DNA of 45,107 bases from Candidatus Omnitrophota bacterium (GTDB taxonomy: Bacteria; Omnitrophota; Gorgyraeia; Zapsychrales; Fredricksoniimonadaceae). This document shows, piece after piece, positions 1 to 45,107 of this stretch. Each line of letters starts with the position of its first letter. Position 1 is the first letter of the stretch. A model generated the notes under the pieces. That model had not been told where the DNA came from and ran no database searches. It saw only the letters and a program-made list of their open reading frames with translations. The DNA is taken from positions 1 through 45,107 of the forward strand of contig JADFYF010000004.1 of NCBI GenBank assembly GCA_015233165.1, in the 5' to 3' direction. The translations under genes were made by a program, and so were the position numbers.

Positions 1-334
1 AATCCCGTAGAATCTCTTTTGTTTCTTTGAAAACTCCTCCCAACGCGTAAGAAAAATCGCACAAAGCTTTTTTAGGGGTAATCCCCTTAAAACTGTGTTT
101 AATCTCCATTGAAATGTTTTTTGCCATCACAAAGGTCTGGCCTTTTAATTTCTTGATTTTCTGGCTCTTTTTGGCATCCGCATTCTTAACCCAGGAATCC
201 GCCATTTTGTTTGTTCCCGTCGAGAAATTCTTCTTAATTGCCGAAAAAGCTTTCTTAAAAGCACGGGTGGTTTTCGTACCTGTCTTGGTGCTGACTTTTC
301 CTCCTTCTGATAATTCTATTTTCCTATAGACCAT
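1..334 (-). CDS. Basic, Lys/Thr-rich hypothetical protein in the MGC, C-terminus beyond left edge (MVYRKIELSEGGKVSTKTGTKTTRAFKKAFSAIKKNFSTG...FSYALGGVFKETKEILRD...)
   Basis: Open minus-strand frame from ATG at 334 to the window edge; AGGA upstream; in line with the minus-strand operon. Missing from the ORF track because it has no stop in the window. Confidence 0.65.
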   Translation of the reverse strand, partial: MVYRKIELSEGGKVSTKTGTKTTRAFKKAFSAIKKNFSTGTNKMADSWVKNADAKKSQKIKKLKGQTFVMAKNISMEIKHSFKGITPKKALCDFSYALGGVFKETKEILRD

Positions 335-346
335 AATCTATAATCC

Positions 347-1390
347 TTACGATCCTGCCTTTTTAGTTCTTTTAGCCTTAAGAGCCGGTACCGCAGGAGA
401 AACAGTTTCAGAATCCGCTTGAATCTCCTTCTTGGCTTTGGCTTTCACGATCGGTGGTGTTGTCTCCTGTACGGGAGAAACATCCGGTATCGAAACATCA
501 GGCGTCAGTGGAGGCTCCTGTTTTAGAACACCTTTCTTTTTGGTAATCAAACGCGTCGCCTCATCATTTCTTAAGAACTGCGGATTCATTTGATTATCCT
601 TCCATAACTCCTGCCAGCGTTCAACCGCCTTGTCTCGGCTGTTGACAGAGGCGTCGGGATCAAACCCTAAATCGGATCCTGTAATCGCATTTAAGGCATC
701 AATCGCTTCCCTTCTGATTTTGGCATTCTCATTCTTTAATTGAAAAATAAGATAGGTAAAAGCCATGCGGTTACGGATTTTGACTGATTTACGAATAGCG
801 ACCCGGGCAACCCCTTCATCGGGATCATTAATCAATTTAACAATCGCGAACACCTCTGCTTCTGATCCCTCATGATTCAAACAATTCGCAACAAGTCTGC
901 GGATGGAACTTTCAGGATCATTCGTCATGGATAAAATCGCCAAACGCGCTTGGGGTGTATTTAACCGGCCTAAGGAGACAATACCTTTAAGTCGTATTAA
1001 CGGATCCTGTGAATGAATAATCTCAAAATCATCACCCACAGAAACATTGTTCACAACAGCTTTATCCGCCTTATTCTCGGTGACAACGGCCTGCTCCTGT
1101 TGCGACATTTTTTCCGTTGGCGGCACAATCTCCGCTGCGGGTGAGAATTTAGACAGCAATTCCTCCGCTTTCTTTTTCAAATGTTCAAACTCAGGATTTA
1201 CTGGCGGCTTTTCTTCTTTGTGATCACCATCGGTGCTCTCTAAGGAATCCCCATTTAAGGAATGATAACCATTGAGAAAAGACCTGGTAATATCCACCAG
1301 ACCATCCTGAATTTTCTGAGCCTTAGCAAAGGCAGTGCCCGTGGTATAAAAAACCTTTTTGACTATTTTCTTTCTCGAAGATTCGTCCAT
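347..1390 (-). CDS. HEAT-repeat-containing protein, possibly MGC-associated scaffold
   Basis: 347-aa ORF; central helical repeats (DPLIRLKGIVSLGRLNTPQARLAIL.., DPDEGVARVAIRKSV..); N-terminal VKKVFYTTGTAFAKAQKI motif. Confidence 0.8.
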   Translation of the reverse strand: MDESSRKKIVKKVFYTTGTAFAKAQKIQDGLVDITRSFLNGYHSLNGDSLESTDGDHKEEKPPVNPEFEHLKKKAEELLSKFSPAAEIVPPTEKMSQQEQAVVTENKADKAVVNNVSVGDDFEIIHSQDPLIRLKGIVSLGRLNTPQARLAILSMTNDPESSIRRLVANCLNHEGSEAEVFAIVKLINDPDEGVARVAIRKSVKIRNRMAFTYLIFQLKNENAKIRREAIDALNAITGSDLGFDPDASVNSRDKAVERWQELWKDNQMNPQFLRNDEATRLITKKKGVLKQEPPLTPDVSIPDVSPVQETTPPIVKAKAKKEIQADSETVSPAVPALKAKRTKKAGS

Positions 1391-1420
1391 ATCTCATCTC
1401 CCCCCTTTAAGAGGATTTTT

Positions 1421-2434
1421 CTAATTCAACTCACTGTCGGATTGCTTAAAGATTTTAATGGATGGTTTTTCCACCTCTTGCTCTGATTCTAGTATTTGAT
1501 TCTTGGGACATTTCAGCGGATAGGCTCGTTCCAAGGTTAACCTATTGAGTTTTATTAATTTTTGAGTTTTATCCTTATCCGAAGCTGTCTCAAAGGCTTC
1601 ACGAGCCTCCTGTATTTCTGGAGTCTCTTCGATACTGTATTGCAAGGGTTGACCAGAGTCCCCTTTGCTTAAAAGTTCATTAAGCCATTCCATCGGCCCT
1701 GGGGCTTCGATATAAATTTCTGGCTTATTCTTATGAATAGCATCGATTAACTCTTGTGGATTTCTTCCATCCTTCTTGAACTCTTCAATGGAAAACGAAA
1801 AGGCCGTTATTTCTTGATCGGTGAGTAAAGGCTTCTCCTCGACAACCAAGGCCTCTTGATTTTCTATGACAGGAGAGGTCTCAATGACCTCCTCCTTAGG
1901 TTCTTTGACAACAGGAGCTTCTAGCAACACCTCTTCTGTTTCTTGAGGAGCTTCCTGAACAACCTTCTTCATGACGGGGGCTTTGACGGCAACGGGCTTC
2001 TTTTTCTTAATTTCCTTTATTTCCTCTTTAGCGTCTACAACAGCTTCCACTGTCTTTTTAGCGAAGGGCCTTCCTCTTTTTTTGGCTGGGGCAGCAACAG
2101 GTTTTACTTCTTCGACTAAAGAGGACTCCTCGTCTTTAACCTCGAGTTTTTTATTGCTGTGAACGGCGTGTCTTGCCTTTTTGGCATGTTGGGCGCCTTC
2201 AGCAATGGACTGAACCCCTTCCTCAAAAGATTCTGACATTTCACAAAAACTCTTTTTGATGGAATCCCCTGTATGCTTAAACATATCCTCTGTTTTAGAT
2301 ACAGTCTCCTTCCACTCCTTACTCTTGGTGACCTTTCCTAGGTTCTTGACCTTGGCGCAAATAAGTCCTGTGCCATAGGATATGCCCTGGACGATATTTG
2401 TTATGGGATCTGTTTTCTTTTTGATTTTGACCAT
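1421..2434 (-). CDS. Lys/Glu/Val-rich, likely disordered protein with N-terminal SYGTG motif and an AT-hook-like KKRGRP segment
   Basis: ORF 1421..2467; start moved to MVKIKKKTDPITN at 2434; strongly biased composition. Confidence 0.7.
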   Translation of the reverse strand: MVKIKKKTDPITNIVQGISYGTGLICAKVKNLGKVTKSKEWKETVSKTEDMFKHTGDSIKKSFCEMSESFEEGVQSIAEGAQHAKKARHAVHSNKKLEVKDEESSLVEEVKPVAAPAKKRGRPFAKKTVEAVVDAKEEIKEIKKKKPVAVKAPVMKKVVQEAPQETEEVLLEAPVVKEPKEEVIETSPVIENQEALVVEEKPLLTDQEITAFSFSIEEFKKDGRNPQELIDAIHKNKPEIYIEAPGPMEWLNELLSKGDSGQPLQYSIEETPEIQEAREAFETASDKDKTQKLIKLNRLTLERAYPLKCPKNQILESEQEVEKPSIKIFKQSDSELN

Positions 2435-2451
2435 ATGAGTCTCCTTGTTTT

Positions 2452-3102
2452 TTATTGCCCCTGCCAAACAGAAATATTGGCCGCAATATCATTATCTAAT
2501 GCTATATGTCCGCCTTCGCATTCTATCACGTAGGTCGGATACTTCTGATGAAGTTTGATCGTCACTCCTGGGCGTACGCACAAACTTTCAAATCGATGAA
2601 TCTGTTGGTCATTTTGAGATTTCACATACGCAATCCTCGCCGATGTTCCTAATTTCAGCTGGTTTAAAGGAATCACACAATTCAGCGCTGTTTTATCTGA
2701 ACTCTTACAGCAATCCCCCTCGGGAATAGGTAAACCATGCGGGCATTCTTTCGGATGACCCAACAGGGTACAGATGCTGTTGACAAGCTCCAAACTGACA
2801 ATATGTTCAAATTCACAAGCCCCATTTTCAAAATCAGTCCCTAGAACATCATGGAGCAATCTCTCGGCCAATCGATGCGACCGAATTAATTGGCGGGCTT
2901 TTTTCTCACCAGCATCGGACAAATGGATCTCTTTCGCATTGGAACTGATCTCCACAAAACCCTCTTTGGATAACTTGTCCATTAAGGTCGCATCGAAACT
3001 ATCTGTCAAATTACGTTTTAAAGTATTGATAGATGTTTGTCCGGCTTCCTTCATATACCATAATTGTTCCAAATATTCATCGAGGACAAATTTGGTTTTC
3101 AT
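2452..3102 (-). CDS. DtxR/IdeR/MntR-family metal-dependent regulator with C-terminal FeoA/SH3-like domain
   Basis: CEFEHIVSLELVNSICTLLGHPKECPHGLPIPEGDC matches the DtxR-family dimerisation/metal region; start MKTKFVLDEYLEQL overlaps the upstream stop (ATGA). Confidence 0.85.
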   Translation of the reverse strand: MKTKFVLDEYLEQLWYMKEAGQTSINTLKRNLTDSFDATLMDKLSKEGFVEISSNAKEIHLSDAGEKKARQLIRSHRLAERLLHDVLGTDFENGACEFEHIVSLELVNSICTLLGHPKECPHGLPIPEGDCCKSSDKTALNCVIPLNQLKLGTSARIAYVKSQNDQQIHRFESLCVRPGVTIKLHQKYPTYVIECEGGHIALDNDIAANISVWQGQ

Positions 3103-3962
3103 GCGAAGACCTTTCTGAGATTGACCATTAACGCTATATACAGCATAAACGCTAGGACAGATGCTGAAGAAACCATCTTCATGACCATCGCCGATAAACC
3201 TCTTGGACAATTATTGAGCAATATGTCCTGAATAGACGCCAGGATCGTTGAAAGCATGCTCGTAGAAACGTTTAAATTCTGGGTATTAGATATCGACGAT
3301 AATGTAGCCACATCATTCACCCAGGCCAGCCAGGCCGCTCTTTCTTGGGAGGGAATCAACTCAACACGAGAAGGCTTTTCGAATTGGGCCAAACGAACCC
3401 TCCAGCCTTCATTTAAAAGAAGCTCGTCGTCATTTTCAATGAAATTCTCATTCAGTCCTTTGACATAAATCCGGCTTTCAAAATCCGTCACAACAGCTTC
3501 CTTGCCCTTAAGCTTCACCCCAAAACTCGTCCCTCGAACTCCAGCGACGGCTACAGGAGTACGCACCTTAAAATTAGATCCCTTTTCCAGTTTTTCCAAC
3601 TTCAGCATAATCTCACCCTTGTCCATAAAAATACTCGTCTGTTTCTGGATGACATCATTCTCAATAACCACATGAAAATCACATCCGATTCTCACGATAT
3701 CTTTAAGCCCCTCATCACAGGTCACTTCCTCCGATGCTCCATTGCTGGTGGTGATTTTATCCTGAACATTAAGAACCATGCCCACCGTCGGCGTGATCTT
3801 GGCCCCATCACGTTCAATGGACACCTCGCCTGAAAGTCTAACAATGCTCGCCCGATCCTGAGTTTGGTTAAAAATAAAATTAACACCTAAGAAAACAGCG
3901 ACCAGAACGATTAAACCGGCGATCAGGTAAAAATAATTATTAAAATTCCAATCTCGTCCCAT
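3099..3962 (-). CDS. FecR-domain membrane protein
   Basis: N-terminal TM helix, FecR-like core (GEVSIERDGAKITPTVGMVL...VRTPVAVAGVRGTSFGVK), C-terminal hydrophobic segment. Confidence 0.8.
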   Translation of the reverse strand: MGRDWNFNNYFYLIAGLIVLVAVFLGVNFIFNQTQDRASIVRLSGEVSIERDGAKITPTVGMVLNVQDKITTSNGASEEVTCDEGLKDIVRIGCDFHVVIENDVIQKQTSIFMDKGEIMLKLEKLEKGSNFKVRTPVAVAGVRGTSFGVKLKGKEAVVTDFESRIYVKGLNENFIENDDELLLNEGWRVRLAQFEKPSRVELIPSQERAAWLAWVNDVATLSSISNTQNLNVSTSMLSTILASIQDILLNNCPRGLSAMVMKMVSSASVLAFMLYIALMVNLRKVFA

Positions 3963-3983
3963 AGGCTCCCCTTTTTTATACTC

Positions 3984-6107
3984 CTAACCCCTAAACACAA
4001 AAACCAACGCCCAATGCAACAACCCCGCCATCGTAAAGGACACCGTCAGAAACATAATTGACATAATAACAGCCGTCTTGATTCCCATTTCCTTGCTTAA
4101 CGTAATCACGCTGGCAAAACACGGATAAAATGTCGTCGTAATAACGACCGCTACGATCGACTGAATATAATTTAACCCGCCATTTTCAACCATTTTATAA
4201 ATGACCCCCGCGGCGGCCTCCCGTCTGGCAAAAGCCAGAATAAAGATTTCTGTCATATCAGATGGCAATCCCAACCATCCCACCATCAAGGGATTAAGAG
4301 CTTGCCGCATAATCTTTAATAGACCGATATGTTCGGCCGCAAAAAGCCCGACAGCAGAGATAACAAAGATCGGAAGAGCTTCTTTTAAAAACCAGATAAT
4401 CCGATAATACGTCTTGATCGCCACCCCCTTGATGCTCGGAAAACGCATCGGGGGAAGTTGCTGGATGAAATAATTCTTTTTCTCGTCTTTAATAAATAAA
4501 TTCAACGTAAGTCCAGCGCCCACTTCCAGTAATCCTAAGGTCCCAAAGGCGATCAGCAGGGCAACAACTCCAAACTTCCCCAAGATGGCGATATTAATGG
4601 ACAGTTGCACGGAACATGGAATGGCAAAGAGAATCAGGAAATTCGTAATAAACTTCTCCTTATAAGAAGTCAATCCCTTCGTCGTCAAGGTCGCCATGGT
4701 CTTACAGCCAAATCCAAGGACGATGGACGTGATCGCCTGTCCTGTGACACCCACCTTCTCAAAGATCCTTTTAGTCAATACACTAAAATTCGTGATATAG
4801 CCGCTATCTTCAAACAAGCCATAGACAAAAAAGAATACGGAAAGAATCGGCAGCACGGTACAAACAGCATTAAAGACTCCCAACGTTAAGACGCCGTGAT
4901 TCCCAATTAAAAAGTCATTCCAGAACACAGGAAGATGAATAGAAGTAATCCATCTTAGCGTAGGATCGATGAGAAAGTAGTTTAAAGGCTTGTCGGTTAG
5001 TTGCGATGAATTGGTAACACTAAAATACACGATCGCCAAAAATCCCATTAGAATAGGAATTCCCCAAATAGGATGACGACAGGCTTGAGCAAAGTGATTG
5101 GAAAACGGAAGTTCCGTCACCATCTTCTGTTTGGTCACGACCTTGCTACAGATATCCTCGACCCATTCGTGCCGTTTGGTATGAACGTCCTGCTGTATTC
5201 TATCCTTAAGTTGTCGACGGGCCTTACCTATTTCAATACGCGCCTTGTCAACCATCTCCTTGCCATGTTTCTTCTCAAGATAAGCCTCCAGGAAAGGGTC
5301 CATTAATATCAGCAACAAAGCCTTCTTGAATTTAAAAGGCATTTCAAAAGGCAAGGAAGACATTACTTCTAGTAAGGCGCTCTCAATCTTAAAACCATAA
5401 TTGATACGGGCCTTGCTTTTCTTCGCCTTGGAAATGGCTAGTTTAATATCTTCCTTACCCATGCCACGAATGGCAATCGATTCGACAACAGTCACTCCTA
5501 ACAGAGTCTCCAGTTCTTTAGAATTAATGACAATTCCCCGTCGTGTCGATTCATCAATAGCATTAAGTACGATCACAATGGGAGTTTCCAACTCCAAAAG
5601 ATCTGCCGTCAACAAGAGGGATTGTTTATCTTGGAAAGCATCGATGCATTGAACAATAATATCTGGTTTTTCTTCTAGAATTAAATTACGAACGACCACT
5701 TCCTCCTCGGAATGGATATAAAGGCTATGCAAACTGGGGGTATCAATGATTTCATACAGCTGATCCTTATATTTCATTAAGGTCCGTTTAACTTCTATGG
5801 TCGTGCGAGGATAATTGGCCACAATGGTGTATTCACCCGTCAGGTTACTGAAAATCTGACTCTTTCCCGTATTAGGAAGACCGACAAGCGCCACCTTCTT
5901 GACCAAGGTTCCCTTAGGAAGACCATTCTGAGTAACAACGTCTTGAATGCATTCCTTGGAAGAAGGCTTTAGCGGCTTTTGGGCTGGCTTCTTAAAAAAG
6001 TTAAAGAAAGACTTCCTAGGTCTTTTAATAACCTTATCCGCCATGTAATCATGACCGGCCTGGCATTGCTGCTGCTTACCGCAAACCTTGCATTCTATTT
6101 TCCCCAT
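3984..6107 (-). CDS. FeoB-type ferrous iron transporter with N-terminal Cys-rich extension (FeoB-like/Mad-type)
   Basis: G1 GLPNTGKS, switch region, gate regions GFGCKTMATLTTKGL and YPCFASVITLSKEMG; N-terminal CKVCGKQQQC. Confidence 0.9.
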   Translation of the reverse strand: MGKIECKVCGKQQQCQAGHDYMADKVIKRPRKSFFNFFKKPAQKPLKPSSKECIQDVVTQNGLPKGTLVKKVALVGLPNTGKSQIFSNLTGEYTIVANYPRTTIEVKRTLMKYKDQLYEIIDTPSLHSLYIHSEEEVVVRNLILEEKPDIIVQCIDAFQDKQSLLLTADLLELETPIVIVLNAIDESTRRGIVINSKELETLLGVTVVESIAIRGMGKEDIKLAISKAKKSKARINYGFKIESALLEVMSSLPFEMPFKFKKALLLILMDPFLEAYLEKKHGKEMVDKARIEIGKARRQLKDRIQQDVHTKRHEWVEDICSKVVTKQKMVTELPFSNHFAQACRHPIWGIPILMGFLAIVYFSVTNSSQLTDKPLNYFLIDPTLRWITSIHLPVFWNDFLIGNHGVLTLGVFNAVCTVLPILSVFFFVYGLFEDSGYITNFSVLTKRIFEKVGVTGQAITSIVLGFGCKTMATLTTKGLTSYKEKFITNFLILFAIPCSVQLSINIAILGKFGVVALLIAFGTLGLLEVGAGLTLNLFIKDEKKNYFIQQLPPMRFPSIKGVAIKTYYRIIWFLKEALPIFVISAVGLFAAEHIGLLKIMRQALNPLMVGWLGLPSDMTEIFILAFARREAAAGVIYKMVENGGLNYIQSIVAVVITTTFYPCFASVITLSKEMGIKTAVIMSIMFLTVSFTMAGLLHWALVFVFRG

Positions 6108-6910
6108 AACATCCTCGATAAAAGTGTCGATTTCTTGGCAATTGGATGATTCACTTCAAGCAACTTTTCGATTTCATCGTCAGAACGCTGAGCTGTGAAA
6201 TCTTCTTCAACAGCTAAGTCCTCACTTACGTTATGATTCGTCGCTTGAGTCAGAACAGGTTGCTCGATGGTATGCACTCCCACCTCTTGAAGAACAGGTT
6301 CAGGAACAACAGCCTGGGTGGTTACGACGGGAGCTGCTGTTTCTTTAACCTCATTAGATACAAAATATTTCTTTTTAGGATCAATACTGACCTCTTGAAC
6401 ATTAAAATCAAATTTAAACTTGTTTAAGGCAAAGACATTTTGAATCTCAATCCTTAATCTCTTTTCAATGTCACTTAAGACATGATGAACCGACGGGACA
6501 CCATTTAATTGAATGGACACTGGAATCACCAGCCCCTCCTTGTGGTCGTTAATAAAATCGGCCCTAAAATGCGTGACATAAGGATTTTGTGATCCCACCT
6601 GCTCGACGAAATCAATAAGAGTCCTATAAGCAATATTTAAAGACTTCCCATCCTGCTCAATCGACATTGTCTTTGGAACCGGCTTGGTGCGTGCGGCCAA
6701 GAGCAATAAAATGAACCCCAGGAGGATAAAGAATCCGCCTACAATTTGAATCGTTTTAAATGCCGCCGGCATACTCAGAAGTTGATTGTAAAGAGTCACC
6801 AGCTTCGAGGGCGATAATTTACCGACGCCAACAGATAGAAATACCAAACCTTCAAACATACAAATAGCAGCTGCAAACATTAAAAATATTTTCATCAAGA
6901 CTGTTTTCAT
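6095..6910 (-). CDS. Two-TM membrane protein, possibly AmaP/Asp23-like
   Basis: Two N-terminal TM segments followed by a soluble domain resembling AmaP organisation; acidic C-terminal tail. Confidence 0.55.
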   Translation of the reverse strand: MKTVLMKIFLMFAAAICMFEGLVFLSVGVGKLSPSKLVTLYNQLLSMPAAFKTIQIVGGFFILLGFILLLLAARTKPVPKTMSIEQDGKSLNIAYRTLIDFVEQVGSQNPYVTHFRADFINDHKEGLVIPVSIQLNGVPSVHHVLSDIEKRLRIEIQNVFALNKFKFDFNVQEVSIDPKKKYFVSNEVKETAAPVVTTQAVVPEPVLQEVGVHTIEQPVLTQATNHNVSEDLAVEEDFTAQRSDDEIEKLLEVNHPIAKKSTLLSRMLWGK

Positions 6911-6924
6911 AGGTCGGCTCTCCT

Positions 6925-7269
6925 TTAAAGATTAAAAAGTAATTCTCGACAAGACTCAGGAGTCTGAAGCTTGCCTGAGTCACGCTCGATACGATGAATC
7001 AAATTTTTAGCGGTTTCTTTTAACTCTGCTTTAACCACCTCTTGTTTTGTCCCACCTGATTTAAGTTTAATGATTAAACCCATCACACCCATCATTTCAA
7101 AAAAAGAAGCCTGGCTGCAAATCGTTTGAATATCGTGTTTCAAGATCATCTCCACGTCGAATTTCTTTAATTCTTCCGCCATCGCAGACCCTTTATCGAG
7201 ACGTTCCATTCCTTGATGGGCCGCGTCATTTAAAATCTCGGATAGCTTATGTCTAAGTGGGGCAATCAT
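6925..7269 (-). CDS. Small hypothetical protein of the MGC
   Basis: 114-aa ORF contiguous with neighbours (start at 7269 abuts upstream stop). Confidence 0.65.
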   Translation of the reverse strand: MIAPLRHKLSEILNDAAHQGMERLDKGSAMAEELKKFDVEMILKHDIQTICSQASFFEMMGVMGLIIKLKSGGTKQEVVKAELKETAKNLIHRIERDSGKLQTPESCRELLFNL

Positions 7270-7952
7270 TATTTAAGCGGCACGATGGGGGTAAACCCAT
7301 CCATTTCGCCTTCTCCTAAGGTGATTAAACATTTCTTTTTCTGTCCGTTACGCATATAAACAACCTTATAAGAAGCTTCAGGAGGGGCCTTTGTCACCAT
7401 ATCCTGAAACTGTTTAAGATCTACAATTTCCTTCGCGTTAAAATCAAGAAGAATATCCCCGGCTTGTAATCCAGCCTTTTGGGCCCAGGATGCCCCCATC
7501 ACTCCTGTGATTTTAATCTTGCCGCCTGTAATCTCGACGACTTCAGTACCAAATTTCTTAATTAAGACAGGCTTATCCTGGGTATCAAGAATCGGAATCA
7601 TCCCGTTATTTAAAGCCGCCGGTTGAGTAGGCTCCTGAACAGCGGGGATCCCTTGAACTTGATACTGAGGATATTGTCCCGAAACTCCATTGGGATACGG
7701 GAAAGCCGCAGGTCCTGCAAAAGCTGCCTGAGCGGCGGGCTGAACGTTATAAGACGGAATAGGTGCCATGGTCATCCCCTGGCCATTATTTCCATTAGGT
7801 GTAAACGCTGTCGTTTTCCATACGTCTGCCGTCTTAATCTCATGGAGAGCCTCGGCTGACATGGTCTGAACCGCGGGATGATTAAAAATGGAAATAATCA
7901 ACATCGCCAAGAATAATGCGGCACAGATGGTTATGAAAACTTCTTTTTTCAT
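7269..7952 (-). CDS. Membrane-anchored PDZ-domain protein (MamP/MamE-C-terminal-like, without CXXCH)
   Basis: N-terminal TM anchor; PDZ motif SWAQKAGLQAGDILLDFNAKEIVDLKQFQDMV. Confidence 0.8.
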   Translation of the reverse strand: MKKEVFITICAALFLAMLIISIFNHPAVQTMSAEALHEIKTADVWKTTAFTPNGNNGQGMTMAPIPSYNVQPAAQAAFAGPAAFPYPNGVSGQYPQYQVQGIPAVQEPTQPAALNNGMIPILDTQDKPVLIKKFGTEVVEITGGKIKITGVMGASWAQKAGLQAGDILLDFNAKEIVDLKQFQDMVTKAPPEASYKVVYMRNGQKKKCLITLGEGEMDGFTPIVPLK

Positions 7953-7964
7953 TGGTCACCCACC

Positions 7965-8144
7965 TTAGTTTGTTTGATGATCAGGTCTTCCTAATAAGAA
8001 ATACAGAAACATCCCGATTCCCGGAACAAACACGATCAATCCAATCCACAGCAGCTTTTTTTCGATCGATAATCGCCCTCGCATCGCATCGACGATGGCA
8101 ATGATGTCGAACATAATGAGAATTGTTGGTAATAAGCATTCCAT
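7965..8144 (-). CDS. Small PLDc_N-like two-TM protein (MECLLPTILIMFDIIAIVDAMRGRLSIEKKLLWIGLIVFVPGIGMFLYFLLGRPDHQTN)
   Basis: 59 aa, below ORF-track cutoff; pattern resembles the phospholipase D/nuclease N-terminal membrane domain. Confidence 0.75.
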   Translation of the reverse strand: MECLLPTILIMFDIIAIVDAMRGRLSIEKKLLWIGLIVFVPGIGMFLYFLLGRPDHQTN

Positions 8145-8159
8145 GTGACTCTCCTTTTG

Positions 8160-9170
8160 TTAAACAAAAAACAACTTAATCGCAAACACAATCAAAATAA
8201 TGATAAACAGGTATAACGTGATTTTTGTATCCAGCTTACTGGCAATCCGTGCACCGACCTGGGCTCCAAGGATAACGCCGAGCCCCATCCACATCGCTTC
8301 CCCGTACATGACATTTCCTAAGAAGATATGCGGCGTCAGGGCAATCGCGCAGGTCATCAGGGTCACAAAATGGCTCGTCGCTGTAGCAATATGCGTCGGA
8401 TAGAATAATAAGAAGAGTAAAATAGGGACCTGAAAGACGCCGCCGCCAATGCCTAAAAATCCGCAGAAGAATCCTAAAAGAAAATTCATGGAAATACCCA
8501 TGCGGTCATTCGCATAAAAGTCATACTTGATGCCAAAATTGTCCATAAACCGGACCCGACGATACCCTTCCTCCTTGGCTTGTTTCAACATTTTTTGCTT
8601 TTGTTCCGTGGTCTTATCCAGCTTGCCTAAACTAAAGATCGTGTAACCAGCGAGAAAAATCAGAAAGACGCCAAAAATAATATTAAAGAAGGTCAGATTG
8701 ACCAAATGATGGATATAACTGGAAATAAACGCGCCAGGCATCGCTGCGAGGGTAAATTTGATACCCCCTTTATAATCAATACGCTTTTGCATGGCATAAC
8801 CGGCGCAACCCGAGGCGGCATTTAGAAGAACAATAAACAAGGATGTAGCGACGAGGATTTCATTTTCCCATCCATAGAAGAAAACCAAGATGGGTAGAAT
8901 AAGGGGGCCTCCTCCAATACCGACAATCGTTCCATAGCATCCAATGGCAAATCCGATCAGAGTTAACAACCAAGAAGGCTGATCACCCGCCACCGTTGGA
9001 GGAATGACAAAAGGCAGCTGGAATTTAGCCGCCGGATTACTAAACATGGCCATCAGCGCTAAAATGGATATCGCAATTCCCAACGCCACATTGGTGTACC
9101 CCATCCAGTTGGATGTCTTCTTGATTTCAGTTTCCGTGTGTTCATTGTGCATATTCGTAGATTCTTTCAT
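8160..9170 (-). CDS. TauE/SafE-family permease, MamO C-terminal-domain-like
   Basis: Duplicated TauE glycine-rich motifs (GTIVGIGGGPLILPILVFF; GFLGIGGGVFQVPILLFL); start moved to MKESTNMHNEH because the upstream part translates an intergenic repeat. Confidence 0.85.
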   Translation of the reverse strand: MKESTNMHNEHTETEIKKTSNWMGYTNVALGIAISILALMAMFSNPAAKFQLPFVIPPTVAGDQPSWLLTLIGFAIGCYGTIVGIGGGPLILPILVFFYGWENEILVATSLFIVLLNAASGCAGYAMQKRIDYKGGIKFTLAAMPGAFISSYIHHLVNLTFFNIIFGVFLIFLAGYTIFSLGKLDKTTEQKQKMLKQAKEEGYRRVRFMDNFGIKYDFYANDRMGISMNFLLGFFCGFLGIGGGVFQVPILLFLLFYPTHIATATSHFVTLMTCAIALTPHIFLGNVMYGEAMWMGLGVILGAQVGARIASKLDTKITLYLFIIILIVFAIKLFFV

Positions 9171-9185
9171 GGTTTCTCTTTTTTT

Positions 9186-9260
9186 GTCATTCCCGCGAAG
9201 GCGGGAATCCAGGGTTGGCGCTAACCTCTGGACCCCCGATAAAAACATTCGGGGGTGACA
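9186..9260. repeat. Intergenic palindromic repeat family 1, copy A (inverted relative to B and C)
   Basis: GTCATTCCCGCGAAGGCGGGAATCCAGG...CTCTGGACCCCCGATAAAAACATTCGGGGGTGACA. Confidence 0.85.
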
Positions 9261-9269
9261 TAATTAAAT

Positions 9270-11084
9270 TTACGGCTTCATACTTAAAATAATAATATAT
9301 ATCGACGACAAAATAAGAATCATAATGGCCGTGGGAATTCCTCGACGGCTGTAACTGGCAAACGTCAAACCTTCTTGCAGCTTCCCATCCACCCTGGCCG
9401 GATAAAGGTCCTCCACCAAGGTTTGAGAAATCACTCCGGCACTAGCTCCTGAAATACAAGCACAAGCCCCGGCAATGGATCCTATATTGATGGCCCACCA
9501 AATCACATCCGTAAAATCGGCATATCCTGAGCTAATGACAATCGGAACAAAGAACGCCGTCGCTGGTCCCGCATTCATGAAGGCCGTAAAAATGGCGGAT
9601 ATCCACATCAACAGCAGAAAATATCCCACCTGATTGCCCATGGACATCGCGGCTAAGATATCCGAAACAATCTTGATAAGCCCCGAGTAAAGACATCCCC
9701 CGACGATAATAAACAAAGCTACAAAGAATAAGATGTCCGTAAAACTAATCTTCTTGATGACATCCTTGGCTTTTGAATTTTCAAGAGCCAGAAGAATAAA
9801 ACCACCCCCCATCGCAATGGGCGCTAAATGCACCTTAAAAAAAGGCAGGACGAGAAAGGCCACAATGACAGAACCCAGGACGAAGAGCACTCTCTTGATG
9901 GCAGGCCAGTCCATTTTAATGCTATGGATATCTTCTTCAATCTTTTGAAGAAATATTTTCTCATTCGTCGGGGATTTAACTTTTTGAAAATGGCGGAATT
10001 CGAAGTACCACATATACCAAAGGAAAACGACCAAACAAATGGTGCAAATGGGTCCCATGTAGAGAATGAAATCAATAAAACTAAGACCAGCACTGGTCGC
10101 CATCAGCATATTTGAGAAATCCCCAATCGGGGTGATATTTCCGCCGATAGCCGACGAAATGACTTCGGAAATAACAACAGGAATAGGATCAAAATGAAGT
10201 CCCCTGGCCACATAAATGGTAATAGGAACAACGATCAAGATAATTGAAATATTATTCATAAAGGCGGACGTAATCGCTGTTAACACGCACAAGGCAAAAA
10301 TGATCTTAATTTTGTCGCCCTTCATACTTAAAACCATTTTCTTGGCCAGATAGTCAAAGAACTTTAAATCCTCGAGAAAGATGGCAAAAATGCTCATTCC
10401 TACGAGCACAAAGATAGGACTCATATGAATCGCATCAAAGGCCTCGCTTTGGTTATAAAAACCAAAGGCAGAACCAGCAATCAGCATCAGAACAGCACCT
10501 AAGGTCACGCAGACGGTGCGATTGAAGAAATTTAAGAACAGCATGGTAAAGGTAATGACCACAATGATGAGACTTACAAAAACAGGCATCCCACGAGCAT
10601 CAAAAATATCAACGCCAGCCTCAATGGGAATCTTTCCAGAGACAGTCAAATTCTTACCATTACGTGAGATCAGAAAACTGATATTGTCCCCGGGTTGAAT
10701 ATTGGACATCAGATACGCGAAATGATTAGCTGAATCCACATTCTGTTTATTAATCTGAAGAATGACGTCACCACGTCTGATATCAATGAGTCTTCTGGCA
10801 GCCCCGGTTGCTGGACTGTTAACAAGAACTCCTGCCGCATAGGGAAGATTGAAATCCCTGGCAATCGTAGGATTCACACTTAAGACATCAAATGAAAGGG
10901 CGCAGCTACCCCCCGAGGTCTGGACAAGACGATTAGCGCTTTGATGGGGCATATTCTTTGTATCTAAAAACAACGCCGCCATGATGACAATAACGATACC
11001 CGCCAACAAAGCCTCGATAAAAGGAAAATTCTTAGGTTTTCTTTCTTTGGCTTGAAGCGCTAAATTTTTAAGATCTACGGCCAT
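9270..11084 (-). CDS. MamN-like ArsB/NhaD-type ion permease with inserted/fused PDZ domain
   Basis: TM, then PDZ (ARDFNLPYAAGVLVNSPATGAARRLIDIRRGDVILQINKQNV), then about 10 TM permease core with NNISIILIVVP and MNAGPATAFFVPI. Confidence 0.85.
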   Translation of the reverse strand: MAVDLKNLALQAKERKPKNFPFIEALLAGIVIVIMAALFLDTKNMPHQSANRLVQTSGGSCALSFDVLSVNPTIARDFNLPYAAGVLVNSPATGAARRLIDIRRGDVILQINKQNVDSANHFAYLMSNIQPGDNISFLISRNGKNLTVSGKIPIEAGVDIFDARGMPVFVSLIIVVITFTMLFLNFFNRTVCVTLGAVLMLIAGSAFGFYNQSEAFDAIHMSPIFVLVGMSIFAIFLEDLKFFDYLAKKMVLSMKGDKIKIIFALCVLTAITSAFMNNISIILIVVPITIYVARGLHFDPIPVVISEVISSAIGGNITPIGDFSNMLMATSAGLSFIDFILYMGPICTICLVVFLWYMWYFEFRHFQKVKSPTNEKIFLQKIEEDIHSIKMDWPAIKRVLFVLGSVIVAFLVLPFFKVHLAPIAMGGGFILLALENSKAKDVIKKISFTDILFFVALFIIVGGCLYSGLIKIVSDILAAMSMGNQVGYFLLLMWISAIFTAFMNAGPATAFFVPIVISSGYADFTDVIWWAINIGSIAGACACISGASAGVISQTLVEDLYPARVDGKLQEGLTFASYSRRGIPTAIMILILSSIYIIILSMKP

Positions 11085-11101
11085 GTGTTCCTTTTAGTTT
11101 A

Positions 11102-11177
11102 TGTCATCCCCGAATGCTTTTATCGGGGATCCAGTGGTTTGCGCCATCTCTGGATTCCCGCCTTCGCGGGAATGACA
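11102..11177. repeat. Intergenic palindromic repeat family 1, copy B
   Basis: TGTCATCCCCGAATGCTTTTATCGGGGATCCAG...CTGGATTCCCGCCTTCGCGGGAATGACA. Confidence 0.85.
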
Positions 11178-11186
11178 AATTAATTC

Positions 11187-11882
11187 TTAATACGCAACAA
11201 CAATAAATTTACGCACATCATCGTCGACGTCTGCGTAATGAAACATTCGTTCCCTATATCCAAAAACAAACGCATAGAAACACGCAGGAACATGACGAAC
11301 AGCCGCATGAAATTGAGAAGCTGCTTCGTTATAAGCCATACGGCGTTCCGCGATATTGTCTTCCGATTTAATTAACCCTTGCATCAAAACCTGAAAATTC
11401 GCATTTAATTTCAAATCCGGATAGGCTTCTGCTAAAGCGAGAATCTTTCCCATGGCAGAACTCGAAAGACCACTTTTTAATTGATCCAAACTACCCACTC
11501 CCGCTTGCTTAAGAACATTCTCAAGCATATCCATCTTGCCACCGCTACCTGAGCGTTTGTCGACCATATATTGAAATACCGTTCGTTCATGTTGAGCGTA
11601 ATCAATAACCATCTTCGTCAAATTAATAGAAAGATCTTTTCGACGCTGAAGCATGACATCAATCTGATGCTGTTCCATTTCGGTGTAACGAGACAGGTCA
11701 ACAAACTTGTTATAATAATACACACCAGGGAGAATAATGATCAAAGCGCTTGCGGCAAGAATAATGCCTTGCTTGCTTTTCAAATTATTAAAATCAATTT
11801 TCTTCCACCAAGGCATTCTGACGGGAACAAACTCTTCAAAATCCTTAGGAAACATTTTCAAAATTGTATCGCCAATTCCCAT
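11187..11882 (-). CDS. mamQ: Magnetosome protein MamQ (LemA family)
   Basis: LemA-like: YYYNKFVDLSRYTEMEQHQIDVMLQRRKDLSINLTKMV...AEAYPDLKLNANFQVLMQGLIKSEDNIAERRMAYNEAASQFHAAVRHVP. Confidence 0.88.
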   Translation of the reverse strand: MGIGDTILKMFPKDFEEFVPVRMPWWKKIDFNNLKSKQGIILAASALIIILPGVYYYNKFVDLSRYTEMEQHQIDVMLQRRKDLSINLTKMVIDYAQHERTVFQYMVDKRSGSGGKMDMLENVLKQAGVGSLDQLKSGLSSSAMGKILALAEAYPDLKLNANFQVLMQGLIKSEDNIAERRMAYNEAASQFHAAVRHVPACFYAFVFGYRERMFHYADVDDDVRKFIVVAY

Positions 11883-11966
11883 TACTCATTCTCCCTGTCC
11901 GCCGACGAGGCCGACTTGCCGCTATTAAAAAAACTATGACCTTGAGATGCTTCTTTTACTTGTCCT

Positions 11967-12800
11967 TTAGTACCCCCCCCCAATTCCTCCTCGCTGTCTC
12001 TCTAAATCCATCGCTTTTTTGAAACACACAATCGCATCTTTGTGGTCACCAATATTTTCATAAAGAAATCCCAAGGCGTGATAATACACCGGCTCTCTAG
12101 GATCAAGGTCGATGGCTTTCTTATACATTTTCTTAGCCTCCTCAATCTCATCGTTCTTTTCTAAACAGTTGGCACAATGATAATAAAGATCCGCTTCATC
12201 CGGATTAATGGCCAAGGCCTTTTTAAGGTAGATCATGGCATCATCATAACGCTCCAAGGCTAAAAGACATCTCGAGAAAGAAGTCAGGATATCATAATCA
12301 TTAGGTTTAAGTTCATCGGCCCTATAAAAATATTCCGTCGCTTTCTTATGCTGTTCCTGACTAACAAAACAGATGGCCATCATATACAAGGTATCCGCAT
12401 CATTCGCCTCACCATTTTGGGAACACGATTCAAAATGCTGCAAAGCTAATTTGTAATTCCCTTTGGAGAATTCTTTAAGTCCCATATCTTTTTCAAAAAG
12501 CAAATTACTGCTGCCATCATCCACAAAAATATGCTCATACGCATTGGAAAGACTTTTGATAATGCGTTCTGTCGTCGATAATGTGCGATGCGTCACCTTA
12601 CGAAATTTCTGAGAAATATTAGGTAAGGATTTAACCTCCTTGTGCTTGTGTGAATGAGGCTTTTTTGCTTTATGAATCTCAGCCGTTTCTTCCACTTCAG
12701 TCTCTTGAATGGTCTGAACATCGGAATTAATTTCTAATTCTTCTGCTACCTGTACCTTCTTACTCTTCTTCAGTTCGTCCATAGGGTCCTCTTTCTTCAT
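11967..12800 (-). CDS. mamA: Magnetosome protein MamA (TPR protein)
   Basis: Consecutive TPRs (LYMMAICFVSQEQHKKATEYFYRADELKPNDYD...); start moved to MKKEDPMDELKK (12800) or MDELKK (12782) because the upstream part is repeat-derived. Confidence 0.82.
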   Translation of the reverse strand: MKKEDPMDELKKSKKVQVAEELEINSDVQTIQETEVEETAEIHKAKKPHSHKHKEVKSLPNISQKFRKVTHRTLSTTERIIKSLSNAYEHIFVDDGSSNLLFEKDMGLKEFSKGNYKLALQHFESCSQNGEANDADTLYMMAICFVSQEQHKKATEYFYRADELKPNDYDILTSFSRCLLALERYDDAMIYLKKALAINPDEADLYYHCANCLEKNDEIEEAKKMYKKAIDLDPREPVYYHALGFLYENIGDHKDAIVCFKKAMDLERQRGGIGGGY

Positions 12801-12803
12801 GAT

Positions 12804-12886
12804 TCCCTCCCCCACCGTGGGGAGGGCTAGGGAGGGGGGCATCAATCAATGCCCCTCCCCTTACCCCTCCCACAAGGGGAGGGGAA
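12804..12886. repeat. Intergenic GC-rich double-hairpin repeat family 2, copy 1
   Basis: CCCTCCCC/GGGGAGGG arms twice; near-identical to 13858..13944. Confidence 0.85.
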
Positions 12887-12891
12887 TAACT

Positions 12892-13842
12892 TTACGTCGC
12901 TAAATTAACATCCCCCTGAGGCTTATTAAAACCAAACTTCCAACCAGGTTTAGCAGCGGCAACGGGCTGGTTTTCTTTACATGTAAAAGTAATAGTAATT
13001 TCCTTGATTTGATTAAACTTACGCATCAGGGCCGCTCTGACCTCACGGGTAATCGCATGACCTTCCTTGACGCTGCGTTTAGGGTCGATAATAATTTCCA
13101 TATCAATCCAGGCCTGCTGCCCCACGCGTCTGGAATGAACGTAGTTAACTCCCTTAACTTCTCGATATTGAAGGGCGACTCGTTCAATCAGTTCCTTCTT
13201 CTCACCAGGAAGGGATTCATCAATCAAATTCTTTAGGGCACTATAACCTAAGGTGATCGACATTCTTCCTATCATCAACCCGACTAACAAAGCTGCCAAT
13301 GGATCAAGAATAGGAAACCCAAGATTCGCAAAAAGGATTCCAATCGATACAGCAATACTGGCAATCATATCGGACCGGTTTTCATTCGCGTTGGCAATCA
13401 TCGCCGGAGAGTTTAATTTCTTTCCGACGCATAGACCATAAGATGACAAAATATAATTAGCCAAAATAGCGACCACGGCACAGAAAAAGGCGGCGCCATG
13501 GGGTGGATGAATTTCACCGCTTAAAATAACCTTGGACGAATCAATAAGAATCATGATGGAGATGTAACCCAAGAGCGTATAGGCGAACAGAGCTCCTAAG
13601 AATTCCGCTTTACCACGGCCCCAGGGATGCTTGGAATCACTTTTCTGATTCGATAATCCAACCGTGATGATAACCATCAAGGATGTCAAAACGTCCGCCC
13701 CTGAATGGATCCCATCCGCCAAAAGCCCTTTAGAACCTGTCAAAACACCGACGATGATCTGAAAGACCGACAGCATACAGTTCCCAAAGACGACCATGAC
13801 AGGAACGATTTTGCCACACTTAACGCACTTATCTGGGATCAT
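12892..13842 (-). CDS. mamB: Magnetosome CDF transporter MamB
   Basis: CDF transporter; N-terminal CVKC, LLADGIHSGADVLTSLMV matching the MamB-type TM2 site; start moved to MIPDKCVKC. Confidence 0.88.
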   Translation of the reverse strand: MIPDKCVKCGKIVPVMVVFGNCMLSVFQIIVGVLTGSKGLLADGIHSGADVLTSLMVIITVGLSNQKSDSKHPWGRGKAEFLGALFAYTLLGYISIMILIDSSKVILSGEIHPPHGAAFFCAVVAILANYILSSYGLCVGKKLNSPAMIANANENRSDMIASIAVSIGILFANLGFPILDPLAALLVGLMIGRMSITLGYSALKNLIDESLPGEKKELIERVALQYREVKGVNYVHSRRVGQQAWIDMEIIIDPKRSVKEGHAITREVRAALMRKFNQIKEITITFTCKENQPVAAAKPGWKFGFNKPQGDVNLAT

Positions 13843-13857
13843 AGATTTTATCTCTAT

Positions 13858-13944
13858 TTCCCTCCCCCTTGTGGGGAGGGTTAGGGAGGGGGGCATCCAT
13901 CGATGATCCCCCTCCCCTTACCCCTCCCACAAGGGGAGGGGAAT
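13858..13944. repeat. Intergenic GC-rich double-hairpin repeat family 2, copy 2
   Basis: CCTCCCCCTTGTGGGGAGGGTTAGGGAGGGGGGCATC...CCCCTCCCCTTACCCCTCCCACAAGGGGAGGGG. Confidence 0.85.
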
Positions 13945-13949
13945 TTCAA

Positions 13950-14840
13950 TTACTCCATCGGAACAACTTGAAGCGCAATATGCCCGATATATTTATTCAC
14001 ACCCCGCAACAGCGACTTAATTTTCTGATTAATCATCTTAGCCTGAAGAACACTGATGTTGGGATCCAGCTGCAAGACGATGTCGAGAATAATCGCTCTT
14101 CCTGTTTGACGGGCTTTGACATCATTCACATTCTTGACTCCATCGACCTTAAGAATATGTTCTTTAATTTGATCTCTAAATTCTTCATCCATGTTTCGAT
14201 CCATCGATCCTTTAAGCCCCTCGAGAAGAATAACAACGCTGGCATGAATAACGTGCACAGATTCAAAGATAGCGACCGCCGGATCTACCCAGTGCATCCC
14301 CTTACGGGCAGCCAAAACCGCGATGGCAACCAACAAGGACGAAATAACGTCGATCTTGTTGTGTTCCGCGTGAGCTTTTAAGACGGGACTGTTGAGTTCC
14401 GTCGCTCCGCAATGAGAGAATTTATACAAAAGAGCATTGATCAGTGCGCTCAGAAGAGCCACAAAAAATACAACCATGTGGGGAACAACAAAAACCCGTT
14501 TAGCGAGGATGATAAAGGAACTAAAGATAAGAGCGAGCGTACCTATAATCATAAAGCAGCTGATCAAGATCTGGGTAATAAACTCCACCTTCCCATACCC
14601 ATAAGGATAACGGGAATCCGCCGGCTTCTTGGAATATTTAACCCCGATAATAACAGCTATCGATGATGTCGTATCACTTAAATTGCACAGCCCGCTTCCG
14701 ATCAAGGCGCGGGAGCGTCCTAAAAATCCGACGAACAGTTTAAAGCCGGCAAGAAAAAGATTGGCGATCAATCCCCAGGCGATGGTCCTGTTCATGCAGG
14801 ATTCACATTTCTTCAGATTTTTTACTTTTTCGCTGCTCAT
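13950..14840 (-). CDS. mamM: Magnetosome CDF transporter MamM
   Basis: Second CDF paralogue; N-terminal CESC, ALIGSGLCNLSDTTSSIAVIIG; tandem with MamB. Confidence 0.8.
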   Translation of the reverse strand: MSSEKVKNLKKCESCMNRTIAWGLIANLFLAGFKLFVGFLGRSRALIGSGLCNLSDTTSSIAVIIGVKYSKKPADSRYPYGYGKVEFITQILISCFMIIGTLALIFSSFIILAKRVFVVPHMVVFFVALLSALINALLYKFSHCGATELNSPVLKAHAEHNKIDVISSLLVAIAVLAARKGMHWVDPAVAIFESVHVIHASVVILLEGLKGSMDRNMDEEFRDQIKEHILKVDGVKNVNDVKARQTGRAIILDIVLQLDPNISVLQAKMINQKIKSLLRGVNKYIGHIALQVVPME

Positions 14841-15118
14841 CCTTCATCTTCCTCAAATAAGACTTCTTCCTTCTCCGACGCGCTTTCTTCTAATTTCTGC
14901 TTCTTCTTACGCTCTCTATGGATTAGGGTGATCACCCAAAACGCATTCGATGCTCCTAAGACATAAGACGCAAGAATAATGTAAATCAAACCAAAATGAC
15001 GCCCCTTAAACATAGGAATCCAAATAGGAACCGGGTCAATATTTTCAAAGACAAAAAAGACCATCAGGATCAGAAAAAGAAGGAAAAAAATAATTTTGAT
15101 AACTGTTGGTGCTCGCAT
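14837..15118 (-). CDS. LapA-domain small membrane protein, MamL-like
   Basis: Two TM helices, VFFVFENIDPVPIWIPMFKG...LIYIILASYVLGASNAFWVI then basic/acidic tail; ATGA overlap with mamM. Confidence 0.7.
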   Translation of the reverse strand: MRAPTVIKIIFFLLFLILMVFFVFENIDPVPIWIPMFKGRHFGLIYIILASYVLGASNAFWVITLIHRERKKKQKLEESASEKEEVLFEEDEG

Positions 15119-15125
15119 ATCGCCC

Positions 15126-16337
15126 CTAATTCATCATCGCCACGCTTTTTAAAATCACGTGACAGGTATTACACTTGCCGCGGTCTTCGTGCGGCGGAAT
15201 AGCGCCTTTAATGATCGGTGGTGGAGATGGCAAAATATCTCCCGCATCTATCGGAAGCTGACCACCCGTGACCATAATAATGTGACACACCGTACAGGCC
15301 TTACCCCTTGAGCGATGCGGACTGATCGCGCCTGGTTTAATAGGCTGAGCGGATTCATTTTGTGAGAAACCAAGGGCCTTGGTTGATGATATGATATAAT
15401 CCAACAATCGTCCTCGACGATTAACATATATCTTCGCCTGAAGCCTGTTTCTGACTCTTCGGGTCGCTTCCGTAAACGCTTCGATATCCGGCGTGGCATA
15501 CCCATCAACCCCTATCACCATATCCCCCGCCAAGACACCGGATTCCGCGGATTCCAACGATATTTCATCGACGAGAATCCCCTTTGTTTTAGGGTCAATA
15601 TTAAATTCTTTAGCTAGTTCTGGAACCAGGGGGATGACTTCCATTCCCAGCCAATGTCCCTCGACCAGTTCCTTTTGAGCGGCTCCTTGTTCCTTAGGAG
15701 TTGGAAGTTGACTCGCCTGTGGTGCCATATTAACGCTAGGTCCACCCATCCCAACGCCGGTCTCTGCTGTTTCTCCAGGAAGACGGTTACCAAAGGCTAT
15801 TTGTTGAGGACGGCTTCCCATTCTCATATCCAAAGCAATGGGGCTCATATGACCACCCGTCACGGCTGGAGCATGAGTCACGGGGGTATCTGCAATCCCA
15901 GCCCCGAGCATTTTCTTAAAATCATCATGAAGATTCTTTTTATCTTTTAAAGTCAGATACAAAGGCTGTCCATTGCGCATGACATCTAAAAGAGCCCCCT
16001 TATCCAAGGTGATCCCCTTGGTTGCTTTTAAAAATTCAGAAATATTTTTTACCTTCTTATTATTAATAGCCTTTAACAAATCTCCCCCACGCAGTCCAGA
16101 GCTATACGAGGAGTCCTCACACCAATTGACAACAACACCCTTTTCATCCTTAGGGACATTGAATTCCATAGCAATTGTCGGAGTCAGATTACTCACCGTC
16201 ATCCCCGCCCATTCCGCATCACCAGCGCCGATGTGCATAAGCGCGGCAATGCAAAACAACCCCAAAATGGAGAGTACCAAGATAAGAAGGAATTTTTGCC
16301 TATTTCTCTTTTTATAGTCATCCAATTGCTCAAGCAC
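15126..16337 (-). CDS. mamP: Magnetosome protein MamP: two PDZ domains plus two magnetochrome (CXXCH) motifs
   Basis: PDZ cores GLRGGDLLKAINNKKV and GVLAGDMVIGVDGYATP; GAISPHRSRGKACTVCH and GAIPPHEDRGKCNTCH. Confidence 0.88.
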   Translation of the reverse strand: MLEQLDDYKKRNRQKFLLILVLSILGLFCIAALMHIGAGDAEWAGMTVSNLTPTIAMEFNVPKDEKGVVVNWCEDSSYSSGLRGGDLLKAINNKKVKNISEFLKATKGITLDKGALLDVMRNGQPLYLTLKDKKNLHDDFKKMLGAGIADTPVTHAPAVTGGHMSPIALDMRMGSRPQQIAFGNRLPGETAETGVGMGGPSVNMAPQASQLPTPKEQGAAQKELVEGHWLGMEVIPLVPELAKEFNIDPKTKGILVDEISLESAESGVLAGDMVIGVDGYATPDIEAFTEATRRVRNRLQAKIYVNRRGRLLDYIISSTKALGFSQNESAQPIKPGAISPHRSRGKACTVCHIIMVTGGQLPIDAGDILPSPPPIIKGAIPPHEDRGKCNTCHVILKSVAMMN

Positions 16338-16343
16338 AATGGG

Positions 16344-16625
16344 TTACTCCGCTTTTTTTTGGGCCACTTCAGGTTGTTCAACAGGTTCAAGTTCTACACG
16401 TTCCATCGCTGTATTGCATTCTTTACAGACCCATAACTGTCTTTTGGCACCCATCATGTACAATCCCATCAACAAAAGCGGAATTCCTAAAACAGGACCG
16501 ATCCAAAAGAAAATCGCGAAGATACCACCTATGACGAGAAAGCCTCCGAGTTTTCTACTAAAACGAGGCCCTGAATACAGCTGCATCTGACCATTACATA
16601 AATTACAAATCACCGTTTTTGCCAT
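16344..16625 (-). CDS. Small two-TM protein with CxxC pairs at both ends (zinc-ribbon-like)
   Basis: CNLC...two TM helices...CKEC; contiguous with mamP. Confidence 0.7.
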   Translation of the reverse strand: MAKTVICNLCNGQMQLYSGPRFSRKLGGFLVIGGIFAIFFWIGPVLGIPLLLMGLYMMGAKRQLWVCKECNTAMERVELEPVEQPEVAQKKAE

Positions 16626-16638
16626 AAATCACCTTTCC

Positions 16639-16806
16639 TTATTTTTCCTTTTTATCGTCGATACCTATCCCTGTACTACTACCTTTCGTTGCGCATCCAC
16701 ATTTTTCTAATTTTGAACAGTTCTTATTAAGACCTGAGCAGACCATCCCAACAGCAGCTGCTACCCCAAGAACCCCTACTAATCCAAACAAGCAAATCGG
16801 TTCCAT
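16639..16806 (-). CDS. 55-aa single-TM Cys-containing peptide (MEPICLFGLVGVLGVAAAVGMVCSGLNKNCSKLEKCGCATKGSSTGIGIDDKKEK)
   Basis: Open frame below ORF cutoff filling the gap between 16625 and 16821; AGGAGAATC upstream of ATG. Confidence 0.7.
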   Translation of the reverse strand: MEPICLFGLVGVLGVAAAVGMVCSGLNKNCSKLEKCGCATKGSSTGIGIDDKKEK

Positions 16807-16820
16807 ATGATTCTCCTTTT

Positions 16821-18203
16821 TTACCTAACGGCTCTTCTGCCAACACCAACACGCAATGGATTCTGATCCTGAGCCATGTTATTGTTCCACATCATTTGAT
16901 TATTAGCAGCCGCCGCTTGGGCATTCTGAGTTGTTGTCGGTGTATCTATAATCTGATGACAGCTGACGCAGTTCCCTCGAAAGGCATGCGGCATAGTCGC
17001 GGTACTAGAAATAGGCGGCGCATTACTGATAGGCATCTGAGCCGCAATCGGTGAAAATCCTTGCCCATTATTCATATTCGCTTGAGGATATTGAGAGGCT
17101 GGGTATTGACTAGGCGGACTATAACCTTGTGCTCCACCGACGGGAATATATTGTACGGGTGCATAAGGAACATTGGTAACCGCTTGTTGCGCTAAAGCAG
17201 CCTGTTGCTGGGCGATGGCGGCTTGCTGAGCTAATGCCGCTTGTTGATTCATCGCTGCTTGCTGATTCATGGCTGCCTGCTGTTGAGCGGCTGCTTGCTG
17301 GGCCAATGCCGCTTGTTGCTGCGCAACAGCTTGCTGCGCCAATGCCGCCTGTTGCTGCGCAGCGGCCAGCTCCCAGGTAATGTTGCCTTGCTGTTGCTGA
17401 GGCATAACAGCGGCGGCCTGAGTTGGAAGAGGACAAAGGCCTTGTTGTCCATTAAAAGCAATCTGGGTTGTCGGATTCGTTCTTCTTAAAGTATCCGCAT
17501 CAGGTAATCCTAAAGCCACCTGCCCTAAATTCTGAGCAGGCAAGGGACAATAATTTCCACGACCCTGCAACATGGGATAAACTGGTCCCATATACGTCGG
17601 TGCCATACCCCAGGCGGCTCCTTGTGCCTGTGGCGGCATCTGAACAGCCCATCCTGCGGGTTGTGTTTGCACCGGTTGTACTGGAGTTGGATTTGGAATA
17701 GTGTCAGGAGTAGGCGTTGAAGATATCTTGGCTTGACGATAAAGGGTGATCACTTTTTTAGCCTGTCCTGTATAGCCTCCAAAGGTGCGAATACCAAACT
17801 GCATGAGAATGTTATAGCACTGTTGATCAATATTACCGACGATAACAGCCTCTTCTCCCTTACCAGCAATTAAATAAGCAATCTGTGCGTTGGGTTCTAG
17901 ACCACGATAGGGATTCTTGACCGCCTCAACCAGTTTCCCTGACAAAGGATCAACGACTAAGAAATAAACAGCATCCTGTAAGGTAGGAGCTACATTAGCC
18001 CTCAAGCTTGATCCATCAGCAGCAATCACAATTTTTCCGCAGGCTGGATTGCCTTTAGGCGCTTGATTGGCTGGAGAAAAAATGGCATAGAGTCCCGCTA
18101 AAAAGACAAGAACAATGGCACCAAAAATAAAATAGGCATTTAAATCAATATTCTTTAAACGCACGCTGAAATCTTCTGTTGGTCTTGCTTTTTTGATAGC
18201 CAT
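16821..18203 (-). CDS. Chimeric protein: TM anchor, NifX/NifB-like dinitrogenase-cofactor domain, Ala/Gln repeat, single magnetochrome motif
   Basis: CGKIVIAADGSSLRANVAPTLQDAVYFLVVD...QQCYNILMQFGIRTFGGYTGQAKKVITLY; AQQQAAL repeats; MPHAFRGNCVSCH. Confidence 0.85.
   Translation of the reverse strand: MAIKKARPTEDFSVRLKNIDLNAYFIFGAIVLVFLAGLYAIFSPANQAPKGNPACGKIVIAADGSSLRANVAPTLQDAVYFLVVDPLSGKLVEAVKNPYRGLEPNAQIAYLIAGKGEEAVIVGNIDQQCYNILMQFGIRTFGGYTGQAKKVITLYRQAKISSTPTPDTIPNPTPVQPVQTQPAGWAVQMPPQAQGAAWGMAPTYMGPVYPMLQGRGNYCPLPAQNLGQVALGLPDADTLRRTNPTTQIAFNGQQGLCPLPTQAAAVMPQQQQGNITWELAAAQQQAALAQQAVAQQQAALAQQAAAQQQAAMNQQAAMNQQAALAQQAAIAQQQAALAQQAVTNVPYAPVQYIPVGGAQGYSPPSQYPASQYPQANMNNGQGFSPIAAQMPISNAPPISSTATMPHAFRGNCVSCHQIIDTPTTTQNAQAAAANNQMMWNNNMAQDQNPLRVGVGRRAVR
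17179..17371. repeat. Ala/Gln heptad-like coding repeat within the NifX-magnetochrome gene
   Basis: Encodes AAAQQQAALAQQAVAQQQAALAQQAAAQQQAAMNQQAAMNQQAALAQQAAIAQQQAALAQQAV. Confidence 0.85.
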
Positions 18204-18233
18204 AGGATTGTCCTTTAGGTTTTTTGATGCCTT

Positions 18234-18869
18234 TTAAAAAGTCCTGGTATTGTTTGCGTTATTCGTCGTGTTATTTCCACTGAAAATTGGACCGTAAGGA
18301 AAGGCTGGTCCAACAATGGGGGAACCCATCTGCCAGCTTCCTTTATTAGGTCCCATCAAAGGGCCGTATTGATACTCAAAGGGAATCGTTAAATAGGTCA
18401 CCTTCTTATCCCGGTAAATCTCGAGGAGGATTCCATCCATATATTTGACATTATTAGCCACATCGACGAAGCTTGTAATACTGTTGACAGGTTTACGGCC
18501 TATAGAAACAATGACATCCCCTGTCTTAACCCCATACTTCTTGGCGATATCCCGTCCTTCATTGAGAACAAACATACCTTTGACTTTTCGTGACAGCTTA
18601 AAATCTTTACGAAGACTACGATTAACAGGGATAACCTCCATACCGATCCAGGTCATGCTGTCGCCTGGTTCAAAGGCCATGGCGCCCGTCGGTTTAGCTT
18701 CCACCTTTTCCGGCCACATTTCTAAAGAAGACATGATCCAGCAAACAGCGATGACTAAAAAAAGAATCATGCCAATTAATAGGATGGGTTCTTTACGCGC
18801 GAAATTTCCTAGTTTCGAGCCGCTATTGTTAGAATGACTTGTATGGTGGGAATGGTTGTGCGTTTTCAT
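18234..18869 (-). CDS. Membrane-anchored PDZ protein with His-rich N-terminus (MamP/MamE-like)
   Basis: MKTHNHSHHTSHSNN..., TM, WIGMEVIPVNRSLRKDF..., KKYGVKTGDVIVSIGRKPVNSITSFVDV. Confidence 0.8.
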   Translation of the reverse strand: MKTHNHSHHTSHSNNSGSKLGNFARKEPILLIGMILFLVIAVCWIMSSLEMWPEKVEAKPTGAMAFEPGDSMTWIGMEVIPVNRSLRKDFKLSRKVKGMFVLNEGRDIAKKYGVKTGDVIVSIGRKPVNSITSFVDVANNVKYMDGILLEIYRDKKVTYLTIPFEYQYGPLMGPNKGSWQMGSPIVGPAFPYGPIFSGNNTTNNANNTRTF

Positions 18870-20242
18870 TACATGAGCCTCACTAAGAGTTCGTTAATTT
18901 GACCATTTCTTAAGATGTGTATATTCACATTGTCCCCCGCGTGAAAATGAGAAACAACAGCTCTCATATCCTCGGCGGAAGAAATACGAACTCCGGCGAT
19001 ACCGGTAATGATATCCCCTCTTTTAATCCCCGCTAAACTAGCCGGCAACTCGTCCATGACACGATTCACTAAAACCCCATCGCCGGGTTGAATATTGAAT
19101 TGCTTGGCGATCACATCATTGATAGGCATCACTTCAAGACCAAAATGGACAGGGGCGGGCGCATCAGGCACGAAATTCGTTGGAGGTAGTGGTTGCATCA
19201 CTAATCCTCTTTGATCTAAAGGTACCGCAAAATTTTTCTTTAAAGCCTGGGATAGGAAATTCTTGCAATCATTAATAGGAATGGCAAAACCTGTACCGCT
19301 AAAAACCCCCGTCGGAGCATAAATGGCTGTATTGATCCCGATCACCTCTCCTTTTAAATTCACTAAAGGACCACCGGAAGATCCATGGTTAATCGGCGCA
19401 TCCGTCTGGAAAAGGTTCTCGTAGCGTACGTTTTCAATCATAATGGACTTGCGGATACCGCTGATAATTCCACTGGTCACCGTCTGTTCAATGCCAAAAG
19501 GGCTTCCCACAGCGACGACATAATCACCAATCTGAGTAAAACTCGAATCCCCTATCCTCACTTCAGGAAACGGACCATCGGCCCTAACCTTTAGGAGAGC
19601 CAAATCCATCGAAGGCTCGCTGGCAATAATATCTGCACGAAGATCTGTGGTCGTACCTCCCCCGTTCCAAATCGTGACAACAACATCTGTCGCATCCCTA
19701 GTCACATGATAATTCGTCAGCACATATCCACGATCATCCACAAAAATACCAGCGCCTACATTCTCAAAACCTTTGTTGTCGACAAATTTATCAATGGTTC
19801 CTTTAAAGGGGGGCACAAATTGGAAATTATCCGGATTCACATTCTGATTAACAGGTGCTTGAGGCAGACGACTGGCATGAATATCGCAAACGGAAGGCAA
19901 AATCATGTTCACAGCATCTTTTAAGTTATTCTGAAACCGGCTGTCTGTAATATTCGCATTCATTGTTCCCGCCACAAGCTGCATACCGCCGTTAGGTGTT
20001 GCCTTGGTAATAGCAGCGGGTTGAAGATTAGGCTGATACGCCGCCTGCGTCACCGCACCGGGGAATCTGGGTTCACTCATCTTCGGTGGAAGAGGTTTAT
20101 TCAAAGATTCGTGCTCTGCCCCCTTGATAATCTCTTCCTTCTTCATGACAATCCAGAAAACAAACATCACCGTGGTCACAACTAATCCAGCGATCCAGGG
20201 TCCTAGAGGTTTTCTGCAAAATCCTTCGTCTGTGTTTTCCAT
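18869..20242 (-). CDS. mamE: Magnetosome serine protease MamE (HtrA/DegP-type, C-terminal PDZ; no CXXCH)
   Basis: NYHV, MDLALLKV, HGSSGGPL catalytic triad motifs; TM anchor; PDZ LAGIKRGDIITGIAGVRISS. Confidence 0.88.
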   Translation of the reverse strand: MENTDEGFCRKPLGPWIAGLVVTTVMFVFWIVMKKEEIIKGAEHESLNKPLPPKMSEPRFPGAVTQAAYQPNLQPAAITKATPNGGMQLVAGTMNANITDSRFQNNLKDAVNMILPSVCDIHASRLPQAPVNQNVNPDNFQFVPPFKGTIDKFVDNKGFENVGAGIFVDDRGYVLTNYHVTRDATDVVVTIWNGGGTTTDLRADIIASEPSMDLALLKVRADGPFPEVRIGDSSFTQIGDYVVAVGSPFGIEQTVTSGIISGIRKSIMIENVRYENLFQTDAPINHGSSGGPLVNLKGEVIGINTAIYAPTGVFSGTGFAIPINDCKNFLSQALKKNFAVPLDQRGLVMQPLPPTNFVPDAPAPVHFGLEVMPINDVIAKQFNIQPGDGVLVNRVMDELPASLAGIKRGDIITGIAGVRISSAEDMRAVVSHFHAGDNVNIHILRNGQINELLVRLM

Positions 20243-20264
20243 AACTTTCGACCTATTTTTCCTG

Positions 20265-20355
20265 TGTCATCCCCGAATGCTTTAGTCGGGGATCCAGGCC
20301 TGCCGGCAGGCAGGGTTGGCTAAACTTCTAGATTCCCGCCTTCGCGGGAATGACA
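20265..20355. repeat. Intergenic palindromic repeat family 1, copy C, with extra internal CCTGCCGGCAGG palindrome
   Basis: TGTCATCCCCGAATGCTTTAGTCGGGGATCCAGGCCTGCCGGCAGGCAGG...GATTCCCGCCTTCGCGGGAATGACA. Confidence 0.85.
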
Positions 20356-20366
20356 TTAAATCAAAA

Positions 20367-20606
20367 CTAAAATGTTGATACCGGGTTTGGCTCTGTTGCT
20401 CCATTGGCTCCCTGAACATTAACAGCTGTATTAGCCTCAGGAGGAGCCTGAACCGTGACCGCTCTTTTCATATGCGTTTTATGATGCTTAGAACTGCCAC
20501 CCTCTCGAAATTCCCAAAAAATACCAAGTAAAATAACAATACAGACGACGAAGATGATTAAAAAGCCGGCCCAAGGATCAAGACATTTTTCGCTATTTCC
20601 AATCAT
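20367..20606 (-). CDS. 79-aa single-TM hypothetical protein of the MGC
   Basis: DPWAGFLIIFVVCIVILLGIFWEFREGG; between mamE and mamI. Confidence 0.65.
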   Translation of the reverse strand: MIGNSEKCLDPWAGFLIIFVVCIVILLGIFWEFREGGSSKHHKTHMKRAVTVQAPPEANTAVNVQGANGATEPNPVSTF

Positions 20607-20622
20607 AAATCAGCCTCGTTGG

Positions 20623-20796
20623 TTACTTCTTACCTTTATTCAAGTGTTTAAATCCCGTATTCAACGCAATTAACCCGCCGATCAAAAGAAACAGCGGAAT
20701 AGAACCTCGTAAAAAATCACCAAAATTATCCCACCAACCAATAATCCCGAAGACTCCTAAAACTGCAGCGATAATACCGCCAATAATATGTGCCAT
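20623..20796 (-). CDS. mamI: Magnetosome membrane protein MamI
   Basis: 57 aa (MAHIIGGIIAAVLGVFGIIGWWDNFGDFLRGSIPLFLLIGGLIALNTGFKHLNKGKK): two TM segments, WW and FLRG..P pattern typical of MamI; not in ORF track. Confidence 0.85.
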   Translation of the reverse strand: MAHIIGGIIAAVLGVFGIIGWWDNFGDFLRGSIPLFLLIGGLIALNTGFKHLNKGKK

Positions 20797-20801
20797 AGAA
20801 C

Positions 20802-21422
20802 TTATCCTTTCCTTGTTTTTTTAACGTCGCGTTTATAATATTTTTTAGGGGCTGGCGGATTAGACAACTGCCCGATTTTCGCCACCAGTCGTCCGGAATT
20901 ATAAAAAACCTTCTTTAAGATTCCATTGACACTCACTTCATTGTCTTGTGTCTCTGCTTCATTGTCAGTAGCCGCTATCTCTTGCTGACGCTTCATGAAT
21001 TTCTTTTCCTGAGGATGGTGTTTGGCCAAATAATCACAGCTTAAACAATCCCCAGGGCACTCACGCTTTAAAGACCCGTACTGTTCAACCGCTAAGAAAC
21101 ATAAATTCATTTTCTTCTTAAAAACAATGCACTTATTGCAATCATGCGTTCCGCAGGAAGTGATTTCGTTGGACTCCCAACAATTAACAGAAACGGTTTT
21201 AGTCGTTTCTGTAGTAACAGGTTTTAGAGTATTCGTTGATTTGATTTGTTTAAGAGCGGATAAAACAACAGTCTTAGGAATTCTTTGATGTCCCCCAAGA
21301 GTTGAAGCGGATTGAAGCTTACCTTCCTTGATCCAATTGAGAACCGTAAAACGTGTCACATTAAGAAATTTGGAGGCTTGGGCCGTTGTTAAATAATCGT
21401 TGTGTCGGATGAAGTAGGACAT
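20802..21422 (-). CDS. MerR/excisionase-type HTH protein with Cys-rich core and C-terminal FYNSG motif (paralogue 1)
   Basis: YLTTAQASKFLNVTRFTVLNWIKEGKLQSASTLGGHQRIP; CWESNEITSCGTHDCNKC...CFLAVEQYGSLKRECPGDCLSC; start moved to MSYFIRHNDY by paralogue alignment. Confidence 0.85.
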   Translation of the reverse strand: MSYFIRHNDYLTTAQASKFLNVTRFTVLNWIKEGKLQSASTLGGHQRIPKTVVLSALKQIKSTNTLKPVTTETTKTVSVNCWESNEITSCGTHDCNKCIVFKKKMNLCFLAVEQYGSLKRECPGDCLSCDYLAKHHPQEKKFMKRQQEIAATDNEAETQDNEVSVNGILKKVFYNSGRLVAKIGQLSNPPAPKKYYKRDVKKTRKG

Positions 21423-21595
21423 GCTCTTTAAATATTCCCAATTGATTTGTAAGTGAATGAATTCTATCAATGGGTCAAGAAAAAAACAAAAAATATGAAG
21501 CTGCTGTAAGGAAAGTTGAAAATGTTGAATTTATTTTTGAGGATTGTTGAATATGTAAACGAAGAATTACCGACGAGGAATGAAAAAACGCTGCT

Positions 21596-22156
21596 TTAGA
21601 ATTGTTTCTTAATGGAACCTACTAAACGGCCAGAATTGTAAAAAACTTTTTTCAATAAACCCTGAACAGATTTTTTATTTGTTCCATGATTCTGAAATTT
21701 AGCATTTCCTTTAAGCATCATGCGTTGCATCGCTTTTTTTTCTTGAGGATAATGATTAGCTAAATACGAACAATTTAAACAATCATGGGCGCACTCACGT
21801 TTTAATGAACCATACGATCCAATAGCTAAAAAACAACGATTCAACTTCTTCTTAAAAACAAGACACTTATTACAATTATGCGTTCCACAGGACGTAATTT
21901 CTTCAGACTCCCAGCAATTGACAACCGTATCCGTTTTCTTCTGGGGGGGGGCTATTTTGATACGCTTGGTTGTTTGAATCTGCTTTAAAGCCGATAAAAC
22001 AACAGCCCTGGGAATACGTTGATGCCCACCAAAGGTTGAAGCGGATTGTAGCTTACCTTCTTTGATCCAATTTAAAATTGTAAAACGTGTAACATTGAGG
22101 AATTTTGAGGCTTCTGCGGTCGTTAAGTAATCGTTATGTCTAACAAATGCAGGCAT
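21596..22156 (-). CDS. MerR/excisionase-type HTH protein with Cys-rich core and C-terminal FYNSG motif (paralogue 2)
   Basis: Strong co-linear similarity to 20802..21422 along the whole length. Confidence 0.85.
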   Translation of the reverse strand: MPAFVRHNDYLTTAEASKFLNVTRFTILNWIKEGKLQSASTFGGHQRIPRAVVLSALKQIQTTKRIKIAPPQKKTDTVVNCWESEEITSCGTHNCNKCLVFKKKLNRCFLAIGSYGSLKRECAHDCLNCSYLANHYPQEKKAMQRMMLKGNAKFQNHGTNKKSVQGLLKKVFYNSGRLVGSIKKQF

Positions 22157-22243
22157 ACATTCAATACCCTGAAAGGATTAATTAAGTGGGAAAATATTAT
22201 CAGATAAAATAATAAAAACAAGCGAAATAAAATGCCCACATTC

Positions 22244-23206
22244 CTAAACAGAACGAATACAGCAAAAACCTTTAGTTTGATAATAAAAAACCTCACCCTC
22301 CTTCTGTTCAATGACGAACGCTTCAACATTTTTTAAAGAATTAGCCAACTCAATTCCTTTTTGACCACCTAAAACAGATAATGCGGTTGATAATTCATTG
22401 GCTTTTTGGGTCGTTTGGGCAATCACGGTGATACTCACGGCTCCTTTTTGAGGATAACCGCTTCTAGGATCAATAATATGGGAAAATTTTTCCTTCCCGA
22501 TCGTATAAAATTTCTCATAATTGCCAGACGTGGAGACACCCTTATTTTTTAACTTGATAACTCCATAGAGCTTATCTTTATCAAAGGGATCCTGAATCCC
22601 AATAATCCAAGGCTTAGGCCCTTGATCTTCCCCTTTGCAAAAAATCTCCCCACCACCATCCACCAAATAATGTTTAATTTTATATTTATCGAATATTTGA
22701 GCAATGGCATCACAAACAAATCCGGAAGCAGGTGATCCTAAATCCACCTTCATCCCTTTTTTCTTGAAATACACCCGATTAGGCTTCTTAAGTTCTAAAT
22801 TCTGATATCCCACCTTATCCCGAGCCGATCTTAATGACTCTTCATCCGGAAGCTTACCCTGCTGACCTGCTTTTTTCCACAATTCCACCAGTGGATAGGT
22901 TGTAATATCAAAGGCTCCCTTGGTCAATTGGGAATATTCGATCGATTCCTTGATCACATGAAAGACATCTTGATTAACAGCGACCCCCTCAAAGCCATTG
23001 GCATTAAGCTTACTGAGATCTCCCTCCAGGGTTCTGGCATACACATTCATGTGTAATTGAACCTGCCCAACCTTTTCCCAACATTGCTTAATGATGGGGG
23101 AAATATCTATCTTGGAATCGTAAAAACAATGAATCCGAACAGCCGCACCTAGATAAGGGTTTGTCTCATCATATTTAATCAATGCTCGTTTTTTTAAAAA
23201 AAACAT
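22244..23206 (-). CDS. apbE: ApbE-family FAD:protein FMN transferase
   Basis: VDLGSPASGFVCDAIAQIF, HYLVDGGGEIFCKG, FSHIIDPRSGYP. Confidence 0.85.
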   Translation of the reverse strand: MFFLKKRALIKYDETNPYLGAAVRIHCFYDSKIDISPIIKQCWEKVGQVQLHMNVYARTLEGDLSKLNANGFEGVAVNQDVFHVIKESIEYSQLTKGAFDITTYPLVELWKKAGQQGKLPDEESLRSARDKVGYQNLELKKPNRVYFKKKGMKVDLGSPASGFVCDAIAQIFDKYKIKHYLVDGGGEIFCKGEDQGPKPWIIGIQDPFDKDKLYGVIKLKNKGVSTSGNYEKFYTIGKEKFSHIIDPRSGYPQKGAVSITVIAQTTQKANELSTALSVLGGQKGIELANSLKNVEAFVIEQKEGEVFYYQTKGFCCIRSV

Positions 23207-23250
23207 GGGTCAATTCCTACACAAACATAGAAATGTTGAAAATGTGATCT

Positions 23251-24030
23251 CTAAAACCTTAAATATTTACGGCAAAGGGCTGTTAAGAACAGTGGCAAGA
23301 TAAAAACACCTGCAAATGCCTCTAAAATAGCAGCCCCATGATTAAGTCCAATCGGTTTAATATCCCAGTAACCAATATGCATAATGGTCACAAGACTAAA
23401 ATACAGTGATTCCAGCAAATGAGGTTTATGGATATCTTGACCAGCAATAAATTGACCTTGCGTATAAATGAGAGCGAATAAAAAGACTAAAAAGCATCCA
23501 AATCCGACCGTTCGCATAGGACGTTCGCCATGCCCCCATAATAGAGAAGAAAAAAACAAAGATAACCATAGAATAATAGATTTAATAACATCCTTGTAAT
23601 CAATTCTAAGCAGAATTGAGATATTGTTAGAGAAATTCTTTTTATTAAATAAATTCGATACCAAGGATTTTCGATAACACTCTTTAGAAAGGAAAAAACA
23701 TTCTGAAAAGCCTACAAACTCCAAATCCCGTTCATAACAAATCCCTGCGTGCTTATAAAGCATGCTGGCATATTCAAAATCCCCTGAAATTTCAGCCTCC
23801 TTGGCCGCCTTAGAGTAATAGCTAGACGCATAATAAAAAAGCGATTGAGCTCCGGCCTTGGCTTCATAACAACCAGCCGCTGAAGCAAAACAGACCGCGG
23901 CTTGCTGATGCTGTCCAATGTCTTGATAAGAGCCTCCCGCTTCAGAGAATAACTTTAACGCCTTCTCATAATCTTTCTTTTCTAAAGAAAGCTGCGCCTC
24001 TTGTTCAATCCGCTTGATATTGTCAGTCAT
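23251..24030 (-). CDS. TPR-like N-terminus plus two-TM ion-channel domain with atypical filter
   Basis: SLEKKDYEKALKLFSEAGGSYQDIGQHQQAAVCF...; SLYFSLVTIMHIGYWDIKPIG pore-like segment flanked by TM helices. Confidence 0.75.
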   Translation of the reverse strand: MTDNIKRIEQEAQLSLEKKDYEKALKLFSEAGGSYQDIGQHQQAAVCFASAAGCYEAKAGAQSLFYYASSYYSKAAKEAEISGDFEYASMLYKHAGICYERDLEFVGFSECFFLSKECYRKSLVSNLFNKKNFSNNISILLRIDYKDVIKSIILWLSLFFSSLLWGHGERPMRTVGFGCFLVFLFALIYTQGQFIAGQDIHKPHLLESLYFSLVTIMHIGYWDIKPIGLNHGAAILEAFAGVFILPLFLTALCRKYLRF

Positions 24031-24045
24031 TGTTCTCCTGAACTT

Positions 24046-24438
24046 CTATGATGTATTTTTCTGAATACCTGATGAATACCAATAAACAACCTTCCCCTTT
24101 TCAAGAACAAAATAGACCTTAGGAACATCAAAATAGCGTGTCTGGTAGCGGTAAAGCCAACGTTCCTTGTCTTGACCATTCTCTCTATAAGAATCCACAA
24201 GAACAGGTTGACCAAACTCAGAAATAAGATCCTTCCCATTAGGGTATATTTTGACAAAATCTTCCCCTAAAGAAACCTTCTTCAACAGAAGGTCGATCTT
24301 CTGATCATACCTTTCAACAAAACGTGCCTGCGTATCCTTATCATCAGAATAGGCCTTAATAGCCAGGGCCTGATGCAAATTACCAACGGGAGCACAGGAA
24401 GACAAAACCAACATCAATAGAAGAAGAAAAGCCTGCAT
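24046..24438 (-). CDS. Lipoprotein, possibly SmpA/OmlA-like
   Basis: Lipobox LVLSSC; YRENGQDKERWLYRYQTRYFDVPKVYFVLEKGKVV. Confidence 0.6.
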   Translation of the reverse strand: MQAFLLLLMLVLSSCAPVGNLHQALAIKAYSDDKDTQARFVERYDQKIDLLLKKVSLGEDFVKIYPNGKDLISEFGQPVLVDSYRENGQDKERWLYRYQTRYFDVPKVYFVLEKGKVVYWYSSGIQKNTS

Positions 24439-24446
24439 AGCGCTTA

Positions 24447-24779
24447 TTAGAAATCTCTCAGCGCCATAGCGCGACTCTCATAGATATTGATCAGTTTATG
24501 AACCTTGGTTATCTCAAATAAACCTCGGATGTTATCATTAATATTGCAACAGCCGAGTTTGCCGCCTGCTTTTCGAAGCAGTTGCATCATTTCAATCAAG
24601 GTCGCCAAACCAGCACTGCCAATAAAAGAAACTTTTTCAAAATCAACCATCACCTCGGTGGCCCCCTCTTTTAGAATTCTCAAGAAGGATTCCCTCAACT
24701 TGATGGAATCATCGACATTCAGTTCTCCTTCTAAGATAACGACGGAAACATCTTCGACGGTATTAATTAATATCTTCAT
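24447..24779 (-). CDS. STAS-domain anti-sigma factor antagonist
   Basis: VDFEKVSFIGSAGLATLIEMMQLLRKAGGKLGCCNI. Confidence 0.85.
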   Translation of the reverse strand: MKILINTVEDVSVVILEGELNVDDSIKLRESFLRILKEGATEVMVDFEKVSFIGSAGLATLIEMMQLLRKAGGKLGCCNINDNIRGLFEITKVHKLINIYESRAMALRDF

Positions 24780-25186
24780 TTGCTCTCTCCTTTCAGGAAC
24801 TTTATCATTTTAATTGTTCTGCCTTGGTCAGAAAACTCGACCTTGTCCATAGCGTTTTGAATTAAGAATATCCCTCGACCGTTTAACTTCTCAAGATTCT
24901 CAGGAGTAATAGGGTCTGGAATCAGCGTATGATCAAACCCCTCTCCTTGATCCGTGACCTGCATGGTCAGTTGATTATTCTCCTTTGAGATGTCTACCAA
25001 GACAGATAGACCATCATTCATTTGATTACCGTGTTTAACAGCATTAACAAGGGCTTCATGTAAAGCGAGTTGAATATTGAAGATCGTCTTCTTATCTGAA
25101 GACCATGGTGAAATTCTAGTTAACAGCGAAGATACAAATTCATCCACTCGCTCCACTCGAGAAGGCATAGATTCTGAAATACGCAC
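24776..25186 (-). CDS. RsbW-like serine kinase/anti-sigma ATPase
   Basis: HEALVNAVKHGNQ, VTDQGEGFD, LNGRGIFLI: HATPase_c_2 N and G boxes. Confidence 0.88.
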   Translation of the reverse strand: MRISESMPSRVERVDEFVSSLLTRISPWSSDKKTIFNIQLALHEALVNAVKHGNQMNDGLSVLVDISKENNQLTMQVTDQGEGFDHTLIPDPITPENLEKLNGRGIFLIQNAMDKVEFSDQGRTIKMIKFLKGESK

Positions 25187-25206
25187 GTAAAACTCTCCTT
25201 TCAGTT

Positions 25207-27141
25207 TTAAGTAATTTTTAAAACAATGCAGGTAATGTCATCGGACTGTTTATATTCCGGTTCAAATGTCCTGACATCGGTTTCAATAGCCGCTAACAAA
25301 TCCTTGGCAGAGGCATCCCTGTTCTTATCGACGACAGAGGCAAACCTTTCATTCCCATACATCTTTGTTTTCAAATCTCTGGCTTCTGTCACCCCGTCTG
25401 TAAAAAAGACAAAAACATCCCCTACAGAAAATTGAACCTGATTTCCTGAATAAGAACCTTCCAAGACGCCTAAAGGATACCCATCCTCCACATCCAAGAA
25501 CCGAACGGGATCTTTTTTAGAGAAATACATCACCGGAGGATGGCCTCCATTCGCATAGGACATAACTCTTTGATTCATATCGAATATGGCATAAAACATG
25601 GTGACGAATAAGTTGTTAGACGACGTTTGAGTCAGTTTGACGTTTAAACTATGCAAAGCATCCTGCGGCAAGGTCTCTGGGATGGCTAGAAATTTAAACA
25701 ACCCTGAAACCGTCGTCATAAAAAGACTCGCTGGAATCCCCTTTCCCGAAACATCTCCAATCATAACCCCCAGGCGATTGCGGTCAAAGGCATAGAAATC
25801 ATAGAGATCCCCGCCCACATCTCTAGCACTATGCAAAAGGGCGGCCACATCCAATCCTGAAATGACAGGCACCGATTTAGGCAGAAAACTTTGTTGAATG
25901 GTCTTGGCTATCTGAAGTTCATTATCTAAAAATAATTTCTTTTTCCACTGCCTAACGGACATCATCAATGCCGCCGTCAGATAAATACCCGCCAATGCCA
26001 ATAACGGATAAAACACATCAATCCACAGCCCCCCCAGGGCAAATAATAAAAATCCTGTGAGGCCAAATACAAAGAAAACCCCTGTAAATATCAAAAACGC
26101 CTTGAACGGTTTGGTTGTCACAACACCCCACACAATCAACGCCCCTAATAAGAATAAAATGACAAGATTCACCTTTCTAGAGGCCCGGTGTATAAACTGA
26201 TTGTTTAAAATAGAATTCATCAAGTCTGCGTGGATGGATAAAGCCGGATACAGAGAAGAAAATGGATTAGGATGCAAATCCGTTGTTCCCGTCGCTGTTA
26301 ATCCAACCACACAAATCTTATTACGAAAGACATTCAAATCCAGAAGCGGTTTTTCCTTGGATTGCAAGGAAGCATAGGAACGAAGAATATCCACATAGGA
26401 ATAATGCTGATAATACTTCCCCCATGGCCCTGCGTAATTGACAATCATATTAGACTGCTCATCTAAGGGAATACGAACCTTAGGCCCCCATTGAATGTAT
26501 TGTCCCGGTTTAACGTGAATATCCTTCGCCTCAACCCCTAAATAATCGGAAATTAAATGAAAAGAAAGATAAGGGTGAAGAGCTCCATTATATTGAATGA
26601 GCAGAGGAACTCTTCGATATTTACCGTCTGAATCTGGAATCACGTTAATATGTCCTGCCCCAGCTGCTGATTTCTGAAAATATTCTAAACTCTTGGCTTC
26701 ATAGCCCTTGGCCTGAAGAAGTCCTGGCTTTTCACTATTTCTAAGATCAAACACATACGGCAAATAAACATTGTTGGCCTTCTGAATAGCCCCATCGAAC
26801 TCCTGATCGTTCTTATCTGGTTCTGAAAAGAAAACATCAAACAAAACAGCCCGTGCGCCATACTCTGAGAGAGCTTTAACAAGTAAGGCGTGATAGCGTC
26901 GATCCAAAGGAAATCTTCCTAGCTTCTGAATCGTGTCATCCCCTATTTCCACAATGGCTATCTTATCGGTGACAGGAATCGATGGGCGCAGACGAAAACG
27001 CATATCCAAGGTGTTCAGTTCACCATTTTCAAAGACACGAACATAGGAACCGCACAGGAACAGAATTCCAAGAACGACAGAAACAGCGACCATGATAATG
27101 TTGTGTGGCCTAAAGACGGGCCAATGTAACATTCGTTTCAA
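25207..27141 (-). CDS. CHASE2 sensor with SpoIIE/RsbU PP2C phosphatase output
   Basis: FRLRPSIPVTDKIAIVEIGDDTIQKLGRFPLDRRYHA; DVGGDLYDFY, IGDVSGKGIPASLFM, FFTDGVTEARD. Confidence 0.9.
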   Translation of the reverse strand: MKRMLHWPVFRPHNIIMVAVSVVLGILFLCGSYVRVFENGELNTLDMRFRLRPSIPVTDKIAIVEIGDDTIQKLGRFPLDRRYHALLVKALSEYGARAVLFDVFFSEPDKNDQEFDGAIQKANNVYLPYVFDLRNSEKPGLLQAKGYEAKSLEYFQKSAAGAGHINVIPDSDGKYRRVPLLIQYNGALHPYLSFHLISDYLGVEAKDIHVKPGQYIQWGPKVRIPLDEQSNMIVNYAGPWGKYYQHYSYVDILRSYASLQSKEKPLLDLNVFRNKICVVGLTATGTTDLHPNPFSSLYPALSIHADLMNSILNNQFIHRASRKVNLVILFLLGALIVWGVVTTKPFKAFLIFTGVFFVFGLTGFLLFALGGLWIDVFYPLLALAGIYLTAALMMSVRQWKKKLFLDNELQIAKTIQQSFLPKSVPVISGLDVAALLHSARDVGGDLYDFYAFDRNRLGVMIGDVSGKGIPASLFMTTVSGLFKFLAIPETLPQDALHSLNVKLTQTSSNNLFVTMFYAIFDMNQRVMSYANGGHPPVMYFSKKDPVRFLDVEDGYPLGVLEGSYSGNQVQFSVGDVFVFFTDGVTEARDLKTKMYGNERFASVVDKNRDASAKDLLAAIETDVRTFEPEYKQSDDITCIVLKIT

Positions 27142-27899
27142 CTAATCACTCCCTGAATATATTCCTTCGTCATTGCTTCTTTGGGATTCTCAAGAACTTC
27201 ATGAGCTGGACCATATTCAATTAAACGGCCACCATATAAAAATAAAACATAATCAGCCAGGCGCTTGGCCTGACGAAGAATATGCGTCACAACAACAATC
27301 GTGTACTGCTGCTTTAATTCCTGAAAACGGGCCTCAATATTCTGACTAGACCTGGGATCTAAGGCTGAGGTAGGTTCATCCCCTAAAATAATTTCTGGCC
27401 CCACAGCTAAACCCCGAGCCAAACATAGACGCTGTTGCTGACCGACAGACAGTTGGGATGCTGGCGAATGAAGCTTATCTTTAACTTCATCCCAAAGGCT
27501 GGCTGTTCTTAAGAAATGCTCCACAATCTTATCAATTTTCTTTTTATTTCTTTCTTCATGAATCCGTGGACCATAGGCGATATTGTCATAAATAGACATT
27601 GGTAAAGGATAGGGTTTTTGAGATAGTAGTCCCATCTTCTTTCTGATGTGCGTCACCTCGGCCTTGGGATCATAAATATCTTCACCATCGACTAGGACCT
27701 TACCGGTAATCTTGACATTATCCACCGAATCCAAAAGACGGTTAAAGGATTTCAACAGCGTTGATTTCCCGCAACCGGAAGGGCCGATAATCACTGTTAT
27801 TTTCTTTTTAGGAATCTCGACGTTAATATCCTTTAACGCGTGATCTTTGCCATAATAAATGTTTAAATTCTGGATACTGATGTGTGCCTTGGATTCCAT
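27138..27899 (-). CDS. pstB: Phosphate ABC transporter ATPase PstB
   Basis: Walker A GPSGCGKST, LSVGQQQRL signature, LGDEPTSALDP. Confidence 0.92.
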   Translation of the reverse strand: MESKAHISIQNLNIYYGKDHALKDINVEIPKKKITVIIGPSGCGKSTLLKSFNRLLDSVDNVKITGKVLVDGEDIYDPKAEVTHIRKKMGLLSQKPYPLPMSIYDNIAYGPRIHEERNKKKIDKIVEHFLRTASLWDEVKDKLHSPASQLSVGQQQRLCLARGLAVGPEIILGDEPTSALDPRSSQNIEARFQELKQQYTIVVVTHILRQAKRLADYVLFLYGGRLIEYGPAHEVLENPKEAMTKEYIQGVIS

Positions 27900-27905
27900 A
27901 GTGGA

Positions 27906-28758
27906 TTACCTCACAATATTTCGCGTAAAGCGCTTCGTTAAAAAACGTGAAGCAACGCTGATAGCTAAAATGATAACGGTTAAAATAAGCGCCGCCGCAT
28001 AAGCCCTTCCTCGCACTTCAGGGATGGTCAAAGGTAAGTTGAAAAAAGATGGTCAAAGGTAAGGTCGCTACCGGTTGCAACAAGGACGTGGGAATGGAAT
28101 CTGTAAAGCCTGCCGTGAATATTAAAGAAGCGGCATCACCAATTCCTCGACCGAAAGCAATTAATACAGCCGTTGAAATACCCGGCATAACCTGACGGAC
28201 AACGACCTTAAAGGCTGTCTCAAAACGAGTGGCTCCCAGAGCATAGGACGCCTCTAAAAGCGGCGGCGGCACCATGCGGATCACCTCGTCCATGGAACGC
28301 GTCATCACAGGCAAGATTAAAAATGCGACTGTAATCATCCCGGCTAACAGCGATGCCTTAAGCCCAAAGAACAGCATGAGGGTAAATCCAAAGGCACCAT
28401 AAACAATGGATGGAATTCCCCACATCACATCAAAAGCAAAACGTGTCATATAAACCAACCGCGATTTCTTCTTGGCATAGACATTCAGATAAAGGGTCAC
28501 TGGCAAACTCACCATCAAGGCCATGATCGTTGCCCCGCCCGTCAAATAAAGAGAGCCAAGAATCGAATTAAGAATTCCTCCATCCTTCCCAAGATAATAC
28601 CCACTCTTAGGGGCTTGGGTAATCATCGACCAGCTTAGGTATGGCAGGCCCTTAATCACAATCGTCCCTAAAATAAGCAAAAGAACAGAGAGAATCAACA
28701 GCGTCGATGCGATCATCAAAACCCTAAAGACGTTCTCTTCAATAGCATGTTTATGCAT
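27906..28758 (-). pseudogene. pstA: Phosphate ABC permease PstA, frameshifted near the C-terminus (pseudogene, assembly error or recoding)
   Basis: Frame 1 ends ...LPLTIFFQLTFDHP*; the expected C-terminus IPEVRGRAYAAALILTVIILAISVASRFLTKRFTRNIVR* is in the next frame down to 27906. Confidence 0.8.
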
Positions 28759-29674
28759 AGTAATAATGACTCCACCTTGTACCACTAAGAATCATCCTTG
28801 AGACAATATTAAAATAGAGAACAACTAAAAGTAAAAGTAAGGCAGCAAACAGAAGAGCGGAATCATATAAAGGAATGGAAAGCATCTCCCCATAATTATT
28901 GGCAATCAAGGCAGGTAAAGGATACCCTGGATCAAAAACAGACTTAGGAACTCTGGCCAAATTTCCAACTACCATCAACACCGCAATTGTTTCTCCAAAA
29001 GCCCGCGATAGCCCTAAAACCATCGCCGCGACGATCCCTGGCATGGCGCGTCGCATCACAACATGCTTAACCGTCTGCCACTTGGTTGCACCTAAGGACA
29101 TGGAGGCGTCCCTTAATTCATTGGGCACCGTCTTTAAAACCTCCATAGAGATGTGTATGACGACTGGAACAACCATGACCGCCAGGACCATTCCTCCAGC
29201 TAAAACACAATACCCCGAGGATGAAATGCCAAATAAGGGAGCTAGGTATCCTTTAATAAACGGGACAATAATCAGCAATCCCCAAATCCCATACACCACC
29301 GAGGGAATGCCTGCCAAGATATCAATAAAAGGATTAATCCATTCTCTTAGCGTCTTAGAGGAATACTCCACTAGATAAATGGATGTTAACAGGCAGATAG
29401 GCATGGCAATGACCATGGCCACCCCTGTCACCCAAAGCGTTCCAGCGATAAACGGTAGAAATCCAAATTCTCCTCGAGAAGGATGCCACCCTTGAGATAA
29501 TAAAAGACTGGGAAACGATTGCAACGCCAAAACAGGTCTGGAGCGATAATACAGGGCGAAGGTGATCAAAATAAGAATCAGCCCCGATACAATCACGACT
29601 CCATGCAGAATCTTTTCAGAAAATCGATCTGCAAAGAGACGTCGACCAGGAAAAGGAGTTCTGTTCTTAATCAT
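28751..29674 (-). CDS. pstC: Phosphate ABC permease PstC
   Basis: PstC-like permease: GIPSVVYGIWGLL, LRDASMSLGATKWQTVKHVV. Confidence 0.9.
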   Translation of the reverse strand: MIKNRTPFPGRRLFADRFSEKILHGVVIVSGLILILITFALYYRSRPVLALQSFPSLLLSQGWHPSRGEFGFLPFIAGTLWVTGVAMVIAMPICLLTSIYLVEYSSKTLREWINPFIDILAGIPSVVYGIWGLLIIVPFIKGYLAPLFGISSSGYCVLAGGMVLAVMVVPVVIHISMEVLKTVPNELRDASMSLGATKWQTVKHVVMRRAMPGIVAAMVLGLSRAFGETIAVLMVVGNLARVPKSVFDPGYPLPALIANNYGEMLSIPLYDSALLFAALLLLLVVLYFNIVSRMILSGTRWSHYYYA

Positions 29675-30636
29675 TAATTTCCTTTAAGTTTTTGTAAGTC
29701 TTCCTTGATTCTTTCCTCTGAAACCTTAATAAATCCTGTTTGGGGAACATACTTCTGACCATCGCTCAGCACCCACTTTAAGAACAGGAGAACTTCTTTT
29801 TTTTCTGGTTTACCATTAGAAACCATGTAAAGTTCCCTCGCTGGTGGTGATGGATATCTTCCCTGGGCAATAGCTGCTGTCATCGTATCTAAATCCTTAT
29901 AAACATTCTCATCCAATTTGATAAGCCCATCCCCATTAACATCAATAGGGACTACCCGAATTCCTTCAACCTGAGCCTTCGTTTTTGAATCATAGGCAAA
30001 ATTGATATTATTAAAACCAATCGCCAATAAATCACTTTTGACGGCCTCAGCCACCCCTGGGTCTCCATAAACACCAATTCCCATCAACTCCTCCTGCTTC
30101 GTTCCTAAATACTTAGCCCAGGTTTCTGCAGCTCCACAGGCATCCGAACGCGTATAAACATTAATCACTCCAGAGGCATCCGTCTTAAGAGCCTGTCCCC
30201 ATGTTTTAATCTTTCCCGTTACAAAAATATCTTTAAAAGTTTCCTTTGTGATACCCTTAGCCAGGATATCTTTAAGAGAAGGATTGTTAGCGTTGATGGT
30301 GGCGACAACCGCATCCTTCGTCACAGAAACAGACCAAATTCCCTTTTGGACTTCTTGAGGATTAATCTCACGAGATACCATTCCCAGATCCACCACCTTG
30401 GATAAAGCATCTGTGATCCCTTTGCCCGCTCCACCAGCGGAGATATCGATCTTCACCCCAGGATAGACCTTTTGAAATTCTTCAGCCCATTTGACAGCCA
30501 TAGGATACAGCGCCCAGGCCCCTGAAATAGAAATACGTCCCACAGGTTCTTCTGTTTGACCTTGGGCATAACTCGTCTGTCCAAGAAACGAAACAGAGAC
30601 CATAAATATTATCCCAGCTAATAAATAACGTCTCAT
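29674..30636 (-). CDS. pstS: Phosphate ABC substrate-binding protein PstS
   Basis: Signal peptide; ISISGAWALYPMAVKWAEEFQK, SAGGAGKGITDA, YTRSDACGAAETW. Confidence 0.88.
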   Translation of the reverse strand: MRRYLLAGIIFMVSVSFLGQTSYAQGQTEEPVGRISISGAWALYPMAVKWAEEFQKVYPGVKIDISAGGAGKGITDALSKVVDLGMVSREINPQEVQKGIWSVSVTKDAVVATINANNPSLKDILAKGITKETFKDIFVTGKIKTWGQALKTDASGVINVYTRSDACGAAETWAKYLGTKQEELMGIGVYGDPGVAEAVKSDLLAIGFNNINFAYDSKTKAQVEGIRVVPIDVNGDGLIKLDENVYKDLDTMTAAIAQGRYPSPPARELYMVSNGKPEKKEVLLFLKWVLSDGQKYVPQTGFIKVSEERIKEDLQKLKGN

Positions 30637-30648
30637 TTCTTCCCCCCT

Positions 30649-31305
30649 TTATTTACCTGAAGGTCCTTTAAAAAATAATTTCCACGGATGTCCCTTTAAG
30701 TCCGCGCTCATTTCGTTTAAATTGGCCGTCGTATTTTTAATGTTTCTAGATGTCGTATTGAAATTTGTCATCATCTCGTCGATATTCTTTTGATTCTTCT
30801 TTAAACGCTCCTCCACGTTGGTTGTGATCCCATTTAAGTGGCCCATCAATTCCTGTCCGCTACTTAGAATCTGGTTAAAATCAACCGGAGACTGTCCTTG
30901 AATCATCGCCCCATTATTCAAAAGAGGAAGGCGGCTATCCAAGGCAACCAAGGCAATATATTTCTCGCCCATAAATCCAAGATTTTTAATAAAAACCTTT
31001 GTTCCCTCATGCAGATGAATTTTAGATCCAATCCATAATGTCAAAACCATGCGTGTTTGATTGGCCTCCTCTTGAATATTGATGCTTTCAACGCGCCCTA
31101 CTTCCAGACCATTAAACATCACCGGTGAATTTAATTTAATGCCATCAATATCCGTAAAGACAGTATTGATCCGATAACCATCCTTCTTCAAATTAAAATT
31201 CCCTGCCTTAATCGTGATTCCCAATAAAATAACGAGGGAAGAAACGATCATCAATCCTACCTTTGTTTCATTGTTTAATTTCATATTCAACCTCGAGGTT
31301 AACAC
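30649..31305 (-). CDS. mlaD: MlaD-like MCE-domain protein
   Basis: TM anchor, YRINTVFTDIDGIKLNSPVMFNGLEVGRVESI. Confidence 0.88.
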   Translation of the reverse strand: MLTSRLNMKLNNETKVGLMIVSSLVILLGITIKAGNFNLKKDGYRINTVFTDIDGIKLNSPVMFNGLEVGRVESINIQEEANQTRMVLTLWIGSKIHLHEGTKVFIKNLGFMGEKYIALVALDSRLPLLNNGAMIQGQSPVDFNQILSSGQELMGHLNGITTNVEERLKKNQKNIDEMMTNFNTTSRNIKNTTANLNEMSADLKGHPWKLFFKGPSGK

Positions 31306-32090
31306 ATAGCTTCACTAAGTTTATCGTCCATCTGGATCGGACCTTCAATATCACCTTTAATAAACTGCTGAACAATAGGGTTGCTTGAATTTCTAATTTC
31401 TTCAACAGTACCGACCTGCAGAACCTTACCCTTATATAACATCGCAATCCTATCTGCGATGCGAAATACGCTTTCCATATTATGAGTCACAACAACGGAG
31501 GTGATTTTCAACTTTTTAGTGAGATCAAGAATAAGCTGGTCGACAACCGCGCAAACGACCGGATCCAAACCAGCCGTGGGCTCATCATAAAAAACAATTT
31601 CTGGATCCAGGGCAATCGCCCGAGCTAGCCCCGCGCGTTTTTTCATTCCTCCTGAGAGTTCGCTAGGCATATAATTTTCGAAACCTTGCAATCCCACTAA
31701 TTTTAATTTCATCGCCGTAATGATATGAATCACTTCACGATCCAGGCGGGTATGTTCTTTAATAGGCAAACTGACATTCTCCTCGACGGTTAAAGAATCT
31801 AAAAGGGCTGCGGATTGAAAACTCATCCCAAATTTCTTTTTAATTTTATCTTTGTCATCCCCAGAGATTGAACCAATATTCTTTCCATCAAAAATAATTT
31901 CTCCACTGCTTGGAGCAATGCTTCCTGCCATGATCCTTAAAAGAGTACTCTTACCGCAGCCTGAGCCGCCCATGATGACAAACACTTCTCCACGCTTAAT
32001 CTCAAATGAGACGTCACTTAACACCTGACGGCCATTGTAAACTTTTGATAATTGTCGAATCCTAAGGACGCTGTCGTGTTCCATATTCAT
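31299..32090 (-). CDS. mlaF: MlaF-like ABC ATPase
   Basis: GGSGCGKSTLLRIMAGSI, LSGGMKKRAGLARAIALDPEIVFYDEPTAGLDP. Confidence 0.9.
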   Translation of the reverse strand: MNMEHDSVLRIRQLSKVYNGRQVLSDVSFEIKRGEVFVIMGGSGCGKSTLLRIMAGSIAPSSGEIIFDGKNIGSISGDDKDKIKKKFGMSFQSAALLDSLTVEENVSLPIKEHTRLDREVIHIITAMKLKLVGLQGFENYMPSELSGGMKKRAGLARAIALDPEIVFYDEPTAGLDPVVCAVVDQLILDLTKKLKITSVVVTHNMESVFRIADRIAMLYKGKVLQVGTVEEIRNSSNPIVQQFIKGDIEGPIQMDDKLSEAMC

Positions 32091-32091
32091 A

Positions 32092-32955
32092 TTAAAACCC
32101 CGAACAAAAATAAATTCCCGTCACCAGGCAGTCGGCTAGGATGACTAAAATGAAACTAATCACCACACTTCTGGTTGTCGCTTGACCAACCCCCACAGCG
32201 CCACCCTGGGCTTTTAGCCCCTGATAAACACCGACCATGGTAATGATCACAGCGAAAATAAAAGCCTTGGATAAACCTGAATACACATCCTTCAACGTTA
32301 AAAATTTAAATGCGATTTCCAAATACAGACCAGAGTTAATCTGGAGATTAAAAATGCCAATCACCCAGCCTCCGATAATACCAAAGAGATCTCCCATCAC
32401 TGTCAAAAGAGGTAACATAAAAAATAAGGCTATGAATTTGGGAACAACCAAATAACGAACAGGACTGATCGCCATCGTATCTAAGGCCTCAATCTGCTCG
32501 TTGACCTTCATCGAGCTGATTTCCGCTGTGATCGCCGCTCCGATACGTCCAGCAATCACCAAGGCTGTTAACACGGGGCCTAATTCACGACACAGAGAAA
32601 TCGTCACTAAACTCGCCACATAAATCGTTCCACCCATTTTGCTTAACTGATGGGCCGACTGCATTGCTAAAACAATCCCCGTAAAAAATGTCACAAAAAA
32701 AACAATGATCACAGAATCACTCCCCATAAAAACCATCTGTCCCAAGACGGCTTTAAAATCAATGGGCTTGCGAAGTTCAGGATTGGCTCGAAAAGGGGCA
32801 ATAAAAATCCAATAAAGAGTCTGCATTAAAAGGCTCACCCCGTCGATGAGAGTTTGCCATCCCCCTAAAACAATTACACCAATTTTCTCAGCGGATTTTA
32901 ATATCATATATGGAATCCATTCAACGGCTTCATTAACATGTTGAGATTCTAACAA
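32092..32955 (-). CDS. mlaE: MlaE-like ABC permease
   Basis: ELGPVLTALVIAGRIGAAITAEISSMKVNEQIEALDTMAI. Confidence 0.92.
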   Translation of the reverse strand: MLESQHVNEAVEWIPYMILKSAEKIGVIVLGGWQTLIDGVSLLMQTLYWIFIAPFRANPELRKPIDFKAVLGQMVFMGSDSVIIVFFVTFFTGIVLAMQSAHQLSKMGGTIYVASLVTISLCRELGPVLTALVIAGRIGAAITAEISSMKVNEQIEALDTMAISPVRYLVVPKFIALFFMLPLLTVMGDLFGIIGGWVIGIFNLQINSGLYLEIAFKFLTLKDVYSGLSKAFIFAVIITMVGVYQGLKAQGGAVGVGQATTRSVVISFILVILADCLVTGIYFCSGF

Positions 32956-33048
32956 TCAAGCATGAGTACAAGCAATGAGTTTTGAAAACAGATAGTGAAC
33001 GTTGAAATTGTTGAAAAGGATTTTTCGGTGGCCCTGATGTCTTAACAA

Positions 33049-33408
33049 TCAGGTGCTTGATCCAGTTGCCTTAAATGCAAAGGCAAAAAATGCGGCCACA
33101 ATGAGAAAGGCGAATGCCACGAGATAATTCCAAGCTAATTTTTCCTTCAAGAAAATAATCGCAAATCCAATAAACACGACGAGCGTGACAACCTCTTGAA
33201 TGATCTTCAGCTGAAATCCTGAGAACTGACCATAACCTAAGCGATTGGCCGGAACAGCCAGGCAGTATTCAATCAGCGCGATCGCCCATGACACTAAGAT
33301 CACCTTCCACAACGGCCAGGTGTGACCATATTTCAAATGTCCATACCAAGCGAAGGTCATAAAAATATTCGACATAAATAATAGAAGAACGGTATTCATA
33401 ACATTCAT
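33049..33408 (-). CDS. DMT family small membrane protein (DUF486-like)
   Basis: Four TM helices, FMTFAWYGHLK...LAVPANRLGYGQFSGFQLKIIQEVVTL. Confidence 0.85.
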   Translation of the reverse strand: MNVMNTVLLLFMSNIFMTFAWYGHLKYGHTWPLWKVILVSWAIALIEYCLAVPANRLGYGQFSGFQLKIIQEVVTLVVFIGFAIIFLKEKLAWNYLVAFAFLIVAAFFAFAFKATGSST

Positions 33409-33452
33409 GCTCCTCTTAAATGGGATTTAATTTTTGCATGACCACGGCCAAC

Positions 33453-33980
33453 CTAAATCTTTTGATACTGACAGAAACGATACTGAATCGACCCCTCTGT
33501 TTGCCACGAAGATTCTTCTTTAATCTTAAATGAATCAGGGATGGCGGGAAAGAAAGCGTCACAGATAAAGTCGCCTTTGACCTGTGTGATGTATAAATTG
33601 CTGCAGGAAGGATGATGGATCGATTGACTGTAAATTTGGGCCCCACCAATGACAAAAACGGATTCGATGTCCCCTCTTTTCTTGAGATCTTTTAAAATAT
33701 CTTCCAAACTAGAAGACAGTAAAACGTCTACAAACAGAGGTCGCGATTGTTGGCGACTTAAAACAATATTGAGCCGTCCCGGCAAGGGTTTATATTTCTC
33801 GGGCAATGAATCCCAAGTCTTTCGACCCATGATAAGAGCATTCTGTTTCAAAGGATCGCTGACCTTGGTTGTGAGTTCTTTAAAATGTTTTAAATCAGCA
33901 GACAGCCGCCAAGCTAGATTATTGTTTTTGCCTATGCCGTTCTTGTCATCGAGGGCGACTACTATGGAGAAGGGTTTCAT
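33453..33980 (-). CDS. folA: Dihydrofolate reductase
   Basis: IVVALDDKNGIGKNNNLAWRLSADLKHFKELT, MGRKTWDSLPEKYKPLPGRLNIVLSR. Confidence 0.92.
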   Translation of the reverse strand: MKPFSIVVALDDKNGIGKNNNLAWRLSADLKHFKELTTKVSDPLKQNALIMGRKTWDSLPEKYKPLPGRLNIVLSRQQSRPLFVDVLLSSSLEDILKDLKKRGDIESVFVIGGAQIYSQSIHHPSCSNLYITQVKGDFICDAFFPAIPDSFKIKEESSWQTEGSIQYRFCQYQKI

Positions 33981-34016
33981 ATCTGAATTCTATAACTTGG
34001 AAGTGATAAAGATTAT

Positions 34017-34838
34017 TTATACAGCAATAGGAAATTTAATAAAGGCAGCTGGTTGATAGCCGACTAGTTTTATGTCTTCGAAACGATAATCTAAAACCTT
34101 TTTCTTAGCTATCTCTAACGTTGGCAGCACGCTGGGCGTACGTGTCAGCTGCACCCTCACGCCCTCTAAATGATTCAAATACACATGCGCGTCACCTAAG
34201 GTATGCGTAAAAATGCCGGGTGTTAAATTGCACTCCAAAGCCACCATGGTCATCAACAGTGCGTAGCTTGCGATATTAAAAGGGACTCCCAAGGCCACGT
34301 CGGCAGAACGCTGATACAGCTGACAATCCAAGCGTCCATTCACAACGTAGAATTGAAAAAAAGCATGACACGGAGGCAACGCCATCCGGTCAATATCCCC
34401 CACGTTCCAGGCACTCACGATAATGCGCCTGGAATCTGGATTTTTCTTGATGGTATCGATGGCCTGCTGAATCTGATCCACATGGTCTTTGCGATACGCC
34501 TTTGTGGCCTCATCCCATACAAACTTCTCCCAATGACGCCACTGATAACCGTAGATAGGGCCCAGATCGCCGTTATCCCTCGCCCAGGCATTCCAAATAG
34601 GAGTATGCTGGGTTAGATCGTCATTGATATTGGTGGAGCCTCGCAGAAACCACAACAGCTCCCAGACAACAGCATCAAAGAGAACCTTCTTGGTGGTGAG
34701 AATAGGAAAACCTTCCCGCAAATCATACTTGCTTTGATAGCCAAAGACCGAGATCGTCCCTGTTCCCGTACGATCCTCTTTTTTCTCACCATGATCTAGG
34801 ATATGTTGTAGGAGATTTAAATATTGTTTCATGACCAC
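34017..34838 (-). CDS. thyA: Thymidylate synthase
   Basis: [48 protein letters not shown]. Confidence 0.95.
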
Positions 34839-36823
34839 ATCTTTTTGCGGTACTCTTCTACCATTCTTTGCGTATTAAAGAACGCTGCTCGACGAATACA
34901 GTTGATCATCTTATCAATCCACGGATTATGGATATCAATGGTTCCACCCTTATTCATTTGATAATACATGGTCGTTGCTTCTTTTAATGTCTTTACTAAA
35001 GCCGCGGAATCCGCATCTAAACGCAAATCAGACTCACTGCCGATTTCATTACCGTGATGTTCATATCCAAAAATCCAACCCACATTATCCTTCTCGGCTT
35101 CCACCACCCAACCATCTAAGGTGGACATTTGAACGACACCATTGAGGATAGCCTTCATCCCGCTGGTTCCAGAGGCTTCAAAAGGAGGTAAGGGATTATT
35201 CAGCCAGACGTCGACGGAATTCGTTAACAGCTTTCCAAAATAGGTATCATAGTTCTCTAAAATAAGAACCTTGATCACCTTGTAATGCTCATTGAGACGA
35301 TCAATGTGGGTCAAAATATCCTGAATATGGGCGGCTCCAATATTGTCATTGGGATGAGACTTACCGGCAAAGATAATCTGCAAAGGCCCCACCTTGTACG
35401 CCAAATCCAACACCTCTTCAATGCGATGGAATAACAGCGACGGACGTTTGTAGCCAGTGATGCGTCGAGCCCAGCACAGAGTCAAAACATCTTCTTCCAA
35501 CTTCCAAGGTTTGATAACATTAAAGAAAGACCGCTTGTTCACTTGATGCGCATCAAACAGGTCTTTTCTAAACGCAGGGTCTGAAGCCAGCTGCATGACA
35601 TTCGCTAAATTTTCATTATTACGACGCCAATCACCGAAAGTCTTAGAATACTTATCAAATAAATCAGCAAAACTTGCGGAAAGCCAGGTGTGAAGATGGA
35701 TGCCGTTGGTAATCGCATCAATATCCTTGGCAAACTCAGGAAACTGCAGACGCATAATTTCGCCATGCTTTTGGGCGACCGCGTTAGTGTGACGGCAATT
35801 ATCCAGACAGATATGGGTCAGATTAACATTGTCCGACGCTGCTGTTTCCTTACCAAACTTCTTCATGGCATCAACATAATCATCAGGAAAGATATTTTCG
35901 ATATCATGGATGCCAAAACGATCATGCCCAGCCGCCACCGGGGTATGACAGGTATAAACAAATTTCTTTTTCTCAACTTCGAACTTAGTCTTATCCTTGA
36001 GACTGATATATTTCTCAACCAAGGCAAAAGCCGCATGCCCTTCATTAAGATGATACGTATTCACATTTAATTTTAAATTTTCAACAGCCTTCATCCCCCC
36101 AATACCGAGAATGGAGCGCTGAAAAATGCGCCAGGACACCGCGTCGCTGCGATACAACTGATCCGTTAAACATTTAAAATGTTCATTATTCTCAGGAAGA
36201 TTCGAATCCAATAAAACTAAAGGAACAACATGTTTCTTATCATACGAATAAACATAATACTTCCAAAGACGAAGGGTTAGGTCTCCTTCCTTGGTTTTCA
36301 TAACAACACGATTCTTTAGGGGAACAAGTCCTGGATAGGTATGGGGGTCCCAATATAACTCTTCAGGAACCTGACCATGCTTGTACCAAAAATTCTGTTT
36401 AAAATATCCCTTATTCCATAAAATTCCCAAGGCACATACGGAAATACCAAGATCCGAAATACTTTTGACAGTATCACCGGCTAAGACCCCTAATCCTCCA
36501 CTGTAAATGGGAATGTCGAGCATCTTATCAATGTTGATCTTAAATACGTAATCCGAAAGCCAATAATTTGAGAAAACCTCATGATTATAAAACTTATTCT
36601 TCTCGCTGACAGGTTTACCAGGATTAAAGGAATTGTAAATACTAGGAGCCAAACCATACTCCATCGAAAAATAGGCTACGGACTTTTCTTTAGGAGCCAT
36701 CAACCTATGTTCCGCTTCTAATAACGGAGCTATCGGAAAACCAAAATAGTGAGTCGGTGTAATATCCTTAGAATAGTTAGCGTCAAAATTCTCTATGTTT
36801 CCAATAAACTGTTCGTAAGTCAT
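34829..36823 (-). CDS. Glycogen/alpha-glucan phosphorylase family (GT35)
   Basis: [59 protein letters not shown]. Confidence 0.9.
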
Positions 36824-36862
36824 AGGGCCCCTTGATTAATAATTTAGAAAGTAATGACAAGC

Positions 36863-36868
36863 ATTATA
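36863..36868 (-). promoter_or_regulatory. Candidate -10 element (TGTTATAATG) upstream of the phosphorylase gene
   Basis: Minus-strand TATAAT about 40 nt upstream of ATG at 36823; no good -35 box seen. Confidence 0.3.
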
Positions 36869-36909
36869 ACAAAAGTTTATACGCCAGCCTCTTTAGATTT
36901 ATATTTTTC

Positions 36910-38508
36910 CTACTGCCTTGCCGAAGCCGCCATCGCCTGCTGCTTTAAAAAGGTTAACGATTGGCCTATATCATAAATACGAATCTGCCCATAACCTTCC
37001 TGTGAGGCCACCCTTAAGAAGCGCAACGATTGAGAAAGATTTTGATTATGATCGAGAACAAATCGTTTCAATGACAGCGGACTTAGATGATTGAATACGG
37101 CCAGTGGCTTGACATGATCATGAATATTTTGCAAGAAATCAATCAATGGAGGACTAAAGCGCTGTTCATCCTTGGTCCAGGAAATATAGGCCTGAGGATC
37201 TAAAATTAAATACCGATAACCTTTTTCATACAGCGCAATGAAGTCTGACAAATTCTTAGGACATTCTTGAACCTGATTCTCATGAGGAACATAAAGTTGC
37301 TCGACCAAAGGTTGAGTAGAAAGAATCCCCGCCTGAGGATCATGTCCTAGAATCAGGCCCACGGCCTGCGCGTAATTAGTCTGAGCACCTGCCAGCCTTA
37401 CGGATTCAATCGTCATCATAAGACAAGCCAATATAATCACCCCGACTATATAAGCTTTTTTATTAAACACATTTAAACAATAATCTACCGACACCGCCGC
37501 TGCCACTGCCATCAGAGGAAGGACCACACAAAGGTATCGGGCCCCCTTCTCCGCCGCAAAAGAAAACCCTGCCATCTGAAGCAAAACTAATAAAAACGGC
37601 AGAATCAAACCCCATTGTTTCTTCATCACCAGATAAATATTCGACCAGAAAATCAACGCAAATAAGAAACCTTCCAGCAAAAAGACATAGGTCGGATAGG
37701 ATAGAAAATTCATCAAACTTCTTTGTCCTTCTGCCTCAGAGGCCTGATGCGTCATCCAACCGAAGGTCACATAACGGTTAATGCCGCCATATAAGGACCC
37801 CACCACAAAAACAATCACGGCAAAAACACCAATCCCAATCGTCAGCCTTTTCCAATCCATAACCTCCTTATTTCTTCTAGACTCAAAGACGTCAATAGCG
37901 ACTAAAAAGATAGGGCTAATAATCATTCGGTAATTCGTCAGAAATACACAGGCCAAAAGGGTTGCTGCAACAGCAGGACTCCACTTCTGTGTTCTATAAA
38001 TCAAATACACAAACAACGCTGATAAAAACAGCAAGGTGCTCAAAGATTCCTGCATACCCAGCCTCGAATAAAACACATGACTCGGCAAAAGGCTTAAGAA
38101 AACCGCACTTAACAGCGCAACTCTTTGGGATTGAAAATACCGACGAGCAAAAAGATAGGTTAAAGCAACACTAGCCACTCCCGCCACAGCAGAAACAATA
38201 CGGGCAAAATACCAGGCCTCTGGTCCTAAAATAAAAACCCTTAAATTAAGAAGAAAGAACCACAGCGCCTTAGCTGTTGTCAGGGCCGTCTTAAACATGA
38301 GGCCAAGGATGGTGAAAAGCTCGTTGAGATCCTTAGGAAGATTAGCCCCGACCAAGTCCAGGAACTTGCGGTTATACCCTAAATACATCCCTTCATCGTA
38401 AAAGAAAAATTGATTGTTAGTGATGGCCCAAAATCGCAACAATACCCCTGTTCCCAAGGCGATCAGGATCAAGGACCATAACCAAGTTTGTATTTGGGGT
38501 TTATTCAT
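36910..38508 (-). CDS. GT39/PMT-type membrane glycosyltransferase
   Basis: Multi-TM; FFYDEGMYLGYNRKF, ARIVSAVAGVASVALTYLFARRYF, FLSLLPSHVFYSRLGMQE. Confidence 0.8.
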   Translation of the reverse strand: MNKPQIQTWLWSLILIALGTGVLLRFWAITNNQFFFYDEGMYLGYNRKFLDLVGANLPKDLNELFTILGLMFKTALTTAKALWFFLLNLRVFILGPEAWYFARIVSAVAGVASVALTYLFARRYFQSQRVALLSAVFLSLLPSHVFYSRLGMQESLSTLLFLSALFVYLIYRTQKWSPAVAATLLACVFLTNYRMIISPIFLVAIDVFESRRNKEVMDWKRLTIGIGVFAVIVFVVGSLYGGINRYVTFGWMTHQASEAEGQRSLMNFLSYPTYVFLLEGFLFALIFWSNIYLVMKKQWGLILPFLLVLLQMAGFSFAAEKGARYLCVVLPLMAVAAAVSVDYCLNVFNKKAYIVGVIILACLMMTIESVRLAGAQTNYAQAVGLILGHDPQAGILSTQPLVEQLYVPHENQVQECPKNLSDFIALYEKGYRYLILDPQAYISWTKDEQRFSPPLIDFLQNIHDHVKPLAVFNHLSPLSLKRFVLDHNQNLSQSLRFLRVASQEGYGQIRIYDIGQSLTFLKQQAMAASARQ

Positions 38509-38519
38509 GATAATAACTT

Positions 38520-38918
38520 TTATTTAGAAATCCAGCGACCATCTTCAGTTTGAATCTTATCGCCGCTTTCGGCCTTATCCGCCTGAACCTGGGCAAAGGC
38601 TGCTTCAATAGTAGACAAGGCTTCTTCTAATCCATTTTGTTGGGCAATAGTTTTATAAATCGTCTTACGATCATGATTCTCGGCGGCAGCAATAACCTTC
38701 CCGCTGCTTTTTAAAGCTTCCACATAACCATGGTTATTTTCACCAATGGCACCTGAAGCCTTCAGGGCGCGTAAGTCACTAAAACGCTCCTTACGAGCAT
38801 CCAACGCCTCCCTAACGGCCGGTGTCATCGTCTTAATCGAATACTTACCATGAGCTAAGACCAAGCTTGAACCCATTGCCACCATCACCACCATCATCCA
38901 TACCATTTTTTTCAACAT
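38520..38918 (-). CDS. YdbL-like (DUF1318) protein
   Basis: Signal peptide; VREALDARKERFSDLRALKASGAIGENNHGYVE. Confidence 0.8.
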   Translation of the reverse strand: MLKKMVWMMVVMVAMGSSLVLAHGKYSIKTMTPAVREALDARKERFSDLRALKASGAIGENNHGYVEALKSSGKVIAAAENHDRKTIYKTIAQQNGLEEALSTIEAAFAQVQADKAESGDKIQTEDGRWISK

Positions 38919-38944
38919 ATATCCTCCTTAAATAAGATCTTAAA

Positions 38945-39211
38945 TTATTTTGATTGAGAGTTCTTCGCTACAGGGACCTTGTCTTCCTTCCCGCTGACAT
39001 AATCTTCAATATTCGACGCTGTATCCTTCAAGCCTTTGATATCGATAGTGACATGGGCTTCAATGGTGATAGGTCGATTAGGATCCCCAACAGCCTTGAC
39101 CGTACACCCGCTGGCAAGAACTAACATTAAACACCATAGGAATCGTACAAACATGACATGCCCCCTTATTTTTATTCCCTCCCCCATCAAAATTGTGGGG
39201 AGGGGAATCAA
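38945..39211 (-). CDS. YnbE-like small lipoprotein
   Basis: Lipobox LVLASGC; PNRPITIEAHVTIDIKGLKD; upstream of ydbL-like gene. Confidence 0.72.
   Translation of the reverse strand: MIPLPTILMGEGIKIRGHVMFVRFLWCLMLVLASGCTVKAVGDPNRPITIEAHVTIDIKGLKDTASNIEDYVSGKEDKVPVAKNSQSK
39174..39208. repeat. Partial GC-rich hairpin resembling repeat family 2
   Basis: TTCCCTCCCCCATCAAAATTGTGGGGAGGGGAA; overlaps the predicted start of the YnbE-like ORF. Confidence 0.55.
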
Positions 39212-39217
39212 ACTATC

Positions 39218-40222
39218 TTACTGATGCAAGTAACCCATCAATCCGCTAATTCCACCCTCAACATTAATGTCAAATTTTACGTCTAGATTCAGATTTAGCG
39301 AAGAAGTATTTAAGATAATCTCAGACGATATCTTCTCAGGAGTTATGCTGATAATACGCGCCTGCGCCTTGCTTAAAGTCACATCCGCGTCTTTACGAAT
39401 CAAGTCCTCTACCTGCTTACGTTGAGGCACATATTGGGCCAGGTATCGTAGTAAAGATGCCTTCATACTTCCACCCGCTGGAGCCGCTAGATGCGCTTCA
39501 ACAAGAAGTCCCTGGTTTCTTAAGTTCTTCATATTCATATCCCCATCGACAACAGCTGTCAATTGTTCAAAAACTGGACGTCCTTCAGCAATAATCGCAG
39601 AGTCAATACCCTTTAATTGAATATTCAGATAATAGGACAAGTCCTTGTGATCAATGGCCGCTCCTCTAAAAAGCATGCTACCCCCATAAAGGTTCCCCTG
39701 ACCATTGATTAAAACCAAAAAGCCTTTCTGGTAATCCATCTGAGCCACTATATCTCTGATAATATACCGATTCCAGTCGATAACAGAGGCAGACAATGTA
39801 ATCTGTGAATTCAAATATCGAAGACTTTCAAACCTCGTTTTAATCTGTGCATCTGCATGAAGAAGCTTTAACTGATCCGAGACAACATCTAAACCCTTAA
39901 TACGAACAAACCAGGATCCATCCGGACCCTCTTTAAAATACCTCGTCTCTACAACTTCTGTCGATACCAAATACGATACGCCTTTAATCTGGCATTGAAT
40001 CCGCAGTTGAGTCAGACTCACTCTATCCCAGGCATACCAATGAACCTTTTCGATAGTGATTTCTTTAAAGACAAGTCCTGAGGAACCTTTGTTTAAAAAG
40101 AATAAGGCCGTATTTGCCAGATATTTAGGTTGAGTTAAAACACAGGCCAGCGTTGAAATGGCCGTTAGGAAGACAAGAATAACAACAACTAAGATTATTT
40201 TTGCAACGTTTTTGGTTGGCAT
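39218..40222 (-). CDS. Short YdbH-like (AsmA-like superfamily) membrane-anchored protein
   Basis: N-terminal TM; beta-rich body; position upstream of YnbE/YdbL-like genes. Confidence 0.6.
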   Translation of the reverse strand: MPTKNVAKIILVVVILVFLTAISTLACVLTQPKYLANTALFFLNKGSSGLVFKEITIEKVHWYAWDRVSLTQLRIQCQIKGVSYLVSTEVVETRYFKEGPDGSWFVRIKGLDVVSDQLKLLHADAQIKTRFESLRYLNSQITLSASVIDWNRYIIRDIVAQMDYQKGFLVLINGQGNLYGGSMLFRGAAIDHKDLSYYLNIQLKGIDSAIIAEGRPVFEQLTAVVDGDMNMKNLRNQGLLVEAHLAAPAGGSMKASLLRYLAQYVPQRKQVEDLIRKDADVTLSKAQARIISITPEKISSEIILNTSSLNLNLDVKFDINVEGGISGLMGYLHQ

Positions 40223-41061
40223 AAGATAGAAGTCATCACTGTTACAGTTAACGTTAAGATAATAAACCCAAGAGTGACAACAACGGGGATGTGAATGTAA
40301 TTCTCCATCACCATTTTAAATCCAACAAAGGTCAGGATAATACCTAAACCGTAATGCAGATGATGCAACACCTTCATAAAGTTAGCTAAAGCAAAATACA
40401 TCGCCCGAAGTCCCAAGATGGCAAAGATATTCGATGAATAGGCAATAAAGGAATTCTTGGTAATTGACAAGACAGCCGGAATAGAGTCAATGGCAAAGAT
40501 CAGATCCGTGGTCTCAATCACAATTAAAACAATCAGGAACTTAGGAAGATTCTTTCCAACCAATTTAAGAATAAAACTATCTTCCGGATGAATCTCCTCG
40601 TCCTGCTTAAAGAATAACTTAATCCCCGTAAATAACAGAACACATCCAAAAACATAAATCATCCAATGAAAATGATTCATCAAACCAATGCCGGATAAAA
40701 TAAAGACCGCCCTCATGACCTGAGCACTGATAACCCCCCACAATAAAATACGCTGCTGCTCTAATGGAGCCACCTTGAAATGGGCAAAAATTAACAAGAA
40801 AACAAAGATATTATCCACGCTTAAGGACTGCTCAACCACATAGGCTGTCAGAAACTCCAAGGACAATTGATTGCCTAAATAGAAATACACACCTAGGTTA
40901 AACACCAAGGCCAAGGAAAGCCAAAATGCGGTCATCCCAAGCGCCCGACGAAAACTCATCTCTTTCCCCTTAGGATTAATCACTAAGGCATCTAAACAAA
41001 TCAACGCTAATATCCCAACATTAAAGGCGATCCAAACCATCGGTGAAATGGATGTTGTCAT
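40195..41061 (-). CDS. TerC-family integral membrane protein
   Basis: EQSLSVDNIFVFLLIFAHFKV, ETTDLIFAIDSIPAVLSITKNSFIAYSSNIFAILGLRAMYF. Confidence 0.93.
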   Translation of the reverse strand: MTTSISPMVWIAFNVGILALICLDALVINPKGKEMSFRRALGMTAFWLSLALVFNLGVYFYLGNQLSLEFLTAYVVEQSLSVDNIFVFLLIFAHFKVAPLEQQRILLWGVISAQVMRAVFILSGIGLMNHFHWMIYVFGCVLLFTGIKLFFKQDEEIHPEDSFILKLVGKNLPKFLIVLIVIETTDLIFAIDSIPAVLSITKNSFIAYSSNIFAILGLRAMYFALANFMKVLHHLHYGLGIILTFVGFKMVMENYIHIPVVVTLGFIILTLTVTVMTSILCQPKTLQK

Positions 41062-41513
41062 CGATTAAACTCTCCCGATTTCCCACCACTCTTGTGGACT
41101 AAATGTATATTTGAAATGATCATATCCTGCCCCATCCATTTGGTCATATCATAAATTGTCAGACACGCAGCTGATACGGCTGCTAACGCTTCCATTTCAA
41201 CGCCTGTTTTGCCAAAACACAACACTTCCGCAGTAACCCCAATGGATTTCTTTGACACATTCTTATCAAGACTCACGCACACCTTCTGCAGCATCAAAGG
41301 ATGGCATAAAGGAATCATCGAGGAGGTGGACTTGGCGGCCATAATCCCTGCAATCCTGGCTGTTTCAAAAACGTCTCCTTTAGGTGAACCTTCCTTCATA
41401 AGAATATTAAAAGCTTTCGCTTGAAATGAAATTGTTCCCCTGGCAACAGCTCTTCTTTGGCTCATCGTCTTATCACTGATATCCACCATCCCTGCACATG
41501 ACTTATTTTTCAT
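41058..41513 (-). CDS. moaC: Cyclic pyranopterin monophosphate synthase MoaC
   Basis: [51 protein letters not shown]. Confidence 0.94.
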
Positions 41514-41868
41514 AATTCGTCTTCCTGCGATTATCCTTCTTTGAAGAATGTTTCTTCTTAGCTTCCAACATTCGCTCCTTCGCCGGCATGGAACGTTTGC
41601 GATTTTGTCGACGAAACTTTTCTTTACGCTGTTTTAACGCCTGTAATTCCTGTTCATATTTCTCATCTAAAGTTTTCTCCAGCAAATCCCAGGCTTCCTG
41701 CCGGTTCAAAAGCTGACTGCGATGCTTTTGGCATTTAATTCTGATACCTGTCGGCGCATGACACAGCTCAACACAGGTCGACACCTTGTTCACATTCTGG
41801 CCACCAGGGCCGGAGGCTCGAACAAAGGATTCAACTACGTCTTCTTTACGTAAAGGATAGCGGCCCAT
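41503..41868 (-). CDS. Small GGQ-motif release-factor-like protein (ArfB/RF-H-like)
   Basis: [23 protein letters not shown]; basic C-terminal tail. Confidence 0.88.
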
Positions 41869-42707
41869 TCTTTCCCCCTGCTGACCTTGCGGCAGATTAA
41901 AGGCTGATCTTTAAAACCTTCCTTCAGCCTACTTAGATTATCCAACGAAATACCACTGACCATCAAAAGCCCGTCGGGCTTAACAAGATTCACAATTCTC
42001 TTTCGATCCTTCAACAAATCATCCGTAATCAAATTAGCCGCCACCATCTGATACTTCTCTTTAACAGGCAAACGGCCGATATCACTTAAAACAATCTTCG
42101 CCTTAAGACCATTGACCTTAAGATTACTTCGAGTCGCTTGAATACTCAGCGGGCTGATATCCATCGCCGTCACCCTCTGGGCTCCATGCTTAAGCGCGGC
42201 CAAGGTCAAAATGCCCGTCCCGGTACCCACATCTAAGAATGAACTCAAATGAGAACGATTGTCTTCGATCAGTTGAGCAATCAACTGGGTTGTTTCATGC
42301 ATCCCCGTCCCAAAAGACATCAAGGTGTCTAAGAAAATAACCTGTTTAGATGTTTTGTATTTTCCCTTATACCAATAAGGCACAACATCGATGGTCTTGG
42401 TCAGAGATAAAGGTTTCCACTGGGTCTTCCAGAGCGTCAACCATTGGGCGGGTTTTAAAATTCTGGAAGATGTTTTAATGTTAGGTAGACTCAACCGACT
42501 GAAATTCTTCTTGAGAATTTCTATTTTGGTCTTCTCTGGCGTAAAAACCTTCAGGGTCCAAAGCTTGTTCTGAAAGGTTTCACTGATATCATCCGTCTTA
42601 AAACCCATGGTTTCTAAAACTAAACGTGGTAAGGCTAAGGCTTCTTCTTGTGAAGAAGAAATGGAATACTCCAACAGCAGCGAGGGGATTTGTTCGTAAA
42701 GGATCAT
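41835..42707 (-). CDS. prmA: Ribosomal protein L11 methyltransferase-like (PrmA)
   Basis: [56 protein letters not shown]. Confidence 0.85.
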
Positions 42708-43603
42708 GCCTGTGACATAACGATCTGATTACCTCCTTTAAGCTTGGACTCATACAAACCCTTATCCGCATGATTAATAATATCTTTAACAGAATCCAAA
42801 CTATTCATAGGAAATCCACTGATCCCTATACTAAAGGTAATTCTAACCTCCTTCTTATCAGATTTAATTAAGGAGTACTCCTTGACTAAATGATCATGGA
42901 TACGTTTGGCGGGTGTCCATGATTCAGAAAGGGGCGTTTCTGTCATAATCACCAAGAACTCATCTCCTCCGTAACGTCCCACAATATCTGTTTCACGGGT
43001 ATTTGTTCTCAAGGTATTAGCGATTCTCTTTAAAAGCCTATCTCCTTCTAAATGTCCATATTGATCATTCACCGCTTTAAAATTATCCACATCAAACATA
43101 AAACACGACAAAGGCAGGTGATACCGTTTGGCCCTAATAAATTCTTCTTTAAACCGTTCTAGAATAGTTTTATGATTCAGGATTCCCGTCAGCCCATCCA
43201 TCTGAGCTAACTTCAACAACCTTTTTTCTTTTAACCTGTGTTTTGTAATATCTTCCAGGGTCAAAACAACCTGTGTCTGTTCAAACTTACGGGCCTTGAC
43301 GATCAAATAAACAACAGCCCCCTTAGGATTTCTGGCTTTGACTTCAATTTCAAAAGAATCCCGGCCTGCAAAAGTCTCTTCAGAAAATTTACTAAAAAGA
43401 AATTTATGCTTATCTGACATCGAAAGAACGTTTCTGACCTTTAGTAAATTTAAAGCGGCCTTGTTAGCGTTTAATACGCCCTTGGAAGGCCAAGATAAAA
43501 TAACAATAGCTACTGGGGTAATATTAAAGATCGTACCAAAAAGATCTTCCGTACTATCCACCAACTTATATTCCAGAGCCGGTCTTCTTTTTACAATTTT
43601 CAT
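42704..43603 (-). CDS. PAS-GGDEF diguanylate cyclase
   Basis: DGLTGILNHKTILERFKEE, FDVDNFKAVNDQYGHLEGDRLL, VGRYGGDEFLVIM. Confidence 0.93.
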   Translation of the reverse strand: MKIVKRRPALEYKLVDSTEDLFGTIFNITPVAIVILSWPSKGVLNANKAALNLLKVRNVLSMSDKHKFLFSKFSEETFAGRDSFEIEVKARNPKGAVVYLIVKARKFEQTQVVLTLEDITKHRLKEKRLLKLAQMDGLTGILNHKTILERFKEEFIRAKRYHLPLSCFMFDVDNFKAVNDQYGHLEGDRLLKRIANTLRTNTRETDIVGRYGGDEFLVIMTETPLSESWTPAKRIHDHLVKEYSLIKSDKKEVRITFSIGISGFPMNSLDSVKDIINHADKGLYESKLKGGNQIVMSQA

Positions 43604-45107
43604 TGCTTAACCTCAATTAATGACGGCGCATACTCCTTAGGCGCCTCGTATCCTAATAGATTCAACAACGTCGCAGCCACATTAGCTAATCCCGGATTGG
43701 TCAGCTTAGCCATTTCATACTCGCCGCTATAACCATAATCCACAATCGCGCATGGAACAGGATTTAAAGAATGGGCCGTCGAAACCTGCTTCTTGCCATT
43801 CTTGACTGTAAACATCTCATCCGCATTCCCGTGATCTGCTAAAACAACGGCCATACCCCCTAACTCTTTCAGCACTATTAACAACTTAGCAATACATTGG
43901 TCGGTGGTTTCCACGGCAGCAATAATTGCGTCTGGAACGCCTGTATGGCCAACCATATCTCCATTAGGATAGTTCAAACGACCGAATCGATATTGCCCGC
44001 TTTTTAACATTTCGATCGCCCTATCCGTAATCTCAAAGGCCTTCATCATAGGAGCCTGATCAAAACGAATCTTGTCTGAAGGAATTTCAACATAGGTTTC
44101 CAAATCATGATTAATATAGCCACTTTTGTTTCCATTCCAGAAATAAGTGACATGACCGAATTTCTGCGTCTCTGAAATCGCGAAAGATTTAATTCCAGCG
44201 GCACACATATACGCGCCTACAGGACCATCAATTTGCGGCGGCATCACTAAATAATGCTTAGGAATATGCAGATCACCGTCATACTCCATCATCCCAGCAA
44301 AGAAAACATCAGGAACACGAACACGGTCAAACTTATCAAAATCCTTCTGTTCAAAGGCCATGGACAACTCAATCGCCCGATCGCCACGGAAATTAAAGAA
44401 GACAACTGAATCCCCGTCTTCAATCGTTCCCACCGGTGATCCGTCATCTTCGATCACAAAAGAATCTAAATACTGATCCGTACTCTTAGGATCTTCCGCG
44501 TAAAATGTTTCCACCGCCTGACGAGCAGATGAGAACCGTCGACCACGACCCAATACATGGGCCTTCCAACCACGTTCAACAATGGACCAATCCGCATTGT
44601 AACGATCCATGGTCACAATCATGCGTCCACCACCTGAGGCAATGCAATAATCAAAATATTTATGAGAAGCATTAATTTCTTTAAGAACAGCTTCCAATTT
44701 ATCAATATAGATTAACGCAGAACGTTCAAACACATCACGACCGTCTAACAAGGCATGAATACGAACACGTTTAACCCCTTCTTCAGCACAACGTTTCACC
44801 ATGGCGATCAACTGATCAATATGAGAATGAACATTCCCGTCAGAAAGTAACCCGATAAAATGAAAGATCTTATTATCCGTTTTGACACGCTCCACCAGTT
44901 TCTTCCAGGTTTCTGTCTGATAAATAGCCCCGCTATCTATCGACTTCGAAACCAGCTTAGCCCCCTGGTCAAAAATACGACCTGCCCCTAAAGCATTATG
45001 ACCAACCTCACTGTTGCCCATATCCTCATCGGAAGGCATGCCGACAGCTGTCCCATGAGCCTTTAACGGAGTATAAAACTTGGACTTCATCAACTCATCC
45101 AAACAAG
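43600..45107 (-). CDS. gpmI: 2,3-bisphosphoglycerate-independent phosphoglycerate mutase (N-terminus beyond right edge)
   Basis: MPSDEDMGNSEVGHNALGAGRIFDQGAKLV, HALLDGRDV, FNFRGDRAIELS, NYPNGDMVGHTG, LADHGNADEM; frame open to window end. Confidence 0.93.
   Translation of the reverse strand, partial: CLDELMKSKFYTPLKAHGTAVGMPSDEDMGNSEVGHNALGAGRIFDQGAKLVSKSIDSGAIYQTETWKKLVERVKTDNKIFHFIGLLSDGNVHSHIDQLIAMVKRCAEEGVKRVRIHALLDGRDVFERSALIYIDKLEAVLKEINASHKYFDYCIASGGGRMIVTMDRYNADWSIVERGWKAHVLGRGRRFSSARQAVETFYAEDPKSTDQYLDSFVIEDDGSPVGTIEDGDSVVFFNFRGDRAIELSMAFEQKDFDKFDRVRVPDVFFAGMMEYDGDLHIPKHYLVMPPQIDGPVGAYMCAAGIKSFAISETQKFGHVTYFWNGNKSGYINHDLETYVEIPSDKIRFDQAPMMKAFEITDRAIEMLKSGQYRFGRLNYPNGDMVGHTGVPDAIIAAVETTDQCIAKLLIVLKELGGMAVVLADHGNADEMFTVKNGKKQVSTAHSLNPVPCAIVDYGYSGEYEMAKLTNPGLANVAATLLNLLGYEAPKEYAPSLIEVKQ

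Follow-up and report, generated by a model that had tools for sequence, protein, structure and literature searches.

A recurrent terminal helix in protein families of an Omnitrophota magnetosome gene cluster, a candidate docking element

FtsA and MinD carry a short terminal amphipathic helix that targets the membrane, and RacA couples a MerR-type HTH with a region for partner binding. The encapsulation peptides of microcompartments (PduP, PduL type) are likewise amphipathic helices of 15-20 residues, placed N- or C-terminally on otherwise unrelated proteins of one organelle cluster and attached through a flexible linker (PMC11157265). The cargo in that case consists of lumen enzymes, which bind to proteins of the shell. 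For magnetosomes, the closest described system is the chain-assembly interaction network of Solidesulfovibrio (Desulfovibrio) magneticus RS-1, which comprises Mad23 (a HEAT protein), coiled-coil Mads and actin-like proteins; the word 'motif' is absent from the text of the paper on this Mad20/23/25/26/28 network (PMC12748827).

The stretch of Omnitrophota DNA analysed here (45,107 nucleotides, hereafter the window) carries a magnetosome gene cluster with mam genes. Like the RS-1 network, it combines HEAT and coiled-coil proteins with actin-like proteins in the cluster, and the window HEAT protein, which like Mad23 has HEAT repeats encoded in a magnetosome gene cluster, is a putative Mad23-like protein. 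The loci of relatives hold mam genes together with HEAT, ParA-like and actin-like genes. No microcompartment shell protein was found among the scanned window proteins, a set smaller than all ORFs. A sequence-only reading of the window had proposed that FY-x-[ST]-G recurs in five unrelated proteins. All five peptides are indeed present in the sequence, every one on the minus strand (Table 1), but the literal pattern occurs in only three of them. Nor are the five carriers unrelated. The two HTH proteins are paralogues with 67% identity, and the N-termini of the KE-rich and HEAT proteins share a domain of about 70 residues (hhalign P = 4e-6), so the window contains three lineages that are independent in sequence.

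Table 1 Carrier genes, motif copies and the neighbouring mamI gene in the window.
Feature	Position	Strand	Remarks
Left-edge protein (F3), small, Lys-rich	2..334	-	Cut by contig end
Motif copy, C-terminal part of left-edge protein (F3)	8..67	-	ALCDFSYALGGVFKETKEIL
HEAT-repeat protein, N-terminal F4 module fused to HEAT repeats	347..1390	-	Pfam HEAT_2 1.6e-12
Motif copy, N-terminus of HEAT protein (F4)	1307..1366	-	IVKKVFYTTGTAFAKAQKIQ
KE-rich protein (F2)	1421..2434	-	Start = ATG at 2434, indicated by orthologues
Motif copy, N-terminus of KE-rich protein (F2)	2336..2395	-	IVQGISYGTGLICAKVKNLG
mamI, neighbour of HTH genes	20626..20796	-	NF040963 6.2e-15
HTH protein 1 (MerR-like; BldC/excisionase-type), Cys-rich region	20802..21470	-	TIGR01764 3.9e-10, HTH_17 1.3e-8
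Motif copy, C-terminus of HTH protein 1 (F1)	20862..20921	-	ILKKVFYNSGRLVAKIGQLS
HTH protein 2 (MerR-like; BldC/excisionase-type), paralogue of HTH protein 1	21596..22156	-	HMM matches, Foldseek
Motif copy, extreme C-terminus of HTH protein 2 (F1)	21599..21658	-	LLKKVFYNSGRLVGSIKKQF

As a definition of the motif, the literal pattern fails. Taken by itself, the FYx[ST]G core shows no enrichment: counted at the DNA level, the 2.29 Mb genome has 107 such sites, compared with 159 sites of the reversed control pattern. What recurs is an amphipathic helix of about 20 residues at protein ends, roughly φφxxφ[sφ][FY]x[s]Gxφφ[AGS]xφ, in which the glycine (position 0) follows an aromatic at -3 and a small residue at -1, and position +4 is usually small as well. 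Hydrophobic residues are spaced 3-4 apart, polar residues lie in between, and the motif sits within about 45 residues of either protein end. Judged by sequence comparison, the real motif extends beyond the five-residue core and its 18-20-residue version is well above chance.

Phylum-wide, the helix occurs in six families: the HTH proteins (F1), the KE-rich proteins (F2), the left-edge protein (F3), the HEAT N-terminus (F4), a small protein encoded ahead of ParA, and small proteins whose genes adjoin actin-like genes (the last two being F5 and F6). Leaving aside the partial homology of F2 and F4, the families are unrelated outside the helix, and all belong to a single organelle gene cluster. 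Since F5 and F6 were detected using the motif profile, their membership is post hoc. At its own cut-offs Pfam gave no match for F2, F3, F5, F6 or stand-alone F4, and a Foldseek search with the F2 model returned nothing below E 0.7. Compared against PDB sequences, the motif profile matched short coiled-coil peptides only (E > 1). AlphaFold predicted a terminal helix at residues 164-185 of HTH protein 2, at low confidence (pLDDT about 50), and a helix at residues 10-30 of the KE-rich protein in a single-sequence model made with no alignment. Periodicity, distance from the termini and these predicted helices agree with an N- or C-terminal amphipathic helix of 15-20 residues, as in encapsulation peptides. 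The motif differs from the latter in its carriers, which are DNA-binding, scaffold and small basic proteins, and in its fixed aromatic-x-small-Gly core; its organelle is also lipid-bounded, with no known shell protein.

Such a helix could simply insert into a lipid surface, as in FtsA and MinD, and would then need no protein receptor. Terminal position, amphipathicity and a strongly cationic character in F1, F2, F4 and F6 (mean net charge +2.5 to +3.7 over 18 residues) are consistent with this. A net positive charge is, however, not common to all copies, as F5 is slightly negative (mean -1.2) and F3 neutral (0.1); for some F2 and F3 members the values come from a frame that was off by two residues. 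What sets the motif apart from the FtsA and MinD helices is its conserved glycine and small residues and, in F3 and F5, copies that are neutral or negative, and simple lipid-binding helices do not need the aromatic, glycine and small residues that the copies have in common. We therefore regard membrane targeting as unlikely. A small residue follows the glycine at +4 in about 79% of the family-weighted sequences, which would also fit homotypic oligomerisation, where a small-xxx-small (GxxxA/G) face lets each protein self-associate with no common hub. Consistent with this, the RS-1 chain-organisation proteins that were tested all self-interact in bacterial two-hybrid assays (PMC12748827). Against it, position +4 is R or K in most F2 copies, and self-association leaves unexplained why the same helix is found in six families of one cluster and why HTH paralogues lack it; we consider this explanation rather improbable as well.

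Relatedness of the copies was assessed with ranking profiles that were built without the window genome and from families at the opposite terminus only. With the profile from the C-terminal families of other genomes, the window copies took ranks 1-5 among 52 window genes, and these copies include two N-terminal families on which that profile had not been built. Conversely, the N-terminal families placed the KE-rich protein 1st, the HEAT protein 2nd, HTH protein 1 3rd and HTH protein 2 4th of the 52 genes, followed by a wide gap (24.3 vs 9.1 bits). In directed family comparisons with the window sequences removed, the motif window ranked 1st-3rd in 28 of 30 (82-145 windows each), and blind full-length hhalign alignments fell on the motif register in nine of ten pairs of F1-F5. 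Without window sequences, the pairwise similarity was weak in some cases, such as F1-F5 (p = 0.22) and F1-F2 (p = 0.12). Of the unrelated control families, 14-42% also aligned best over the motif segment, so the motif is partly a generic attractor. A strict regular expression applied to the termini of 1169 ORFs matched 41 family members and six others, one of which is a further motif carrier adjoining an actin-like gene. Chance likeness of amphipathic ends in Lys-rich proteins, picked out by eye, would agree with the unenriched core and with the pull of motif segments on unrelated families; it is contradicted by the cross-family and cross-genome rankings, the register comparison and the five held-out F1 orthologues, all of which carry the motif (5/5), and we find it scarcely credible.

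Both F1 proteins of the window belong to the BldC/excisionase HTH type in their DNA-binding part, scoring 39.9 and 42.8 bits against TIGR01764 (cut-off 28.8). For HTH protein 2 the best Foldseek match was BldC (6ama, E 1.2e-3), and RacA (5i44) was among the best matches. BldC, RacA and Xis-type proteins match F1 in the HTH part only; unlike them, F1 adds the terminal magnetosome-cluster helix, often after a Cys-rich middle. The motif is present in 20/20 HTH orthologues and missing in 11/11 HTH paralogues of the same loci. Within Omnitrophota, which the distribution and orthologue results cover, the motif is conserved in orthologues, and strong F1 matches (E <= 1.1e-7) were found in only 14 of 392 genomes, followed by a gap to 1e-3. 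In all 14, mamI lies within 2 kb of the F1 motif gene, and 12 of the same genomes have strong F2 matches (E <= 2e-5). The MamI model NF040963 was rejected as a marker of magnetotactic genomes, with below-cut-off matches in 149 of the 392; because it is unspecific in this set, mamI was used as a neighbour only. Equal frequency throughout the genome, which would have spoken against the sequence-only reading, was not seen either: in its own genome the full motif scored strongly for the two HTH proteins only, with the HEAT N-terminus next best.

Several carriers share ancestry. The F2 and F4 domain, the HTH paralogues and the fusion of F4 to HEAT repeats in the window (F4 is separate in relatives, as in genome G319, where its gene adjoins a HEAT gene) would all suit common descent alone, in which the ends go back to one small ancestral protein, spread by duplication and fusion, and have no present-day common role. 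Yet the helix was retained while its flanks were lost. In F1 alignment A7 the linker is unalignable and S-G invariant; in F5 the helix is kept while the middle of the protein has diverged. This retention argues for continued selection on the helix and makes descent alone very unlikely. [FY]xxG is also retained at the C-terminus in 13/13 F3 homologues seen. A short peptide at protein ends, predicted to be helical and kept where the rest diverges, is consistent with the docking or targeting role first suggested for it.

We therefore propose, as a reading of sequence and structure models whose chances we judge to be about even, that the motif is a terminal docking helix by which cluster proteins are gathered on a single receptor or scaffold within the machinery that organises magnetosomes. 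The aromatic/small-residue face of the helix would insert into a common groove, either on one receptor or made by the helix packing with copies of itself. The carriers would be BldC-like DNA-binding proteins, Lys/Glu-rich and HEAT scaffolds, and small basic proteins beside ParA-like and actin-like genes, so that DNA-, filament- and scaffold-contacting proteins would be brought together at the magnetosome chain. The motif, its conservation, terminal position and predicted helicity, its confinement to magnetosome loci and the fusion to HEAT repeats are observations; from these we infer docking itself, and the magnetosome or its organising complex as the probable site. More tentatively, the helix could be a dedicated address for the magnetosome chain, with one receptor on the magnetosome surface or cytoskeleton recognising the same terminal helix on a DNA-binding protein, on scaffolds, and on proteins that partner a ParA-type ATPase and actin-like filaments. 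If this were true, a single interchangeable plug would link nucleoid and filaments to the organelle.

These results bear on how deep-branching magnetotactic bacteria recruit proteins that lie outside the membrane to their magnetosomes. A helix common to six families would serve as an experimental handle, as a 25-residue GFP fusion or as receptor bait, and as a sequence signature for unknown magnetosome-associated proteins in uncultured genomes. It also suggests that DNA-binding proteins share an assembly with the HEAT and filament proteins, and it may keep DNA-binding, scaffold and filament-associated proteins together on a single structure.

All five peptides that the sequence-only reading had grouped under a shared FYx[ST]G motif are present in the window, all on the minus strand, in the genes tabulated below. 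The literal pattern fits the HEAT copy and both HTH copies, not the KE-rich (SYGTG) or left-edge (SYALG) copy. As a signal the 5-residue core failed: it is meaningless alone, because it occurs at 107 genome sites (DNA pattern) against 159 for the reversed control. Unlike the bare core, a longer motif, an amphipathic helix of ~20 residues at protein ends, is meaningful. [FY] and the glycine (position 0) are invariant by construction, both being set in the search pattern; the aromatic residue lies at -3, small residues at -1 (77%) and +4 (79%), hydrophobic residues at -9, -8, -5, +2, +3 and +6, and polar residues at -7, -6, +1, +7 and +8.

The carriers are BldC-type HTH proteins (F1), KE-rich proteins (F2), the left-edge family (F3), the HEAT-protein N-terminal module (F4), small proteins before ParA (F5) and small proteins beside actin-like genes (F6), F5 and F6 both found by means of the motif profile. 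The glycine lies 10-29 residues from the protein end in the C-terminal families and at residue 18-45 in the N-terminal ones. AlphaFold predicted a terminal helix at 164-185 in HTH protein 2, with low confidence, and at 10-30 in the KE protein (single sequence; pLDDT 86-88 across residues 11-30). The helix is cationic in F1, F2, F4 and F6, neutral in F3 and slightly negative in F5 (F2 and F3 values approximate).

Cross-family profiles were built without any window sequence. The C-terminal-family profile (F1, F3, F5, F6) placed the five window copies at ranks 1-5 among 52 window genes; two of these, the KE and HEAT copies, are N-terminal and of a type absent from its input families. With the N-terminal-family profile (F2, F4), KE, HEAT, HTH1 and HTH2 took ranks 1-4, followed by a drop from 24.3 to 9.1 bits. 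Single-family profiles ranked the window copies more weakly, and the F5-only profile did not rank them high. When all profile segments were compared with each other, again without window sequences, the motif segment ranked 1-3 in 28 of 30 directed comparisons (F1-F2, at p = 0.12, and F1-F5, at p = 0.22, were the weakest). For 9 of the 10 F1-F5 pairs, blind full-length hhalign gave its best alignment at the motif register. P was mostly weak (0.002 to 0.9), except for F2-F4 (4e-6 over 72 columns), two families with a domain in common. The motif segment is partly an attractor, because 14-42% of best alignments with 80 control families from the same contigs also cover it; F2-F4 and F2-F3 exceeded all controls of both partners, and F1-F4 and F4-F5 all F4 controls. 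A strict regular expression at protein ends matched 41 family members and six other ORFs (3.6 being the expectation from shuffles); a further small protein adjoining an actin-like gene is among the six.

Homologues of HTH protein 2 were found in 17 of 392 genomes in the phylum search, and those of the window HTH protein in Candidatus Omnitrophota only in a search of the species collection, on which the assignment of the window to this phylum rests. BldC is the closest match of the HTH domain, and RacA is one of those that follow. Homologues adjoining mamI terminate in the same helix, which is kept although the protein middle varies, with a Cys-rich domain at one extreme and a short, unrelated linker at the other. 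Searched with a 22-residue profile built from their ends, 14 genomes gave strong matches (E <= 1.1e-7; next matches E ~1e-3), each with a MamI match <=2 kb away on the same contig. Conservation in orthologues was borne out by all five HTH orthologues left out of the first profile, and the helix was absent from all 11 other HTH proteins of the fetched loci that have the GGHxR[IVL] signature.

The window, an entire contig from an incomplete genome (2.29 Mb in 187 contigs), has a magnetosome gene cluster that encodes homologues of MamE, MamP, MamQ, MamA, MamB, MamM, MamN and MamI. The MamN-like transporter has an extra N-terminal PDZ-like region and adjoins a membrane protein with a match to the MamO C-terminal part. 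The cluster also includes an iron-dependent repressor of the DtxR type, which has a FeoA domain and lies close to a FeoB-like gene.

F2-F6 were surveyed in joined contig stretches of relatives, all Omnitrophota, several with incomplete genomes and with gene starts inferred. The KE-rich family (N-terminal helix, mostly SYGTG) has 17 members, and the left-edge family (C-terminal helix) seven, or 13 with later additions. Small Lys-rich proteins directly before a ParA-like gene end in N.VC[FY]WAG[ST] or a near variant, and small proteins adjoining actin-like genes are further carriers. One relative (G168) encodes KE, HEAT, left-edge, second HEAT, pre-ParA, ParA and two actin-like genes in a single run. 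New members bridge the families, among them a pre-ParA type protein with NKALFWAGKQF (G189) and the left-edge family of G329 with AAYSAGKASATLKR. In G319 the HEAT N-terminus is a separate gene; the window HEAT protein looks like a fusion of this small protein, which stands alone there beside a longer HEAT/coiled-coil protein. HEAT and coiled-coil proteins of the relatives' loci tabulated below also have a second short module in common at their N-termini, KKLIxLLGExMYxLxxSQxVRFLYTS. In its N-terminal half the left-edge family carries KKSMTGIGxxxSxSAERVADIIL, which is similar to the closing stretch of the KE/HEAT N-terminal domain, VKKSTKDMGESFKAGMESV; it is as though two common modules stood in swapped order.

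Coordinates of features in the window and in genomes of Omnitrophota relatives (G) with their fetched loci (L)
Feature	Source	Coordinates
Left-edge ORF	window	2-334
HEAT protein	window	347-1390
KE-rich protein	window	1421-2434
DtxR-type repressor	window	2452-3210
FeoB-like gene	window	3984-6107
MamN-like transporter and adjoining membrane protein	window	8160-9248 and 9270-11084
HTH proteins	window	20802-21470 and 21596-22156
Unfused F4 and HEAT/coiled-coil genes	G319, within L057	joined stretch 12497-13057 and 10441-12444
Second N-terminal module	L057/L032	G319:C111:12000-18700
Second N-terminal module	L064/L063 (G131)	
Second N-terminal module	L067	G168:C11

The helix sits at protein ends, is conserved where its flanks are not and is independent of one charge, and its carriers have DNA-binding, ParA-like, actin-like and HEAT genes as neighbours. 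For these reasons we favour docking over a membrane helix, which we consider unlikely, and over a self-association helix, to which we give an equally low probability. Microcompartment encapsulation peptides are the best functional analogue (PMC11157265). In RS-1, assembly and positioning of the chain depend on an interaction network made up of Mad20, 23, 25, 26, MamK and Mad28 (PMC12748827). Under the favoured docking reading, the motif helix would dock the carrier proteins to one common partner.

Follow-up and report, generated by a model that had tools for sequence, protein, structure and literature searches.

We found that a gene in the magnetosome cluster of an Omnitrophota metagenome-assembled genome (MAG) encodes a protein that combines a transmembrane (TM) helix, a NifX-fold domain and a magnetochrome (MCR) domain in one chain, and that this protein, referred to here as NifX-MCR, belongs to a family that is conserved in single copy among the Omnitrophota with magnetochrome and is fixed between mamE plus a TM-PDZ gene and mamP. 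The window, that is, the whole stretch of DNA analyzed, is 45,107 nucleotides long, and its features are compiled in Table 1. NifX-MCR is a real, conserved and biologically sensible protein, and our confidence in its architecture is high. As to its function, the reading that we favor, with somewhat better than even confidence, is that of an FmpB-like magnetosome-membrane protein with another domain order, which would act as a lumen-facing mono-haem partner of MamP and PDZ proteins in electron transfer and iron handling and probably helps to set the iron chemistry during magnetite formation.

The combination of a NifX fold and magnetochrome is, hence, not a peculiarity of two Desulfobacterota; it is found again, in a different order, across Omnitrophota, a deep-branching phylum of which the magnetotactic members are known from metagenomes only. 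This points to repeated use of NifX in magnetosome iron/redox control, for which NifX-MCR offers an expressible test protein.

Table 1. Features of the NifX-MCR gene and its neighbors in the window.
Feature	Position	Strand	Basis or remark
NifX-MCR gene, 460 aa	16821..18203	minus	HMM and family alignment
TM helix, NifX-MCR residues 21-41	18081..18143	minus	predicted; Lys/Arg-rich N-terminus before it
Cys55 in GNPACG, NifX-MCR	18039..18041	minus	invariant in 15/15, also in Planctomycetota relative
NifX-fold domain with N-terminal edge, residues 51-166	17706..18053	minus	HMM, profile, AF2/Foldseek; without cofactor-ligand His
CPLP motif 1, residues 219-222	17538..17549	minus	conserved within otherwise unalignable linker
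QIAF motif, residues 247-250	17454..17465	minus	Q247 and F250 invariant in alignment
CPLP motif 2, residues 257-260	17424..17435	minus	linker
Ala/Gln repeat, residues 277-338	17190..17375	minus	low-confidence AF2 helix; sits where relatives carry Cys4 modules
Magnetochrome domain, residues 396-420: H406 (in PH), C412, C415, H416	16944..17018	minus	PF18509, PDB profile
Conserved C-terminal tail LRVGVGRRAVR	16824..16856	minus	family pattern A-R/H-V/I/M-x-I-G; candidate interaction motif
TM79, 79-aa single-TM protein, ahead of mamE	20367..20606	minus
MamE-type HtrA protease, one PDZ, no magnetochrome	18869..20242	minus
TM-PDZ protein, directly upstream of NifX-MCR	18234..18869	minus	overlaps mamE end by one base
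Small one-TM protein (MEPxS..., 55 aa)	16639..16806	minus	absent from ORF list
CxxC-93, 93-aa membrane protein, CxxC at both ends (CNLC ... CKEC)	16344..16625	minus	in every locus with the shared order
MamP-like protein, two PDZ and two magnetochrome domains	15126..16337	minus
QxAF occurrence in MamP, residues 179-182	15792-15803
Remaining mamAB-like operon: PDZ-MamN, MamQ, MamA, MamB, MamM, 93-aa TM protein	9270..15118	minus

Genomic context and distribution

The NifX-MCR ORF starts with ATG, with AAAGGA located 7 bases upstream, and a promoter and terminator scan at the locus gave a signal no higher than the shuffle level. On the minus strand, two HTH genes are followed by TM79, mamE, TM-PDZ, NifX-MCR, a gene for a small Cys-containing membrane protein, CxxC-93 and mamP, and then by a 93-aa TM protein, mamM, mamB, mamA, mamQ, PDZ-mamN, TauE/MamO-C-term, PDZ and feoB, so that the magnetosome context proposed in the preliminary description was borne out. 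A search for the same architecture retrieved the complete family in 15 of the 17 magnetochrome-bearing Omnitrophota genomes searched, a partial match in one, which is likely to reflect a contig break, and none in one, and the family was absent from two congeners without MCR (G001 and G002). The order of mamE, TM-PDZ, NifX-MCR, CxxC-93 and mamP was identical in 16 loci. The family members, which are 37-48% identical overall to that of the host genome, share a layout consisting of a Lys/Arg-rich N-terminus, the TM helix, GNPACG, the NifX fold, a variable Cys/Gln-rich linker, one MCR (two members have two) and a short conserved tail. Terms for NifX, haem and magnetochrome were absent from the main texts describing Omnitrophota clusters (PMC5955933, PMC7602337), the supplements of which may hold a label, and the family is apparently unnamed so far.

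Among the neighbors, CxxC-93 is 62-76% identical among Omnitrophota clusters and has a 113-aa relative in a planctomycete. Relatives of the MEPxS protein are encoded between NifX-MCR and CxxC-93 in nine loci (L035, L040, L041, L042, L044, L045, L046, L049 and L056), and the present copy looks shortened because most of them are longer, ending near EKEKAIDxLI. The host magnetosome cluster was closest to that of isolate nDJH15bin6 (66% over concatenated proteins), with a poorly supported placement; this affinity, together with the two congeners without magnetochrome, makes gain or loss of the cluster likely.

Membrane anchor and NifX-fold domain

The TM anchor noticed at first sight was recovered by prediction (Table 1). 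Five Lys/Arg residues are present within the first 20 residues, ahead of the TM helix, making an N-in/C-out orientation likely, and the C-terminal part is accordingly predicted to be present in the periplasm or magnetosome lumen. Cys55 was ruled out on sequence as a lipoprotein Cys, being 14 residues beyond the TM helix and without a lipobox.

The NifX-type domain claimed earlier was checked by HMM and structure prediction. The match to PF02579 (Nitro_FeMo-Co) at residues 70-156 had an E-value of 6.7e-5 and a score of 23.5 bits, slightly under the curated cut-off of 26.3 bits. The profile of the domain matched MTH1175 (2.1e-8), TM1290 (2.1e-7), PH0822 and TM1816 in the PDB, the whole set ranging from 2e-8 to 2.5e-4. 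The AF2 model of the domain alone had a pLDDT of 81 and a pTM of 0.77, and its best 13 Foldseek matches were all of the NifX/NafY/ORP type, including NifX bound to NifEN (9ian); in the full-length model, confidence was limited to the TM helix and the NifX domain, with MCR and the linker outside the Ala/Gln repeat unmodeled and MCR not placed. Because the family matches (PF02579 and PF18509 in all 15 aligned members), the PDB profiles and the predicted fold agree, the doubt raised by the score below the Pfam cut-off is removed. That the domains resemble known ones by chance, or that the assembly is at fault, could be argued from both Pfam scores of the host-genome protein, which are just below the curated cut-offs. 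This explanation is refuted by the family and fold evidence, since both domains were matched in 15/15 relatives from separate MAGs, 16 loci have an identical gene order and the Foldseek result is unambiguous; its probability is negligible.

The domain has the same fold as the NifX/NafY/ORP proteins of PF02579. However, these are cytoplasmic cofactor chaperones, of which NifX and NafY have a ligand His, whereas the domain of NifX-MCR is membrane-tethered and lacks it. In NifX, H35 ligates NifB-co (PMC13128457), but a conserved His as its counterpart was sought in the domain of the 15 members and not found: 14 members have no His in the domain, and the remaining one has a single His at an unconserved spot. 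Furthermore, the HFG turn of TM1816 (ISEHFGRA) is replaced by TLxD/E in the family. The absence of the cofactor-ligand His from every member weakens the suggestion of the preliminary description that the domain binds Fe-S or metal cluster precursors, and narrows the role of NifX in magnetosomes. It might nevertheless be argued that an Fe-S or Fe cluster is still bound by the domain, which would pass iron to the growing crystal, as its fold matches NifX in the NifEN complex, NafY and ORP and as Cys55 is invariant at its edge. Against this stand the missing counterpart of H35, the swapped HFG turn and the position of the domain after a positively charged N-terminus and a TM helix, while NifX-type chaperones are cytoplasmic, and we regard such carriage as quite improbable. 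The domain would more likely serve for docking or as a simple iron site, with Cys55 and the invariant E117, E118 and D126, the invariant potential ligands in the family, as candidate ligands.

Magnetochrome domain and predicted haem attachment

The MamP-like magnetochrome motif was confirmed as an MCR domain. The match to PF18509 (MCR) at residues 396-420 had an E-value of 1.1e-6 and a score of 28.5 bits in the protein scan, 1.9 bits under the curated cut-off of 30.4 bits, and the score was 32.7 bits, above the cut-off, in the genome search. The C-terminal 79 residues had MamP (4jj0) as the best PDB match (1.4e-6), and the published magnetochrome pattern psi-X5-9-[P/T/H]H-X5-9-CX2CH-psi is present as I398...PH406-x5-CVSCH-QI. 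The haem-site residues H406, C412, C415 and H416, which agree with this pattern, were invariant in 15/15 members.

The CcsA haem lyase family (PF01578) was found in 17 of the 18 genomes searched, including the host genome, and ResB in 12 of the 18. In five magnetosome clusters (G373, G228, G331, G361 and G015), the CcsA gene is located downstream of mamP at a distance of no more than about 1 kb; that of G015 appears split in two pieces. As the haem-site residues are invariant and CcsA is present, haem could feasibly be attached at the outer face of the membrane, so that the predicted magnetochrome site could carry a covalent c-type haem.

NifX-MCR can be distinguished from the known magnetochrome proteins. 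It has a TM anchor with magnetochrome in common with MamT, but MamT consists of tandem MCRs alone, whereas NifX-MCR has a NifX domain and one MCR; against the MamT model (NCBIfam NF040992, cut-off 200), it scored 22.4 bits, in the MCR region only. Similarly, magnetochrome and a TM anchor are shared with MamP, the gene of which is also a neighbor, but MamP has PDZ and tandem MCRs without a NifX domain, whereas NifX-MCR has one MCR and no PDZ, and its score against the MamP model (NF040965, cut-off 300) was 23.6 bits, again in the MCR region only.

Comparison with FmpB

The combination of NifX and magnetochrome is not new, having been published for MamP* of RS-1 and BW-1, with the order MCR1-MCR2-PDZ-NitroFeMoCo (PMC3971196). 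MamP* was renamed FmpB (DMR_41100) in Desulfovibrio magneticus RS-1, in which its mutants had fewer magnetic particles (PMC4287615); early magnetosomes are enriched in FmpB and the mutants form smaller crystals (PMC12748827). FmpB shares with NifX-MCR the magnetochrome and NifX/NifB-type domains in one chain, a PDZ partner and the cluster location (PMC4287615, PMC3971196), the likeness being one of published domain types. Whereas FmpB has a signal peptide, tandem MCR, PDZ and NifX last (PMC12748827), NifX-MCR is arranged as TM-NifX-linker-MCR, usually with one MCR, and has Cys4 modules in most members; the FmpB architecture of tandem MCR, PDZ and NifX in one chain was not found in it. The novel features of NifX-MCR are, thus, its inverted domain order without a PDZ, its Cys4 modules and its constant place in the operon. 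The domain types of FmpB are split here over the NifX-MCR gene and the adjacent TM-PDZ gene, and this split-versus-fused pattern supports joint action, although it is no proof of homology.

Linker, Cys4 modules and the QxAF motif

The linker (residues 165-395) contains 21% Q, 21% A and seven charged residues and is disordered. The Ala/Gln repeat that had been described as the tether is present in the host genome, with an underlying tandem DNA repeat at 17217-17366, but most relatives carry instead two to three Cys4 modules, F-x-CPxCxW-x(13-16)-CPxC. These modules are absent from the host-genome protein and the G028/G030 pair, which has NYYQQP repeats in their place. As read from the family alignment, the Ala/Gln tether is real but local to the host genome and no family feature. 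On a tree of the concatenated MamE, TM-PDZ, CxxC-93, MamP and NifX-MCR proteins, the loss corresponds to two changes, with the G028/G030 pair nested with full support beside a module-bearing member, so that the modules were lost at least twice in the family. Pfam and PDB matches of the modules point weakly to zinc ribbons, and no match was found for rubredoxin as their identity.

The Q[VAI]A[FY] (QxAF) motif was found in the NifX-MCR linkers in 14 of 17 sequences versus 0.9 in within-linker shuffles, in the MamP linkers in 9 of 17 versus 0.06, in TM79 in 9 of 17 versus 0.10 and in the tandem-MCR protein in 4 of 5 versus 0.16; as the counts within each family are not independent owing to common ancestry, the weight of this evidence lies in the recurrence across unrelated families of anchored magnetosome proteins. 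It was less frequent in PDZ227 and MamE and present in 2 of 12 sequences of the ion-channel protein of the cluster, whereas the other eight proteins, namely MamA, MamB, MamM, MamQ, PDZ-MamN, ApbE, CxxC-93 and TM93, did not contain it. It also occurs at residue 66 of MamE and residue 75 of PDZ227.

These motifs bear on the alternative that NifX-MCR is mainly a scaffold, in which the linker, the QxAF and CPLP motifs and the C-terminal tail gather MamE, MamP and PDZ proteins, with the haem being secondary. The linker motifs are conserved despite the unalignable linker, QxAF is enriched in the linkers of several anchored proteins, and the twofold replacement of Cys4 modules by repeats suggests that spacing may outweigh metal sites; however, the invariance of all four haem-site residues at the low overall identity given above argues against it, and we consider the scaffold alternative unlikely.

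In AMB-1, MamE-dependent proteolysis targets MamE, MamO and MamP (PMC4794232). Our guess is that QxAF is a MamE processing or docking site. A bolder conjecture, to which we attach a low probability, is that NifX-MCR is a modular lumenal redox wire, comprising a NifX dock, Cys4 metal sites and a mono-haem, and that QxAF, which its linker has in common with MamP, MamE and small TM proteins, serves specifically in magnetosomes as an address or a processing site that MamE or its PDZ partners recognize. If QxAF were a MamE or sorting signal, it would represent a code for lumenal magnetosome proteins, none of which has been described to our knowledge.

Proposed function and rearranged relatives

In the favored role as an electron-transfer and iron-handling partner, the portion after the TM helix would be exposed to the periplasm or magnetosome lumen, where a CcsA-type lyase would attach the c-type haem. 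The mono-haem could then transfer electrons between incoming iron, as well as the MamP haems, and a partner, and thereby set the Fe(II)/Fe(III) ratio at magnetite nucleation, while the long linker would let the haem reach partners and the neighboring PDZ domains would be the likely docking sites. Thus, of the iron delivery or redox role put forward initially, iron/redox handling stands as plausible, backed by the FmpB mutants, but cluster-precursor binding is unsupported. It counts against a mono-haem role that one haem on its own, exposed to solvent, would be an uncommon arrangement, as MCRs are usually tandem.

The arrangements in other clusters bear on this role in both directions. In a Planctomycetota relative, mamE is followed by TM-NifX-Cys4 without MCR and then by the start of an ORF that reads like mamP, and another planctomycete has a TM-Cys4-Cys4-MCR protein without NifX in a mamE-containing cluster. 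These cases indicate that neither domain is indispensable everywhere and count against the redox/iron-handling reading. In its favor, a stand-alone TM-NifX protein of 155-191 aa recurs in a second magnetosome-like cluster (G013 and G027), flanked by a Fer4_5 membrane protein on one side and a TM-PDZ protein on the other. The planctomycete and second-cluster arrangements together suggest that the NifX, Cys4 and MCR modules have been shuffled.

In planctomycete clusters, a PDZ-PDZ protein (L087:8390-9331) has its own Cys4 modules at the C-terminal end and MamP (L086:437-1462) has its own at the N-terminal end. The second magnetosome-like cluster, present in some Omnitrophota and a planctomycete (L089, L090, L041 at 17-20 kb, and L088), contains distant copies of MamE, MamB and MamM along with the Fer4_5 membrane protein, TM-NifX, TM-PDZ or a tandem-MCR protein, and some of its loci show repeated QQVAFxNPNCATCPS units.
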